From a virus: a stretch of DNA of 50,724 nt. Shown here piece after piece: positions 1 through 50,724 of this stretch. Under the pieces are notes generated by a model that was given only the letters and a program-made list of their open reading frames with translations, made no database searches and was not told where the DNA came from. The DNA is taken from positions 1 through 50,724 of the IMG/VR virus record IMGVR_UViG_3300046714_000194; one strand, written 5' to 3'. The translations under genes were made by a program, and so were the position numbers. Each line of letters begins with the position of its first letter. The first letter of the stretch is position 1.

Positions 1-19
1 CTTACCGTCCCCCACACTG
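1..19. repeat. Terminal direct repeat, left copy
   Basis: The first 19 bases of the window recur exactly as its last 19 bases (50706-50724). The simplest reading is a circular or circularly permuted molecule with an assembly overlap. A true short terminal repeat is less likely because no gene is interrupted and the joined ends form one intergenic region between the lipoprotein gene ending at 94 and the first packaging gene starting at 50555. Confidence 0.9.
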
Positions 20-93
20 TAAAACCGCGCGTTTCCGCCCCTATCGCATGGCCCTATGTGCAAGCCTGCGAAAGGCCTAGCCTATTGGCTGCT

Positions 94-687
94 CTATGGG
101 GCGTAGCAGCGGCTCGGGTCGTCGCGCACGCAGCCCATGGGGCACGCTGCCTTGATCGCCTGCAAGCAGCCGTTGGGGCAGGCCGTGCATGCGCTCCACT
201 TCGTACCGTCGCACGTGCTCGTGCCTGCGCATGGGCTGCCGTAGCTCGTGCCGCATCCGTAGCTCTCGCCTGCAACGCATATGGCCAGCCCACCGGAGGC
301 GCCGCCTGCAGCAGGCATCGCTCCACCTGCACCCATGGGCATGGGCGTGCCGCCGGTGCCAACGACGCTCGCACCGCCTGCGCCTAGCAGCCCGCCTGCC
401 CCCTGCCCTGCGCTGCCCGCACCTCCGAACGCGCGAACCCCTCCGGCCCCAAGAGCTCCACCCGTGGCAACCGCCCCGCCTGCGCCTAGCTGGATCGATC
501 CACCAACGCCAATCGCGAGAGCTCCGCCCGTTTGCGCCGGCGTCGCCCCTCCAATGCCGATCGGCGCAGGTGCACCTGCGTCAGCCTGAGGCGCATCGGG
601 CTCGCCTGCTGACGCCTCGGAACGAAAGTCGGCGCCCCCGCAACCTGCCAGCAACAGAGCCCCGATCGCCGCTGCCATTCTCGCCAT
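94..687 (-). CDS. Gly-rich, Cys-rich lipoprotein (possible lysogenic-conversion gene)
   Basis: Predicted 197-aa secreted lipoprotein. The N-terminus has a short hydrophobic stretch and a lipobox LLAGC, putting the acylated Cys at about residue 16. The middle (about 45-130) is a low-complexity GAGG/GTGG-rich linker, and the last 65 residues hold about ten cysteines (CGTSYG, CDGTKW, CTACPNGC), suggesting a disulfide-bonded exposed domain. This layout resembles surface lipoproteins common in Myxococcota (family-style inference, not a database match). It lies alone at the end of the map, divergent from the RHH regulator, so it could be expressed from the prophage as a moron. Start ATG at 687; no strong Shine-Dalgarno. 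Confidence 0.75.
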   Translation of the reverse strand: MARMAAAIGALLLAGCGGADFRSEASAGEPDAPQADAGAPAPIGIGGATPAQTGGALAIGVGGSIQLGAGGAVATGGALGAGGVRAFGGAGSAGQGAGGLLGAGGASVVGTGGTPMPMGAGGAMPAAGGASGGLAICVAGESYGCGTSYGSPCAGTSTCDGTKWSACTACPNGCLQAIKAACPMGCVRDDPSRCYAP

Positions 688-1052
688 CCCCGAAGCTTAC
701 GCTCCTGGTGCCCGAAGCGCAACGGCGTCACCCAGCGTCACCCACCGCAACCCAGTGCAACCGGCCGAAGATCGGCGTCTCGGAGCTTTGCCTATTGTGC
801 GGCCGTGTAGGTTGCGTTACGCGTCATAACGCCCGAGGCGCTTGCGCATCGTCGCGGCAAAAAGTACCAAAAGTGTCCAACCCGACTACCAGGCCCAACA
901 CCTCACACTTGACGCGTGAGCGCGAAACACGTACGCGTAAAACCACGCGTTGCCTACACTTTTCGCTCTTACGTTTCCGTCCGCCACACCCGTAAGCTCT
1001 CCCTAGCGCCTCTGGCACTTTCCCTGCACACGCCCCGAAAGACCCCTAACCC
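688..1052. promoter_or_regulatory. Divergent intergenic control region
   Basis: A 365-bp gene-free stretch between the lipoprotein (leftward) and the RHH regulator (rightward). It holds four tandem 10-bp units (725-764), a GCGTTA-7 nt-TAACGC inverted repeat (814-832) and three ACGCGT hexamers (912-917, 933-938, 945-950). This density of short symmetrical and phased repeats is typical of an operator region. I could not assign unambiguous -35/-10 boxes. Confidence 0.6.
725..764. repeat. Four tandem 10-bp operator-like repeats
   Basis: Units start at 725, 735, 745 and 755: GCGTCACCCA, GCGTCACCCA, CCGCAACCCA and GTGCAACCGG. The spacing is exactly 10 bp, about one helical turn. Arrays with this phase are bound by several ribbon-helix-helix proteins, and the neighbouring gene at 1053 encodes one. 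The GTCAC core appears again in 10-bp phase at 50639-50656. Confidence 0.65.
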
Positions 1053-1484
1053 ATGAGCAAACCGCCTATGAACTTTCCCGCAACTGCAGCAATCCGCCAA
1101 GGCAACCCCAATCACACCATGTCTTTCCGCGTGTTCGACGACCTGCACCAACTGATCCATGACGCCGCCGAGGCGAAAGGCGTCAGCGCCGCTAACGGCA
1201 TGCGTCGTGTCGTAGCCGAGTGGGCCGCCAGCGTTATGGGCGTCGACGTGCCCGATCTCACGATCTACGAACACGTTGACGTCGTTGCCGCAGCCGCAAA
1301 GAAGTTCAACATGAGCTCCCGCGAGCTCACCGCCTTCGCCGTACGCGAATTCGCCAAGAGCGTTCTCAGCTCCGACGGTACGATCCCGTTCGTGCCCAAA
1401 GACGGTCAGGCGATCGCCGCAGCGCAGTCGCCATCGGTGCCGCCAACGCAGCCCCGTCGACGCAAGCTGCACCGCAAGCCCTAG
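1053..1484 (+). CDS. Tandem ribbon-helix-helix transcriptional regulator
   Basis: 143 aa, the only confident gene on the plus strand. Residues about 22-60 read as strand (MSFRV), helix, turn and helix, the CopG/Arc/MetJ plan. Residues about 67-108 (DLTIYEH then two helices around FNMSSRELTAFAVREF) look like a second copy, so one chain could mimic an RHH dimer. The tail is basic (RRRKLHRKP). It is divergent from the lipoprotein and faces the leftward early operon tail-to-tail (4-bp overlap at 1481). Its isolation and orientation suit a lysogeny or early-gene regulator. Fold and role are inferred. Confidence 0.65.
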   Translation: MSKPPMNFPATAAIRQGNPNHTMSFRVFDDLHQLIHDAAEAKGVSAANGMRRVVAEWAASVMGVDVPDLTIYEHVDVVAAAAKKFNMSSRELTAFAVREFAKSVLSSDGTIPFVPKDGQAIAAAQSPSVPPTQPRRRKLHRKP

Positions 1485-1723
1485 GCCGGGCTCTTCGCAG
1501 CGTCTGGCGCCGGCGCGTGCGTCTTCGCGATCTCTGTCGAGGTACGCCGTCGACTCTGCCGGCTCCACGTCATGCCAGCTTCCCGCACGCACGACGCGCA
1601 TAGCGCGGCTCGATTGCCGTTGCACGTCGTAAAAAAGACGAGTCCTTTCAAGTCAAACGCGGTTTGCCCGGTGTCGGACGCTTCCGGTGCCGGGCTCCCG
1701 CATGCGCAACACGTGTCTTTCAC
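1481..1723 (-). CDS. Small zinc-ribbon-like protein
   Basis: About 80 aa with cysteine pairs CCACG near the N-terminus and CASC about 38 residues later, separated by FFTTCNGN, compatible with a treble-clef or zinc ribbon. The C-terminus is basic and Ala/Pro-rich. I chose GTG at 1723 because a GGAAGGG Shine-Dalgarno lies about 9 nt upstream; an in-frame GTG at 1750 would add nine residues. Last gene of the leftward early operon, overlapping the RHH gene tail-to-tail by 4 bp. Function unknown. Confidence 0.6.
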   Translation of the reverse strand: MKDTCCACGSPAPEASDTGQTAFDLKGLVFFTTCNGNRAALCASCVREAGMTWSRQSRRRTSTEIAKTHAPAPDAAKSPA

Positions 1724-1797
1724 TTTTGCATTCCCTTCCGTTCGAAACACACACGATACGGCACCAAAACGCCACAGAGAAGGACTGACCGGCGGGC

Positions 1798-2589
1798 CTA
1801 CGCGCTTTCCGCAACCCGATCCTGTGGCATGACCGGCGTTGCTCTTGGGGGGCGCACACCTCGGCGCTCGATCGCGGGCGTCTCGGCAAGGATCCGCAGT
1901 GATGCTTCGCGGTGCACGTTGCCGCGCGCCATGCCCTCACGCAGGCCCCACACGAACCATGCGTACTCGGTCGCATCGGTTGCAGCAGCTCGTGCGCAAC
2001 GCCCGATCCCGCACGACACGCAAGCGTCTGCGTCTTCAGCATTCCACGGGACTAGCCACTTGAAGCCGCACGCCTTGCATCGCATAGAGTGCGCAAAGCT
2101 CGGACGGTTCGGCAGCACGTACACGTCTGGCGTGTGCTTGCGCAGCCAGGCCGATCGCCCCGAGCGCTCGCCCGAGCCGAGCCAATTGAGCCGCAGCAGC
2201 AGTGCAACGCATGACGCTTCGCTAACGGCCTTTTGCGCGATTGGGAAGGCCTGATCGAACGGCGGGTTGGTGATGATCACGTCGGCGCCCTCGAAGGGCT
2301 GCGCCAAGTAGTCGCACGGCGCATGAATCCGATCGGCGTCGATCAGCTCGTTAAGAGCGTTGCCGCACGTTGCTTGGAGCTCGCAGGCGTACCACGTTGG
2401 AAGTTGCGGCTTGTCGTTGCCGGCCGCAGCCGCGTTGACGGCTGCAATGATCGCACCTTCGCCCGCGCACGGCTCCAGCCACACGCCGCCGGGCAAGGGG
2501 CACGCTTCGAGCAAGCGATGGACGCACCAGGGCGGTGTGGGATAGGCGTCGTGCGCGATGCGATCGGATCCGCGGTTGGTTGCGCTCAC
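1798..2589 (-). CDS. DNA N6-adenine methyltransferase-like protein
   Basis: 263 aa. An early YPTPPW motif and LEPCAGEGAI (SAM-binding motif I) are followed by VIITNPPF (motif IV, NPPF type of amino-methyltransferases). A zinc-ribbon-like CKACGF...CVSCGIGRC segment occurs near residues 175-205. It probably modifies adenines in phage or host DNA, for example as restriction protection; the target is unknown. GTG start at 2589 overlaps the previous stop (GTGA), indicating translational coupling. Confidence 0.75.
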   Translation of the reverse strand: MSATNRGSDRIAHDAYPTPPWCVHRLLEACPLPGGVWLEPCAGEGAIIAAVNAAAAGNDKPQLPTWYACELQATCGNALNELIDADRIHAPCDYLAQPFEGADVIITNPPFDQAFPIAQKAVSEASCVALLLRLNWLGSGERSGRSAWLRKHTPDVYVLPNRPSFAHSMRCKACGFKWLVPWNAEDADACVSCGIGRCARAAATDATEYAWFVWGLREGMARGNVHREASLRILAETPAIERRGVRPPRATPVMPQDRVAESA

Positions 2590-2783
2590 GGCCCGAGCAT
2601 CCTTCCCGTGAGCAGCATCAACCCGAGCAGCACGAAAAGCGTGATGTTGACGCGCCACCAGCCCCAACGCTTCTCGGCCGCCGTCAGCGCCTTGTACTGC
2701 AAGATGTACGCGCATGCGACGAACATCTGAAACGCAAACGGCAGCGCGAAGTACGCCGACAAGCAGGCCAAAAACGCTCTCAT
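2586..2783 (-). CDS. Small two-helix membrane protein
   Basis: 65 aa with two predicted membrane segments: about residues 5-27 (AYFALPFAFQMFVACAYIL) and 45-62 (ITLFVLLGLMLL), separated by a basic loop (AEKRWGWW). The ATG at 2783 overlaps the polymerase stop (TGATG), so translation is coupled. Its place between polymerase and methylase gives no functional clue. Unknown function. Confidence 0.6.
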   Translation of the reverse strand: MRAFLACLSAYFALPFAFQMFVACAYILQYKALTAAEKRWGWWRVNITLFVLLGLMLLTGRMLGP

Positions 2784-4105
2784 CAGTGCCACCTTTCGCT
2801 TTCCTCAACATCGATCGGAAAGCTCGCAGTGAGCATAACGCCCGAGCTTCCAATGTCCACGGGCTGCTCGAAGATCTCGCGGCACGTCTCGCCGACGCAT
2901 GACGCATCCTCGCGAGGCGTCTCGAATACGCCCGAGTCGTGCACCTGCGCCACGATGCGAGTGCGAGGCGATCGGCGCGCCAATGCCTCCACGATCAGCG
3001 GAAGCCGCAGGTTCATCACGTCGGCCGCACCGCCCTGGATCGGGAAGTTGGCGCACTCGGTTGGGGGAGGATCGTGCCCGAGCCAACGGCGCCGCCCCAA
3101 GATCGGGCTCTCGGTGTACCCCGTGCGCACGGCGTCGAGCCATCGTCGGTGCTGCCACTCGAAGTAGCCCGCAAACCCCGTGCGCAGCTTCCGAAGCATC
3201 GCCTGCACCATGGGCAGCTTCACGTGCTCGCCTTCGGGCGTTGCGATGATCCGCGCCCACACCGTCTCAGCCTCGGCCATGTAGCACACGGCAAACCCAG
3301 CCGACTTCGCAAGCGTGCGATACGCCTTGCGCCCTGCGCCTTCTGCCCGAAGGAATGCGTCGGCGAAGATCACCTCGGCGTTAGCGGCGTGTAGATCTTT
3401 GGAGTTGCAGGCGTTGATCATCGCCTGATCGCCAGAGGCGTATGCAGCGATCCGCATCTCTAGCTGTTTAGCGTCGAACGCCACGAGCACGCACCCGGGC
3501 CGCGGGAGGTACAACCCGCGGATCCCGCCCGAGACGTACTTTCGCGTCTTCGGATCGTCCGACGTCCAGATCACCGTTGGGTCGTTCTCGAGACGCGGCA
3601 GGTTCATCAGGTTGGGGCCTTGGCAGCTCCACCGCCCGCTCACCGCGCCGTAATTCTGCCAACCCGGGTGCACGCGCAGGTCGGGCCCGAGATGGATCGC
3701 TTCGATGTACGTGCTGCGCACCTTGCGTGCTCTTCGCCACTCCAAGACACTCAACGCAGCAGCGCGCAGCTCGGGCCGGGGCGAGGCCGCAAACGTGCGC
3801 ATCGTGTCGACGCCGAGCGACGGCCGACCCGTCTTCACCGATATGGCCGCAGCCGCAACGGGCGCCCCCAGATCTCGGAAGAAGGCAACGTGCAAATCTT
3901 TCAGCCCGAACCCGCCGGTTTTGGTGCGTTTGATCGGGCGTCCTACGGCCTTGTCGGCCCGGTCGCGTGCGTCGGCCTCGGCTGCTCGCAGTGTCTCGGC
4001 GTACGTCCGAGCGAGCGCCACGTCGAACCCAAACCCCGCCTGTGACATGGCGGTGCAGATCGCAGCACCCCGCTTGTCGGAGGCGTAGACTTCAGCGACG
4101 CCCAT
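2783..4105 (-). CDS. Family A DNA polymerase (exonuclease-less)
   Basis: 440 aa, covering only the palm-fingers-thumb part of PolA; the 3'-5' exonuclease lies in a separate gene (5301-6533). Motif A is VAFDAKQLEMRIAA (usual DYSQIELR), motif B keeps the R-K-F-Y register (RTLAKSAGFAVCY) but has YM instead of YG, and motif C is VAQVHDSG, where the usual HDE is HDS. The two metal-binding aspartates are present. TTG(Q)SGRW and PNLMNLPR template-binding motifs are visible near residue 160. ATG at 4105 overlaps the previous stop (TGATG). Replicates the phage genome. Confidence 0.9.
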   Translation of the reverse strand: MGVAEVYASDKRGAAICTAMSQAGFGFDVALARTYAETLRAAEADARDRADKAVGRPIKRTKTGGFGLKDLHVAFFRDLGAPVAAAAISVKTGRPSLGVDTMRTFAASPRPELRAAALSVLEWRRARKVRSTYIEAIHLGPDLRVHPGWQNYGAVSGRWSCQGPNLMNLPRLENDPTVIWTSDDPKTRKYVSGGIRGLYLPRPGCVLVAFDAKQLEMRIAAYASGDQAMINACNSKDLHAANAEVIFADAFLRAEGAGRKAYRTLAKSAGFAVCYMAEAETVWARIIATPEGEHVKLPMVQAMLRKLRTGFAGYFEWQHRRWLDAVRTGYTESPILGRRRWLGHDPPPTECANFPIQGGAADVMNLRLPLIVEALARRSPRTRIVAQVHDSGVFETPREDASCVGETCREIFEQPVDIGSSGVMLTASFPIDVEESERWH

Positions 4106-4296
4106 CACGCACCGCCGAGCACCAGCGCCCGCAACGCGTTCAGAAACGACTCTTCGGCAATCGCGTGGTGCGTAGCTGCGACATCTTCGTCGAAGGCAAG
4201 GTTGTCGGGCTGGCGCGTGATCGCCCGCAGCATCTCGCCAATGTGAAACACGGCAAGCGCAACGTAACGGCGTGCGTCCAGCTCCGAAGGCGTCAT
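4105..4296 (-). CDS. Small hypothetical protein
   Basis: 63 aa, predicted largely helical, acidic centre (AFDEDVAATHH), no Cys pairs or membrane segment. It directly precedes the polymerase with a 1-nt stop/start overlap and follows a small membrane ORF with a 4-nt overlap, so it is part of the replication operon. No family recognised. Confidence 0.55.
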   Translation of the reverse strand: MTPSELDARRYVALAVFHIGEMLRAITRQPDNLAFDEDVAATHHAIAEESFLNALRALVLGGA

Positions 4297-4418
4297 TGTG
4301 GATCGTCCCAGTTGTACGTGTCGGCGTTGCGTGTCTCGTCATCGCGCTTCAGGTGCCAGCCAACCCACACGCCAAACGCGTACGCAAAGGCCGGCAAGAG
4401 CCGGAGGATCCAGCTCAT
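4293..4418 (-). CDS. Small membrane-anchored peptide
   Basis: 41 aa with one N-terminal hydrophobic segment (WILRLLPAFAYAFGVWVGW) and a polar, acidic tail. ATG at 4418 overlaps the HNH stop (ATGA), and its own stop overlaps the next start. Gene density and coupling support it as real; function unknown. Confidence 0.5.
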   Translation of the reverse strand: MSWILRLLPAFAYAFGVWVGWHLKRDDETRNADTYNWDDPQ

Positions 4419-4870
4419 GCGGCCCGAGCCTTTCGCGGCGGCAGCTCGCGCCCCATCGCATCGATCAGCCGATCGAGGATCGCCGCTGCGGCTACCGAAA
4501 GCCCAGAAACAGGATAGATCCAACCCGGCCGAATGTTGGACACGTCTTGCGCCCAATCGATCGCGCACGTGTCACCGCGCTTCTCGTTGCACTCGGCGCA
4601 GCAAGTGATCAGGTTGCTCTCGTGATTGGAGCCGCCGCGCGAGCGCGGGAGCACGTGATCGAGCGTTGCTTGGCGCCACGACGTGCGGGTTGCGCCCTCA
4701 CGAATCAGTACGTCGCGGATCGCCGGAAGTTGGCTGCTCTGCAGCATGGCCACATCGTGCGAGCACCACACGCACCGCCACCCGTCGCGCTCATAGATCC
4801 GCCGTCTCTTCTCGTCGCGGATCCAGTGGTGCCCCTGCCCGCGGTTGCCCGCGTTTGCGCCTCGGGCCAT
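4415..4870 (-). CDS. HNH endonuclease
   Basis: 151 aa. A zinc-binding pair CVWC (about 34-37) precedes the ββα-metal HNH core DHVLPRSRGGSNHESNL, followed by a second pair CCAEC. This is a compact HNH domain. It is embedded in the replication operon, not next to the terminase, so a role in DNA processing or homing is as likely as one in packaging. Start ATG at 4870; C-terminus helical and basic. Confidence 0.85.
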   Translation of the reverse strand: MARGANAGNRGQGHHWIRDEKRRRIYERDGWRCVWCSHDVAMLQSSQLPAIRDVLIREGATRTSWRQATLDHVLPRSRGGSNHESNLITCCAECNEKRGDTCAIDWAQDVSNIRPGWIYPVSGLSVAAAAILDRLIDAMGRELPPRKARAA

Positions 4871-4873
4871 GCG

Positions 4874-5122
4874 TCAGCTCCACGTTGTGTCGGGATCAGG
4901 CTTGCGCTGTTGCCCCGCCGGCGGCTGTTGCACGACCTGCGCAACACCAGATCCGGACGTCGCTCGTGCAAACGCCTCGATCGTGAAAGCGCGCAGCTTG
5001 ATCAGCAGGGCCGTTTCGAGCGTCGCCGCAAGTGCCGACAACGGCCGTTGCTGCAGGGCCGAGCTATTGTGCGCCCACTGCCCCGCCCGTGCCGCAAACA
5101 TCCACAGCCTTTGCCTCACCAC
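4874..5122 (-). CDS. Small hypothetical protein
   Basis: About 82 aa, helical in the middle (LSALAATLETALLIKLRAFTIE) and Gln/Pro-rich at the end. It begins GTG-GTG-A at the stop of the gene at 5116-5295; either the GTG at 5122 or the one at 5119 may be used. Lies between HNH and the UDG-exonuclease gene. No family recognised. Confidence 0.5.
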   Translation of the reverse strand: MVRQRLWMFAARAGQWAHNSSALQQRPLSALAATLETALLIKLRAFTIEAFARATSGSGVAQVVQQPPAGQQRKPDPDTTWS

Positions 5123-5295
5123 GACGCACCTTCTTCTTCCTGGCGCAGCAGCTCGACTGCGCCGACGACGATCGACGCAACAGCGTCGGCGAGCACCTTG
5201 CCGGTTTGCTTCTCGCAGAGCGCCAACACATCGGCGCGCTTTGGCTCGAGCGCCGGCAGTTTGGTACAGATCTGCCGTGCGATCGCCTGATTCAT
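5116..5295 (-). CDS. Small helical hypothetical protein
   Basis: 59 aa, helical and without Cys pairs; the C-terminal half (VLADAVASIVVGAVELL) is hydrophobic or amphipathic and ends in an acidic stretch. ATG at 5295, 6 nt after the stop of the UDG-exonuclease gene. No recognisable family. Confidence 0.5.
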   Translation of the reverse strand: MNQAIARQICTKLPALEPKRADVLALCEKQTGKVLADAVASIVVGAVELLRQEEEGASW

Positions 5296-5300
5296 ATGTG

Positions 5301-6533
5301 TCACTTCGCCACCTGCCCTTTCATGAGCTGCCACGCCAGGATCGTGTACAACACGTCCCGGCCGTTGTAGTGCCAGAGACGCGCGAGATCGGCGCCTCGA
5401 TCTTCCTGCTCTTTCCACGCAGGCACATCGAGCGCGCAGTCACCGACGGTCGTCACGACGTGCGCCAGGTTCTTCTTCATGTGTCCAGCGATCGCGTGCT
5501 GCGCCAGGAGCGTGTCATCCCATTCGGCGATCTTCAGGTTGTAGCGAGCGGCGACGATGTGATCGAACGCAGGCCCGTTGTGCGTCACGACGACGCGGGT
5601 ACGGAACACCTCGGACACCTCGCGCGCAACGTCAGGCGTCCCGACGCCCCACCACGGCTCGATCCCGTTGTTTTCTCGGCTCCACGGAACAACGACCGTC
5701 GTAACCCCGTCCGACACGCCGAAGCACACGAGCGCCGTTTCGGTTGGCCCGAGCCCGACCGTCTCGACGTCGAACGCGATCGGAGCGCCCGGCAGCAGCA
5801 GGGCAAGCGCCTGCGTGAGGCTCTCGCGTGTGCGGGCGATCACGAGCGTGCGCGTCGGATGCGCCTCGGGCGGGTGAAAGCCATCGGCGAGCACGCGCCC
5901 AACGCGCTCTAGATCCCCTTCGAAGATTGGGCCCCACGCTGACGCCCGCATGACGAAGGCCGGGTGCACGGTGGGGCACACCCACGAACGCGACGCGCCA
6001 GGATGCGCGGGGCTCGAACCCGCATCGTCAGATATCTCCACCGCACTGCCGATTGTGCTAGCACCCTGTGCGTCCCCAGCAGCGTGCGCGCTCGTTGCGC
6101 TGCCGGTAAGTTTGAATTCGAAGGCGTTCACAGATCCGCGCCATCGCAAGATCTGCGGCTTCTTCGTGAGATACATCGCGCCTTGAAGGCCCCACGCCCC
6201 AACGGGCATCACGACGGGCGACGCCGCTTCGCGCAGCTCACGCTGCAGCCGGGCGCGGCACTTCTTCGCCGCTACGGCCATGTCGACCGGCCGTACATCG
6301 CAAAGGATCGCGTTCGTCCAATGGATCTCGCTGCGACGAAGCCCGAGGTACTTCAGCCCCTTTTCGAGCATCTTCCCCGATCGACCGACGAACGGGCGGC
6401 CCGTTTGCAGCTCGTTGAATCCGGGCGCCTCGCCGACGATCGCCAGTTTGGTGCGGCCGTGCGCCGGCTCGGGCGGAACGCATCTGCGATCCCTTCCCGG
6501 GCACGACGCACAAGCTGCACCAGCCGGTTTCAT
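5301..6533 (-). CDS. Uracil-DNA glycosylase-like / 3'-5' exonuclease fusion
   Basis: 410 aa in two parts. Residues 1-215 resemble family 4/5 UDGs: N-terminal CASC, motif GEAPGFNE, NAILCDVRP, and a terminal PTVHPAF motif next to another Cys, as expected for an Fe-S UDG. Residues about 225-410 are a DnaQ-like DEDDy exonuclease: FDVETVG, VVTHNGPAFDH and YNGRDVLYT carry the acidic residues. It plausibly supplies the proofreading activity missing from the 440-aa PolA. Between the Cys and the HPAF region, residues about 145-180 are an insertion encoded by a tRNA-like sequence (5999-6067). Confidence 0.85.
   Translation of the reverse strand: MKPAGAACASCPGRDRRCVPPEPAHGRTKLAIVGEAPGFNELQTGRPFVGRSGKMLEKGLKYLGLRRSEIHWTNAILCDVRPVDMAVAAKKCRARLQRELREAASPVVMPVGAWGLQGAMYLTKKPQILRWRGSVNAFEFKLTGSATSAHAAGDAQGASTIGSAVEISDDAGSSPAHPGASRSWVCPTVHPAFVMRASAWGPIFEGDLERVGRVLADGFHPPEAHPTRTLVIARTRESLTQALALLLPGAPIAFDVETVGLGPTETALVCFGVSDGVTTVVVPWSRENNGIEPWWGVGTPDVAREVSEVFRTRVVVTHNGPAFDHIVAARYNLKIAEWDDTLLAQHAIAGHMKKNLAHVVTTVGDCALDVPAWKEQEDRGADLARLWHYNGRDVLYTILAWQLMKGQVAK
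5999..6067 (-). tRNA. Degenerate tRNA-like element inside the UDG-exonuclease gene
   Basis: On the minus strand: a perfect 7-bp acceptor stem (AGGGTGC/GCATCCT, 6061-6067 with 6000-6006; an eighth C-G pair is possible), TA, a perfect D stem (GCAC/GTGC, loop AATCGGCA) and a perfect 5-bp T arm with loop TTCGAGC. Only 19 nt lie between D stem and T stem, too few for a normal anticodon arm plus variable loop, and I cannot form a proper anticodon stem. Acceptor and D-arm sequence look like a tRNA-Gln relative that lost about 4 nt. It is translated in frame as part of the UDG-like protein. Probably a pseudo-tRNA or tRNA-like insertion. Confidence 0.5.
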
Positions 6534-6868
6534 GACGCGTCAGCGTCCTTCTTCTCTTCGATCTTGCCGCCGGCCATGAGCGTCACGATCCGCTCGAAGA
6601 AGGCGCGGCTATCGCGCAGCTGCGCCTCTAGATCGTAGGTTTTCGAATATGCTCGATTGCACTCACCGCGGTGCTTGGCGATCTCTTCGTCCTTCGCGCG
6701 CAGCTCTGCGGCGTGTACAGCTGCAGTCTTGTCGTACGTGTTTTGAAAGTCGTTGCGCATCTTCGTGATGTACTCCGACACTTCTTTGCTGCGCAGTTCG
6801 TTGCGCGAATACACCGCTGTAAGCTCGCGCTTCAGCCCCGCGATCGTGATCGGTTTCTTCTTTGCCAC
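6530..6868 (-). CDS. Coiled-coil hypothetical protein
   Basis: 112 aa, basic N-terminus (MAKKKPITIAGLKREL), then a long charged helix with heptad character through about residue 95 and a Lys/Glu/Asp tail. It overlaps the UDG-exonuclease start (ATGA at 6530-6533). Might be an accessory factor of the replication operon; no family recognised. Confidence 0.65.
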   Translation of the reverse strand: MAKKKPITIAGLKRELTAVYSRNELRSKEVSEYITKMRNDFQNTYDKTAAVHAAELRAKDEEIAKHRGECNRAYSKTYDLEAQLRDSRAFFERIVTLMAGGKIEEKKDADAS

Positions 6869-6918
6869 TGGTACCTCGCCTTCCGTTTCGTTGTGTGTTG
6901 GCGCGCTCTCGCGAAGCT

Positions 6919-6946
6919 CGAAACCGGGCTCGCCTTCCCGGCTTCG
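6919..6946. repeat. 10-bp hairpin upstream of the coiled-coil gene
   Basis: CGAAACCGGG, 8-nt loop, CCCGGCTTCG forms a 10-bp stem with one wobble pair in the 95-bp gap between the ssDNA-binding candidate and the coiled-coil gene. No T-run follows on either strand, so it is not a classical intrinsic terminator; it may be an attenuating or mRNA-stabilising structure. Confidence 0.45.
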
Positions 6947-6963
6947 GGCCTCGCGACGGCGGA

Positions 6964-7539
6964 TCAGCGGCGCTTGCCGGGCCGACGAGCGGCCGGAACG
7001 ACGTCAGCGTCTTCAGTCGGCACCGCGTTGCCCTCGAGCGCTGCGGCATGCTCTGCGCATTGAGCGGCCGTGAGATAGCGGTACACCCGGTGCCGCATCT
7101 CGCCGGTCTTATTGCCCTGCTTGTCCTGCACCTCTTCGAGATTCGAGCGCAGCCACACGAGCTTCCCAACGAGCTCTGCGCAGAACACCTGCGCCGTTTC
7201 TTCGGAGATCGCGCGCGGCATGTCGACCCCGGTTTCGACCGACACCTGCTTCATCTTGCGAAGGCCGAAACCCTCGAAAGACAGGTAGTCGTAGAAGCGG
7301 CCATCCACCTTGCCGGCAGCTGCGAGTGCCGCAACGCCGCCCTCCGGCTGCCCGAAGCGCGTCTTTGCGTCGAGAATCAGACTCACCTGAGCGCCGCCCT
7401 GCTTCGACGTCTCGGGGCTCGCGTCAATGATCTCGGCCTGGTACACCGCGACGTCCAGCGGCGGTGGCTTCTCGGTGCTGATCTCGGGATCGATCGCTTC
7501 GTTCGTCCAACCTTTGGGGGCCTTCTTCTTTGCAGCCAT
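6964..7539 (-). CDS. Putative ssDNA-binding protein (DUF669-like)
   Basis: 191 aa. The core (about 20-150) is β-rich with a VAVYQAEIID strand, LILDAK, a GRFYDYLSFEG segment, a small helical insert, and a KLVWLRS strand, the pattern of DUF669-type phage OB-fold proteins. The tail is disordered and ends basic (PGKRR). It lies between Sak4-like and exonuclease genes, a typical place for an SSB used in recombination or replication. Strong Shine-Dalgarno (GAAGGAA) before ATG 7539. Family assignment is by pattern only. Confidence 0.55.
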   Translation of the reverse strand: MAAKKKAPKGWTNEAIDPEISTEKPPPLDVAVYQAEIIDASPETSKQGGAQVSLILDAKTRFGQPEGGVAALAAAGKVDGRFYDYLSFEGFGLRKMKQVSVETGVDMPRAISEETAQVFCAELVGKLVWLRSNLEEVQDKQGNKTGEMRHRVYRYLTAAQCAEHAAALEGNAVPTEDADVVPAARRPGKRR

Positions 7540-7637
7540 GTGATTGCATTCCTTCTGTTGCGAAGGCGGCAGCGCGTTGTGCGTCAGCTCGCCAGTGACT
7601 CGTGATCTCTAGTGCTCGTGCGTCTTGCGGCAAGGGC

Positions 7638-7865
7638 TCACGCGAACTTCTCACCGTAGCGCACACGCCTGTACGCCTTCCACAATGGCATCGTGAGGCC
7701 GCAGAACACGAGCACGCCGAGCGCAACGGCATCGCCGAGCAGCCCACCGCTGTGCTCGCGGATCTGATCGGGCATTGCGGGCCGTCCTGCGAGTGACCGA
7801 GGGATCTCGTGCAAGCGGTATCGCCCGCCGGGAATCACACGCAGGTGCGGCGGGCGTACCTTCAC
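7638..7865 (-). CDS. Small single-pass membrane protein
   Basis: 75 aa with a C-terminal membrane segment (GDAVALGVLVFCGLTMPLW) followed by a basic end (RRVRYGEK), preceded by a polar N-terminal half. GTG at 7865 overlaps the previous stop (GTGA); an internal ATG at 7775 would give only 45 aa. Function unknown. Confidence 0.5.
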   Translation of the reverse strand: MKVRPPHLRVIPGGRYRLHEIPRSLAGRPAMPDQIREHSGGLLGDAVALGVLVFCGLTMPLWKAYRRVRYGEKFA

Positions 7866-8029
7866 GGCCGCGTCTCCAGCATTGCAGCGGCGAACCGATG
7901 GATCAGCAGCGCCATGCACATCGCACCGAGCGCACCCCAAGCCGCCGTTACCGGCTTTTGGTACGTGTTTTCGTTCAGCGCGAAGACGCCAACGAAGGAC
8001 AGCAGCGCGGTGATTGCGTAGCTTTTCAT
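7862..8029 (-). CDS. Small two-helix membrane protein
   Basis: 55 aa with two hydrophobic segments (AITALLSFVGVFAL and VTAAWGALGAMCMALLI). Coupled by ATGA to the Sak4-like gene and by GTGA to the next small membrane ORF. Two adjacent membrane peptides in a recombination operon are odd; a superinfection-exclusion or membrane-anchoring role is only a guess. Confidence 0.55.
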   Translation of the reverse strand: MKSYAITALLSFVGVFALNENTYQKPVTAAWGALGAMCMALLIHRFAAAMLETRP

Positions 8030-8778
8030 GGCGCAATCCCGAGCTCTTCGAAGAGCTTCATCACATCGGCAGGGATCACGCGGTTGCGCGTTGCTCGCCT
8101 GCACCCGTAGCTCCAGTTCCCCTGCGGCCCGAGCAGGAAGCAGCGCTCAGGCTTGCGCCCGTTGACGTAGTCGAAGAGCACCCGATCGGGCGTCAGCAGC
8201 GGCAGGATCGCCTTCGACTTGCCGGCGATCAGAGGGACGATGCCCTCGGCCTCGGGATCGTCCGAGCGGAAGGGCGCCGAGAGATGGCCGATCACGAAGA
8301 CGTGACAGGGAAGGGCGAAGAGCCGTTTGATCGGCGGGATCAGCTCGGCCGCAAGCGCGTTGAAACGGTCGTACCCCGTTTCGGTAAGATCGATCTCGTC
8401 GAACAGGTTGTCGGCGAGCATGGTGACCGAGTCGAGGATCACCGTCTTCACGAGCCCGGCTTCGACGGCCTTCGTCACCGCAGCGCGCGCCTTCTTCCAG
8501 CCTGCGCGGGTGCCGTGGGCAGGAATGTCGAGCGTGCGATACTTCGCGCCCTGCCGTGCGGCCTCTTTGGTCGCGCTGTCGCCGTCGCAATTGATATGCG
8601 CGATCGGCCCGGGCGCCGTCGTGAGCACGCTCGTCGTCTTTCCGACGCCGCCACTGCCGAGCATCAGGATCCGCGCGTACGCCGAGTCACGCACTTCATC
8701 TTGATCGTAGAAGCCTGCGGCGGAGAGAAGATCGGGCGCAGGAGCGTCGGGCGTCTCACCTGTTGCAGCCTCGTTCAC
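8026..8778 (-). CDS. Sak4-like RecA-fold ATPase (AAA_24 type)
   Basis: 250 aa. Walker A GSGGVGKTT (about 42-50), INCDGDSA, Walker B-like TVILDSVTML and a HVFVIGHLSAP strand match the RecA-like core of phage single-strand annealing/Sak4 or AAA_24 ATPases. It would act with the neighbouring SSB-like protein (6964) and PD-(D/E)XK nuclease (9041) in recombination. GTG 8778 overlaps the previous stop (GTGA). Confidence 0.75.
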   Translation of the reverse strand: MNEAATGETPDAPAPDLLSAAGFYDQDEVRDSAYARILMLGSGGVGKTTSVLTTAPGPIAHINCDGDSATKEAARQGAKYRTLDIPAHGTRAGWKKARAAVTKAVEAGLVKTVILDSVTMLADNLFDEIDLTETGYDRFNALAAELIPPIKRLFALPCHVFVIGHLSAPFRSDDPEAEGIVPLIAGKSKAILPLLTPDRVLFDYVNGRKPERCFLLGPQGNWSYGCRRATRNRVIPADVMKLFEELGIAP

Positions 8779-9044
8779 GATGCCACCGGGCCGATCGGAT
8801 CGGGCGAGACTTTCGGCTTGCGGGTGTTGCGGCGCTTCGGTAGCCGCGCCAAGGCCTCGCGCAGCTCTTCGCGCATCTTGAACCCGTGTGCTGCGGCGCT
8901 GCCGGCGTCGGAGGCAATCCCGTCGATCACCTTCATCGCGCCGGCGTTGGCAGCAAGGCTTGCGCGCCATCGCACACCGTTGCGCCACCACATGCAGCCC
9001 TGCGACACGCACAGCAGCCCGATTCCGATCGTCTCAATGTTCAT
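8775..9044 (-). CDS. Small hypothetical protein with N-terminal hydrophobic helix
   Basis: 89 aa. N-terminus IETIGIGLLCVSQGCMWW is hydrophobic with two Cys, the centre is helical (REELREALARL) and the tail basic. Coupled on both sides by 4-nt overlaps between the nuclease and Sak4-like genes. No family recognised. Confidence 0.5.
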   Translation of the reverse strand: MNIETIGIGLLCVSQGCMWWRNGVRWRASLAANAGAMKVIDGIASDAGSAAAHGFKMREELREALARLPKRRNTRKPKVSPDPIGPVAS

Positions 9045-9970
9045 CGCTCGCCCTTTCGTTGTGTAAAGTGTCGTGCCCGCTCTTCGTCCGAGCCGTGGCA
9101 CCACGTGAACGCCCAGCACCGAGATCCGACGCCTGGTGCGCATGAGTTATAGTTCGGTGCGTTGTCGGTGCAACCCTTGCGTGCGTCTTGCGCCTGCGCG
9201 TTTTGCCACAACGTCAACGCGTGCGGCGTGAAGGGGATCACGAGCGCGTCGAACTTCGCGACCTTCGTTTTGATCAGCGCGTGCAGCCACAGCGACGGCG
9301 GCTCCGAGAGGCTCATAGCCTCTCGCACGAGCCAGCTCAGACCGAGAAACTGCGGGTTTGTTGCCTGCCCTCGCGCGAACTTCTCGCGGTCCTTCGGCAG
9401 CGCCTGCCCACGCGTCTTGTCGTCCACCACGAGGATCTCACCTGACGGCATGCGCACGATCGCGTCAGCTCGTGCCGTGTACGGCGCGATCGGCGAGCCT
9501 GCAGGCGCCTCGAAGTGCTGCTCTACTGCAAGGATCTTCGCGCCCTCCGGAAACCCGGCGTTCTCCGGCCCGCGCAAGCCGTAGTACACCGACAGCAGGC
9601 GCTCGGCCTCGTAGACGTGCTCCACTTCGTGCGTCTCGGCAGCGACGGCGAGCACGTTTCGCCAGTCGCGCGGCTTGCTCTCGCCGGCCATGGCGCCTTC
9701 GCGTACGAACCGATGCCCCGCATGCACGAGCCGGCCAACGTCGAAGTACCCCGTATCGTCGCGGTCGTCGTCTTCGTCGAGATCGGTTGGGTCTTTCCGT
9801 GTCGGCGCAATGTGCAGGTGATAGCGAAGAGCGTGCGCACGGCGACACCGGCGGTACTCGCCCCACCGGCTCGCACCCCATTCGGTTTGCGTGTTGGCGA
9901 GCGCTTCACGGGCAAGCTCGAAGAGCTCGCCTGTAGGCAGCTGCAGCGTCGACGACCACGGCCGGGTCAT
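9041..9970 (-). CDS. PD-(D/E)XK nuclease (Cas4/RecB-like)
   Basis: 309 aa. A conserved SRWGEYRRCRRAHALRY start is followed by the active-site strand pair TARADAIV...EILVVDDKT (D and DxK) around 170-190. Four cysteines sit in the C-terminal third (GCTDN, YNSCAP, SRCWAF, TWCHG), and with an early Cys could hold an Fe-S cluster as in Cas4-like enzymes. Likely a 5'-3' exonuclease that makes substrates for the Sak4-like ATPase next to it. Confidence 0.75.
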   Translation of the reverse strand: MTRPWSSTLQLPTGELFELAREALANTQTEWGASRWGEYRRCRRAHALRYHLHIAPTRKDPTDLDEDDDRDDTGYFDVGRLVHAGHRFVREGAMAGESKPRDWRNVLAVAAETHEVEHVYEAERLLSVYYGLRGPENAGFPEGAKILAVEQHFEAPAGSPIAPYTARADAIVRMPSGEILVVDDKTRGQALPKDREKFARGQATNPQFLGLSWLVREAMSLSEPPSLWLHALIKTKVAKFDALVIPFTPHALTLWQNAQAQDARKGCTDNAPNYNSCAPGVGSRCWAFTWCHGSDEERARHFTQRKGER

Positions 9971-10638
9971 ACGCCGGGGATCCCGAGTTCGACGGCGCGC
10001 TCCAAAAAGTCGAGCCGCTGCAGCTTGTGACTCTTCGAGCCGTTGCAGCGATAACCGGGTGCAGCCTGGATCTCGTCGCGGTCCGACACGCCGATCTCGT
10101 ATGCCGCCGGCGCCATGAGATCGCGCTTCTCGGTTGCATACGCGATATCATCGGCGGCCTTGATCGCGACGATCGCGCCCGGCGTCAGCTTGATCCCATA
10201 GAACTCTTGGATTCGCTTGTGCCAGGGCCCTTCGATCCGGCGGTACTCGGGGATCATGTCTTTCAGCGGCTTGGGAATGTCGCTGCCGAGATACGCCTCG
10301 GACGCGTCGTGCAAAAGCCCTGCGGCTGCGAGGTGCGGTGGCACGAGCCGGCTCACCATGACCGAGTGTGCGGCGACGCTGTAGAACTGACCGGGGTAGA
10401 GGTGCGCCCCGAAACGGCAGATCCGCGATAGCGCATGCGCGATCTCTCGAATGTCGATCGTCGTGCTCCACGGATCGCGCAGGTCGATCTTTCGTCCAAA
10501 GCACGAACGGATGTACTGCGCGCCGGCAACGAGGCCTTCTTTTTGGGCGCCGTCGGCCTTGCCCGGCATTGAAACGACGGGGCCAATATGCGCATCGGCA
10601 GGCACTACCAGATCGGCAAACGACTTCGGGCGCGGCAT
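9967..10638 (-). CDS. HD-domain nucleotide phosphohydrolase (YfbR/DatZ-like)
   Basis: 223 aa. FYSVAAHSVMVSRLV, then AAGLLHDASEAYLGSDIPKPLK give the H...HD pattern, followed later by KAADDIAYATEKRDL with the final D. This is the YfbR-like HD family that includes phage dATPases (DatZ). It likely hydrolyses a deoxynucleotide and reshapes the dNTP pool. It sits next to a dATP/dGTP diphosphohydrolase-like gene. ATG 10638 is 5 nt after that gene; an in-frame ATG at 10668 is possible. Confidence 0.8.
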   Translation of the reverse strand: MPRPKSFADLVVPADAHIGPVVSMPGKADGAQKEGLVAGAQYIRSCFGRKIDLRDPWSTTIDIREIAHALSRICRFGAHLYPGQFYSVAAHSVMVSRLVPPHLAAAGLLHDASEAYLGSDIPKPLKDMIPEYRRIEGPWHKRIQEFYGIKLTPGAIVAIKAADDIAYATEKRDLMAPAAYEIGVSDRDEIQAAPGYRCNGSKSHKLQRLDFLERAVELGIPGV

Positions 10639-10643
10639 GTCGA

Positions 10644-11021
10644 TCACGGCAGCACCGACCTGTGGCAATCGTTCCAGTCATCCGGCTTCGAAGGCCGGTC
10701 GTCCAGATCGGCACGCCCTCGCAGCTCGAAGGCAAGCGCGAAGAGGATCTCGCAGCCGGCATGCGCGAGGTGCGAGAGCCCCGTCTCAGGATCGTGCGTC
10801 TCGCCGTCCTGGAAGTGCGCGGTGAGGTGCCGCATCGTCGCCCCAAAGACGCGCGAGTAGGCGAGCCCCTTTTCCCAGTTTCGCTCGGCGTACTTCTGCG
10901 CGCCGAACTGCAGCACCTTCACGATCTCTCGCACGGCGTCGTACGGCAGCAGGTGCCACGGCAGCTTGCCGCCGTCGTGCTTCGCACCGCTTGCGCTCGC
11001 CTGCGTCTTGCGTTTCGCCAT
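10644..11021 (-). CDS. dATP/dGTP diphosphohydrolase-like protein (DUF5664 type)
   Basis: 125 aa. KHDGGKLPWHLLPYDAV, then KYAERNWEKG, RHLTAHFQDGE and DPETGLSHLAHAGCEILF match the all-helical family known as dATP/dGTP diphosphohydrolase, N-terminal (formerly DUF5664). Probably removes specific purine dNTPs. First gene downstream of the iteron region, paired with an HD hydrolase. ATG at 11021. Confidence 0.75.
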   Translation of the reverse strand: MAKRKTQASASGAKHDGGKLPWHLLPYDAVREIVKVLQFGAQKYAERNWEKGLAYSRVFGATMRHLTAHFQDGETHDPETGLSHLAHAGCEILFALAFELRGRADLDDRPSKPDDWNDCHRSVLP

Positions 11022-11111
11022 GCTCTTCACATGGCGCAGGCGTCACCAACCGCAAGCCCTTTGCGTCACGTCTTCGCGCGTCTTGCGTCTGCCCTTCCCG
11101 CGTCGGGTGTC

Positions 11112-11149
11112 CCCACCTTCCACCGCTTCTTAGAGAAGCGGTAGGTGGG
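11112..11149. repeat. Long imperfect hairpin
   Basis: CCCACCT + ACCGCTTCT pairs with AGAAGCGGT + AGGTGGG around a 3-nt TAG loop; a 3-nt bulge separates the 7-bp and 9-bp halves. No U-tract follows on either strand, so an intrinsic terminator is unlikely; it may belong to the replication origin. Confidence 0.6.
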
Positions 11150-11165
11150 AACTGATTCACCTCGC

Positions 11166-11286
11166 ACCGTTTCCCACCGTTTCCCCGATCCAACAATCCA
11201 GCCAAAAAACCAGCGTTTCCCGGGAAACGGTCAATTCCCGCCCGTGACCATACACCGTTTCCCAACCGATTCCCGCCCGTTTCCCG
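11166..11286. repeat. Iteron array with central palindrome
   Basis: Repeats of the core CCGTTTCCC begin at about 11166, 11176, 11254, 11265 (one mismatch) and 11276. A copy and its reverse fuse into CGTTTCCCGGGAAACG at 11214-11229, a perfect 16-bp palindrome. The spacing includes 10-11 bp steps, consistent with same-face binding by an initiator or repressor. Confidence 0.7.
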
Positions 11287-11313
11287 CCGCTTGATTCGAC
11301 TTTTCTCGAACCG

Positions 11314-12486
11314 TCACGACACCGAAAGACGCATTGCGCCATCGTCGGAATCAGCAGCATTCTCGAGCGATCCGTCTTTCACGAGCGCATGGATCAACGC
11401 GAGCACCGTCTCACTTTTGCCCCCAACGGCGCGGATTACGTGCGTCGCAGAACAATCCGGTTTTTTGCCCACGGCGGCAAGGATCTGCTTTCTCAATTCC
11501 GCCGCTGCGTCCTTCGGGCTCTTCGGCTTTGACTCGCTCGCGACGTACCGCCAGCTCGTACGCTTGCCGACGTCGAACGGCCCGCAGCCGACCGGCAGCA
11601 CCTCGCGCGAGATCCAGAGTGCCCGTTGCTCTTCGTCGCTGTCGTCGTGCTGCCGCTCTTGCGTGAGCTTGCGGCAAGCGCCGTCCTTCGCGAGATTCCA
11701 GATCGCCCCTGAATTCGCCTGGATTGCCGAGCTGCCACGCCCGCTTCCGCCCCCGTCCTTCCCGGTGTGGTGAAGGTATAGCACGGTCGTTTCGGCGTCG
11801 CCTGCAGCTTCCCCGAGCGTCGCGACGAACGCGCCAAACTCCGAGCTGTTCTCATCGCCTTCGGGTGCGGCGCTGCGCAGGTTGTCGATCAGCACGAAGT
11901 CGAACCCACGCATGCGCGCAGCGAAGAGAGCTCGGGCGCCTTTGGTGCAAAGATTGTGCTTCGGGTGATCGCAGATCTCGATCCGCCCGGCGAGCTCATT
12001 GGGGGAGATGCCCGCGCCGTTAGCGATACGGCGGTAGCGGAGGGCGATGCTCGTGCGGCCAAGGTCGTAGGAGATGTGTAGCACCCGGCCGTGGGTGCAC
12101 GCAGCGAGCCCCCACACCGGCTTCCCTGTGGCGACGGCCAGCGCGATCGCCTGCGCCACGTCGTTCTTGCCGGCGCCTGCCGCACCGACGAGCCCGCAGG
12201 GCCGCCCCCGGCCGATCTCGAGCCGAGGGCAAACCATGGGGTGCTCCACCAACGGGCGGGCGACTAGCCAGGCAGCGTCATACGTGTGCCACGAGTCGGC
12301 GCCCTGCGGCGGCGCACCCGGGGCGGGCGCCTCGGGAAGGGCCGGCGCCGGCTCCACGACGGGCGCAGGGGCGGTTTCGGGCTCGGGTTCATACGGCAAC
12401 GCGTCCGGCTCTTCGGGCTCGCCGTCGAGCTCCCTAGCGAGCTGTGCACGCCATGCCTCGTCTTCGGGATCGATCTCGGCAATCAT
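11314..12486 (-). CDS. RepA-like replicative ATPase (AAA_25/RecA fold)
   Basis: 390 aa. After an acidic, Pro-rich N-terminus (1-65), GLVGAAGAGKND is the Walker A, with Asn where Ser/Thr normally binds Mg-ATP. LHISYDL, FDFVLIDNLRS (Walker B) and TVLYLHHTGKDG complete the RepA/AAA_25 pattern of hexameric helicases; the last 80 residues look like a winged helix (SATHVIRAVGGKSETVLALI). Probably the replicative helicase or initiator acting at the adjacent iteron region. ATG 12486 overlaps the previous stop. Confidence 0.75.
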   Translation of the reverse strand: MIAEIDPEDEAWRAQLARELDGEPEEPDALPYEPEPETAPAPVVEPAPALPEAPAPGAPPQGADSWHTYDAAWLVARPLVEHPMVCPRLEIGRGRPCGLVGAAGAGKNDVAQAIALAVATGKPVWGLAACTHGRVLHISYDLGRTSIALRYRRIANGAGISPNELAGRIEICDHPKHNLCTKGARALFAARMRGFDFVLIDNLRSAAPEGDENSSEFGAFVATLGEAAGDAETTVLYLHHTGKDGGGSGRGSSAIQANSGAIWNLAKDGACRKLTQERQHDDSDEEQRALWISREVLPVGCGPFDVGKRTSWRYVASESKPKSPKDAAAELRKQILAAVGKKPDCSATHVIRAVGGKSETVLALIHALVKDGSLENAADSDDGAMRLSVS

Positions 12487-13103
12487 GACGCAGCGCGCTC
12501 GAGCGGCATTGCCTGCGCACCAGGGCGGGCCTGTCGTGCGAGCGAAACGAGCCACTGCGCGAAGAGCAAAGGCGTACGCCGGCGTTGCTGCGGCGAGCAG
12601 ATCTTGATCCCTGCAGGCACAAGCTGCCCGTCGGAGCTGCGGCCGCGCTCACGCCTTCCGGAAACCCAGTGCGTCGGCGTGCCGCCTGTTCGGATCCCGC
12701 GCCGGACCGCTTCGGGGTTGACGCCGCAAACGTAGAGCCAAGTGCGCTTCCGCGCGACGTGCCCCCACGACACCTGCTCTACCTCGAAAGTCGTACCGTG
12801 TGCGTCACACTTCCCCGGTGGGGGCAAGCCCAAAAACGCCCACAGCCCCGAACCGGCCGGGTGTTCGAGCACACCGCCCCACCGCCGAACGTCGGCGACG
12901 GCGTGCAGGGCGGCGCCCGAGTCCTGCGAGCACCAGGCCTTTTGCGAGCCCCAAGGGCCGCACGGCGGGTGCGCGACGATTGGGTGGGGCCCGGCGTAGG
13001 CCTTGGCGTCGCGCTCCGGCAGACCCCAACACTCGACTCCGGGCAGGCGCGGGTACGGCCCACGGGGATCCACGTACAGCGCCGCGACGATCCGCTCGTG
13101 CAT
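12483..13103 (-). CDS. C5-cytosine methylase-like phage protein
   Basis: 206 aa. ALYVDPRGPYPRL, VAHPPCGPWG (motif IV-like PPC), GGVLEHPAGS and ARKRTWLYV form a family often carried by phages and related to DNA cytosine methyltransferases; the PPC Cys would be the nucleophile. The SAM-binding motif is not obvious, so it may be a divergent or inactive enzyme. ATG 13103 chosen because upstream residues lack coding character. It lies between the attachment site and the RepA-like gene. Confidence 0.6.
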   Translation of the reverse strand: MHERIVAALYVDPRGPYPRLPGVECWGLPERDAKAYAGPHPIVAHPPCGPWGSQKAWCSQDSGAALHAVADVRRWGGVLEHPAGSGLWAFLGLPPPGKCDAHGTTFEVEQVSWGHVARKRTWLYVCGVNPEAVRRGIRTGGTPTHWVSGRRERGRSSDGQLVPAGIKICSPQQRRRTPLLFAQWLVSLARQARPGAQAMPLERAAS

Positions 13104-13216
13104 CCTGCAGGATCTAGCGCCCGCCGTCCCGTGCGCCAGTGTGACGGATCTGGCCGGCACAGCCATCACGCAGCAACACGCCGCAGCACACATCTTTGCG
13201 AGATCCCCTGGAAACC

Positions 13217-14527
13217 TCACGGCTTGACGGGGCGTTTGCGTCTCGCCACAGGATTGTGGCTCCTGTTGTCGCGGGTTCGATCCCCGTCACTCACCCCGAA
13301 GATACGCACACTTGCGGCAGCCGGTAGCGGCGCGCAAGCGGGGAGGTGTGACGGATCTGTACAGGCGGGGCCTGCCGCATGCGGCGTCAGATCGGCAGGG
13401 ACGGCGAAGCGCCCACACGCCGGGCACCGTACGAGCCCCGGCAGCGTGTGGCGAGGATTGCCGTAGCGATGGTGGCAGACGTTGCAGGTTTCGGGATCGG
13501 GGTCGGGCGTCGCTGCAAGCCTTCGCCGGATGCTTTCGCCTTCCTTCTCGGGGTCGGCCCGGCCGTACACTCGAAACACCATGGCCGTGCCGCTGTGGCC
13601 GAGCATCTTGGCGACTTCTTCGCGGGTGACCCCGGCCTCGATCAGCCACGACGCGAAGGTGCGGCGGAGATCGTTGGGCGTCACGACGAAGGACAGTTTG
13701 GCTCGGCGTGAGGCGTCAGCGAGATCCCGATTCATGTTCGTCCACCGACGTGGCGCTTGCAGGACCCACGATTGGAAAAGCCAATCGTGCTGCAGCTGCG
13801 TGACGGTCGCGAAGGTTCTAGCCGATCCCTTCGTTTTGGTGCCGCGAATCGTAACGCTCATATGGGGCGGCACGTTGCGCCCGTCGACGCCGTGCCACGT
13901 AACGTTCTGCAGCTCGGACCGGCGACAGCCCGTTGACAGCGCGACGAACATGTGATCGCGCCACTGCTTAGGCACCGCTTCGATCAGGTCGAGCGCTTCT
14001 GAGAAGCTCATGGCGATCTTGCGCGGCTCATAGCCTGAGCTGAACCCCACCGGCCGCAGCAGCTCGAGATCGCCCGCCCATTCCCCTGCCCTCTTTGCGA
14101 GCGCGCACAGCCCGCGCAGCGCGATCAGCTCTTTGGCGATCGTGTGGTCGGAGGCGTCTTCGGAACGCCGCGTTTCGACGTAGACGTCGGTTGTACGCGG
14201 GTCGACGGAGCTCATAGGGCAAGTCGCGTCGAACACCCGGATCAGGTGCCCGACCTTCGTGCGATACATGTCGAGCGTACCTGCCGAAGAGCTCGACGCC
14301 TTGACGGCTAGGAGATCGGCAGCCCACTTGCCGAGCGTTGCCGTTTGCGCGGCTGCGTAACTCGGATCTGCGGCGCAGCGCTCCCGCTCGGCACGCCACA
14401 GCTCTGCGGCTTTCTTGTCTTTGCAACCCGTCGAGCACCGATCGCCCGTGACGGGATCGACCCGAAGCCACCAGATCGATCCGCCATTGCGCCGATACAA
14501 TCCGTCGTGCCGTTTCCCTTGTGACAT
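13217..14527 (-). CDS. int: Tyrosine recombinase integrase
   Basis: 436 aa. A zinc-ribbon-free N-terminal arm domain, a SAM-like core-binding domain (about 70-160) and a catalytic domain with R (STGCRRSEL), K (GTKTKGSARTF), LRRTF, H (LGHSGTA) and Y (FRVYGRA). The HxxR box reads NDLR, so the first His is Asn. A CNVCHH...CPACG zinc ribbon follows. The final 25 residues (SDGDRTRDNRSHNP) are encoded by the tRNA-His fragment that forms attP. ATG 14527 is preceded by GGAAGGAA. Confidence 0.9.
   Translation of the reverse strand: MSQGKRHDGLYRRNGGSIWWLRVDPVTGDRCSTGCKDKKAAELWRAERERCAADPSYAAAQTATLGKWAADLLAVKASSSSAGTLDMYRTKVGHLIRVFDATCPMSSVDPRTTDVYVETRRSEDASDHTIAKELIALRGLCALAKRAGEWAGDLELLRPVGFSSGYEPRKIAMSFSEALDLIEAVPKQWRDHMFVALSTGCRRSELQNVTWHGVDGRNVPPHMSVTIRGTKTKGSARTFATVTQLQHDWLFQSWVLQAPRRWTNMNRDLADASRRAKLSFVVTPNDLRRTFASWLIEAGVTREEVAKMLGHSGTAMVFRVYGRADPEKEGESIRRRLAATPDPDPETCNVCHHRYGNPRHTLPGLVRCPACGRFAVPADLTPHAAGPACTDPSHLPACAPLPAAASVRIFGVSDGDRTRDNRSHNPVARRKRPVKP
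13248..13297 (+). other. attP core: 3' part of a tRNA-His gene
   Basis: On the plus strand, CAGGA-TTGTGGC-TCCTG (13249-13265) is an anticodon arm with anticodon GTG (His), followed by a TTGTC variable loop, T arm GCGGG-TTCGATC-CCCGT (13271-13287), acceptor 3' strand CACTCAC and discriminator C (13295). No D arm or 5' acceptor strand precedes it, so it is the 3' end only, as expected for an integrase attP that restores the host tRNA on insertion. Overlaps the 3' end of int on the other strand. Confidence 0.85.
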
Positions 14528-14667
14528 GCGTTTCGTTCCTTCCAAGCGGCGAGCGCTTCGGGGTCAACCCGGAGGTGCACGCCAACGTAGTACCCGATCT
14601 CGTGTGCAACGGCGTAGGCCTTCGAGCGGCCGACGCTGAGAATGTGGGCTAGCGTTGCGACGTTCAA
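14308..14667 (-). CDS. Excisionase-like helix-turn-helix protein
   Basis: The first 45 residues (TLAHILSVGRSKAYAVAH, then a two-strand wing GVHLRVDPEALAAWKE) match the MerR/excisionase-type HTH. The frame stays open to 14308, so the predicted 119-aa protein overlaps the integrase start by 220 bp out of frame; the region beyond residue 55 looks non-coding in composition. Placement directly before int fits a recombination directionality factor or transcriptional regulator. Confidence 0.5.
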   Translation of the reverse strand: MNVATLAHILSVGRSKAYAVAHEIGYYVGVHLRVDPEALAAWKERNACHKGNGTTDCIGAMADRSGGFGSIPSRAIGARRVAKTRKPQSCGVPSGSAAPQIRVTQPRKRQRSASGLPIS

Positions 14668-14882
14668 GGCGACAGCTCTTCGACCTGCCGCCGCAACCGC
14701 GTACGGAACTCGCTTGGCGTTTCATCTGGCGCAGGTTCGGAATTGTAGCACTGCAGCCCGAGCAGTCGCAGGTACGATCCGCGCGCTCGTTGCGCAAAGA
14801 GCGAGGCCGGACGCCACGGCCAATAGCGGAGGATCGCCTCGTCGGCAGCCCAGCACACGCGAGCCCAAAGACGGCGCATCAT
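14664..14882 (-). CDS. Small Trp/Arg-rich hypothetical protein
   Basis: 72 aa, strongly basic and Trp-rich (RLWARVCWAADEAILRYWPW), with a C-terminal ETPSEFRTRLRRQVEEL helix. Coupled by 4-nt overlaps to the zinc-binding ORF upstream and the HTH gene downstream. No family recognised. Confidence 0.5.
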   Translation of the reverse strand: MMRRLWARVCWAADEAILRYWPWRPASLFAQRARGSYLRLLGLQCYNSEPAPDETPSEFRTRLRRQVEELSP

Positions 14883-15067
14883 GTTCCCTCGTCTTCGTCG
14901 ATCTGGGTGTAGTCGTAGCAGTCGCTTCCAAGCTCTTCGCTGTGGCAGCAGTCATGCACCGCGTGGATCCACCGGCCGCAGTGCCAGCACTTGCACCCAC
15001 CGGTGTACTGCTCAATCTCGACGTCTTCGTAGCAGAAGGCGCAGTCGAGCTGGATCGGCCGTGTCAT
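14879..15067 (-). CDS. Small zinc-binding protein
   Basis: 62 aa: CAFCYEDVEI then CKCWHCGRWI, and a third group HDCCH, giving two Cys pairs typical of a zinc ribbon plus extra His/Cys. Acidic tail (QIDEDEGT). ATG 15067 overlaps the SNF2 stop (ATGA). Possibly a transcription or replication accessory. Confidence 0.6.
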   Translation of the reverse strand: MTRPIQLDCAFCYEDVEIEQYTGGCKCWHCGRWIHAVHDCCHSEELGSDCYDYTQIDEDEGT

Positions 15068-16707
15068 GCGGCCTTCCCTTCGATCAGCTCCACCAACCCC
15101 GCAAGCAATTCGTCGTCGGTGCCGCCGCGCATGTCTTCGAGCAGCCCGTCCGAGCCGGCGCCGATCACGTCTGCAAACGTCTCGAGCTTTGCAAGCACTC
15201 TATCCTTCACGATCTCGTCCACCGTTCCGACGCCGATTAGGTACCACATCGTTACGGCCTTGTCCTGCCCGAGCCGGTGTACGCGTGCTTCGGCCTGCAA
15301 GAGCGTCGCCGGCACCCAATCGAGCCCGACAAAGATCACGTTGTCGAACCCGGTAAGATCGATCCCGGTCGTGATGCTCTTGATCGTCGCGACGGCGACG
15401 GGGGCTTCGGCGATGACGGCCCTGCGCTGATCGGCCGGGGTTTCGCCGTCGACCTGCGGCGCCCTGAGCTTGTCGGCGAGCTCGTGTGCCGTCGGGATCC
15501 GGGTGGTCACGAGCAGCACACGGCCCGAGCCTGCAACGATCTCCCGCGTGAGCTCGACGGCAGCGGCGATCTTGTAGGCTTCGACGTTCGATAGGAGCGA
15601 CTGCACGCCAAACTTCGCTTGCCCCTTCCAGTTGATCGCGCTTTGCGCCCGGGCGAGATCCTTCCGCGCCTTCGCCGGAAGTGCAACTTCGTGGATCACG
15701 CGCGTGCGACTCGGCAGCTCTTGCGCAACTTCGCCCTTCGTCCGGCGCAGCATGCAATCGGCGAGTCGGCCCTTAAGCTCCAGAGCGTTCGAGGCGCCAT
15801 CGAACACCCACACCGGCGGCCTGTCGGGCACGCCTTCGATCTCTTCGTAGTGGCCGTTGCAGTACCGCTTCGCATACCCCCACGGCACCCGCCGACGCGC
15901 CGGCGAGATCGCCCCGAAGCGGCCAGGCCAAAGAATGTGCAGCACGTGCCACAGATCCGCCGGTCTGCTCGTGATCGGCGTGCCCGTTAGGCCGAGGCGC
16001 CTCACCGGCAAGCACCGAGAGCTCATGCCAAAGAGCCACTCGTCGATCGCCTTGCTGCGCTGCGAAGCGGGATTGGCCAGGTAGTGGATCTCGTCCAGCA
16101 CCAGATTGCGGATCCCGTCGAGGCTTGCAGCGTCCTTCCGCACGCGTTTCTGGAAGCCTTCGTAGCTCTCGATCTCCCACCGGCCGGCGTCGGCCCAGGG
16201 CGACCCCCACCGCGCGATCTGCGCGAGCCAGTGCTGCCGAACGATCGCGGGGCAGACGACGAGCACACGCCCGTCGGGATCGGCGGCGTCAAGCGCCGTG
16301 ATCGCCTGCGCGCTCTTGCCGATCCCCATCTCGTCGGCGAGCAGGGCTGCACCGCCGTTGTGCAAGAGCTGCCAGCGGATCCACTCGGCGCCGTCATGCT
16401 GATACTGCCGCAGCTCGGGCGGGGCGTCCGCCGGCGGCAGCTCCGAGATGTGGGGGCGCCCTGCCGGCTCCGGCAACGGCCAACGAGGCGCCGAGATCTT
16501 GGCCGCTTCGAGCGTGGCGCACACGAGCCGGATCGCCTCGCGATCGCCGCGCCAGCACCCGCGCCGATTGGGGCAGGACGGATCCGGCACCCAAGCGATC
16601 CCGGGCATCGCCTTGAACTGGTCTTTCGCTGCTTCCGAGTACGTGTACGGCATGGCGTCAACCTGCCAGGGGAGCGGGCCGGGACGGAAGGTGATCAGGC
16701 CAGGCAT
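15064..16707 (-). CDS. SNF2-family DEAD-like helicase/translocase
   Basis: 547 aa. Motif I LLADEMGIGKSAQAI (about 137-151), VVCPAIVRQHW (Ia), LVLDEIHYL (DEXH box II), LGLTGTPI (III), then the second RecA lobe with LLVTTRIPTAHEL (IV), TTGIDLTGFDNVIF (V) and EARVHRLGQD (VI). This is the SNF2/SMARCAL1-like phage helicase arrangement. It likely remodels forks or displaces proteins from DNA. TGATG overlap with the previous gene sets the start at 16707; upstream in-frame residues belong to another gene's strand. Confidence 0.9.
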   Translation of the reverse strand: MPGLITFRPGPLPWQVDAMPYTYSEAAKDQFKAMPGIAWVPDPSCPNRRGCWRGDREAIRLVCATLEAAKISAPRWPLPEPAGRPHISELPPADAPPELRQYQHDGAEWIRWQLLHNGGAALLADEMGIGKSAQAITALDAADPDGRVLVVCPAIVRQHWLAQIARWGSPWADAGRWEIESYEGFQKRVRKDAASLDGIRNLVLDEIHYLANPASQRSKAIDEWLFGMSSRCLPVRRLGLTGTPITSRPADLWHVLHILWPGRFGAISPARRRVPWGYAKRYCNGHYEEIEGVPDRPPVWVFDGASNALELKGRLADCMLRRTKGEVAQELPSRTRVIHEVALPAKARKDLARAQSAINWKGQAKFGVQSLLSNVEAYKIAAAVELTREIVAGSGRVLLVTTRIPTAHELADKLRAPQVDGETPADQRRAVIAEAPVAVATIKSITTGIDLTGFDNVIFVGLDWVPATLLQAEARVHRLGQDKAVTMWYLIGVGTVDEIVKDRVLAKLETFADVIGAGSDGLLEDMRGGTDDELLAGLVELIEGKAA

Positions 16708-16925
16708 CAGGCGCGCCCCCACGAGTCGGTGCGCCGCTTTCGAAAGTGGTTGTCGGCTGCCGTCTTGCGTTTGCAGGTTCTTGGCGGCAGCCGACGAGCG
16801 GCAAGATCGTACCCGCACATGGGGCAGAAGCTCACCGCAATCACCGCGCCGAGCGTGCGCACTTCCCAGCAAGGCCAACCGGGATCGTGGGCAACGTTTG
16901 GATCGGCGCAGTTTGGGCAAGCCAT
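16707..16925 (-). CDS. Zinc-ribbon protein
   Basis: 72 aa: CPNCADPN near the start and FCPMCGYDL about 30 residues on, two CxxC knuckles forming a zinc ribbon, followed by a very basic tail (RRLPPRTCKRKTAADNHFRKRRTD) that could contact nucleic acid. ATG 16925 overlaps the preceding TAA (TAATG), and its stop overlaps the SNF2 start. Likely a cofactor of the helicase. Confidence 0.65.
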   Translation of the reverse strand: MACPNCADPNVAHDPGWPCWEVRTLGAVIAVSFCPMCGYDLAARRLPPRTCKRKTAADNHFRKRRTDSWGRA

Positions 16926-17104
16926 TACCGCACCTGCGCGTGATGTACATGCCGCGCGCCAGTGCGGCGAGACACAGCGACAGCGCCGAGGATCCGCCAC
17001 GGCCCGCCGACGCTCGTTTGAAGCTGCGCGTACGATGCGGCCGGCCCGGAGAAGTGCACGACGCGGCGCTTGCCGGTGAGCGGGAAGGTTGGAAGGGGCG
17101 TCAC
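16925..17104 (-). CDS. Small hypothetical protein
   Basis: 59 aa, basic, with no recognisable motif; a short strand pair KRRVVHFSGP is followed by a helical and basic tail. GTG 17104 overlaps the previous stop (GTGA) and its TAA overlaps the next ATG. It fills a 176-bp interval that would otherwise be empty in a fully coupled operon, which is the main evidence. Confidence 0.45.
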   Translation of the reverse strand: MTPLPTFPLTGKRRVVHFSGPAASYAQLQTSVGGPWRILGAVAVSRRTGARHVHHAQVR

Positions 17105-17328
17105 GGTGCGTCTGCCTTTCCCTCACGCGCCATGCACTTCCACTCGCAAGAGCTGCGCCACTGGCTCTCGCAGAGACACACCGGTTCGGCGCCAATGTGG
17201 CAGCTTGGCGGGATCCCGACGCAGCGGGAAGGTCGCGACGCAACGGCAATCACGACGCCAGACGCAGTGGTGCCAAGCAACCACGCGAAGAACAGAACGG
17301 CAACGACGGCGGCAGCTTCGCGGATCAC
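17101..17328 (-). CDS. Membrane-anchored Cys-rich small protein
   Basis: 75 aa. An N-terminal hydrophobic helix (AAAVVAVLFFAWLLGTTASGVVIAV) is followed by a basic segment and six cysteines (RCVG, PSCH, VCLCES, SCEWKC), suggesting a periplasmic disulfide-rich tail or a metal site. Coupled by 4-nt overlaps. Function unknown. Confidence 0.55.
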   Translation of the reverse strand: MIREAAAVVAVLFFAWLLGTTASGVVIAVASRPSRCVGIPPSCHIGAEPVCLCESQWRSSCEWKCMAREGKADAP

Positions 17329-17798
17329 GGCGTCACCTTTGCGCGCGGTCCGGGGAACCGAAGGCGCTTTCGCGGTACAGGCATCTCCTCGGGTTCGTCT
17401 TCGAGCCCACCCGAGATCGGTGCAGCACCCGGCGGGGCCGGCGCAGGCACGTTGCGGATCTCGAACGCCGTCAGGTCGAGCCGGCCCGCCTGCAGCGCGT
17501 CGTACTTCGCCGTCGCGATCGCTTCACGCATTGCGGCAGCACCGGCTTCGAAGGCGTCGGGATCTGGCGCAGGCGCCGGGCGCGGCATGCCTGCGGGCCT
17601 CGGCTCTAGTTCTTCGCCGTGCAGCTCGGGCGCGTTACGCCATGCTTCGATCAGGCTGCGCGTTTGGATCCAGATCGCATACGTCGTGTGCTTCGTTGCG
17701 ATCGGCACGGCCCCGTCGTGCAGTTCCACGAGCCCAAGATCTCCGTCGAGCACGACTCGCGCGACTTCGGATCCGTCAACGGCTAGCCGCAGCGTCAC
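17325..17798 (-). CDS. Hypothetical protein with β-rich N-terminus
   Basis: 157 aa. The first 50 residues form likely β-strands (VTLRLAVDGSEVARVVLDGDL), then a helix around ATAKYDALQAGRLDLTAF and a Pro/Ala linker to a basic end (RKRLRFPGPRAK). GTG 17798 overlaps the previous stop. No family recognised; it lies among small helicase-operon genes. Confidence 0.5.
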   Translation of the reverse strand: MTLRLAVDGSEVARVVLDGDLGLVELHDGAVPIATKHTTYAIWIQTRSLIEAWRNAPELHGEELEPRPAGMPRPAPAPDPDAFEAGAAAMREAIATAKYDALQAGRLDLTAFEIRNVPAPAPPGAAPISGGLEDEPEEMPVPRKRLRFPGPRAKVTP

Positions 17799-18025
17799 GA
17801 CGACACCTCGCGCGTGTACCTGCATTCCGGCTTTTCGCAGATCGGGCACAGCAGCAGCCGCTTCGTCGTGCCCTTCGCCTCGACCTTCTTCTCTTTGCGT
17901 TTCGCCTTCCCAGGGATTGGCAGGCCATTCAGCATGTCGCCCGGGTCCTGGTGCTGTGCCTGCCCGGTGCCGGCGAAGGCCGGCGCGGGGAATAGCGGAT
18001 CGCGTTGTGCTTGTTGCTGGCTCAT
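17795..18025 (-). CDS. Small basic protein with partial zinc knuckle
   Basis: 76 aa, starting with a Gln/Pro-rich disordered half and a strongly basic centre (GKAKRKEKKVEAKGTTKR), then LLLCPICEKPECRY with three Cys. ATG 18025 overlaps the previous stop (ATGA). Unknown function; likely nucleic-acid-binding by composition. Confidence 0.5.
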   Translation of the reverse strand: MSQQQAQRDPLFPAPAFAGTGQAQHQDPGDMLNGLPIPGKAKRKEKKVEAKGTTKRLLLCPICEKPECRYTREVSS

Positions 18026-18327
18026 TCGGTATCTTCTTTCGGATCGCACAGCCAACCTCGATTGAAGCTCTTGCGCCCGCAGCCGCAGACGTACACGGGC
18101 TGGCCCTGCGCCAATGCGGCGTCGAACTCTTCGCGGGTGTGCATAACCCAGATCGGCAACTTGGCGAGAGTGTCGACGCGCAGATCGTCGTAGTCGTGGC
18201 GGGGCCGGGCGGGCGCCGCTTTCGGAATCGGGATCCCGTTGATCTCGCCCTGCGCGGCCTCGGGCGGTTTCGCTTCGGCCTGCCCCGCGATCGGAAAGGC
18301 CCATCCCCGTTTGAACTGGTCTTGCAT
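18022..18327 (-). CDS. Hypothetical protein
   Basis: 101 aa. A short aromatic N-terminus (FKRGWAF), a Pro/Ala linker with PIPKAAPARPRHDYDDL, then a compact C-terminal part with VYVCGCGRKSFNRGW. The PIP-like linker also appears in the next ORF (GLPIPGKA), hinting at a shared binding motif. AAGGAG lies 8 nt upstream of ATG 18327. Function unknown. Confidence 0.55.
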   Translation of the reverse strand: MQDQFKRGWAFPIAGQAEAKPPEAAQGEINGIPIPKAAPARPRHDYDDLRVDTLAKLPIWVMHTREEFDAALAQGQPVYVCGCGRKSFNRGWLCDPKEDTE

Positions 18328-18343
18328 GTTCGTGCTCCTTCGA

Positions 18344-20125
18344 TCAGTTGATCGTGTTGCTGCGGGTTCCGCCCCGCTCGGCCCACTCTTGCGCCTTGGC
18401 GTGGCCAAGGTGCTCCCGCACGACGGCCATGCACTCGAGGTAGTACGGCGTAGCGGCGAGCTCTTTGCACGACTCTGCGACAGCGCGTGTGAAGTCGAGC
18501 TGCCCGACGCCGCTAGGCTCCGACGTGCCGGCTTCTCGATCTCGCCGCATAGCGTGATCGATCGCGCGTCCGACGACACCGGCGATCACCGCGCCGCTCA
18601 CAACGTCGCGCATACGCAGCTGCAGCTCGGGCCCGCCTTCGACACGGCCGATCGGCCGCACGACGGTGTGATCGGCGAACATGTGGCCGATCACCTCGGC
18701 AGCGTCGAACTCCTCGGCGCAGGGTACGCCGTGCGACGCGAGCCGCAAGATCTCGAGCGCTTGCGGCGCCTCGGGCCTTCGCACTTCGATCCGCCGATCG
18801 ATGCGTCCGTCTCTCACGACTGCCGGGTCGAGCGCATCGGGGAGGTTGGTGCTCAGAAGCACGAACGCGGCGTGCTCTTCGAGGCCGTCCATTTCGGCAA
18901 GAAACGTCGGCACCGTCGTACCCTCGATCCCCGAAAGCGAGCGGCCTCGGCGTTCTCCGAGTAGCGCCTCGGCCTCGTCGATGAAGATCACCGCAGGCCG
19001 GCCGTGCTCGGCCCGGTACCGCCGTGCCCGGTCGAACAGCGATCGGATCTTCTCTTCCGTTGCGCCGACCCACTTCGTCAAGAGCTCGGGCCCTTTGACG
19101 TAGAAGAACCCGCCGGGCGCCCCATGCGCCTGCAGACTCGACGCTACGGCCTTCCCGAGCATCGTCTTGCCGCAGCCCGGAGGGCCCCACAGCAGTGCGC
19201 CCTTCGCCGGCTTGCGCCCGTACGCCGCCCACAACGCTGCGTGCTGGATCGGGTATTCGATCGCCTCGCGTAGCGCCTCTTTCGCGTCCGACAGGCCTCC
19301 GATCGACTCCCACGTGACGCCCGTTGAATCGTCGTGCGTCATGTCGGCCGATGGCTGCGCCGCCATGTCGAGCGCGAAGGCGCCATCGTCGGAGATCACG
19401 ACAGCGTCGCCGAGCTTTGCGGCCTTGCACATCTCGGAGCGAACGACGGCGCGTTTGGAGCCGTTCACCTCGACTTCGAGCGTTCCGTCCGTCTCGTCGA
19501 TGTTGGTGACGGATCCGACCGGCCCCGTCCTAGGCGCCTCGCAACGACCCAGCACTTGGTTGCTCGGCTGTACCACACGCACCCAATCGCCGACGTCGAT
19601 CGCGTCTGGCCGACCGCTGACGGTTGGACGCTTGGCCTGCACGGTGAGCGGGCCGAGGCGCACAACGAGATGCGACGTCGTAACGGCCGATACGAGCCCG
19701 AGCATGCAAGCGCTTTCCGAAAGGCCTTGGATGAAGTCGCCCTGTTGCTTCAGCTGATCTTCCATCTGGGCGATGCGCTGCACGACTTCGCGCGGATCAC
19801 CCGAACGGATCCGCTCGTAGATCTCCTCTTCGCGCGAGCGCGGCGCCCGATCGACCTTGCCGTAGATCTCGCGTATATCGATCCCGTACATGTTTTTGCT
19901 GCTCATAGTCATTGCCCTTTCTGTTCGTTCGTACGCCTCTTTTATGGTGCGCATGATCACATCTCGAGTCGGCCCGTTGTCGATCAGCACGTTCGAAAAC
20001 GTGCCGGGCGTGTTCGGCGTTGCCGGCGGATCGGGCACGAACGCGGGCGACGACATTGCGGCGCGCTTCTGCTCTTCGCGGTACTTCGCCTGCCGCCGTT
20101 CTCGCTTGATCTCCGTCTTGCTCAC
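18344..20125 (-). CDS. AAA+ ATPase resembling proteasomal ATPase Mpa/ARC
   Basis: 593 aa. A charged helical N-terminus with a coiled coil (about 90-140, QRIAQMEDQLKQQG) leads to an OB-like domain (DWVRVVQPSNQVLG...GPVGSVTNID, about 175-235) and one AAA domain with Walker A WGPPGCGKT, pore-proximal KGPELLTKWVGATEEKIR, Walker B AVIFIDEAEALL, sensor LLSTN and arginine finger DGRIDRR. This is the Mpa/ARC/Cdc48-like plan. A terminal QYL-type proteasome-docking motif is not present (ends RSNTIN), so partner use is unclear. Coupled to the helicase gene. Confidence 0.85.
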   Translation of the reverse strand: MSKTEIKRERRQAKYREEQKRAAMSSPAFVPDPPATPNTPGTFSNVLIDNGPTRDVIMRTIKEAYERTERAMTMSSKNMYGIDIREIYGKVDRAPRSREEEIYERIRSGDPREVVQRIAQMEDQLKQQGDFIQGLSESACMLGLVSAVTTSHLVVRLGPLTVQAKRPTVSGRPDAIDVGDWVRVVQPSNQVLGRCEAPRTGPVGSVTNIDETDGTLEVEVNGSKRAVVRSEMCKAAKLGDAVVISDDGAFALDMAAQPSADMTHDDSTGVTWESIGGLSDAKEALREAIEYPIQHAALWAAYGRKPAKGALLWGPPGCGKTMLGKAVASSLQAHGAPGGFFYVKGPELLTKWVGATEEKIRSLFDRARRYRAEHGRPAVIFIDEAEALLGERRGRSLSGIEGTTVPTFLAEMDGLEEHAAFVLLSTNLPDALDPAVVRDGRIDRRIEVRRPEAPQALEILRLASHGVPCAEEFDAAEVIGHMFADHTVVRPIGRVEGGPELQLRMRDVVSGAVIAGVVGRAIDHAMRRDREAGTSEPSGVGQLDFTRAVAESCKELAATPYYLECMAVVREHLGHAKAQEWAERGGTRSNTIN

Positions 20126-21603
20126 GTGACCACCTCTTTCGGCTCACGCACGTAGATCAGCTCTCGCTTCGCCCGGGTGATCCCGACGTAGAGCAGGTTG
20201 TCTTCCTCGGCGCCCGACCACTTGCAGTACGTGTCTCGCAAGAGCCACACCCGATTGGCTTCGAGCCCTTTCGCCTTGTGCGTGGACATGAGGTGAATCG
20301 CGGGGCCGTGCGCCTCGGCAAAGAGCAGCTCGATCTTCTCGAGCAGCTCCCGCACCGTGCCGCAGCTCTCGCAGAGCACCCGCAAGCACGCCGCTCGATC
20401 CTCGATCGCTCGTGTGTCGCGTCCTGCCCGCGTGAGCCGCTGCGTCTCGCGTGTTTCCCACGCTCCGAGCAGCCGCAGCAGCTCGTCGATCTCGTCGGCC
20501 TTCGTGCCCTTCACCCACTGCGCCAAGCCCGCCCCGATCTCTCGGCCTCTGATCCGCGCGCGCTTCCCTGCGGCGATCCACTTGAGGCATTCCGAGATCA
20601 GCTGGGCGTTGGTGCGGCTGATCACGAAGTCACCCGCGACGGCGCCCGAGCGCATGGCGTCTTCCGAGCAGGTGCGCACGACACCTTCCGGGGCGTTGGG
20701 CGCCGCCGAGATCGCCGGCACGAGTCGTTGCGCTTCGCGTGTCACGCTGACGGGGCATCGGTACGTCACGGAAAGCGGCAGCACCTCAGCTTGCAGCCGT
20801 TCGATCATGCGCGGGATTGCTCGGACGTCGGCGCCTCGGAAGCCGTAGATCGCTTGGCGCCTATCGCCGATGGCACAGATCCGCCCGCGGGAGCCGCTCG
20901 CTCGCACGACCGTCTCGAGCTGCGCCGGATTGAGATCCTGCGTCTCGTCGACGAACACCCACCGGTACGACGGCAAGGGCAGGCGCTGCGCGATCGGCAA
21001 CCACACCATATCGTCGAAGCCGACCGGGCCTTCTGTATCTTCGCGCGTCTCGTTCAGCACGACGCATGCTGCCCGGAGGATCCGCGAGCGGGGCCACACC
21101 TTCTCATCGTCGGGGAAGGCAATGTCTGCGGCGTCGGCGGCCTCGTCAAGCACGTCCGGCTCGGCGTCGAGCAGCGCGCCCTTCGCGAGGGATACGACCT
21201 TGCCGATCGTGACGCGGCCTTCGCGGGTGTGCCAATTGGTGTCGCCGGTGACGCGCTCGATCCGCTTGCGTTCGTGGGTGCCTTCCTTGTCGATCGGGCG
21301 TCGGCCGTGGGAGCGAGTGATCGCCCGCAGCCCAAACGAGTGGAGCGTTTGCACCTGCACGCTCGGCGGCACCCGCTCGGCGAGCTCTTCGGCGATCGCC
21401 TTGTTGAACGCCACCATGAGGATCGGACCTTGGCGCACGTGGCGAAGCGCTTCGACGATCGTCGTCGTCTTGCCGGTGCCGGCGAGCGCTTCGACGACGA
21501 GGTGCGGGGCGTCTTCGGAGGGGTCGGCAACGGCCTCGAAAACGGCCTGCTGCTGCGGGCTCCACGTGCGTGCGGGAGCCCCGATCGGTTGTGCGGCGCT
21601 CAT
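20122..21603 (-). CDS. UvrD/PcrA-type SF1 helicase
   Basis: 493 aa. Q-motif WSPQQQAVFEAV, motif I EALAGTGKTTTIVEAL, FVDETQDLNPAQ (II), AIGDRRQAIYGFRGAD (III), LSVTYRCP (IV), HLMSTHKAKGLEANRVW (V) and YVGITRAKREL (VI) are all present in order. It is shorter than full UvrD because the 2B domain is reduced. Likely acts in replication or recombination with the AAA+ ATPase it is coupled to. Confidence 0.92.
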   Translation of the reverse strand: MSAAQPIGAPARTWSPQQQAVFEAVADPSEDAPHLVVEALAGTGKTTTIVEALRHVRQGPILMVAFNKAIAEELAERVPPSVQVQTLHSFGLRAITRSHGRRPIDKEGTHERKRIERVTGDTNWHTREGRVTIGKVVSLAKGALLDAEPDVLDEAADAADIAFPDDEKVWPRSRILRAACVVLNETREDTEGPVGFDDMVWLPIAQRLPLPSYRWVFVDETQDLNPAQLETVVRASGSRGRICAIGDRRQAIYGFRGADVRAIPRMIERLQAEVLPLSVTYRCPVSVTREAQRLVPAISAAPNAPEGVVRTCSEDAMRSGAVAGDFVISRTNAQLISECLKWIAAGKRARIRGREIGAGLAQWVKGTKADEIDELLRLLGAWETRETQRLTRAGRDTRAIEDRAACLRVLCESCGTVRELLEKIELLFAEAHGPAIHLMSTHKAKGLEANRVWLLRDTYCKWSGAEEDNLLYVGITRAKRELIYVREPKEVVT

Positions 21604-21782
21604 GGCAAGAGCTCCGCAATGTCTGCCGCCTTATCGAACGCTTCGAGCGCGCAGGCGAAAGAGAACAACCACGACGAGTGATCGGGCTCGGCCGTACCGC
21701 TGATCATGGTGAGTGCACGGGTTAGGTGCAGGAAGCCGTTGTGCAGGTAATCTTCGGCTGCGAGCTGTGCGGGGCGTTTCAT
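21600..21782 (-). CDS. Small helical hypothetical protein
   Basis: 60 aa, entirely helical in prediction (QLAAEDYLHNGFLHLTRAL then FSFACALEAFDKAADIAEL). ATGA overlaps on both sides. No family recognised; part of the early operon. Confidence 0.5.
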   Translation of the reverse strand: MKRPAQLAAEDYLHNGFLHLTRALTMISGTAEPDHSSWLFSFACALEAFDKAADIAELLP

Positions 21783-22018
21783 GTCGTCACCTGCCACACC
21801 GGCAGATCGAGCCACAACGAGCGGACCGTGCCGCCGGTTGCGCCGGGCCCGGTAATCTTGGTTGCCAGAGCCTTCACCGACGGCCGGCCTTGTTTGGCGC
21901 ACTGTGCGCACTCGTGCGCTACCGTTTCTGGTACCGCCACAAGTTCGTACGACTTGAATGTGCGCGTGTTGAAGACGACCGCGCCGACCTTGAGTGCTTC
22001 TGCTTCTGCCTTCGTCAT
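21779..22018 (-). CDS. Small hypothetical protein
   Basis: 79 aa: a helical start (TKAEAEALKVGAVVF), β-strand elements (FKSYELVAVPE) and HECAQCAKQG with a CxxC pair that could bind metal. ATG 22018 is 2 nt from the previous stop. No family recognised. Confidence 0.55.
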   Translation of the reverse strand: MTKAEAEALKVGAVVFNTRTFKSYELVAVPETVAHECAQCAKQGRPSVKALATKITGPGATGGTVRSLWLDLPVWQVTT

Positions 22019-22019
22019 C

Positions 22020-22262
22020 TTACGGGCACCTTTCGATCCACGAACCCTTACGTTTGCCGCGCTGCCACAGCCGCGCGCTGCCGTGCTCCGAGTAGAACTG
22101 CGCAACGTGCTCACGCGCCTGCTCGACGGTATGGCAGTGACAGACCGCAGAGCGCGACACGAACGGAGGCGTACCGCTATCGGCGATCACGATGAAGCGG
22201 TGCGAGAGCAGCCCGCCCGGCCCGCCGTCAGCGTAGAGCTTTAGGATCTCGCGGTCGTTCAC
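22020..22262 (-). CDS. Small hypothetical protein
   Basis: 80 aa: β/α pattern with HRFIVIADSGTPPF, VCHCHTVEQAREHVAQFY and a basic C-terminus (WQRGKRKGSW). GTG 22262 overlaps the previous stop (GTGA). No family recognised. Confidence 0.55.
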   Translation of the reverse strand: MNDREILKLYADGGPGGLLSHRFIVIADSGTPPFVSRSAVCHCHTVEQAREHVAQFYSEHGSARLWQRGKRKGSWIERCP

Positions 22263-22489
22263 TTGCCGGCCTTTCGCATCAGGCGCTCGACAGCGCCGGC
22301 AACGTTCGACGGCTTGACTTCGTACGCGGCAGCGAAGCGCTCGACCATTCCGAGCGCGTACCCGCGCCACAGCGCAGCCTTGATCTCGTCGAGTGCCGGC
22401 GACTGCAGGCGCGCAGCAGCAATGCGCGAGACTTCGTCGGCTTCTTGAATGCAGCACAGCGCTGCAGCTTCGGCAGGTTTCAGCCTCAT
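22259..22489 (-). CDS. Small helical hypothetical protein
   Basis: 76 aa, helical throughout. Residues 45-72 (FAAAYEVKPSNVAGAVERLM) look like a helix-turn-helix, so weak DNA binding is possible. ATG 22489 overlaps the previous stop (ATGA). No confident family. Confidence 0.5.
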   Translation of the reverse strand: MRLKPAEAAALCCIQEADEVSRIAAARLQSPALDEIKAALWRGYALGMVERFAAAYEVKPSNVAGAVERLMRKAGK

Positions 22490-22674
22490 GACGCCATCCC
22501 CTGCAGCCACGTTGCGAGCTGCCCAAGCGCGTCCACCAACGACTCACCGCCGAACGTCGGCCCGCCCTCGATACGGGCAAACCACTCCGAACGCGTTGCC
22601 GTCAGCCCTGCCGTCACCGTCCGCCCACTTTCCTGCCATGCGCGCAGGATCGCTTCTGCTTGTGTCTCGCCCAT
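22486..22674 (-). CDS. Small hypothetical protein
   Basis: 62 aa: AEAILRAWQESGRTV, a two-strand segment (EWFARIEGGPTFGGES) and a C-terminal amphipathic helix (LVDALGQLATWLQGM). ATG 22674 was preferred over a GTG at 22716 because GGAGGCGAGAAGG lies just upstream. Function unknown. Confidence 0.5.
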   Translation of the reverse strand: MGETQAEAILRAWQESGRTVTAGLTATRSEWFARIEGGPTFGGESLVDALGQLATWLQGMAS

Positions 22675-22717
22675 TGCCTTCTCGCCTCCGTCTGCCCTCG
22701 CCGGGCCTTGCGTCACG

Positions 22718-22870
22718 TTACTGTGCGTTGAGACGCTCGAGAATCCGCCGTGCGCGTTGCTCTTCGGCTTCCCTGATCCGCGCCTCGAAGGCAGCCAAGT
22801 CGGCAGCCTCGTCGGCTGACGGGGGAAGCGTCGTGCCGTGCTCGTGCGTCTCTCGCTCGTGTCTCGCCAT
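22718..22870 (-). CDS. Small coiled-coil peptide
   Basis: 50 aa, His/Glu-rich start followed by one long charged helix (ADLAAFEARIREAEEQRARR). It is flanked by 40-85-bp gaps that carry GTGACGCA sites, so it may head its own transcript. Function unknown. Confidence 0.45.
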   Translation of the reverse strand: MARHERETHEHGTTLPPSADEAADLAAFEARIREAEEQRARRILERLNAQ

Positions 22871-22953
22871 CCCGAAAGTTCTTACTGCAGGACGCATGCC
22901 GCACCTGAAGTTTGCGTCACGCGGCGCCGTCACGCAAGACGCACGCGCCGGCG

Positions 22954-23343
22954 CTATGCACCTTTTGCGGCCGGATCTGCCGTTGACGCAGCGGGATCCG
23001 CAGTAGATCCGACCGGTTGGGTTGCCTTGACCTTTTTTCGCCGGGTTGCATGTTTTGCGGCGCGGTACGGCTTCCCCGCTTTTGGCGCAGGGATCACGCG
23101 TTCGGACCGCACCATCCCCCGGGGGATGAAGTGTGCGCACCTGTAGTGCACCGCTCCGTCCTGGCCTTGCTGCAGGTCGGTGCAGAGCGAAACGCCCCGC
23201 TCGTCAGACTGCAGCAGCAAGCCGTACGACGTCGTGTGATACGAGAAGTGCAGCTCAGTTTCGATCTCGTCGGGCTTCAGCTCGTCGAGCTCCGTCGTGT
23301 GCGCGTCGTTCCACTCGACGATCACGATCTGTCGCTGATTCAT
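22954..23343 (-). CDS. Hypothetical protein with basic low-complexity tail
   Basis: 129 aa. The first 90 residues are β-rich (QIVIVEWND, TELHFSYHTTSYGLLLQ, VHYRCAHFIPRG); the tail is Lys-rich then repeats STADPAA twice. ATG 23343 overlaps the cupin stop (ATGA). Function unknown. Confidence 0.6.
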   Translation of the reverse strand: MNQRQIVIVEWNDAHTTELDELKPDEIETELHFSYHTTSYGLLLQSDERGVSLCTDLQQGQDGAVHYRCAHFIPRGMVRSERVIPAPKAGKPYRAAKHATRRKKVKATQPVGSTADPAASTADPAAKGA

Positions 23344-23849
23344 CGGATCCTCGTCGTGCTCATAGCCTGCACGTCGGCGCGTTTGAAGTACTCGGCGTGT
23401 GGTACGTGCTCGCCGTCGACCAAAAACCCCCAATCGGAGATCTCGGGTCCGCACACGAAGAGTGTGCACGTGTCGGGCAGCACTTCAACAACCGAGTGGT
23501 ACTGCCACGGGCGGATCAGGTTGAAGTCACCGGGCCGATAGACGTTCGAGCGCGGTAGGAATTCGGGCGCTGCGCCTTCGACGCGCTGCTCGGTGTACCC
23601 GCCCGAGAGCACGACCGCGACGGCCCACGCCCAAGGATGATCGTGCAGGTGCCGATCGCCGTCGGCCGTGTGGATCTGGTGCACGAACGCGTGAAAGGGC
23701 TGCTCGGGGTCGTGCGTTTCGAGGCAGTCGGTGCCGGCGAGCACCGTACGCGTGAGGTACGGCGCGCCGTCAGGGTGCGCGAGGCGCCACGACGGCGAGA
23801 CGCGCATGGCGATGCGAAGGGCAAGCGGCAGGTGCAGCGGGATCGTCAT
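23340..23849 (-). CDS. Cupin-fold protein
   Basis: 169 aa. HLHDHPWAWAVAVVLSGGYTE is the cupin motif 1 with three candidate metal-binding His, and PGDFNLIRPWQYHSVVEV is motif 2 with the last His. This phage family is usually annotated as cupin of unknown substrate. C-terminal EHVPHAEYF is typical of these small non-haem metal enzymes or binding proteins. Coupled to neighbours by 4-nt overlaps. Confidence 0.75.
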   Translation of the reverse strand: MTIPLHLPLALRIAMRVSPSWRLAHPDGAPYLTRTVLAGTDCLETHDPEQPFHAFVHQIHTADGDRHLHDHPWAWAVAVVLSGGYTEQRVEGAAPEFLPRSNVYRPGDFNLIRPWQYHSVVEVLPDTCTLFVCGPEISDWGFLVDGEHVPHAEYFKRADVQAMSTTRIR

Positions 23850-24094
23850 CGCGGCGCCTCGCGCACCAGCGCTGCAGCCTCTTCGAACGCGCGCGCCAAT
23901 GCCTCACGCCGATCTGCCGACTGCGGCAACCAGAACGTGACGGCGCTGCGATCGTCGTCCTTCGGCGGGTGATGCAACATCGGTGACGAGTGCAGAATGA
24001 ACTGTACCGCCGAGTACACGATCCCGGTGTTGCTCTCTTTCGTCAGCGTGCACACTTCGTCGGTGAGCTCTTGGCTGTAGACGTTGATTCGCAT
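23846..24094 (-). CDS. Small hypothetical protein
   Basis: 82 aa: a strand-rich N-terminus (MRINVYSQELTDEV), HSSPMLHHPPKDDDRSAVTFW and a C-terminal helix (ALARAFEEAAALVRE). The repeated phage pattern of N-terminal RINVYSQEL is familiar from small phage ORFs of unknown function. GGAGG-type Shine-Dalgarno (AGGAGGT) precedes ATG 24094 closely. Confidence 0.6.
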   Translation of the reverse strand: MRINVYSQELTDEVCTLTKESNTGIVYSAVQFILHSSPMLHHPPKDDDRSAVTFWLPQSADRREALARAFEEAAALVREAPR

Positions 24095-24103
24095 GGGAAC
24101 CTC

Positions 24104-25243
24104 CTAGGTGACGCTCACCGGATCGAACCTGCGCAGCCCGTGCTTCGCGTCGATCACCCAATTCGTTTGCTCGGGCGGGCGGTACTCGAAGCCCATCTCG
24201 GTGGAGTAGGCCGACTCGCCGATCAGGCTGCCATTCACCAACACTTTGCCGAACGCGCACGCCTGATGAAAGTGCCCGAAGACGTACAGATCGGCCGTGT
24301 TTTGGCGTGTCGCCCAACGCGTGAGTGGTACGAGGATCCCGCCGATCCCGCCGCTGCTGCGAATGTGCGTACCGTGTTGAAACCGCATGCGCAGCCCCAT
24401 CACTTCGAGGCTCACGCTCTCGGCCTTCGGGATCACCCACTCGACGTTTTGCAGGTCAGCGCACTTGTCGCGCAACCACCGATAGAGCATGCTCTCGAGC
24501 GAGTGCGCCCAGCCCGTTTTGATCTGGCTCTTCTCGGTCCAACGCCCATGGTTGCCGTGCGTGCAAGGCACGATCAGCCGGCCGGGCACGTCCTTCGAGA
24601 GCGCGCGGATCCCGGGCTCGATCAGCGCAATGGCGTGGCCGACCTGATCGACTAGGCCGACTTCGTTCGTCTCGCAGAGCTCTTGATGGATCGACCCCGA
24701 GATCAGATCGCCGTTGAGATTGAGAACGTGATCGGGTGAGTCGACCGTTCGCGCAATGTCGCGCCGCAGCCATAGAACGTTGCTCCAGAACTGCTCGGCG
24801 CGCGCCTTGGCGGTTGCGAGATCGTAGACGTTGCGGCCGTGGGTTTCCTCCGGGCTCACCCGCTCGCCGACGTGCCAATCCGAAAGGCAGGTGCAGATCG
24901 TACCCTGGCGCTTGCCCGACTTGGGGCGAGACGCGGCAACCTTGATCGGCGGGGCCGAGGCGATCGAGCTGTAGAACTCGGCTGCCTTCTCGGCGTCGAT
25001 CAGCCGGCGCTGCAGCACGCGCACGTGGCGCCCGGCTTGCGCCGCTTCGATCTGCCGCTTCGCTGCAGTGAGATCGGTCGGGTCGGAGCGTAGAAGCGCA
25101 GCGGGTTCGAGGCCGTGGTAGCGGCAGCTCTGCGTAAAGCTGCCTTGCATGACGCCAAGCTTTCGCGCAGCCTCGGCAATCGAGACGCTGCTACGCAGTA
25201 CGGCTTTCACCTGCGCGATTCGTTTTGCGTTCCACTTCGCCAT
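24104..25243 (-). CDS. HTH-containing metallophosphoesterase
   Basis: 379 aa. Residues 1-45 form a homeodomain-like HTH (SVSIAEAARKLGVMQGSFTQ). The calcineurin-like core has LSDWHVGE (motif I), LNGDLISG (II), THGNHGR (III), then QHGTH and FGHFHQA (V), so both metal sites look intact. It is the first gene of the early block, behind a regulatory hairpin. The combination of HTH and phosphoesterase suggests a DNA-targeted nuclease or phosphatase (inference). Confidence 0.85.
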   Translation of the reverse strand: MAKWNAKRIAQVKAVLRSSVSIAEAARKLGVMQGSFTQSCRYHGLEPAALLRSDPTDLTAAKRQIEAAQAGRHVRVLQRRLIDAEKAAEFYSSIASAPPIKVAASRPKSGKRQGTICTCLSDWHVGERVSPEETHGRNVYDLATAKARAEQFWSNVLWLRRDIARTVDSPDHVLNLNGDLISGSIHQELCETNEVGLVDQVGHAIALIEPGIRALSKDVPGRLIVPCTHGNHGRWTEKSQIKTGWAHSLESMLYRWLRDKCADLQNVEWVIPKAESVSLEVMGLRMRFQHGTHIRSSGGIGGILVPLTRWATRQNTADLYVFGHFHQACAFGKVLVNGSLIGESAYSTEMGFEYRPPEQTNWVIDAKHGLRRFDPVSVT

Positions 25244-25306
25244 GCTCGCCTTTCAAAGTGCCGCTCGGGTGCCCCCGCCCTTGCAACGGGCGAGTCGTTT
25301 TGGACG

Positions 25307-25346
25307 GTGTCATGGATCACACCGAGCGGCACGTGATCCATGGCAC
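25307..25346. promoter_or_regulatory. 15-bp inverted repeat at the early/late boundary
   Basis: GGTGTCATGGATCAC, a 12-nt spacer, and GTGATCCATGGCACC form an inverted repeat (one wobble pair, ten central perfect pairs). The spacer ACCGAGCGGCAC is itself the reverse complement of a sequence at 25258-25269. No T-run follows. It lies in the 139-bp gap before the early genes, so operator or transcript-processing signal are the main options. Confidence 0.6.
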
Positions 25347-25382
25347 CGCCGACGCAGGACGCAAGGCCTTGCGACTCATGCG

Positions 25383-25742
25383 TCACGTTCCGGGCTTCGA
25401 AGGCAGCCGGCGACGGATCTTCACGGGCGTCCGCTCTTCGACGTACCGCCGCAACAGCTCGGCCAGGCCTTCCTTGAGGCCTTGGGCCTCAAGCTCTGCT
25501 CGCAGCTGCCGCACGCCCGTCTCTTCGTCCCAATCGGGCGGTGGAAGCGACGGCGCCTCGGGCGAGATCGGCAGGGCGGCGAGTGTCGCACCGCGTCGTA
25601 CTTCCCGGGCCCACTTCTGCTCGCAGTCTTCCCAATGCTTCTCGAGCTTGCCGATCCGCGAGCCCAGGTTGACCCACGTCCACGCATGCGCGATCGCCAT
25701 GGGCGTTGCCACGGCCAAGGCCCCAACGAGCTCAGGGGCCAC
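25383..25742 (-). CDS. i-spanin-like membrane protein
   Basis: About 119 aa. An N-terminal membrane segment (LVGALAVATPMAIAHAW) precedes a charged helical part (SRIGKLEKHWEDCEQKWARE) and a second helix (LEAQGLKEGLAELLRRYVEE) ending basic, the topology of inner-membrane spanin subunits. It is the last gene of the lysis cluster, after the amidase, where Rz usually lies. Start GTG 25742 overlaps the amidase by 11 bp. Function inferred from position and topology. Confidence 0.5.
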   Translation of the reverse strand: MAPELVGALAVATPMAIAHAWTWVNLGSRIGKLEKHWEDCEQKWAREVRRGATLAALPISPEAPSLPPPDWDEETGVRQLRAELEAQGLKEGLAELLRRYVEERTPVKIRRRLPSKPGT

Positions 25743-26331
25743 GTGGCGCCCCGGTAACCGGCAGGACGGCCTGCACCGCTGCGAGGTACGAGCTCCACGG
25801 GAAGCCGACACCGGGGTCGACGTGCCCGCCTCGGACGTTCCACGCCCGACTCACGTCAAGGTGCCCGCAGAAGCCCCGCTCGCCGTTGGCGACTTGTAGG
25901 GGTGTCAGCTTTCGGACGGGGATCCCGTAGCGGCCGGCGACGCAGGCGGCAGCCTTGGCCGACAGCGCGAGCTCACCGCGAGAGAACGCGTCGTCCCATT
26001 GCACGGGCGTTTGCGCGGCGTACCCACAATGTTCGATGTGGTAGCCGGTCGCGTTGGCGTCACCGCCGCGAGCGCCGAACGCTTCATGCTGCGGCTTCAC
26101 ACACTCCCAGATCTCGGAGGCATCGCACACCAGGTGCGCACTGCCCGGGTCTTTACGCTGCGACGTGAAGAATCGGGCAACGGCGGCAGCGCTGCCTTTG
26201 ATCTCGGCGCACTCGGTCGTGTGGATCACGATCAGGCGCAAGTCGGTGCGATTGAGCCAACGAAAGTCGCGCGCCTGTAGAAAGTGCGGCGCCTGTTCGA
26301 GCGCGCTCCACATGTTCGGCTCGGGCGTCAT
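25732..26331 (-). CDS. Endolysin: N-acetylmuramoyl-L-alanine amidase (Amidase_2)
   Basis: 199 aa. LIVIHTTECAEI (first zinc His), SAHLVCD, GYHIEHCGYA and CGHLDVSRAW then HVDPGVGFPWSSYL (later zinc His and DPG) match the PGRP/Amidase_2 fold. It cleaves the amide bond between muramic acid and the stem peptide. No signal peptide, so it needs the neighbouring holin. ATG 26331 overlaps the previous stop. Confidence 0.9.
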   Translation of the reverse strand: MTPEPNMWSALEQAPHFLQARDFRWLNRTDLRLIVIHTTECAEIKGSAAAVARFFTSQRKDPGSAHLVCDASEIWECVKPQHEAFGARGGDANATGYHIEHCGYAAQTPVQWDDAFSRGELALSAKAAACVAGRYGIPVRKLTPLQVANGERGFCGHLDVSRAWNVRGGHVDPGVGFPWSSYLAAVQAVLPVTGAPRGP

Positions 26332-26576
26332 CGCGGCGGGCCTTTCTGCGACGTCGCAAACGCCGCAGCAACGTCCGAACGCGACGGCGGGCGCACGGGC
26401 GTGAATTCTTCGTCGAGCTCTCGCAGCTGCCGTTGCACGCGCGTCAGATCGACGTGATGCCGCATGAGCTCGTCGCGCATCTTCGTGTTGGCGCGCATAC
26501 TCTCTTCGACGAGGGCAAGCGCATCGCGCACGATCGCGACTGCGGCACGCTGTTGGGGGGATCGGGCGGGAATCAC
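26328..26576 (-). CDS. Coiled-coil protein of the lysis cluster
   Basis: 82 aa, a single long helix (AAVAIVRDALALVEESMRAN... LTRVQRQLRELDEE) followed by a Pro/Ser tail. GTG 26576 overlaps the small membrane ORF before it (GTGA). No membrane segment of its own; perhaps a lysis regulator or part of the spanin system. Confidence 0.55.
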   Translation of the reverse strand: MIPARSPQQRAAVAIVRDALALVEESMRANTKMRDELMRHHVDLTRVQRQLRELDEEFTPVRPPSRSDVAAAFATSQKGPPR

Positions 26577-26671
26577 GAGCTTGGATCCTCCACGAGCAGC
26601 CAGATCGCCGCAGCGGCTAGGGCCAGCCCGGCCGCCGCGAGGATCAGCCCTTGGCGCGCCAGGCGTGCCAC
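26573..26671 (-). CDS. 32-aa single-pass membrane peptide
   Basis: GTG start at 26671, 6 nt after the holin stop. Basic N-terminus (VARLARQG) and one membrane helix (LILAAAGLALAAAAIWLL) ending VEDPSS. Stop overlaps the next GTG (GTGA). A small extra holin or antiholin is possible. Short, so supported mainly by position and hydrophobicity. Confidence 0.45.
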   Translation of the reverse strand: MARLARQGLILAAAGLALAAAAIWLLVEDPSS

Positions 26672-26676
26672 AAGCT

Positions 26677-26841
26677 TCAGGCCTTCGGCTTCGGGGACTC
26701 GGCGTTATGCGCGAGCTGTGCGACGACGGCAGCGATCACCGTTGCGACGGCCGCAGCCATGCCCGGATCGATCACCTTCTCGGCGCCTAGCGCACCAACA
26801 ACGGCCACAAGTATCGCAGAGATCACAGAGTAGATCTTCAT
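26677..26841 (-). CDS. Putative holin
   Basis: 54 aa with two membrane segments (YSVISAILVAVVGALGA and AAAVATVIAAVVAQLA) separated by a short EKVIDPG turn, and a charged tail ending KPKA, a class II holin topology. It is the first gene of the lysis cluster, three genes before the amidase. A copy of the late motif (26850-26861) lies 9 bp upstream of its ATG. Confidence 0.65.
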   Translation of the reverse strand: MKIYSVISAILVAVVGALGAEKVIDPGMAAAVATVIAAVVAQLAHNAESPKPKA

Positions 26842-26849
26842 GACGCCTG

Positions 26850-26861
26850 TAGGCTAGCGCC
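26850..26861 (-). promoter_or_regulatory. Late-motif copy before the holin
   Basis: Minus strand GGCGCTAGCCTA, one of nine copies of a shared motif found only in the structural and lysis half. It ends 8 bp before the holin ATG in a 38-bp intergenic gap. Confidence 0.6.
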
Positions 26862-26879
26862 CGGCGAATGTGGGCGGTG

Positions 26880-27218
26880 TTACCGGCAGCGCGCGAAACC
26901 GCCGCACGCCCGTACGCCGGCCTGCGTCTCGGCCGAGGCAATGCACGCCGCAGGTACGAGCGTGAGGTGCCGCGCGTCCGCACGAGCCATAACGTCGTCG
27001 CAATCGGCGTGCGCGCCTTCCGGGCAACCGAGCGCGCGAAGTCGTGCGCAGGCCTGGCCGTAGATCGTCGACGGGTCGAACCCAGCGTCAGCGAGCGGCC
27101 CCGGGGGATCCGGCGGCAGCGGCGGCAGCGGCGCCGGCGAAGTGCAGCGGCACGCGCCGAGCACCAACGCGGGCAGTAGCACGAAAGGGAACCAGCGGAA
27201 ACGTTGCTTGCGAGTCAT
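26880..27218 (-). CDS. Lipoprotein with Cys-rich C-terminus
   Basis: 112 aa. Basic start (MTRKQRFRW), hydrophobic FPFVLLPALVLGAC lipobox with the acylated Cys at about 23, a Pro-rich spacer (PLPPLPPDPPGP), then six Cys (ACARLRALGCPEG, DCDDV, PAACIAS, ACGGFARC). ATG 27218 overlaps the papain stop (ATGA). Could be an outer-membrane spanin partner or a surface factor; unknown. Confidence 0.65.
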   Translation of the reverse strand: MTRKQRFRWFPFVLLPALVLGACRCTSPAPLPPLPPDPPGPLADAGFDPSTIYGQACARLRALGCPEGAHADCDDVMARADARHLTLVPAACIASAETQAGVRACGGFARCR

Positions 27219-27985
27219 CGCCCGATCTTTCGGTAGCCGAACGCGATCAGCTGGGAAGCTTGGTTGACGAAGGCGTCGGTCACGAGGCAATCGCCGTTCG
27301 CGCCCCAACCCGCACCCCAGCTGTTGCGCAGCCAGAAGTGCCCACTGGCCTCCGACGCGAGCAAGACAGTCCAATGGCCGCCCCCGTCGGGATCGTCTTC
27401 GTTCATCAGTCCGAGCGGGGCCCGCCCTGGCGTCCACCTCATGAAAGCCGAGTCGACGTACGTGCCGACTCCGACCGGTGCGCCCGACGCGATCGCCTGC
27501 CGCGCCTCGTCGGCGTTGCCGATCTCGTACCACCCGACGTAGCGGTGCTCGCCTTCCGTCTCTAGGGATCCAAGATCCGGCTCGGGCAAGACGCCGTTCG
27601 TCGGGAAGCAGTCGGTTGCGGCGCCGGCGGGTTCGAGCGGCGCAATGCCGAACTCGGTGAGCCCGCGCATGGCGAGCGCCGGCATTGAACCCTGATCGAG
27701 CAGCGCGTGAGCCAAGGGATCGCCCCGCTCGAGCGCGACGGCGTTGCCGTAGATCTTGCCGGGCGACGGTACCCACGGCAGCGGCGCGCCTGCGACGGCG
27801 CACGATGTGGCAATGCCTGTGGCCGTTCCGTGCCCGACGCAGCCGCTGCACGAGCCCTGATCGAGCACGTACGGCGCGGCGTCGCGCAGGTCACGAGGCG
27901 CCGGTGTTGCGAGCAGCCCGAAGCGGTGTGCCCACTTGACGTAGACGGAGCGAAGCGCGTGGTGATCTGGGGTGTAGCCGAACAT
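27215..27985 (-). CDS. Papain-like (C1A-type) cysteine protease
   Basis: 256 aa. LDQGSCSGCVGHG contains the oxyanion Gln and the catalytic Cys; GGGHWTVLLAS carries the His; WLRNSWGAGWGANG carries the Asn and the conserved SWG. The catalytic triad and spacing fit C1A peptidases. There is no signal peptide or propeptide, so it works in the cytoplasm or is packed in the virion. Its place between lipoproteins, after the tail fibres, suggests a role in host entry or lysis (inference). Start ATG 27985 overlaps the previous TGA. Confidence 0.85.
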   Translation of the reverse strand: MFGYTPDHHALRSVYVKWAHRFGLLATPAPRDLRDAAPYVLDQGSCSGCVGHGTATGIATSCAVAGAPLPWVPSPGKIYGNAVALERGDPLAHALLDQGSMPALAMRGLTEFGIAPLEPAGAATDCFPTNGVLPEPDLGSLETEGEHRYVGWYEIGNADEARQAIASGAPVGVGTYVDSAFMRWTPGRAPLGLMNEDDPDGGGHWTVLLASEASGHFWLRNSWGAGWGANGDCLVTDAFVNQASQLIAFGYRKIGR

Positions 27986-28332
27986 CAGGGGCCCACTTTC
28001 GTGGCGCCGCATTGGCGCACCCACGATGAGGCGAAGCTGTCGGCCTCGGCCTGCGAGATCGCCGAGAAGATTCCGACGACGACGCCGGCCGAAACGATCG
28101 CCCAACGCGCTTCGACACCCTGCACGGGGATCGCGCTGATCCCGGAAGCGCCGGCGGCAACGGCGGTGCCCTTCGCGACGGCGCCCCAATCACGCCGAGC
28201 GCCGTCGATCGCAGCACACTCTGGCGGGTCGATCGAGATTGCCGCTTCGGGTGCGCCGGCCATGCGTGCTTCTGAAAACGTGCCCGAGCAGCCGCACAAG
28301 GCGAGCGCCAGCACCAGCGCCACGCGGATCAT
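27985..28332 (-). CDS. Small lipoprotein with membrane-like segments
   Basis: 115 aa. A signal peptide MIRVALVLALALCGC with lipobox (Cys about 13-15), then Ala-rich GAVAKGTAVAAGASGIS and WAIVSAGVVVGIFSAIS hydrophobic segments and two more Cys. It is coupled to the papain-like gene (TGATG). Could be an o-spanin-like or host-envelope protein. Confidence 0.6.
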   Translation of the reverse strand: MIRVALVLALALCGCSGTFSEARMAGAPEAAISIDPPECAAIDGARRDWGAVAKGTAVAAGASGISAIPVQGVEARWAIVSAGVVVGIFSAISQAEADSFASSWVRQCGATKVGP

Positions 28333-28559
28333 CGGATCCTCCGGTGCGGACCGCGCGCGGAGCTGAGATCGAGCGGCTCCACGTCAGGGCAGCACCCGGG
28401 CGCGCCCCCGATCGTGCAGCAAGCCTCACCTGTCCAGCAATTGCCGTGGCCGTCGTAGCAGCACACCTTTTGCGTGCCGCACTCTGGCGTCAACTCACCG
28501 TGACACGAAGCGCCGGCCAGCAGCAAGGCCAGCACAATGCAGGTTGCAACATGACGCAT
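28329..28559 (-). CDS. Short Cys-rich lipoprotein
   Basis: 76 aa. MRHVATCIVLALLLAGASC is a signal peptide with a weak lipobox. The mature part holds ten cysteines in the order C, CC, C, CC, CC within about 40 residues (CGTQKVCCYDGHGNCW), indicating a disulfide-knotted or metal-binding module. A late-motif copy (28565-28576) is just upstream, and its stop overlaps the next gene (ATGA). Confidence 0.6.
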   Translation of the reverse strand: MRHVATCIVLALLLAGASCHGELTPECGTQKVCCYDGHGNCWTGEACCTIGGAPGCCPDVEPLDLSSARGPHRRIR

Positions 28560-28564
28560 ACCCG

Positions 28565-28576
28565 TAGGCTAGCGCC
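28565..28576 (-). promoter_or_regulatory. Late-motif copy before the Cys-rich lipoprotein
   Basis: Minus strand GGCGCTAGCCTA, identical over 12 bases to the holin and 31093 copies, ending 5 bp before the lipoprotein ATG. Confidence 0.6.
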
Positions 28577-28578
28577 TT

Positions 28579-29451
28579 CTATTGTAGCGCACGCCCCGCG
28601 GCCTTGTACGCGGTCCCGACGGTGTTGATTGTCGCGGTCAGGTCGTAGAGGGCATTGACCGAGCTGCCGCCGCCAGAGCAGCAGTTCGTCGGGCCCATGA
28701 ACCAGTAGGCGTGCATCTTCACGTAGGGGAGCAGATCCATGGCAGGCACCGCGGCGTTGATCATCGCAACTTCAGTCGCGGCGCTTTGCCCGATCGTCCC
28801 CCACTCCGGGATAATCATGTCCCACTTCGGGAATCCGGCGTGGACCTGCTTTACCAGGCCGATGAATGTCGCCGCATCCGCGACGCCGTCCGCCGCTGAA
28901 ATGTAGCGATCGAATGTCAGGTAGTCCGGTTCTCGGCAACCGTTCGAACGAATACCAGCGAGCCACGTGACGAAATGACCGCCGGCCGTATCGGGCATTT
29001 GCACGGTGTACGGGCTCGCTAGTTTGATTTCCGGGTGAGCGAGAATCGAAGGGTCGGTGACGAACGTGCACCACGCCGTAATGGCGTTGGCGTCGCTGAT
29101 TCCGTGCCCGTCGAACTCGCCGAGCGAAAGAATCACCCTGCTCTCTGCCGCTTCGGCGACGGCTTCAGCAACGAACGTCTGGTTGGTTACGTCGGTGTCG
29201 TTGTTGAGGTACGGGACGTAAACGGCGCCACCGATCTTCGGAGTTTCGCCTTCGCGCTTGCGGTAGAAGTTGTGCCACCAATTGTGACTCTGGTCGGCAA
29301 GCACTGAGTTTCGTTGCGTCAGATTCCACGTATTGGAAGACGAGGCAACGCTCACCATTACGTTGCCGATCTTGTGCGGAGTTCCTTCTACGAAGCTAGG
29401 CCCACAGCCGATTGCCAGTGCGACCGCGGCCAGCGCCGCATGCGCATTCAT
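28579..29451 (-). CDS. GH128-like glycosyl hydrolase lipoprotein
   Basis: 290 aa. A signal peptide with lipobox LAIGC (Cys about 16). The body follows the Asl1/GH128 barrel: NWWHNFYRKREGE, YVPYLNNDTD, VILSLGEFDGHG (acid/base Glu candidate), FVTWLAGIRSNGC, YLTFDRYIS, IIPEWGTIG (nucleophile Glu candidate) and KMHAYWFMG. GH128 enzymes cut β-1,3-glucan, so host exopolysaccharide or coat glucan is a possible substrate. I chose ATG 29451 because the signal peptide starts there. Confidence 0.7.
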   Translation of the reverse strand: MNAHAALAAVALAIGCGPSFVEGTPHKIGNVMVSVASSSNTWNLTQRNSVLADQSHNWWHNFYRKREGETPKIGGAVYVPYLNNDTDVTNQTFVAEAVAEAAESRVILSLGEFDGHGISDANAITAWCTFVTDPSILAHPEIKLASPYTVQMPDTAGGHFVTWLAGIRSNGCREPDYLTFDRYISAADGVADAATFIGLVKQVHAGFPKWDMIIPEWGTIGQSAATEVAMINAAVPAMDLLPYVKMHAYWFMGPTNCCSGGGSSVNALYDLTATINTVGTAYKAAGRALQ

Positions 29452-29465
29452 TGGCGGCCGTGGGC

Positions 29466-30854
29466 CTAGGGGAATCTCCCTTGCGGGTTGTGGTAGTAGT
29501 TCGCGAAAGTGTCGACGTCGAACGTCTTCGCCGACGCACCGACGGACGAATACGTATTGTTCATTGCCCCGACCACGGTGCCCGCCGGGCACGCCGTCCA
29601 CGCGACGCTAGCGACCTGCACGTGGTCGATATCAAAGTAGGCGTTCGCCTGGCCGGCTTCGTGGCTAACCGTGAACGTCTTCGCCGTAGTGCCAACTGCG
29701 ATGCCCGTGTCCGAGCAGGTGATCACGCTCGCGGCAACACAGCACCCTTTCCAGTTCACGCTCGCGCTTTGGCCTGACGAGCCGGGCCGGTCGTAGACGA
29801 ACAGCATTCCGTTCGTCGGGTAAATCTGCGACGCAGCGCTCGTTGATGCGTAGCCGATGTTGTTTGCGAACTCAGCTGCGCCCGTCGAAAGGGCCTCGTT
29901 GAAGGAGCGTGTCTCGAATTCGACCGTGACGTTGGTGTCGAGCGGATAGGATCTGCCGTTGCCCGCGGTCGCGCTCCCCGATTCGACGATGCCTCCGAAC
30001 GATGTCGCCGCCGCGCTGACAATGAGCCGTAGCGATCCGACAACGCCCGATCCGTTCGTGTTCTGCTGGACCGTCGAGATCGTTGCCGACTGAATGTCGA
30101 GCCCGTTCGGGGCCATGTTCGAGTTGACCACCGGGAGAATCGGCAGTGCGAGATCGTCAACGTACGCAAAGCCTTCCGTCGCTCGCGCTCGGGACATGTC
30201 GACACGCCGTGCGAGCAGCGTCGTCGTTCCCATTGTGATCGTATCGCGGATTCGGTACGTGTAGTAACCGCCTCCGTGCACGAGACCCTTTGGCCCCGCG
30301 CTGATGCGAGGGCCGGCCGCGAACTCCGCGGCGGTATCTACGCGCGTATCGCGGATCGCGCTCCACGGCGTTCCGCCGGTGCCCTGCGTGAGTACGTAGA
30401 CGCCGCCGTCACTGAGGGTCGTCGGGTTCTGCAGCAAAAAGCGATCGCCAGTGACGAGCGTCACGTTGTCGACGGCTGCGAGCACGCCGTTCGCCGTAGC
30501 GGTCAGCGTGAAACCGACGCCGGGGCCGCCGCTCGACGTGTACGTCGGGAGCATTGCGGTCGTTACTGCAGCAACTTCGACTGCCGTGCTAGTGCTGCTG
30601 CCAACACCAGAGATCGCAGTATCGACGTACGTCTTCGTGGTGAGATCGGTTCCGACTGTTGGGGCGCCCGCGTTGAACGCCTTTTTGGTGTTCAGATCGA
30701 GCCCGGAAGCGTTGGCCTTGATCCCGCCGAGGTTGTCGATCACCGCGCCGAACCGGCCCGCATGCGGGTTGTGCCCGAAGAGCAGCGCCACGACGAGCGA
30801 GACTGCGGCCGACAGAGCGGCCAGACCTGCGAGACCCTTGAGATTCGTTTTCAT
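29466..30854 (-). CDS. Membrane-anchored tail-fibre-like protein
   Basis: 462 aa. Residues 5-27 are a hydrophobic segment (LKGLAGLAALSAAVSLVVALLFG). About 60-210 holds the phage tail motif KTYVDTAISGV, LPTYTSSGGPGVGFTLTA, VTGDRFLLQN and GVYVLTQGTGGTPW, common in T4-like and Mu-like fibre or structural proteins. The C-terminal half is a β-rich, lectin-like domain. A hydrophobic anchor on a tail protein is unusual; it may be an uncleaved signal. It sits between baseplate genes and secreted enzymes. Confidence 0.65.
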   Translation of the reverse strand: MKTNLKGLAGLAALSAAVSLVVALLFGHNPHAGRFGAVIDNLGGIKANASGLDLNTKKAFNAGAPTVGTDLTTKTYVDTAISGVGSSTSTAVEVAAVTTAMLPTYTSSGGPGVGFTLTATANGVLAAVDNVTLVTGDRFLLQNPTTLSDGGVYVLTQGTGGTPWSAIRDTRVDTAAEFAAGPRISAGPKGLVHGGGYYTYRIRDTITMGTTTLLARRVDMSRARATEGFAYVDDLALPILPVVNSNMAPNGLDIQSATISTVQQNTNGSGVVGSLRLIVSAAATSFGGIVESGSATAGNGRSYPLDTNVTVEFETRSFNEALSTGAAEFANNIGYASTSAASQIYPTNGMLFVYDRPGSSGQSASVNWKGCCVAASVITCSDTGIAVGTTAKTFTVSHEAGQANAYFDIDHVQVASVAWTACPAGTVVGAMNNTYSSVGASAKTFDVDTFANYYHNPQGRFP

Positions 30855-30856
30855 GA

Positions 30857-31087
30857 TCAGCTTCCAGCCTCGATCTTGTCGTTTGCGTCGTTCACTTGCA
30901 GAACGTCCGTCGTGTTTCCGCCCGCGCCGTCGCCTGCGCCGAGTACGTCTTGCGTCAGGCTGCCCGGAGGTGACGGGGGCGGCACGACGACCGCCGTATC
31001 CACAGCCCCTGCCGAGATCGCGATCTGCACAACTTGCTGCTGCGTGCGGTTTCGCTTCGGTTGGGGGCGTATGAATGCGTCAGCCAC
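30857..31087 (-). CDS. Small hypothetical protein before the fibre gene
   Basis: 76 aa: basic start (RPQPKRNRTQQQ), a hydrophobic VVQIAISAGAVDTAVVV, a Pro/Gly linker and LTQDVLGAGDGAGGNTTDVLQV repeat-like β-strands. GTG 31087 lies 5 bp after a late-motif copy. Function unknown; likely a minor virion protein. Confidence 0.55.
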   Translation of the reverse strand: MADAFIRPQPKRNRTQQQVVQIAISAGAVDTAVVVPPPSPPGSLTQDVLGAGDGAGGNTTDVLQVNDANDKIEAGS

Positions 31088-31092
31088 GAGGC

Positions 31093-31104
31093 TAGGCTAG
31101 CGCC
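31093..31104 (-). promoter_or_regulatory. Late-motif copy at 31.1 kb
   Basis: Minus strand GGCGCTAGCCTA, 5 bp before the GTG of the 76-aa ORF. Confidence 0.6.
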
Positions 31105-31129
31105 CGCGCCCCAATCCCCGTCGCAGGCA

Positions 31130-31732
31130 TTACAGCTCGATGATCTTCGCGGGGAACGAGGCGGCGATCTTGATCTGATCGTTTACGGCCCACGTGAATG
31201 GCACCAGGTTCGTCAGCTGCCCGGCGACGCCCGACGGTAGGATCATGAGTGTTTGCGAGTCGAAGAAGTTGACGCTACCGCCCCGATTGTTTGCGGGCGT
31301 CGACGAATCGCGCAGCTCGACAGATCCGGAGGCGATCTGCCCGCCGGCGAGCTTTGCAACGTCGATCTCCCACGACAACGCCGTAAAGGCGATCTTCAGC
31401 GAGCCCGTGCCCATGTTCGTGGTGCTGCCAAGCAGCAGCAAGAAAGAGATCTCGATGTTGTCGGTGCTGGTCTGGCGCCACCACGCGTCAGCCTCGCCGT
31501 TGCCGAGAGAGAAGCCGCCACCCGACGCCGACAGGGCCGGGACGAACTGCGCCCACTCGGTTGGGCCGTCACCCAACCCGGGCAGGGCCACGCGTGTACG
31601 CTGCCGCCCTGGATCGTCGGTGATCGTCGCTCCGATACACTCGATCTCGAGCGTGTCGCGCCCCTGCGCAACGCCCGTCCCGTTCACCAGGATTCGGCGA
31701 TTGCCGGGCAGAAGAGAGTCGAGCAAGCTCAT
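31130..31732 (-). CDS. Tail-distal structural protein
   Basis: 200 aa, β-rich: RRILVNGTGVAQG near the start, then GGSVNFFDSQTLMILP and PFTWAVNDQIKIAASF at the end. The first 60 residues resemble N-terminal segments that bind phage fibres to the baseplate; the rest looks like a jelly-roll. ATG 31732 is 17 bp after the previous gene. Function inferred from location. Confidence 0.55.
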   Translation of the reverse strand: MSLLDSLLPGNRRILVNGTGVAQGRDTLEIECIGATITDDPGRQRTRVALPGLGDGPTEWAQFVPALSASGGGFSLGNGEADAWWRQTSTDNIEISFLLLLGSTTNMGTGSLKIAFTALSWEIDVAKLAGGQIASGSVELRDSSTPANNRGGSVNFFDSQTLMILPSGVAGQLTNLVPFTWAVNDQIKIAASFPAKIIEL

Positions 31733-31748
31733 GGCGATCGAATCCGTA

Positions 31749-32393
31749 TTAGGGCGCGTGCGTGTAGTTGATCTGGATCCCGGCCAGACCGAGCTTCAGG
31801 ATCGCGGCGTTGGCGCCGGCCTCGCCGGTGAGGCGAACGAGATACCGGCGGAACTGCGACGACACGAAGCGGGAAGTTGTGAGCACGATCGTGTGCTGCG
31901 CGTCGTAGGCGGCTTGGGTGCCCGACGGGTCGGTGACGCTCGCGGAGAATGTCGTCGCAGCGGTGCCGGGGTCGACCTCGAGAAATTTCAGTGTCGGCTT
32001 CGTTGCCGGCAGTCCGGCGTGCGCACCAACACCGAGCGCCGCCGTTCCGCAGATGAATGCAACCACGCTGGTAACGGTGATCTGATCGGGCAGGACCATC
32101 TCAAAGTCGAGCGGTGTTGCGGCCGAGATATCCGTTTGCACCCACAGGCCCGGTGCCGTGCCGCCGCTGATCCAGCTCCACGTGCCGCCGACGATCGTGT
32201 CTTGCCGACCTGCCGGCATTGGCATCATGGCGGCGCCGTCGGAAGCGCCCGGCACCAACCGCTTGAAGTACGCCGTTCGGTTTGCCAACGCCGTGAATGG
32301 CACCACAACGGACGCGGCGTTACGCGGATCGCCAGGATCCGGCACCGTTACAGGCGTGTCGTAGCTGTCGGTGTCGGTGAGGCCGTGCGACAT
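31749..32393 (-). CDS. Putative tail fibre / receptor-binding protein
   Basis: 214 aa, β-sandwich-like with Gly/Thr-rich strands (TWSWISGGTAPGLWV, TLKFLEVDPG, FRRYLVRLTGE). It directly follows tail protein I, the usual place of fibre genes. A late-motif copy (32402-32413) is 8 bp upstream of the ATG. Confidence 0.6.
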   Translation of the reverse strand: MSHGLTDTDSYDTPVTVPDPGDPRNAASVVVPFTALANRTAYFKRLVPGASDGAAMMPMPAGRQDTIVGGTWSWISGGTAPGLWVQTDISAATPLDFEMVLPDQITVTSVVAFICGTAALGVGAHAGLPATKPTLKFLEVDPGTAATTFSASVTDPSGTQAAYDAQHTIVLTTSRFVSSQFRRYLVRLTGEAGANAAILKLGLAGIQINYTHAP

Positions 32394-32401
32394 GTCGGGC
32401 C

Positions 32402-32413
32402 TAGGGTAGCGCC
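32402..32413 (-). promoter_or_regulatory. Late-motif copy before the fibre gene
   Basis: Minus strand GGCGCTACCCTA, ending 8 bp before ATG 32393 in a 21-bp gap. Confidence 0.6.
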
Positions 32414-32414
32414 C

Positions 32415-33176
32415 TCACTGCACCGCCAACGTGAGCAGGTTTTCGCCAGCGCCGCCGACCCAGATACCGCCGTCGGCCCACGTATCTGCAGGCACGTCCC
32501 ATGTTTCTGCCCCGCCGATCCGCAACGTGATGTACCCGAGCGCGTGCGCGGCATTCCACTCGTTGGGCACAAGCCGAATCTCGGCGACTTCAGCAACCGT
32601 CAACGACGTGTCCCAAGTGCCGGTGTCGTCCCACGTTCCGGGGTCGCTCCAGATACCGTCATCGGTGACGGTGCCGGGCCAATCGAAGATCAGCCACCAA
32701 CGCGCCCAACGTGCCGTGTCTCCGTCCCATGGCGATCCGGTTGACTCGGTGATCGCACCGCCGATCTCCGAGTGGAAGCGCTTGCCGCTTTCGTACACCA
32801 GATCGATCGCGAATGGCGCTGCCGCCCAGAAGAGCTGCAGCTGCCGAAGCATCGCGTACGGCCCGCCGCGTGTCTTGTGATCGTCGAGCCAGCGCAAAAG
32901 GCGTGCGGCGTACACGGGATCGAGCTCGTTGGGGCCCCTCGCGATCTTGCGGCTGCGCCCGGTGAGGCCCAACGCGTCGACCGACTCGAGAAACAGAGGG
33001 AAACGCTTCTTAGTACCCTCGACTGCTGCCGCTCCGATCAGATCCATGTGGATCCCGAGGCTGTACAAGATCTTCTCGGCCAGGCCATGCTTCAGCCACC
33101 GCGGAGAGATCTCACGGATCGCATCACGGAACGTGAGCGCGGTCAGATTGGGCGCGTGGACGAGCAGACCTGACAT
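32415..33176 (-). CDS. Tail protein I-like (Mu gp48 / P2 gpI type)
   Basis: 253 aa. The N-terminus has a helical SPRWLKHGLAEKILYSLG and ELDPVYAARLLRWLDDHKTRGG, with a Trp-rich β C-terminal part (DGIWSDPGTWDDTGTWD) as seen in phage tail protein I families. It follows baseplate J by 3 nt, the conserved J-I order. Forms the outer wedge to which fibres attach. Confidence 0.7.
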   Translation of the reverse strand: MSGLLVHAPNLTALTFRDAIREISPRWLKHGLAEKILYSLGIHMDLIGAAAVEGTKKRFPLFLESVDALGLTGRSRKIARGPNELDPVYAARLLRWLDDHKTRGGPYAMLRQLQLFWAAAPFAIDLVYESGKRFHSEIGGAITESTGSPWDGDTARWARWWLIFDWPGTVTDDGIWSDPGTWDDTGTWDTSLTVAEVAEIRLVPNEWNAAHALGYITLRIGGAETWDVPADTWADGGIWVGGAGENLLTLAVQ

Positions 33177-33179
33177 GGA

Positions 33180-34340
33180 TCACACCGTGCCCGGAGGGGG
33201 AACCTGGTGCACGACGATTCCGATCGTGCCGAGCGTTGCAACTTCGTTGGCGTCGAGCGACAGATCGCCGGCGGGCGTCACCATGGCAACGTTGAATACG
33301 CGCAGGCCCGGATCGGCACCAGCAATCGCGTTTTGAATGGCCGAGACGTAGATCTTGCCAACGACGCCCACGAGATCGCCGCCGATCGGCTCGGTCGAGA
33401 AGAAGCGAGTGAGCGACGCGGCGCAAAGATCCTGGATCTGGGCGTCGCTGAACCCGCTATCGGCATAGCAGTACACGTGCGCGCCGACGTTGACTGGCAC
33501 CTCGTCGGCCGAGTGTGTAAAGGCCGTCACGGCGAGCGGCGCGGACTGCGTTTGCACAGCCGCGTCCACGAACGGCAGGTCGGACGGGTCGATCCCGCCG
33601 GCGGCGTTTGCAACGTAGATATCGACACGCCCGAAGCCGTCTTTCGTGAGGCGCACACGCGTCACGCCGATGTTGGTACCGTCGCCGCGCACCGCCGAGC
33701 GGCAAACGAACCCATACGCATCGGGCGGGCCGTTGGGCGACAGCGCGCCGAGCTTCTCTTTGCAGCGAAGACGCAGGGCCGGGTCGAGCTCTGCGTCTAG
33801 CCCGATGATCGCGCTCTGCAGGCCGCACGTGACGCCCGGCAGCGGACTCGTAACGATCATCACGTCGGTGATCAGCGCAGTGCTTGCCGAGCCGGCCTGT
33901 GACGCCTGCAGGATGCACGGGATCCCGCTCGAGACGCTTGGGATCGTGATCGGGCCGACGTTGACGTACGTTGCACCTGTTCGGCCGTTGGTGATCTGCA
34001 GCTCGCCGTCGGCCAGGACGTAGATCCCGCCCGAGGAGTTTGCAAGTACGGCCGAGCCCTGCCCGAAAGTCGCCTCGATGCGATCGACGCCGTACACGTT
34101 CGACGCAAGCAGCGTGAGCCAGTCGCCCGAGGCAGTGTCGAGGAAACCCGACTTTGCGATCTCGGCCGTCAGCCGCGAAAGCGCAGAGATCAGGATCGAC
34201 GTCGCTGCGATCATCGTACGCACGACGCCGCCGGGCTTCCAAGTCGTAGTGTCGACACCGATCTGCGCTAGGACGCTGTAGATCGAGAGCCGCACCTGAT
34301 CGACGGTGAGCGGCTTGGTGAGATCTTCGATCGGCGTCAC
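33180..34340 (-). CDS. Baseplate J protein (gp47-like)
   Basis: 386 aa. RTMIAATSILISALSRLTAEIAKS near the start, a LDTASGDWLTLLASNVYGVDR motif, and an RCKEKLGALSPNG-type core are characteristic of baseplate J. The central β region VYVANAAGG and PVNVGAHVYCYAD fit. Late-motif copy 34358-34369 lies upstream, within the gp25-like gene. GTG 34340 overlaps the previous stop (GTGA). Confidence 0.85.
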   Translation of the reverse strand: MTPIEDLTKPLTVDQVRLSIYSVLAQIGVDTTTWKPGGVVRTMIAATSILISALSRLTAEIAKSGFLDTASGDWLTLLASNVYGVDRIEATFGQGSAVLANSSGGIYVLADGELQITNGRTGATYVNVGPITIPSVSSGIPCILQASQAGSASTALITDVMIVTSPLPGVTCGLQSAIIGLDAELDPALRLRCKEKLGALSPNGPPDAYGFVCRSAVRGDGTNIGVTRVRLTKDGFGRVDIYVANAAGGIDPSDLPFVDAAVQTQSAPLAVTAFTHSADEVPVNVGAHVYCYADSGFSDAQIQDLCAASLTRFFSTEPIGGDLVGVVGKIYVSAIQNAIAGADPGLRVFNVAMVTPAGDLSLDANEVATLGTIGIVVHQVPPPGTV

Positions 34341-34834
34341 GAGGTAACCTGCTGCAGTAGGGTAGCGCCGTCAGTCACGACGACGATCAGGCTGAACGGC
34401 CCAAGATTCGGGTCTTTCGGCGTGACGCGCACGTCGATCTCAAGGCGCCGGCGGGTTGCGTCGTACGTCACGACGGCCAGCGCGTTTGACACCCGATCGT
34501 CCTTCTGCAGCTCCGTTGCAATCTGCCCCTGGCAGCCCTGCAGGTCGCCGAGCGTCTTCGCGGCGTGCAAAAACTCGGTTACGTCGATCCCATAGTCGAG
34601 ATCGTCGGGCAGCGTCTCGCGGCGCGTGGTAATTCGGTGGTAACAGTCCTGCGCCAACGTTTCGGTGCTGTTGGGGTTCGTCGTGCCGAGTGCGGGGTCG
34701 AGATCGTTGACGCACTTCAGATCGGTGCCGTACCCGACGGCGGTTGTCTCGGGCACGATGCGAATCAGCGTGAGCTGCCCGTCAGGCGCTTCGATGATCC
34801 CGTCTTCGGCAAGCGTGGGCGGTGACGCGGTCAT
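34337..34834 (-). CDS. Baseplate wedge protein (gp25/W/Mu gp46-like)
   Basis: 165 aa. The core from LTIRIVPET is followed by TETLAQDCYHRITTRRETL and DYGIDVTEFLHAAKTLGDL, then β-strands ALAVVTYDATRRRLEIDVRV, the lysozyme-like wedge family found before J. ATG 34834 overlaps the previous stop (ATGA). The real gene is the last third of a longer open frame. Confidence 0.7.
   Translation of the reverse strand: MTASPPTLAEDGIIEAPDGQLTLIRIVPETTAVGYGTDLKCVNDLDPALGTTNPNSTETLAQDCYHRITTRRETLPDDLDYGIDVTEFLHAAKTLGDLQGCQGQIATELQKDDRVSNALAVVTYDATRRRLEIDVRVTPKDPNLGPFSLIVVVTDGATLLQQVTS
34358..34369 (-). promoter_or_regulatory. Late-motif copy before baseplate J
   Basis: Minus strand GGCGCTACCCTA inside the end of the gp25-like gene, 17 bp before the J start. 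Confidence 0.55.
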
Positions 34835-35316
34835 GTGATCGGTGCTCCGTCGAAGAAGGCGCCGAGAATCGCGCGCGTTGGGGGCGTTGAAGCCGTCAGG
34901 ATGATCGCGCCGGTGGGGGCGTTGGGTTGCACGTTCGGCGCAACCTGCCCTTCGAGCGAAACGGCAGCGGCCGGGCCTGTGTACGCCCACAGATCGATCG
35001 ACGTTCCGAGCGCGAGCTGTAGCGCGGAGATTGCGGCAAGCTGCCCTTGCAGCTCGGCGATCAACTGCGCGAGCGCGGCGATCTGGATGTTGACTGTCGG
35101 AAGGCCGATCACGATGGCCGCTTGAATGGCAGCAACGAGCTGTTCGGCGGTTGCGAGCTGCGCTGCGAGCGTCGGCGGCGTCACCGAGATCCGCGCCGAC
35201 GCTGCGAGAGCTCCGGCGAGACGGGGCTGGATCCCGTTGATAAACAGCGCCGTTGCCGCGTCGACTTCGGGCATTGCAGCGCCGAGCGTCTTGCCGCCAA
35301 GAAAAACCGCGCTCAC
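34831..35316 (-). CDS. Ala-rich helical tail protein
   Basis: 161 aa. About 50-105 is a long helix (LAAQLATAEQLVAAIQAAIV... LAQLIAELQGQLAAI) and the ends are β-rich (TGAIILTASTPPTRA). It lies between the spike/hub and wedge genes. No precise family; probably a small baseplate part. Confidence 0.6.
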   Translation of the reverse strand: MSAVFLGGKTLGAAMPEVDAATALFINGIQPRLAGALAASARISVTPPTLAAQLATAEQLVAAIQAAIVIGLPTVNIQIAALAQLIAELQGQLAAISALQLALGTSIDLWAYTGPAAAVSLEGQVAPNVQPNAPTGAIILTASTPPTRAILGAFFDGAPIT

Positions 35317-36503
35317 TTGCCGTTGCCCGCAAGCACGTGCGGCCTCCCGGATTCGATGATCCCGACGGAAGGCGTGAGGATCGTGAGAACACCTGACGCA
35401 GGCGCGCCTGCAACGGTGCCCGTGAAGGCGATCGTCGGCGGGAAGTAGACGGTCACGCTATCGCCGAGGCACGCAACAGGGGCGGCGCCGCTCGGCCCGC
35501 CTAGGGTGAGCTCTTCGGGAATGTCTCCCGGCCCGCCCCTGCCGACGAACCCCGTGATCGCCGGCTGCGCGCGATCGCCGTCGATGAATTGCACGAGCAC
35601 TTCGCACCCGCGCGCGAGCTTGGCGTGGCTTCCGCTGACGCCCGGCCACATCGACGTCGCGATCGTGTTGGGCAGATCCTTGCGCGAGCCGCAGCGCTGC
35701 AGGTCGGCGCGATCCGAGTTCATCCCGATCACGCGGTAGCGATAGATCCCGTCGAGCCTTCGATCGATCAGCCGTTCGACGATGGCGCGCAGCGTGTCGA
35801 TCAGCGCCGTGCTTGCACCCTGCCCTGCCCACACGAGCATGCGAAGGCTGTCGGCCGTCGCCGCGATCTCGAGTGCCGTCACCGTCGCCGGCGCGTCGAG
35901 CCCTGCCGTCAGCACGGTGCCGATCCCAACCTTTGAGACGTCATCCAGCGCCAGCGTGATCTGCCCGTGCCGCGGGTCGTGCGAGATCACGGTGTAGTCG
36001 TCGGCCACAGGTACGGGCGGCGTCCGAGCTCCAACGCGCGTCACGCCGTCGTAGTCCACGCGCCAAGGGATCCCACGGCACGCATCTTCGAGCACGCGCG
36101 AGGCAACGCCTTCCGGACGCACGTAGTCGACGCCGAGGCGGGCGCCAATGGCGCTCGCGTCTGGCAGTTTCTCGCCGACCTGCCCCGCGACGGCCTGCGC
36201 GACGAACGAGCCTTTGACGCCTGCGTCGTTGTGGTCGGCGCGCGATGGCGCAAGTGTCTGCCATCCGGCTGCGCCCCCCAAGATCCGGGTGCGCCGCTGC
36301 AGCCCGAAGGTGCCGTCACGCTTCGGGGCGCGAGTGCCGACGAACGTTGCGCCGTCGATCGTGATCGCGCAGCCGAAAGGTGTCGCGGGCAGGTCTGGCG
36401 CGTCGTCGGCGAAGTCGACGTCGGCGTACCAAACGCCCACTCGGGGCACGTGGATCGAAACGCGCGTTGCGGCAAGCCCGTTGACGGCGATCGTGGAGCT
36501 CAC
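35313..36503 (-). CDS. Baseplate hub/spike protein (gpV/gp45-like OB-fold)
   Basis: 396 aa. The N-terminal 280 residues are β-rich, and GVSGSHAKLARGCEVLVQFI followed by DGDRAQPAITGFV is the OB-fold that precedes a spike in gpV/VgrG-like proteins. The C-terminus (YFPPTIAFTGTVAGAPASG) reads like a short β-helix. ATG 36503 overlaps the previous stop. It probably combines D-like hub and V-like spike functions in one chain. Confidence 0.7.
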   Translation of the reverse strand: MSSTIAVNGLAATRVSIHVPRVGVWYADVDFADDAPDLPATPFGCAITIDGATFVGTRAPKRDGTFGLQRRTRILGGAAGWQTLAPSRADHNDAGVKGSFVAQAVAGQVGEKLPDASAIGARLGVDYVRPEGVASRVLEDACRGIPWRVDYDGVTRVGARTPPVPVADDYTVISHDPRHGQITLALDDVSKVGIGTVLTAGLDAPATVTALEIAATADSLRMLVWAGQGASTALIDTLRAIVERLIDRRLDGIYRYRVIGMNSDRADLQRCGSRKDLPNTIATSMWPGVSGSHAKLARGCEVLVQFIDGDRAQPAITGFVGRGGPGDIPEELTLGGPSGAAPVACLGDSVTVYFPPTIAFTGTVAGAPASGVLTILTPSVGIIESGRPHVLAGNGK

Positions 36504-37048
36504 TTGGAAAGCTCCTGCACTTGCGCCGTCAGCGCTTCGATCTTGGCGTCAATGGGATCCGTTGACGCGTTCGTCTTCGCCGCTTCGGGTTTCGAGAGCG
36601 CGATCTGCGGTTTGCGCCACTGCAGACACTTGATCGTGATGAGGTAGCCGCCGTTGTCGATCTCGACCGGCTGCAAGACGTCGGTCACGACGCAGGCGCC
36701 AATGTCCAGATCGGCAAGCCATGGGTGGTAGATCGCGAGAGCCTTCGGGCGACGGCCCACCGGGCCCTTCGCCACGAGCGTGCTCCACGACGCCCAATCT
36801 GCCCAATCGTCGGAGGTGTAGAGCCGCAGTTCTATGTCGAACTCGGCGAGCTTCGTACCGAAGAAGACGGGAAAGGAGCCGCTCAGGCCGTAGCCCTGCC
36901 GCTGATCCCACCGACGAGGGCTGCCGGCACCGGTGACCGTTGCAAGGCCCGGCGAGCGCTGCCAGGCCACCTGCTGCCCTTTTGGCGGATCGAACGCGAG
37001 CAGCACAACGTCGATCGGCGTCGTGAGCGGGTCGAACCCCGTGGACAT
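36500..37048 (-). CDS. Tail/baseplate-proximal protein
   Basis: 182 aa. β-rich core with DVVLLAFDPPKGQQVAWQ, FPVFFGTKLAEFDIELRLY and GACVVTDVLQPVEIDNGGYLITIKC, and a C-terminal helix (DAKIEALTAQVQEL). It follows the tape measure by a 1-nt overlap; LysM-like or gp53-like wedge adaptors often take this place. Assignment by position. Confidence 0.55.
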   Translation of the reverse strand: MSTGFDPLTTPIDVVLLAFDPPKGQQVAWQRSPGLATVTGAGSPRRWDQRQGYGLSGSFPVFFGTKLAEFDIELRLYTSDDWADWASWSTLVAKGPVGRRPKALAIYHPWLADLDIGACVVTDVLQPVEIDNGGYLITIKCLQWRKPQIALSKPEAAKTNASTDPIDAKIEALTAQVQELSK

Positions 37049-39018
37049 TATGCGGCCTCCGGCGAGGGAACGCGTGCGCCGAGGTGCGCTGCGACGCCCA
37101 TAAACGTTTCTTCGAGCTCTTGGCGGAACCCGCGCGCCGCAGCACGCCCCTCGGCCTCGCTGTTCGCGCCATGCACGTGCACATCCCCGAAGTGCACCGA
37201 GCCGCCGGCGCCTGCACCCGTTCGAGCGCCTTGCCGCCCTGGTGCGCTGTCGTCGCCCGCGCGCGCGTACCCGCCGATCCCGGTCCGCACGGGCGCGGTT
37301 GCTTCTTCGACGTCGCGCGCCATGTTGCGCGAGCTCTGCTGCACAAGCAGTCGCGACGAGTCGAACCCGAGCGCCACGCCGGCGCCGGCGAAGAAACCGC
37401 GCTTCGCCATGACGGTGCTAGGAGAGTGGATCCCGAGCGCCTTTTCGAAGCTATCCTTCGCCGTATTGGCGAGCCGCTTCATTGCATCCCACACCTTGGA
37501 TGCACTGTTCGCGATACCAACAACGACCCCTTCGACTAGCGAAGAGCCCAACGACGCCCAATCTTGTGACGAAAACCAGTCGTACGCCTTTGCGGCGAGA
37601 TCGATCACCTTTATGAAAGCGTAGCCGAGCAGCAGCAGCGGCAGCGTCACGCCGAAGACGGCGAGCGCCAACACGCCGAACGCAAACGCAAGCCCGAGTA
37701 CGACGGTTGCGCCTGCAGCAAGCGCAATCCGCGTAGTGTCGATCTTCGCGATCGTCTCCTTCCCGAACGCGTCGCGGATCCAGTTGCGCACCTTCAAGAT
37801 CCCGATCGTCAGGTACAGCGCGGCGATGATCATCCCTTGAAAGAAGCGCTTCACGATGGGGGCGGCACCGGCAGCGCCATCGATTAGCGAAGGAAAGAGC
37901 GCTTCAACGATTGCCTTCAACGCCCGGCCGCTCGCAGTCGACTGCGAAAAGAGATCGGTGATCATCTTCACGCCCGCCGCGAGCTTGTCGATCTTCAGCC
38001 CCGAGAAGAGCATGGCGAAACTCTCGTGCAGCTTCTGCGAGAGCACAGTCAGCGAGAGCATCTGCCGCGCGGCGATCCCGCCGAGACGTGCTTTGACGTC
38101 GTTGGCGAGTGCCTTCACGCTCTGTCCCGTCAGCGCCGCACCGGCAGCCCACCCGGCAAACGCCCGCGCCTGCGTCTCGCCCTGCGTCGCAGCGGTGATC
38201 GACACCCCTTCAAGGGCCGCCTGCAGGTTCCCGCCGCGCAGCCCCATGCGGTAGAGCTCTTCGGCGTATCCCGCCACGGCGTCACGGCCAATCGCAACCG
38301 AGCCGGACACCCGATCGATCTGCTCTTGCAGAAACGAGGCCGTCTTGCCTGCGTCCTTCTGCGTGCCGGCGAACCCGCTCCAGAAGTTGCGAATCTTCGC
38401 CAGCCCTTCGAGCCGCAAGAGCTCCGAGCGCCGCGCGTCGGCTGTGGCGATCCCGTACTTCACGAGCGACGCCGCAGCGGCTGCCGTCGCCACAGCAACC
38501 GCCACGATGGCTGCCACCAACGCGATCGCGCCGGCAGCCATAGCCAGTTGCGCGCCCGTAGCGCTCTTCAGCATCGGGATAAACCGCCCCATCGGCCCGA
38601 GTGCGCCCGTCACATGTTCGCGCAGCGCCTCGATCGCCTGCCCCTTCGGCGCCGCCTTTTGCGCCTCCGAGATCGCCTTGAACGCCGCGCCCAACCCGTG
38701 CAGGCCCCCGTCGGCGGCAATGCTCGACTTCTTTACCCGCTCGAGCGAGGCGCCGAGCTGCAGAAGGCCCGCCTGCGAGCCGGCGATCGTCGCCTTCTGC
38801 GCTGCGATCTTGTCTTTCAGCGACCCGATCGCGCTGTCGGCCGCAACACCGCCGCCTTTGAGGTTTCGCAGCGCGCTCTGCAACCCGCGAAGTGCGCCAA
38901 CGTCCTGTTCGATCTTGCCCTTGAGAGCTTCGAGCGCGGCAGCGCTGGACGCAGCAGGGCCGGACGTCGCGTCTTCGAGCGCGATCCGGAACGTTGCAGA
39001 AGCGTCTTCAGCGGCCAT
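37048..39018 (-). CDS. Tape measure protein
   Basis: 656 aa, mostly helical. An N-terminal coiled coil (AALEALKGKIEQDVGALRGL) is followed by several hydrophobic segments (AMAAGAIALVAAIVAVAVAT, VVLGLAFAFGVLALAVFG, LLLLGYAFIKVIDLA) and a basic, Gly-rich end. It fixes tail length and forms a DNA channel on entry. Placed after the frameshifted chaperone, as is typical. A late-motif copy at 39068 lies about 50 bp upstream. Confidence 0.9.
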   Translation of the reverse strand: MAAEDASATFRIALEDATSGPAASSAAALEALKGKIEQDVGALRGLQSALRNLKGGGVAADSAIGSLKDKIAAQKATIAGSQAGLLQLGASLERVKKSSIAADGGLHGLGAAFKAISEAQKAAPKGQAIEALREHVTGALGPMGRFIPMLKSATGAQLAMAAGAIALVAAIVAVAVATAAAAASLVKYGIATADARRSELLRLEGLAKIRNFWSGFAGTQKDAGKTASFLQEQIDRVSGSVAIGRDAVAGYAEELYRMGLRGGNLQAALEGVSITAATQGETQARAFAGWAAGAALTGQSVKALANDVKARLGGIAARQMLSLTVLSQKLHESFAMLFSGLKIDKLAAGVKMITDLFSQSTASGRALKAIVEALFPSLIDGAAGAAPIVKRFFQGMIIAALYLTIGILKVRNWIRDAFGKETIAKIDTTRIALAAGATVVLGLAFAFGVLALAVFGVTLPLLLLGYAFIKVIDLAAKAYDWFSSQDWASLGSSLVEGVVVGIANSASKVWDAMKRLANTAKDSFEKALGIHSPSTVMAKRGFFAGAGVALGFDSSRLLVQQSSRNMARDVEEATAPVRTGIGGYARAGDDSAPGRQGARTGAGAGGSVHFGDVHVHGANSEAEGRAAARGFRQELEETFMGVAAHLGARVPSPEAA

Positions 39019-39196
39019 CGGACAGAGCCTTCACGATCTGGCGAAGGCAATGCAGGCCTTCCGCAAGTAGGATGGCGCCCGCTAGCTGCTTGGCTTCGGC
39101 GTTGTCGCCCTTTGCCGGCGGCGTGCCGAATGCTGCTAGGAGAAGTTCTGCTGCGGCTCCCGAATGCTCCCGGCCTTCGCTCGCGAGCCGTTTTAT
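39008..39196 (-). CDS. Tail chaperone frameshift extension (-1)
   Basis: This 62-aa frame has no plausible start of its own. It continues the 144-aa chaperone (39193-39627) if ribosomes slip -1 on the A-run just before its TAA (GCAAAATAA, 39193-39201). It reads KRLASEGREHSGAAAELLLA...LRQIVKALSDGR, helical and rich in Ala/Leu, and ends 10 nt inside the tape measure start. Predicted fusion: about 206 aa. Conserved layout in contractile and siphoviral tails. Confidence 0.7.
   Translation of the reverse strand: MKRLASEGREHSGAAAELLLAAFGTPPAKGDNAEAKQLAGAILLAEGLHCLRQIVKALSDGR
39068..39079 (-). promoter_or_regulatory. Late-motif copy before the tape measure
   Basis: Minus strand GGCGCCATCCTA inside the frameshift region, about 50 bp before ATG 39018. 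Confidence 0.5.
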
Positions 39197-39627
39197 TTTG
39201 CAGCTTGATCGGACGCCCGCGCACCCGCGAGCAGCACGACGGCGTCGCCCAACCGCGGCAGCGTCGCCGGCAGCCGGTCGAGGATCCGATCGATCGTGGC
39301 GTGATCGGGGTACACGAAGCACGGCCGAACGAGCTTGTCGATCGAGGCCGTGTCGAACTTGGCTTGATCTTGGAAGCGCCGGAAGTTGCCGGAGCTTGCC
39401 CGCTTCACGATGATCGCGCCCATGTCGGTTTCGACGACGGCGATCTCCGAGCCAACAGCGCCGAGCTTGCAGATCGCGTCGGTGATCGCCTCGGCGTCCG
39501 CCGCTTCCCGTTCGAGCTGTTCGATCTCCGCCGTCGATGCGGCTTGCGCCTCGGCGTTGGCGCGTGCGGCCTCGGCTGCGGCCTTGCGAGCGCGCGCCTT
39601 GGCTAGTCTGTCGTCGGTGTCGCTCAT
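39193..39627 (-). CDS. Tail assembly chaperone (short form)
   Basis: 144 aa. A charged, Ala-rich helical start (AKARARKAAAEAARANAEAQ) is followed by an ordered domain (VVETDMGAIIVKRASSGNF, FVYPDHATIDRILDRLPATL). It lies between tail tube and tape measure, as gpG/gp41-type chaperones do, and ends at a slippery A-run. ATG 39627 overlaps the tube stop (ATGA). Confidence 0.75.
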   Translation of the reverse strand: MSDTDDRLAKARARKAAAEAARANAEAQAASTAEIEQLEREAADAEAITDAICKLGAVGSEIAVVETDMGAIIVKRASSGNFRRFQDQAKFDTASIDKLVRPCFVYPDHATIDRILDRLPATLPRLGDAVVLLAGARASDQAAK

Positions 39628-40103
39628 GGGCTACCCTGCGAGTCGTCGAACAGCACCAGGCCGTTGCGACGAATCTTCATCACGCTGATCTCGACTTCAT
39701 CCTGCAGTACCTCGGCGCCCTCTTCGTGAGCGGCGCGGTTGGCGACGAAGCGGCAGCGCTCGAACTCGACCGTCAAAGGGTCTTCGTCGGCCTCGGAGTA
39801 CTGCAGCGTACCGTTGAATTCGATCGTTCCGTAGCTCGTGCCCGATTGCGACAGGTCTGCGAGCTTCTGCCGCAGCGCCTGCACGGTCGTCGACGGGCCT
39901 TTGACCTTGAGGGGGTCGGGTACGTACTTGCCCCTGCTGCGCGCGCGCGGGGCCTGGTGCTTGCCCATGCCGTACGCGAGCACAACTTCCAGCTTGTCGC
40001 CGAAGTCGACCGACGTGAAGCCGGTGTAGCGCTCGCCAGCGACCTTGAAGATCAGAGATCCCCAAGACATCTGATTGCCGTTTACTCGGATCTTGTCGGC
40101 CAT
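39624..40103 (-). CDS. Tail tube protein
   Basis: 159 aa, β-rich: VNGNQMSWGSLIFKVAGERY, TGFTSVDFGDKLEV, TSYGTIEFNGTLQYSE and VEISVMKIRRNGLVLFDD. This is the pattern and length of contractile tail tubes, and it sits immediately after the sheath. Forms the inner tube. Confidence 0.8.
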   Translation of the reverse strand: MADKIRVNGNQMSWGSLIFKVAGERYTGFTSVDFGDKLEVVLAYGMGKHQAPRARSRGKYVPDPLKVKGPSTTVQALRQKLADLSQSGTSYGTIEFNGTLQYSEADEDPLTVEFERCRFVANRAAHEEGAEVLQDEVEISVMKIRRNGLVLFDDSQGSP

Positions 40104-40113
40104 GATCGGCGCC

Positions 40114-41553
40114 TCACACCTTCAGCACTTGCAGGCTCGGGTTGAAGAAGCCGATCGCGATATCGATCTGCTTCGGGTACGCGAGCGGTACGATCCGGGC
40201 CTGGCCGGTGAGCTTCTTCGAAACGAGCAGGTTGTCGGTGCGCGAGAGCTCGAAGTCGACGTCGGACGCCTTCGGCTTCGAGCGCAACACCTCGCGCAGC
40301 ACGGCCTTCGCGCCGCTCTCGATCTCGAGTGCTTCTTCTTCTAGGATGAAGCCGGTGTTCTTGTCGACGAGCAACGGCACGTGCAGGCGCCGCAGGAAGT
40401 AGAGACGGATCGCCTCTTTGGCGATGATCATCACGCGTCGATGTTGGAAGAACTCGAAGTCGGAACCGGCAGCCGAGAGAAGGCGCGGGTTGTTGATGTA
40501 GACGCCCGGGATCCCGTCGACGGTGCGCAGGCACGTCGCGCGAGAGTCGTCGAGCCCGGGATTGACGGCTTCGTCGTGGCAGTCGGGATCGGGGTTGCCG
40601 CCGGCGGTACGAATGTCGACGCCGGGCAAGGTTCCAAGGTTCGTGTCGGCCGTGTCGATCTCTTCCGAGACTGACGCCGCCCTGGTTGCGATCGTCATGC
40701 GCGACGGCCGGCGGTACTGCCGGAACGACACGCCCGAGACCGTCTTCGCGGCGCCGGCGGTAACCATTCCGACCGTCGTTGCGCGAGCCGCGAACACCGC
40801 GTCGAAGGCCGTCTTGTACGCCGCTTCGCTCTCGCCTGCGTTGGGCATGCGGAAGGCGCCGATCCAATCCTTCTCGGGCATGCCTGCGAAGAGCGTACCG
40901 AGCGCATCGAACGCCGTGCCGTCGAGCGGTCCGACGACGTCGCAGATCTCCCACGCAAGCTGCGAGGCGTTCAGCGCAGTGATCGCCGTTCCGAGTTCGG
41001 TGGAGTTCCAATTCGGCGCGTGCGTGCGCACCTTCACGATATCGCCGGCGACGAGCGTGCCTGCAGCGAAGTTGAGCTGCGCGCCGCCGGATCCCGGAAA
41101 CACGAACAGCGCAGCCGTTCCGAGCGCAGTCGTGGCAGAAGGCGTGCGGAAGTTGTCGTAGGAGTATTGAAACGTGATGCCGGTGACGCCGATCGTCCCG
41201 CCTGCGATCACTTTGAAGTACAGATCGTAATCGTCGTTCGGCGTGCCCGTGGCCGTGACGACCGAGGTGCCCGTCTTGCCCGTGCTGTCGACGGCGTCAA
41301 ACGTTGACGCCACCGACGCGCCTGTCTTGACGCACAGCACCGGCAGCTTCGTGATCTCGATGAAGTGGCAGGCTTCTTCGACGAGCGGCCCGCCGACGAA
41401 CGCCGTGATCACGTCCTGCTTGCGGCCGAACGCCGCGGGGCTGTTGACCGTGCCGCCGTCGCTCGGACCTACGATGGCCAGGATCTTCTGACCGCTCGGT
41501 AGCGCGCCGATCTGCCCGTCGAGCTCTGTGATATTGACCGCGGGTAGCGACAT
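40114..41553 (-). CDS. Tail sheath protein
   Basis: 479 aa. An N-terminal SLPAVNITELDGQIG, GPSDGGTVNSPAAF and FVGGPLVEEACHF, a variable middle domain (170-250), and a C-terminal part with NNPRLLSAAGSDFEFFQHRR then ALEIESGAKAVLREVLRS and KQIDIAIGFFNPS match Mu gpL-like sheaths. Contracts to drive the tube through the envelope. Late-motif copy 41680-41691 lies about 130 bp upstream. Confidence 0.9.
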   Translation of the reverse strand: MSLPAVNITELDGQIGALPSGQKILAIVGPSDGGTVNSPAAFGRKQDVITAFVGGPLVEEACHFIEITKLPVLCVKTGASVASTFDAVDSTGKTGTSVVTATGTPNDDYDLYFKVIAGGTIGVTGITFQYSYDNFRTPSATTALGTAALFVFPGSGGAQLNFAAGTLVAGDIVKVRTHAPNWNSTELGTAITALNASQLAWEICDVVGPLDGTAFDALGTLFAGMPEKDWIGAFRMPNAGESEAAYKTAFDAVFAARATTVGMVTAGAAKTVSGVSFRQYRRPSRMTIATRAASVSEEIDTADTNLGTLPGVDIRTAGGNPDPDCHDEAVNPGLDDSRATCLRTVDGIPGVYINNPRLLSAAGSDFEFFQHRRVMIIAKEAIRLYFLRRLHVPLLVDKNTGFILEEEALEIESGAKAVLREVLRSKPKASDVDFELSRTDNLLVSKKLTGQARIVPLAYPKQIDIAIGFFNPSLQVLKV

Positions 41554-41568
41554 GCGTGCGTCTCGTGT

Positions 41569-42168
41569 TCAGGGGTTCGTGATCACAATCGGGGAATCGG
41601 TGACGTCGAGTTCTTCAGGCGTGATCTCCGCCCGTAGAGGTGGATCCACGATCGTGGGTGTCTCGTCGGGGATCATGGCTTGTATAGCGCCCACCAAACG
41701 GATCCCTGCGCCGGCGCGCCGTTCGTTCTTGTCGGTGATCCATCCCTGACTCACGACGCGGATCGTTCCGTGCGCTGCGAGGTATGCCGCCCTCCACCAC
41801 GCGTCGTAGAGCAGGCGCACGATATGGTACTGAGCGCGCTCGTCGTTGCGCTTGCCCGTCGACGCGTCGCTGCTCGTGATGTAGATCGTGAAGAGCTCTT
41901 CGAGCGTCGCGAGCGGCCGGCCCGGGTCAAGCCGGTTGGGGTACTTCGGGGCGTTCAGCACGCCGAGGTTGCCGGTCGGGTCGTCGCCCGGGATCCACAC
42001 GATGCGCGCGCCGACGCCCTGCCGATTACCCTCACGCCACCCGAACGGGTTTGCCTTTTGCGCGAGCGCGTCCGACGGCGTGACGTCGCCGAACGTGCCG
42101 TCGAGCGCGAAGCGCGCAACGCAATCGTCGTGCAGCTTTTCGAGCGCAAGAATGATCGCGTCGGCCAC
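41569..42168 (-). CDS. Tail terminator-like protein
   Basis: 199 aa. The first 140 residues are α/β (AIILALEKLHDDCVARF, EELFTIYITSSDAS, YHIVRLLYDAWWRAA), resembling tail terminators or gpU-like completion proteins; it is between the gpG-like gene and the sheath. ATG 42168. Function inferred from synteny. Confidence 0.65.
   Translation of the reverse strand: MADAIILALEKLHDDCVARFALDGTFGDVTPSDALAQKANPFGWREGNRQGVGARIVWIPGDDPTGNLGVLNAPKYPNRLDPGRPLATLEELFTIYITSSDASTGKRNDERAQYHIVRLLYDAWWRAAYLAAHGTIRVVSQGWITDKNERRAGAGIRLVGAIQAMIPDETPTIVDPPLRAEITPEELDVTDSPIVITNP
41680..41691 (-). promoter_or_regulatory. Late-motif copy (GGCGCTATACAA variant) before the sheath
   Basis: Minus strand GGCGCTATACAA inside the terminator gene; it is part of a 20-base block (41678-41697) that is identical to 45286-45305. 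About 130 bp before the sheath ATG. Confidence 0.6.
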
Positions 42169-42169
42169 G

Positions 42170-42571
42170 TCAGGCCCCCGTCACATCGGCGCGTAGGTTC
42201 GCTTCGACGACTTTGCGGATCGCCTCGGTGATCTGCCCGGGGATCTGCGCTGACGGTAGGATCTGCCGGCGGATCTTCCCCTTCACGGCTCCCATGTTGT
42301 GCAGCGCCTCGGGCCCGGTAAGCTTGGCGATCACGACGTTGCCGATCGCGAAAGTCGTGAGGGCGCCGGCGGCGTTCTGCAGCGGGCGCTTCCCTTCCTT
42401 CGTCGGCTTCCACGGCGTGCCGTCGGGCGTTTGCCCTGCGGCGATCGTCTTCGTGCTCTCGACATGCACCGCTCGAGCGACGTCGGGCGCATAACGCTCG
42501 CCGGCGCCCGGCAGCTTCTGCAACCGGCGGATCTGCGCATTGAGCGCGGCGAAGGCGGCGTCGTTGCTCAC
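42170..42571 (-). CDS. Mu gpG-like virion morphogenesis protein
   Basis: 133 aa. QTPDGTPWKPTKEGKRPL and LTTFAIGNVVIAKLTGPEALHNMGAVKGKI resemble the Mu gpG / phage virion morphogenesis (tail completion) family, typically just after the gp36-like connector. ATG 42571 overlaps the previous stop (ATGA). Confidence 0.7.
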   Translation of the reverse strand: MSNDAAFAALNAQIRRLQKLPGAGERYAPDVARAVHVESTKTIAAGQTPDGTPWKPTKEGKRPLQNAAGALTTFAIGNVVIAKLTGPEALHNMGAVKGKIRRQILPSAQIPGQITEAIRKVVEANLRADVTGA

Positions 42572-43035
42572 GACGCGTCGTCTTCCTGCCCTGCGTCTCG
42601 TTGCAGGTCGAAGCCGTGATAGGGTGACGCCTCCGAGTAACCGAGCGGCGCGCCCTTCGAGATCCCCGACTCCGAGGTGTTCGAACGGAGCGGCAGATCA
42701 AAGAGGCCGTCTTTTGCGTCGGCCGCTTCTTTGATCTCGATCATGGCGTCTTTTTTGCGCCCGATGATCTCGGAAGTCTGCTTGTCGGTTGGATCGATCC
42801 CGCGTTTGAGGTACGCCTCGTACGTTACGAGATCGTTAAGCCAGCCGGTAACGGCCCCGGGATACGGCGAGCCGAACGGTGCGGCGTAACGCTTGGCGAG
42901 ACGCGAGTCGATCCAGTCCGACCAGCGTTGCAGCTGCGCATCGGTCCAACCCGCCTGATCCGTCTCGATCTCGTCGAGATATTCAGGCGGGATCACCGAT
43001 AGCAGCTTGAAAGCTGCAAGTGTGAGGTAGGCCAA
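42568..43035 (-). CDS. Head-tail connector (Mu gp36 / DUF1320-like)
   Basis: 155 aa. AYLTLAAFKLL, then YLDEIETDQAGWTDAQLQRW and DSRLAKRYAAPFGSPYP match DUF1320 (gp36-like). It follows the capsid gene and would sit between portal and tail. The C-terminal part (EIKEAADAKDGLFDLPL) is conserved in this family. Confidence 0.8.
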   Translation of the reverse strand: MAYLTLAAFKLLSVIPPEYLDEIETDQAGWTDAQLQRWSDWIDSRLAKRYAAPFGSPYPGAVTGWLNDLVTYEAYLKRGIDPTDKQTSEIIGRKKDAMIEIKEAADAKDGLFDLPLRSNTSESGISKGAPLGYSEASPYHGFDLQRDAGQEDDAS

Positions 43036-43047
43036 AACGGCCCCCGA

Positions 43048-44118
43048 TCAGGACGCGCGACCCTTGAAGATCAGGTACGGGTGGCCGTAGGCGCCGAGGT
43101 TGCGGCCCTTGATCGTCCACTGGAACTTCGACGCACGCGCAAGTTGCGCATCCGTCTGCGGGCCGTTGTAGATCACGCTGAACGGCTCGCGGTTGAACCA
43201 GAGGATCGCTCCGAGCTGCGAAGACGCCATCTGCTCGGTAACGATGTAGTAGTCGGTGTCGGATCCGTTCGTGAATCCTGCGCCCAGCTCCGGGCACTCG
43301 ATCGGGAGACCGAGGCCCCACGCACCGATCACCATGCTGATATCGGCCGAGCCAGCACCGCCGGTGCCGCCCTGCGCGATGAACTTCGCTTGCGTCAGCT
43401 GCTGCATGCGCGCAGTCATCGCCGGCGGGTGCAGAATGTAGACGGGCTTCAGGCCGCGGGGATCTTCCCCGTTCGGCATGCGGATCCCGCGAATGTATGC
43501 GATCGCCTTCTGCAGGTTGATCAGCGCCTGATCCAGCGTGACAGCACTCGAGAGATCGAGCGCGCCCGGGTAGGACGCATCTTGCGGATCCGTTGCCGGC
43601 GTCGACGCGGCCGCACCGGTGAAGACGTTGGCGAAGGTGCCGACAGCAGAATCCATCACGTTGATCGGGTGCGTCTTCGAGAAGAAGACCTGCGCGTCGT
43701 ACGACGTGAAGCCCGCCTGATCGCCGTTGCGGATCAGCGCCGCGATCTGCTTCTGCGGCCAGTACGCCGCGTATGCGCCGACCTGCCGAGACCACTCGGA
43801 AGCCTGATCGATGCCGCCACCGTCGAGATCTTCAAGCTCCACCTTGGCGACTTCGAGTCCGCCCGTGGCCGCCTTCCACTCGTACTCGGTCGACGTGCTG
43901 AGTAGCTCGTCGAAGAGCACGTCGCCGCCGAGGCGATCCTGATATTGGATTCCGGCGGTGTCGAGCGTCCAGATCAGCCGCTGCTTGCGCGTCTCGCCGG
44001 TCGGCCGCTGCTTCGCGACCTTGGCGTACCAGAGATCCGCGAGCAGACGCTGGTACTCGGCCTCGGCAATGACCTGCATGCCGGTTTCGAGATTGAAGAG
44101 GAACTGCGGAGTCAGCAT
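43048..44118 (-). CDS. Major capsid protein (Mu gpT-like)
   Basis: 356 aa. QFLFNLETGMQVIAEAEYQ, ELLSTSTEYEWKAATGG, YAAYWPQKQIAALIRNG and SYDAQVFFSKTHPIN match the Mu gpT major head family. The end VIYNGPQTDAQLARASKFQ and GHPYLIFKGRAS is conserved in this family. Forms the icosahedral shell. SD AGGAAAG precedes ATG 44118. Confidence 0.9.
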   Translation of the reverse strand: MLTPQFLFNLETGMQVIAEAEYQRLLADLWYAKVAKQRPTGETRKQRLIWTLDTAGIQYQDRLGGDVLFDELLSTSTEYEWKAATGGLEVAKVELEDLDGGGIDQASEWSRQVGAYAAYWPQKQIAALIRNGDQAGFTSYDAQVFFSKTHPINVMDSAVGTFANVFTGAAASTPATDPQDASYPGALDLSSAVTLDQALINLQKAIAYIRGIRMPNGEDPRGLKPVYILHPPAMTARMQQLTQAKFIAQGGTGGAGSADISMVIGAWGLGLPIECPELGAGFTNGSDTDYYIVTEQMASSQLGAILWFNREPFSVIYNGPQTDAQLARASKFQWTIKGRNLGAYGHPYLIFKGRAS

Positions 44119-44161
44119 TGTGTCGGGCTTTCCTGCGAGTCAGGGAACGGGCGAGCGGGGA

Positions 44162-44611
44162 TCAGAAGTCGAGGCCGGTCAGGTGACCGATCCCGAACTC
44201 GAGAGGCGCCACGAGCACACCGCGGATCGTGTCGATCTTCAGCGCGCGTCCGGCGACGGAAAGAGTGTTGGTGGCGTCGGTGTTCGTGACGGTCTGATCG
44301 TCGAGCAGGTAGCAAAGGCTACCGATGTTCGCGGCGACGACCGGGTTGCCGGCGGCGTCGTTGACGCGCCAGACGCAGTGCAGCTCTTTGAAGAGCTTCA
44401 CGGTGACGGTGCCGCCCGCCGCGGTGTTCTGATCGTCGGCGAAGGTGCCGATCGGGATCAGCGTGGTGGACGCGAACGCCTTCGCGACGAGGCCGGTGGA
44501 CGTGTCGAGGCACGCCGTGCCACCCTTCCAAACCTGCTCAGTCTTGCCCTTGAGCTCGACAGAGCTGATCTTTTCGGTCGTCGTGCGGCGGGATGCAGCA
44601 AGCGCGGTCAT
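44162..44611 (-). CDS. Head decoration / cement-like protein
   Basis: 149 aa, β-rich with SSVELKGKTEQVWKG, LIPIGTFADDQNTAA and GSLCYLLDDQTVTNTD. Size and place between protease/scaffold and capsid fit DUF2190-like capsid decoration proteins. No signal or membrane segments. ATG 44611 is 1 nt before the protease/scaffold stop. Confidence 0.7.
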   Translation of the reverse strand: MTALAASRRTTTEKISSVELKGKTEQVWKGGTACLDTSTGLVAKAFASTTLIPIGTFADDQNTAAGGTVTVKLFKELHCVWRVNDAAGNPVVAANIGSLCYLLDDQTVTNTDATNTLSVAGRALKIDTIRGVLVAPLEFGIGHLTGLDF

Positions 44612-44612
44612 G

Positions 44613-45245
44613 TCACGCCTTCACTTTCTGCAGGCCGAATTGCTGCACGTTGGTGTTTGGATCCGTCACGCAAACGAGCTCCGTTTTCTTGGCGCCCATG
44701 CGCGCAGCGAGTGGCGAGGCCATGAACTCGGCTCGAGCGCCTTCGCCCTGGTGTGCGCCGAGGGTCGCGTTGACTTCCGGCGTGATCGCCTGCGATCGGA
44801 ACTGCGCCGGCACCGCAGCGACGATGCGCTTGCATGCGTCGAGCGGCAGGCCTTCGAGGCTCTTGAGAAGCGCCTCGGGCAGGTTGGCGTTGGACGCCAT
44901 GAACGTTGCGCGCTCTTCGGCAGCAGCCCGCGCAGCGCCGGCAGCGATCGCGGCTTCGAGCGCCTTGATCCGCGCGTCCGATGCGGCGAGCGACGCGGCA
45001 AGGCTCGACGCAGCCGCAATGGCCTTGTCGTCCTTCTTCTCGTCGTCTTCGGCCTTCGCTGCGGCAGGGGCAGACGCGGCGGGCGCTTCGGCCTTCGAGG
45101 CCTTGTCGTCCTTCTCGTCTTCGTCGCCCTTGTCGTATGCCGCCAGGGCTTTCTTCGCCCGACTCGAAACCTTTGCGTCGTCGGAGTTCGAATCCTTCAC
45201 GAGCGCCGCGCGGGTTGCGTCTTGATCTTTCTTCTCGGGATCCAT
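44613..45245 (-). CDS. Nested scaffold protein (internal in-frame start)
   Basis: From ATG 45245 the same frame gives a 210-aa protein starting MDPEKKDQDATRAALV. It covers only the charged, helical scaffold half. A GAGG Shine-Dalgarno (GCTGAGGCATCACGC) lies just upstream and a late-motif copy (45288-45299) about 43 bp upstream. Phages such as lambda and Mu make a free scaffold the same way, so separate expression is likely. Confidence 0.7.
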   Translation of the reverse strand: MDPEKKDQDATRAALVKDSNSDDAKVSSRAKKALAAYDKGDEDEKDDKASKAEAPAASAPAAAKAEDDEKKDDKAIAAASSLAASLAASDARIKALEAAIAAGAARAAAEERATFMASNANLPEALLKSLEGLPLDACKRIVAAVPAQFRSQAITPEVNATLGAHQGEGARAEFMASPLAARMGAKKTELVCVTDPNTNVQQFGLQKVKA

Positions 45246-46028
45246 GCGTGATGCCTCAGCGGAAGTTGCGGCTTGTGCCGTCGGAGCTTGTATAGCGCCC
45301 ACCAACGCGTCGAACGTGCCCACCCGATCGGCGAGCCCGCGCGCAACCGCGTCGGCGCCGACGAGCACGCCAGCCTGCAGCGGCTCGGGATCGAACGCGC
45401 GCCAACCGCGCACCAGTTCGAAGAAGCGCGCAGCCGTCGCGTCGACCGTGCGCTGCGTCTCGGCCAATGCCTCCTCCGACAGCGGCGTGTGTGGGTTGCC
45501 GTACGCCTTCTTCGTGCCGCTCGTGACGAAAGCGAAGTCGGCGCCGGCGGCCTTGTCGGCGCGCGCGACGCTTTGCATCTCGTGGATCACGCCAATGCTG
45601 CCGACGACGGCCGTATCTGAAACCCAGATCTCCGAGCAGGCCGAGGCGAGCGCGTACGCTGCCGAGCACGCCTGGCTTGCTACGAAGACGATCAGGCGCT
45701 TCTTTGCGGCCTCGGCGTCGGCGCGGATCCCGCGGGCGCAGTCGAAACAGCCGGCGACTTCCCCACCGGGCGAATCGATCTGCAGGATCACGCACTCGGC
45801 CTCGGAGGCGAGCGCAGCGCGCACACGCCCGCGGATCGCGTCGTACGTGTCGAACAGGAAGCCCGAGAAGCACAGCGGACCGCACACGCGCACGACGGCT
45901 GCCTTGCCGTCAGCAACCAGGGCGGGGCCCACGTCGGGGCGACCGATCAGAAAGTCGAGGCCGAACGCTTTCGGGTCGAGCGCGAGCGGCCCGTTCGGAG
46001 CAAAGCGGGCGGTTTCATGCTGCGCCAT
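44613..46028 (-). CDS. S49-type head maturation protease fused to scaffold
   Basis: 471 aa. Residues about 45-235 are SppA/S49-like: ECVILQIDSPGGEVAGC, VFVASQACSAAYALAS (catalytic Ser candidate in ACSAAY) and VGSIGVIHEMQSV. After a linker, residues 262-471 form an Ala/Lys/Asp-rich helical scaffold with repeated DDEK runs. This is the Mu gpI/Z or lambda C/Nu3 architecture. Its ATG 46028 overlaps the portal by 14 bp. Confidence 0.85.
   Translation of the reverse strand: MAQHETARFAPNGPLALDPKAFGLDFLIGRPDVGPALVADGKAAVVRVCGPLCFSGFLFDTYDAIRGRVRAALASEAECVILQIDSPGGEVAGCFDCARGIRADAEAAKKRLIVFVASQACSAAYALASACSEIWVSDTAVVGSIGVIHEMQSVARADKAAGADFAFVTSGTKKAYGNPHTPLSEEALAETQRTVDATAARFFELVRGWRAFDPEPLQAGVLVGADAVARGLADRVGTFDALVGAIQAPTAQAATSAEASRMDPEKKDQDATRAALVKDSNSDDAKVSSRAKKALAAYDKGDEDEKDDKASKAEAPAASAPAAAKAEDDEKKDDKAIAAASSLAASLAASDARIKALEAAIAAGAARAAAEERATFMASNANLPEALLKSLEGLPLDACKRIVAAVPAQFRSQAITPEVNATLGAHQGEGARAEFMASPLAARMGAKKTELVCVTDPNTNVQQFGLQKVKA
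45288..45299 (-). promoter_or_regulatory. Late-motif copy before the nested scaffold
   Basis: Minus strand GGCGCTATACAA within the protease gene, in a 20-base block (45286-45305) identical to the one at 41678-41697. The downstream internal ATG is 43 bp away. Confidence 0.65.
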
Positions 46029-47394
46029 CGGGGGATCCTTTATCGGTGTCGGGCGGGGTATCGCCCGCGGGGCTCTTGGTTTCGATCGCCGGCTCGGTGA
46101 TCGTTGGGGGCGCGCCCGGGGTCGTGGGGATCCCGAAGCGGCTGATCAGCGCGTCGACGTCGAGCGTCACGCCGCCGGCAGCAAGCACGGGCCGCATCGT
46201 CGTGATCGCTGCGGCGACGGCGGCGATCGCGTCGGCGTCGGCCTTGCGATCGGCAGGTGGTGCGATATCCCACTCGACGCGCGGGCAATTCGGCAGAACG
46301 TCGAGCCCTTTGCGCTTGAACGCCCACGGCGGCAGGCCTTGGGTGTTGATCGTGTGTGCTAGGGATTCGGCGGTTTCTTTGATCAGGTCGGCGCGGATCG
46401 TTTGGTGGATCGACGCGTTGGCGAAACCGGTGCCGCCGGTGACCGTTACGACCTGCCCGGCAAGAGCGATCATGATCTCGAAGTTGGACGTGTCGATCTC
46501 GGTGCCGAACACCTCCCAGCCTTTGCCGTTCGACTCGAGTAGCTTCACGTCCCAACCCGACGGGAGCGAGAAGACGCTGTTCAGGCCCCACGCCATGAGG
46601 CGTTGGAAGAAGGAGAGCTTTGCGTCTTCGGATGCGCCCTGCGGCGTGAAGGCGACGCGCGCGGGGTTGGCAAGCTTCGCGCTGAAGTTCGCGCGGTGCA
46701 GCTTGGCGTGATCCTTCACGATGAAGGCGTGGCCGAGGCAGGGCCACAGCGCCGACTGCCAAGGCTGCAGGCGCCCGCCGGGTACGTGGAGGATCCACCG
46801 ACCATCGCCGGGCGTGATCGGGATCAGCCCGGCGGTGCTCTGGAAGTACCACCGCCCTTCGTTCCACCGGTACCAAAGGAATTCCGGATCGAGCCGCACC
46901 ATGACCGGGTGATCGCGCCCGGGTACGGCAACCATCTCGGCCACGCCGATCCCGCAGCCGATCCCGTCGGCAGCCAGGGCGGCAAGCTCCGCCGGCGGGA
47001 ACATCTCGTCAAACACGCTGCGCGAGTCGTTCTGCCCGGTGAGCTCGTCGGTGAGCGCCTTATCGCCGCGAAAGCGCTTCTGCAGCGCCACGAGCCCGGA
47101 CGTGCGCGTCTTCACCAACCCGCCGATGTAGCCGTCACGCTTCATCGCGCGCCACAGCTGCCCGACCTTGTGCATCTGGCCGCTGTCGGCCTGCAGCTGC
47201 GCCGTTTCGAGATCGGCGAGGTACCACCGCGTTTGCGTCGTCGGCAGAAGCTGGATCTGGCCGCCTAGCGCCTCGCGAATCTGCTCTTCAGACTCCTTCG
47301 AAACGCCCTGCACGGGCGTCGCGTTTTCGTAGGCGCTGAACCCCATAAGAGTTCGCGCCGCAGCTGCAAAGCGAGAGCTCAGGGCTTGGGCCAT
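46015..47394 (-). CDS. Portal protein (DUF935 / Mu gp29-like)
   Basis: 459 aa. QTRWYLADLETAQLQADSG, QLWRAMKRDGYIGGLVKTR, QSALWPCLGHAFIVKDHAK and GWEVFGTEIDTSNFEIMIA are typical of DUF935 portals. The C-terminal tail is Pro/Asp-rich and Gly-poor. Forms the dodecameric vertex through which DNA is packaged. A late-motif copy (47402-47413) is 7 bp upstream of its ATG. Confidence 0.9.
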   Translation of the reverse strand: MAQALSSRFAAAARTLMGFSAYENATPVQGVSKESEEQIREALGGQIQLLPTTQTRWYLADLETAQLQADSGQMHKVGQLWRAMKRDGYIGGLVKTRTSGLVALQKRFRGDKALTDELTGQNDSRSVFDEMFPPAELAALAADGIGCGIGVAEMVAVPGRDHPVMVRLDPEFLWYRWNEGRWYFQSTAGLIPITPGDGRWILHVPGGRLQPWQSALWPCLGHAFIVKDHAKLHRANFSAKLANPARVAFTPQGASEDAKLSFFQRLMAWGLNSVFSLPSGWDVKLLESNGKGWEVFGTEIDTSNFEIMIALAGQVVTVTGGTGFANASIHQTIRADLIKETAESLAHTINTQGLPPWAFKRKGLDVLPNCPRVEWDIAPPADRKADADAIAAVAAAITTMRPVLAAGGVTLDVDALISRFGIPTTPGAPPTITEPAIETKSPAGDTPPDTDKGSPDGAA

Positions 47395-47401
47395 ACGGCC
47401 C

Positions 47402-47413
47402 TAGGATGGCGCC
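47402..47413 (-). promoter_or_regulatory. Late-motif copy before the portal
   Basis: Minus strand GGCGCCATCCTA in the 44-bp gap between terminase and portal, ending 7 bp before ATG 47394. Confidence 0.6.
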
Positions 47414-47438
47414 TGCGTCGCTGCCGCCGTGCTCGCGC

Positions 47439-49043
47439 TCACCCGTACGGGTTGATCCCACCGCCGTACGGATCGATCCCTCGGTAGGGGTCGAACCCGG
47501 GCCCGGGATCTTCGTTGGCCGTGCTGCCACCGTCGTGCTCGTGTTCGTCGGCGAAGCGCATTGGCTCCCAGCAGCACAGCACGAACGCGTCGCCCGTGTC
47601 GCTCGAGCGGCCGAGCAGCACGCGGATCCCGTTGGGGCCGTCCTTTTTGATCAGCTGCAGCCGGTCCTTCGTTGCAGGATCGAACTCGAGCACGTGCAGG
47701 TCGCGCTTCAGCTTCACGTCTTCGGGAATGGCGCCGCCGGCGCGCAGCCACTTCTCGGCGTTGGCTGCCATCTCGTCGCGCAGCGTGACGTACACGAACG
47801 GCAGGCGCTGTGGCTTCCACGAGCCGAACGTCTTCACAAGCTCAAACGCGCCGAGGTTTCGATCGAGGTGGTCTACGAGCGCTCGGCCGACGTCGCGCCC
47901 AACGTCTCCGCCGGCGTCGTAGATGATCACGGGGCAGAGCTTCTCGACGGGCGCGCGCCATGCGGAGATCAGGGCGAGCGTTTGCGCAAGGTGCCCCTCC
48001 GGCGTCAGGCCTTTGCCGCGCCAGATCTCCAGCACCTTCTGACCGCGTCGGATCACGATCGCCGTCTCGTCGCCTTGCCCGCCGGGCCCGGCCGGGTCGA
48101 GGCCGATCCACAGCCGGCCCAACGCCTGCGCCGATTCGTACCGCTCTTCAGCTGCCGTCAGGGACGCCAGGGAGAACAGCTTGCGCTCTTCGTTAATCGC
48201 GAACTCGCCCAACACGTGCACGCGAAACCACGCCGAGTCTTCGCCCCACGCTTGCTTCTGCCGTTCGATCCATTCGAGCGTCGCGAGGCCTGGCACCTGC
48301 TCTGCGAACTCGCGCGTGACGTTCGGAGACTCGTACGAGCTGATCTCGAAGGTGTGATAGCCGAACGTCGGCCCCATCACCTCGGCCGACTTCGAATGGT
48401 GGCTGTCGTAGAACTCGCCTTCGTTGCGGGTGGGGTTCGAGATCAGACAGAGCCACGCGTTGCCGCCGGCAAGGTTGCCTTCGACGGCGTCGAAGATCTG
48501 CTGCTTCACGCCGGAGGCCTCGTCGATCAGATACATCAGGCGGGCGCCGGCGATGCCCGCGATCGCCTCGGCGTCTCGCGCGGTGTAGCCCTTGATCTCG
48601 CAGAAGAGATCCTTCCACACTAGGCCACCCTCGTGTGACTCGGCCTTCACGCCCGGGATCTTCACAAGCGCTCGCGCATAAAGCATCTCGATCGCGCGCC
48701 ACATGATCTGCTTGACCTGCCGATCGGTCGTCGCCATGAGCACCACACGGGCGTCAGGCCCCATGGTGCAGTAGAACCAAAGGGCGATCATCGCAAAGAC
48801 GTACGACTTGCCGACGCGGCGCCCGCTCCGGACGCTGACGCGCTTGTGGTCTCTCACGCACTCGAGGATCTCACACTGCTTGCGCGTCGGGCGCATGCCG
48901 AGCACTTCGCGCACGAACGCCACGGGGTCGTCGCGGTAGCGTCGAAGGCGATCGGCGTCCGTCTCGGGCGGTTGCAGCTCTTCGAGCTTCCGACGCAGGA
49001 CCGGAGCAACGGCGCGCTCGAGTGAGATGTTACGCGCGGTCAC
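47439..49043 (-). CDS. Terminase large subunit
   Basis: 534 aa. ATPase: VRSGRRVGKSYVFA (Walker A), LMYLIDEASG (Walker B) and LCLISNPTRNEG coupling motif. Nuclease: LWIGLDPAGPGGQGDET and VIIYDAGGDVG with acidic residues, with a conserved C-terminal DRLQLIKKDGPNGIRVLLG. It belongs to the Terminase_6/Mu gp28 type. GTG 49043 overlaps the previous stop. Packages DNA into proheads. Confidence 0.92.
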   Translation of the reverse strand: MTARNISLERAVAPVLRRKLEELQPPETDADRLRRYRDDPVAFVREVLGMRPTRKQCEILECVRDHKRVSVRSGRRVGKSYVFAMIALWFYCTMGPDARVVLMATTDRQVKQIMWRAIEMLYARALVKIPGVKAESHEGGLVWKDLFCEIKGYTARDAEAIAGIAGARLMYLIDEASGVKQQIFDAVEGNLAGGNAWLCLISNPTRNEGEFYDSHHSKSAEVMGPTFGYHTFEISSYESPNVTREFAEQVPGLATLEWIERQKQAWGEDSAWFRVHVLGEFAINEERKLFSLASLTAAEERYESAQALGRLWIGLDPAGPGGQGDETAIVIRRGQKVLEIWRGKGLTPEGHLAQTLALISAWRAPVEKLCPVIIYDAGGDVGRDVGRALVDHLDRNLGAFELVKTFGSWKPQRLPFVYVTLRDEMAANAEKWLRAGGAIPEDVKLKRDLHVLEFDPATKDRLQLIKKDGPNGIRVLLGRSSDTGDAFVLCCWEPMRFADEHEHDGGSTANEDPGPGFDPYRGIDPYGGGINPYG

Positions 49044-49165
49044 GCGTTACGCGCACGACGACACGCCGCGCCGAACCCTCGCAGCCAATCGGCCAAGTCG
49101 CCGCGCGATCCGCAACGTGTCGGTACGGCGGCGTAGCCGAGCATGAAGTGCCAGAGGCTTTTCAT
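49040..49165 (-). CDS. Small hypothetical protein between sigma and terminase
   Basis: 41 aa: MKSLWHFMLGYAAVPT, then basic RGDLADWLRGFGAACRRARNA. Its ATG overlaps the sigma stop (ATGA) and its stop overlaps the terminase GTG (GTGA), so it is the only way the three genes are fully coupled. Function unknown. Confidence 0.5.
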   Translation of the reverse strand: MKSLWHFMLGYAAVPTRCGSRGDLADWLRGFGAACRRARNA

Positions 49166-50004
49166 TGTGTCGTTGCTCCCATGAGGATCTCGCGCAGCTT
49201 CGCCATGCCGTTGCGCTCGTCGTCGGGATCGGCAGCGCGCCGCTTCCCGCCGGCTCGACCGAGTGCATAGCGGCGTTCGATCGCCCGTCGTTGCTCGGGC
49301 GTCAGCTGCGCTAGCGCGCCTCGAAGATCGGCAAGCCGATCGGCAGAATCGATCCCGTCGATCAACGCGTCTTCGTCGGGCGCATCGTGATCGAACAGCG
49401 CACGCTGATCTCGAATCGTGGTGCTGTGACCGTTGCCGCCGTAGTTCTCTTGGCTGTGCTGCAGGTACTCGAAGGACACCTCGGCGAGGCTCCACGAGAG
49501 CGCGCGATCGATCGTTGCTGGCAGCAGCGATGAGGCGTGCGTACAGCCGGAGGCGATCAGCTCGTGACGCACTTCGAGCGTCGTCGGGTCGCGCCCCAAC
49601 TGCGCTCGAGCGGCGTCGCGTGCGCGCTGGATCCGCTGTCGGCGCTTCGCGGCGTTCGAGCTGCCGGCGACCACGCGTTGGCGGTTGATTAGCGCGAGCA
49701 CTTCGTTGTGGATCCAGAAGGCCGCAAACGTCGAGAAGGCCTGCCCCCGTTCGGGCTTGAAGAGCTCGATCGCGCGCACGAGCCCACCGTGGCCCGAGGC
49801 GCCAGCAACGGCCTCTTGGATCAGATCGTCGAGAATGTCGAGGCGTCCGGCCGAGCGGGCGCACCGGGTAGCAATGCGAGCGACGAGACGCATGTTGGCG
49901 CGGATCAGCTCGTTGCGTGCCGCGAGATCTCCCCGCCGGGCTCGGGCGCACAGCGCAGCGATCACCTCGGCCTTGACCTTGCGGTACGCGGGGAGCGGCT
50001 TCAC
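49162..50004 (-). CDS. Phage-encoded sigma-70-family factor
   Basis: About 280 aa. ELIRANMRLVARIATR, DILDDLIQEAVAGASGHGGL and FKPERGQAFSTFAAFWIHNEV are region 2 (2.1-2.4), followed by region 3-like (QLGRDPTTLEVRHELI) and region 4 (LAQLTPEQRRAIERRYAL). No region 1. Start GTG 50004 (GTGA with the previous stop) was chosen over ATG 50052. Probably redirects host RNA polymerase to late promoters, with the nine-copy motif as a candidate target. Confidence 0.85.
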   Translation of the reverse strand: MKPLPAYRKVKAEVIAALCARARRGDLAARNELIRANMRLVARIATRCARSAGRLDILDDLIQEAVAGASGHGGLVRAIELFKPERGQAFSTFAAFWIHNEVLALINRQRVVAGSSNAAKRRQRIQRARDAARAQLGRDPTTLEVRHELIASGCTHASSLLPATIDRALSWSLAEVSFEYLQHSQENYGGNGHSTTIRDQRALFDHDAPDEDALIDGIDSADRLADLRGALAQLTPEQRRAIERRYALGRAGGKRRAADPDDERNGMAKLREILMGATTQ

Positions 50005-50555
50005 GGTGCGGCCTCCAGCGCTGCGACGGCCGCACCGAGCGCCTCGGGCCATGGCGCCAAGGCGTCGGCAAGCCGGTCGGCCATGCGGCGGAACGGAGGG
50101 GACGCGGCGATCCGCACTTCGTCGAGATCCGCCGCGCCCGTCATCTTCCCGAGCGCCACCATGTTGCGCGTGAGCCGCTCCAGCCTGGCTGCACGCTTCT
50201 GCGGGCTCTCACCGTCGGTGCCGTCACGCATGGCGCTGATCTCTTCGAGCACCAACGCGTACACCTGATCGGCCGCAGCTCGGGCCGTGTTGGCGTTTGC
50301 CGGCCCGGGTTCGAGCGGCACCACATCGCCGCGCGCGCGCCCGGCCTCGTACACCGTATCCCAATCGATCTCGGGCGGGCCGCCACCGTCGCGCAGCTCG
50401 CGGCGTTTGGCACGGTCTGGCGCAGCTGTGCCGTCAAGCCACCGGATGATCGTCCGACGCGACACGCCGAGCCGCTGCGCTTTTTCCTCTTGAGTTCCGG
50501 GCTGTTGCTCCAGCCACACGGAACCTTTGGATCTCAACGCGGCGTCGCTTGGCAC
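50001..50555 (-). CDS. Putative small terminase / HTH DNA-binding protein
   Basis: 184 aa. Residues about 20-45 (GTQEEKAQRLGVSRRTIIRWLDG) are an HTH. The rest is helical (KRAARLERLTRNMVALGKM, RMADRLADALAPW), the plan of TerS proteins. It is two genes before TerL, first in the rightmost operon. A GTG start at 50555 (MPSDAAL) follows a repeat-rich control region. Confidence 0.65.
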   Translation of the reverse strand: MPSDAALRSKGSVWLEQQPGTQEEKAQRLGVSRRTIIRWLDGTAAPDRAKRRELRDGGGPPEIDWDTVYEAGRARGDVVPLEPGPANANTARAAADQVYALVLEEISAMRDGTDGESPQKRAARLERLTRNMVALGKMTGAADLDEVRIAASPPFRRMADRLADALAPWPEALGAAVAALEAAP

Positions 50556-50596
50556 ACACTGAGCCTAACGCATGCGTCACGGTGTGCCAGTCTTGC

Positions 50597-50628
50597 GGCG
50601 CAACTTTTTGCGGCCGGGCGCAACTTTT
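50597..50628. repeat. GGCGCAACTTTT direct repeats 20 bp apart
   Basis: Exact 12-base repeats at 50597-50608 and 50617-50628. The 20-bp period (two helical turns) suggests cooperative protein binding upstream of the packaging operon. Confidence 0.6.
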
Positions 50629-50638
50629 ACCGCAACGT

Positions 50639-50656
50639 ATGGTCACGCATGGTCAC
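50639..50656. repeat. ATGGTCAC tandem decamers
   Basis: ATGGTCACGC then ATGGTCACAA, 10 bp apart, sharing the GTCAC core with the 725-764 array upstream of the RHH regulator. Confidence 0.55.
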
Positions 50657-50705
50657 AATTACATTTTCGCGGTAACGGCTGCGCTAACGCGCGAGGCGCC
50701 TTGGC

Positions 50706-50724
50706 CTTACCGTCCCCCACACTG
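50706..50724. repeat. Terminal direct repeat, right copy
   Basis: Exact 19-base copy of 1-19; see the left copy. Confidence 0.9.

Follow-up and report, generated by a model that had tools for sequence, protein, structure and literature searches.

A candidate single-element late promoter read by a phage-encoded sigma factor in an integrase-bearing, contractile-tailed phage

Nine copies of a twelve-base motif precede late genes in the phage genome analysed here, and we put at about 0.8 the probability that these sites are single-element (-10-type) late promoters read by the host core RNA polymerase together with a sigma factor encoded by the phage. The earlier note on this DNA had proposed a late -10-type element recognised by a dedicated sigma, and this reading fits best among those weighed below, the sigma-bearing relatives of the phage carrying motifs of their own at the same gene positions. 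The independent comparative evidence is that, to judge from the sequences, the element appears to have changed within this clade while its positions stayed.

A strand-specific motif ahead of late genes

In the window, by which we mean the whole 50,724-nt stretch of DNA that was analysed, the motif occurs nine times and always on the minus strand, exactly where the earlier note had placed the copies. Five of the nine are exact GGCGCTASCCTA, a word found neither on the plus strand of the window nor in its reversed control. With a leave-one-out weight matrix, the scan that had been suggested for these sites, each scores 15.5-18.0 bits, whereas no other 12-mer in the window exceeds 11.4, and the family is confined to one strand and to the late region. 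Rather than being equally common in the early half of the window, the motif has no site there in the weight matrix scan, and an unbiased repeated-word search of the early region returned no word comparable to it. A loose scan permitting two mismatches gave 18 matches in the window against 11 expected, which is weakly above chance; what makes the motif significant is therefore not the two-mismatch count but the near-exact family together with the strand and placement of its copies.

The consensus, GGCGC-TANNCT-A, is -10-like and not palindromic, and the five bases that precede the hexamer (GGCGC) are conserved to the same degree as the hexamer itself. The -10 elements of sigma-70-family promoters follow a T-12, A-11, T-7 pattern, which TANNCT matches. 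The two copies with TATACAA share 20 identical bases (TTGGTGGGCGCTATACAAGC), as had been noticed before. All genes called in the window except one lie on the minus strand (the calls are our own, made with a codon model), so that the motif sites fall on the coding strand.

Following the late genes in their direction of transcription, with distances counted from the end of the motif to the start codon, the first site (GGCGCCATCCTA, 47402-47413) lies 7 nt ahead of the portal ATG (47394) and has a counterpart at the same place in both sigma-bearing relatives, L010 and L015. The second (GGCGCTATACAA, 45288-45299) lies within the protease gene (44613-46028, minus strand), 42 nt ahead of the in-frame nested scaffold ATG at 45245; the nested start is present also in L010 and L015, and in all three phages it is preceded, at the same place, by the motif of that particular phage. 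The next site (GGCGCTATACAA, 41680-41691) is within gene 62, 126 nt ahead of the sheath ATG (41553), and the corresponding L010 site maps 6 nt away, while that at 39068-39079 (GGCGCCATCCTA) is within a small ORF (39008-39322), 49 nt ahead of the tape-measure ATG (39018), with an L015 site at the same place. Gene J (start at 34340) is preceded at 17 nt by GGCGCTACCCTA at 34358-34369, and another GGCGCTACCCTA copy (32402-32413) follows gene I in an intergenic gap, its end 8 nt ahead of the ATG at 32393, a place where L010 and L015 also have a site. The three GGCGCTAGCCTA copies are found 5 nt ahead of the GTG at 31087 (31093-31104), 5 nt ahead of the ATG at 28559 of a lipoprotein-like ORF (28329-28559; motif at 28565-28576) and 8 nt ahead of the ATG at 26841 (26850-26861), where the ORF encodes a small membrane protein that is holin-like by position only and has no Pfam match. 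An uncertain tenth candidate, GGCGTCACCCTA at 42620-42631 on the minus strand, is the best other coding-strand match (11.4 bits) and lies 48 nt ahead of a gene start at 42571.

Six of the nine sites are thus situated 5-17 nt ahead of a start codon; the proximity of six sites to within 20 nt of a start corresponds to P ~6e-8 relative to the share of the late region so placed by our own gene calls, in a position test that, like the others, was chosen after the sites had been seen. The sites had been described as lying upstream of late genes or inside the gene before, and this holds throughout: five are intergenic, although gaps make up only ~2% of the late region, and four (34358, 39068, 41680 and 45288) are within the upstream gene. 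Both intragenic GGCGCTATACAA copies encode GAIQA with the isoleucine specified by ATA, a codon used for 10 of 742 isoleucines; the late genes contain six ATA codons, and two of them fall in these motifs. The use of such a rare codon in the intragenic copies argues for selection on the DNA and not on the protein.

No -35 box was detected, in agreement with the earlier impression: in the window, L010 and L015 the best upstream 6-mer was no better than in random regions. For the window this would be explained by decay of region 4 of its sigma, so that no -35 would be read, yet the L010 and L015 sigmas keep region 4 and no -35 was found there either. Canonical TTGACA/TATAAT promoters were looked for and none was found. 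A search of the window for a T7-like single-subunit phage RNA polymerase gave no PF00940 match, and neither did the control.

Two further features of the late region may be mentioned. An in-frame ATG (MIPD...) at 41676, inside gene 62, lies 3 nt past the pre-sheath motif, and L010 has a similar one at 8836; translation of the late transcript from this ATG could yield a short C-terminal peptide of gene 62, of ~35-43 aa, in these two phages. Next to the lysis genes, the protein encoded at 27215-27985 (minus strand) weakly resembles papain-family cysteine proteases (E 0.005, short of the cut-off).

The sigma gene and its distribution among relatives

The sigma-70-family factor (280 aa; 49162-50004, minus strand) retains regions 2-3, and its region 4.2 is degenerate. 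It matches phrog_351 (E 3e-22) and Pfam Sigma70_r2 (E 3.6e-12), and a PDB search aligns residues 16-149 with RpoS (E 2e-14), the nearest matches being RpoS-like, of the RpoS/SigA group; the predicted model (AlphaFold/Foldseek) resembles sigma-S structures, a likeness that is supportive only, given the mean pLDDT of 71 and a thin alignment. Region 4 gives a fragment match only (E 0.055), and one helix of its helix-turn-helix is missing from the alignment as well as from the model. The gene is flanked upstream by an HTH protein, the probable small terminase (50001-50519, minus strand; phrog_664, E 2e-4), whose homologue in L015 occupies the same position, and downstream by the large terminase (47439-49043, minus strand; phrog_2, E 1.9e-36), after which comes the first motif at 47402. 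The earlier note had assigned the sigma to the first late operon; the gene is indeed present, but it sits with the terminase genes ahead of the first motif and is not itself preceded by one. The block of terS, sigma and terL must therefore be read from an earlier promoter, and a search for such a promoter driving the sigma gene did not find one.

With the window sigma as the sole query no relatives were found. A search with the tail sheath gave 30 contigs, of which three represent the same phage and 27 are 43-58% identical in the sheath. Among the latter, a sigma is encoded only in L010 and L015, with the reservation that the contigs may be fragments and that absence from short ones is not proof; these two sigmas are 26 and 33% identical, respectively, to that of the window, occupy the same slot and keep region 4. 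Where relatives have no sigma, small genes of other kinds stand between terS and terL, and some of these encode HTH-like proteins (L009 962-1171, L017 791-1006, L031 1233-1493).

None of the relatives with 43-58% sheath identity contains the exact motif of the window. Blind repeated-word searches instead revealed, in L015, the element CGCACTAAACTA (7 copies against 0.03 expected, word P ~1e-12) and, in L010, the element tCAGTTCCTTAG with the word AGTTCCTTAG present four times against 0.006 expected (P ~4e-8). The L015 element can be set in register with that of the window as GC[GA]CTANNCTA; the L010 element is more divergent. Each of the four L010 sites maps to within 28 nt of a window site: one ahead of the portal, one at the start of the nested scaffold within the protease gene, one in the gene that precedes the sheath and one after gene I. 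For L015 the agreement is within 115 nt for five of the seven sites, namely those at the portal, the scaffold, the sheath and the tape measure and that after gene I. If sites up to 150 nt apart are counted as matching, the probability of such coincidence by chance, calculated post hoc, is ~2e-4 for L010 and 4e-4 for L015. When starts in L015 are read by homology (GTG 3218 for the portal, GTG 4655 for the protease), all seven sites lie 4-11 nt ahead of a start.

In the sigma-less L017, L019, L022 and L031 the top repeated words are mostly intragenic and distant from starts. The words of L017 and L019 reach P values similar to those of the sigma-bearing phages but are not near gene starts; since word frequency does not separate the two kinds of relatives, position was relied on as well. 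In a five-region test P was 0.0025 for L015, 0.010 for L010 and 0.09 for the window, which gets no further because its element varies, and at least 0.14 in every sigma-less relative. The element therefore occurs, among the sheath relatives inspected, only where the sigma does and varies with it, within a single clade: in the sheath tree the three sigma-bearing phages group together (97/89), which makes the co-occurrence of sigma and motif one evolutionary event and not three.

The isolates nearest by sheath (~30%) are Myxococcus phage Mx4, Thermus phage Riverbug and Meiothermus phages MMP7 and MMP17. Four relatives are located in bacterial genome assemblies, three from Myxococcota or an uncultured delta proteobacterium and one from an Actinomycetota MAG; on this sequence kinship the host may be a myxobacterium or a relative. 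The early region encodes a tyrosine integrase (13217-14527, minus strand; Pfam Phage_integrase, E 3.6e-14), and several relatives carry one too, so that the lineage may be temperate.

Other contigs with sigma-like genes or repeats present different pictures. Scanning viral contigs with GGCGCTASCCTAN{4,10}ATG produced scattered single matches among the matches listed, and this approach was rejected. A second phage group (L161, L162, L164 and L167) has a sigma beside terL, with region 4 kept in the three that were aligned (L161, L162 and L164). The repeated-word search of L161 found nothing resembling the motif, and that of L162 found intergenic inverted repeats instead; together with the rest of its contig (L181 and L182), this different sigma-bearing phage has at least 11 copies of the inverted repeats GTTGTCAGTTGT / ACAACTGACAAC. 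The unrelated contig L166, with a sigma-like match, contains AGTGCTATAGTA four times, near 1987, 5765, 12657 and 18948, and these repeats may be another promoter family.

A possible mechanism and its alternatives

Sigma recognition of the sites, start points, timing and leaderlessness are what we infer from the arrangement described above. The sigma would be made first, from an earlier promoter, through the terS-sigma-terL block, and would then activate late transcription ahead of the portal, nested scaffold, sheath, tape-measure, J, tail-fibre-region and lysis genes. TANNNT would serve as the -10 hexamer with GGCGC at the extended -10 position, and transcription would start 6-8 nt past the hexamer. 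With start codons 5-8 nt past the motif, a start distance like that of phiEco32 would leave many late mRNAs with no leader or almost none; this would not apply to all of them, as the motif lies 126 nt ahead of the sheath start and 42 nt ahead of the scaffold start. The site at 45288 would provide a scaffold transcript separate from that of the protease.

The strongest competitor supposes that the sites are extended -10 promoters of a host sigma and that the phage sigma serves other genes. TANNNT is the general -10 pattern of the sigma-70 family; moreover, several start codons stand at a leaderless distance, as in actinobacterial TANNNT promoters (PMC3898074). A host sigma would, however, hardly account for an element whose spelling differs within one clade of sigma-bearing phages although the gene positions are kept, for the failure to find a start-linked motif in the inspected relatives that share the gene order but have no sigma, or for the conservation of the five preceding bases at the level of the hexamer, and we regard this explanation as unlikely. 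Still less probable is the binding of a phage activator, repressor or other DNA-binding protein instead of a sigma: short conserved repeats ahead of operons are typical of operators and the phage does encode HTH proteins, but the consensus is non-palindromic and has the -10 pattern, and with many sites 4-8 nt ahead of starts an operator would need a separate promoter, of which none is visible. A role in RNA, as a translation-initiation signal or a processing site, would suit the coding-strand location near start codons but is very improbable with a sequence that is not Shine-Dalgarno, lies anywhere from 4 to 146 nt from the start in the three phages and varies from phage to phage, whereas the ribosome stays the same.

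Phage sigma systems and the significance of the sites

The reading as phage-sigma promoters has its closest precedent in phiEco32, whose sigma gp36 lacks region 4 and whose middle/late promoters (tAATGTAtA) are single elements with no -35 and with transcription starting 6-8 nt past the element (PMC8948821). The two systems have in common a phage sigma and one short element without a -35, in few copies heading late operons. They differ in that in the window sigma a fragment of region 4 still matches, and the L010 and L015 sigmas keep region 4, in that the nearest matches of the window sigma are RpoS-like, and in that the window represents another phage group, contractile-tailed and with an integrase; its element, in addition, is GC-rich (GGCGCTANCCTA), often at the start codon and at some sites intragenic. 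Phage 7-11, a distant relative of phiEco32, has dissimilar promoters at similar genome positions, and the late promoters of its gp47, which has region 4 intact, are bipartite with a -35-like box, GTAAtg-(16)-aCTA (PMC8948821). It resembles the present case in its phage sigma acting on late genes only, in positions kept despite the changed sequence and in a -10 part that includes CTA, while the bipartite structure and the intact region 4 set it apart from the window, where no -35 was detected. The T4 late promoters read by gp55 (TATAAATA) are also -10-only and need gp33 and the clamp gp45, and in Aeh1 a diverged gp55 goes with a diverged element, CTAAATA (PMC1524935). A dedicated late sigma, a -10-only element and the joint divergence of the two (T4/Aeh1) are thus shared, and the window sigma differs in belonging to phrog_351 and the RpoS/SigA group. 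We conclude that the window system probably consists of single-element late promoters working like those of phiEco32.

A fuller picture, to which we would give even odds, is that of an integrase-bearing contractile-tailed clade, related to Myxococcota prophages, in which a captured sigma would drive leaderless late mRNAs from single-element promoters, including one for the nested scaffold that lies within the protease gene; the spelling would drift with the sigma while the positions remain fixed, and one member would be losing the domain that reads the -35. The three sigma-promoter pairs, belonging to one clade and placed at the same operon heads with different spelling, would represent a natural series in which the co-evolution of sigma and promoter is testable by in-vitro swaps. 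To our knowledge, the strategy of directing late transcription by a phage sigma is known mainly from lytic phages, and the present reading, if true, would extend it to an integrase-bearing lineage; the sigma-promoter pairs may also serve as compact orthogonal promoters of a high-GC type.
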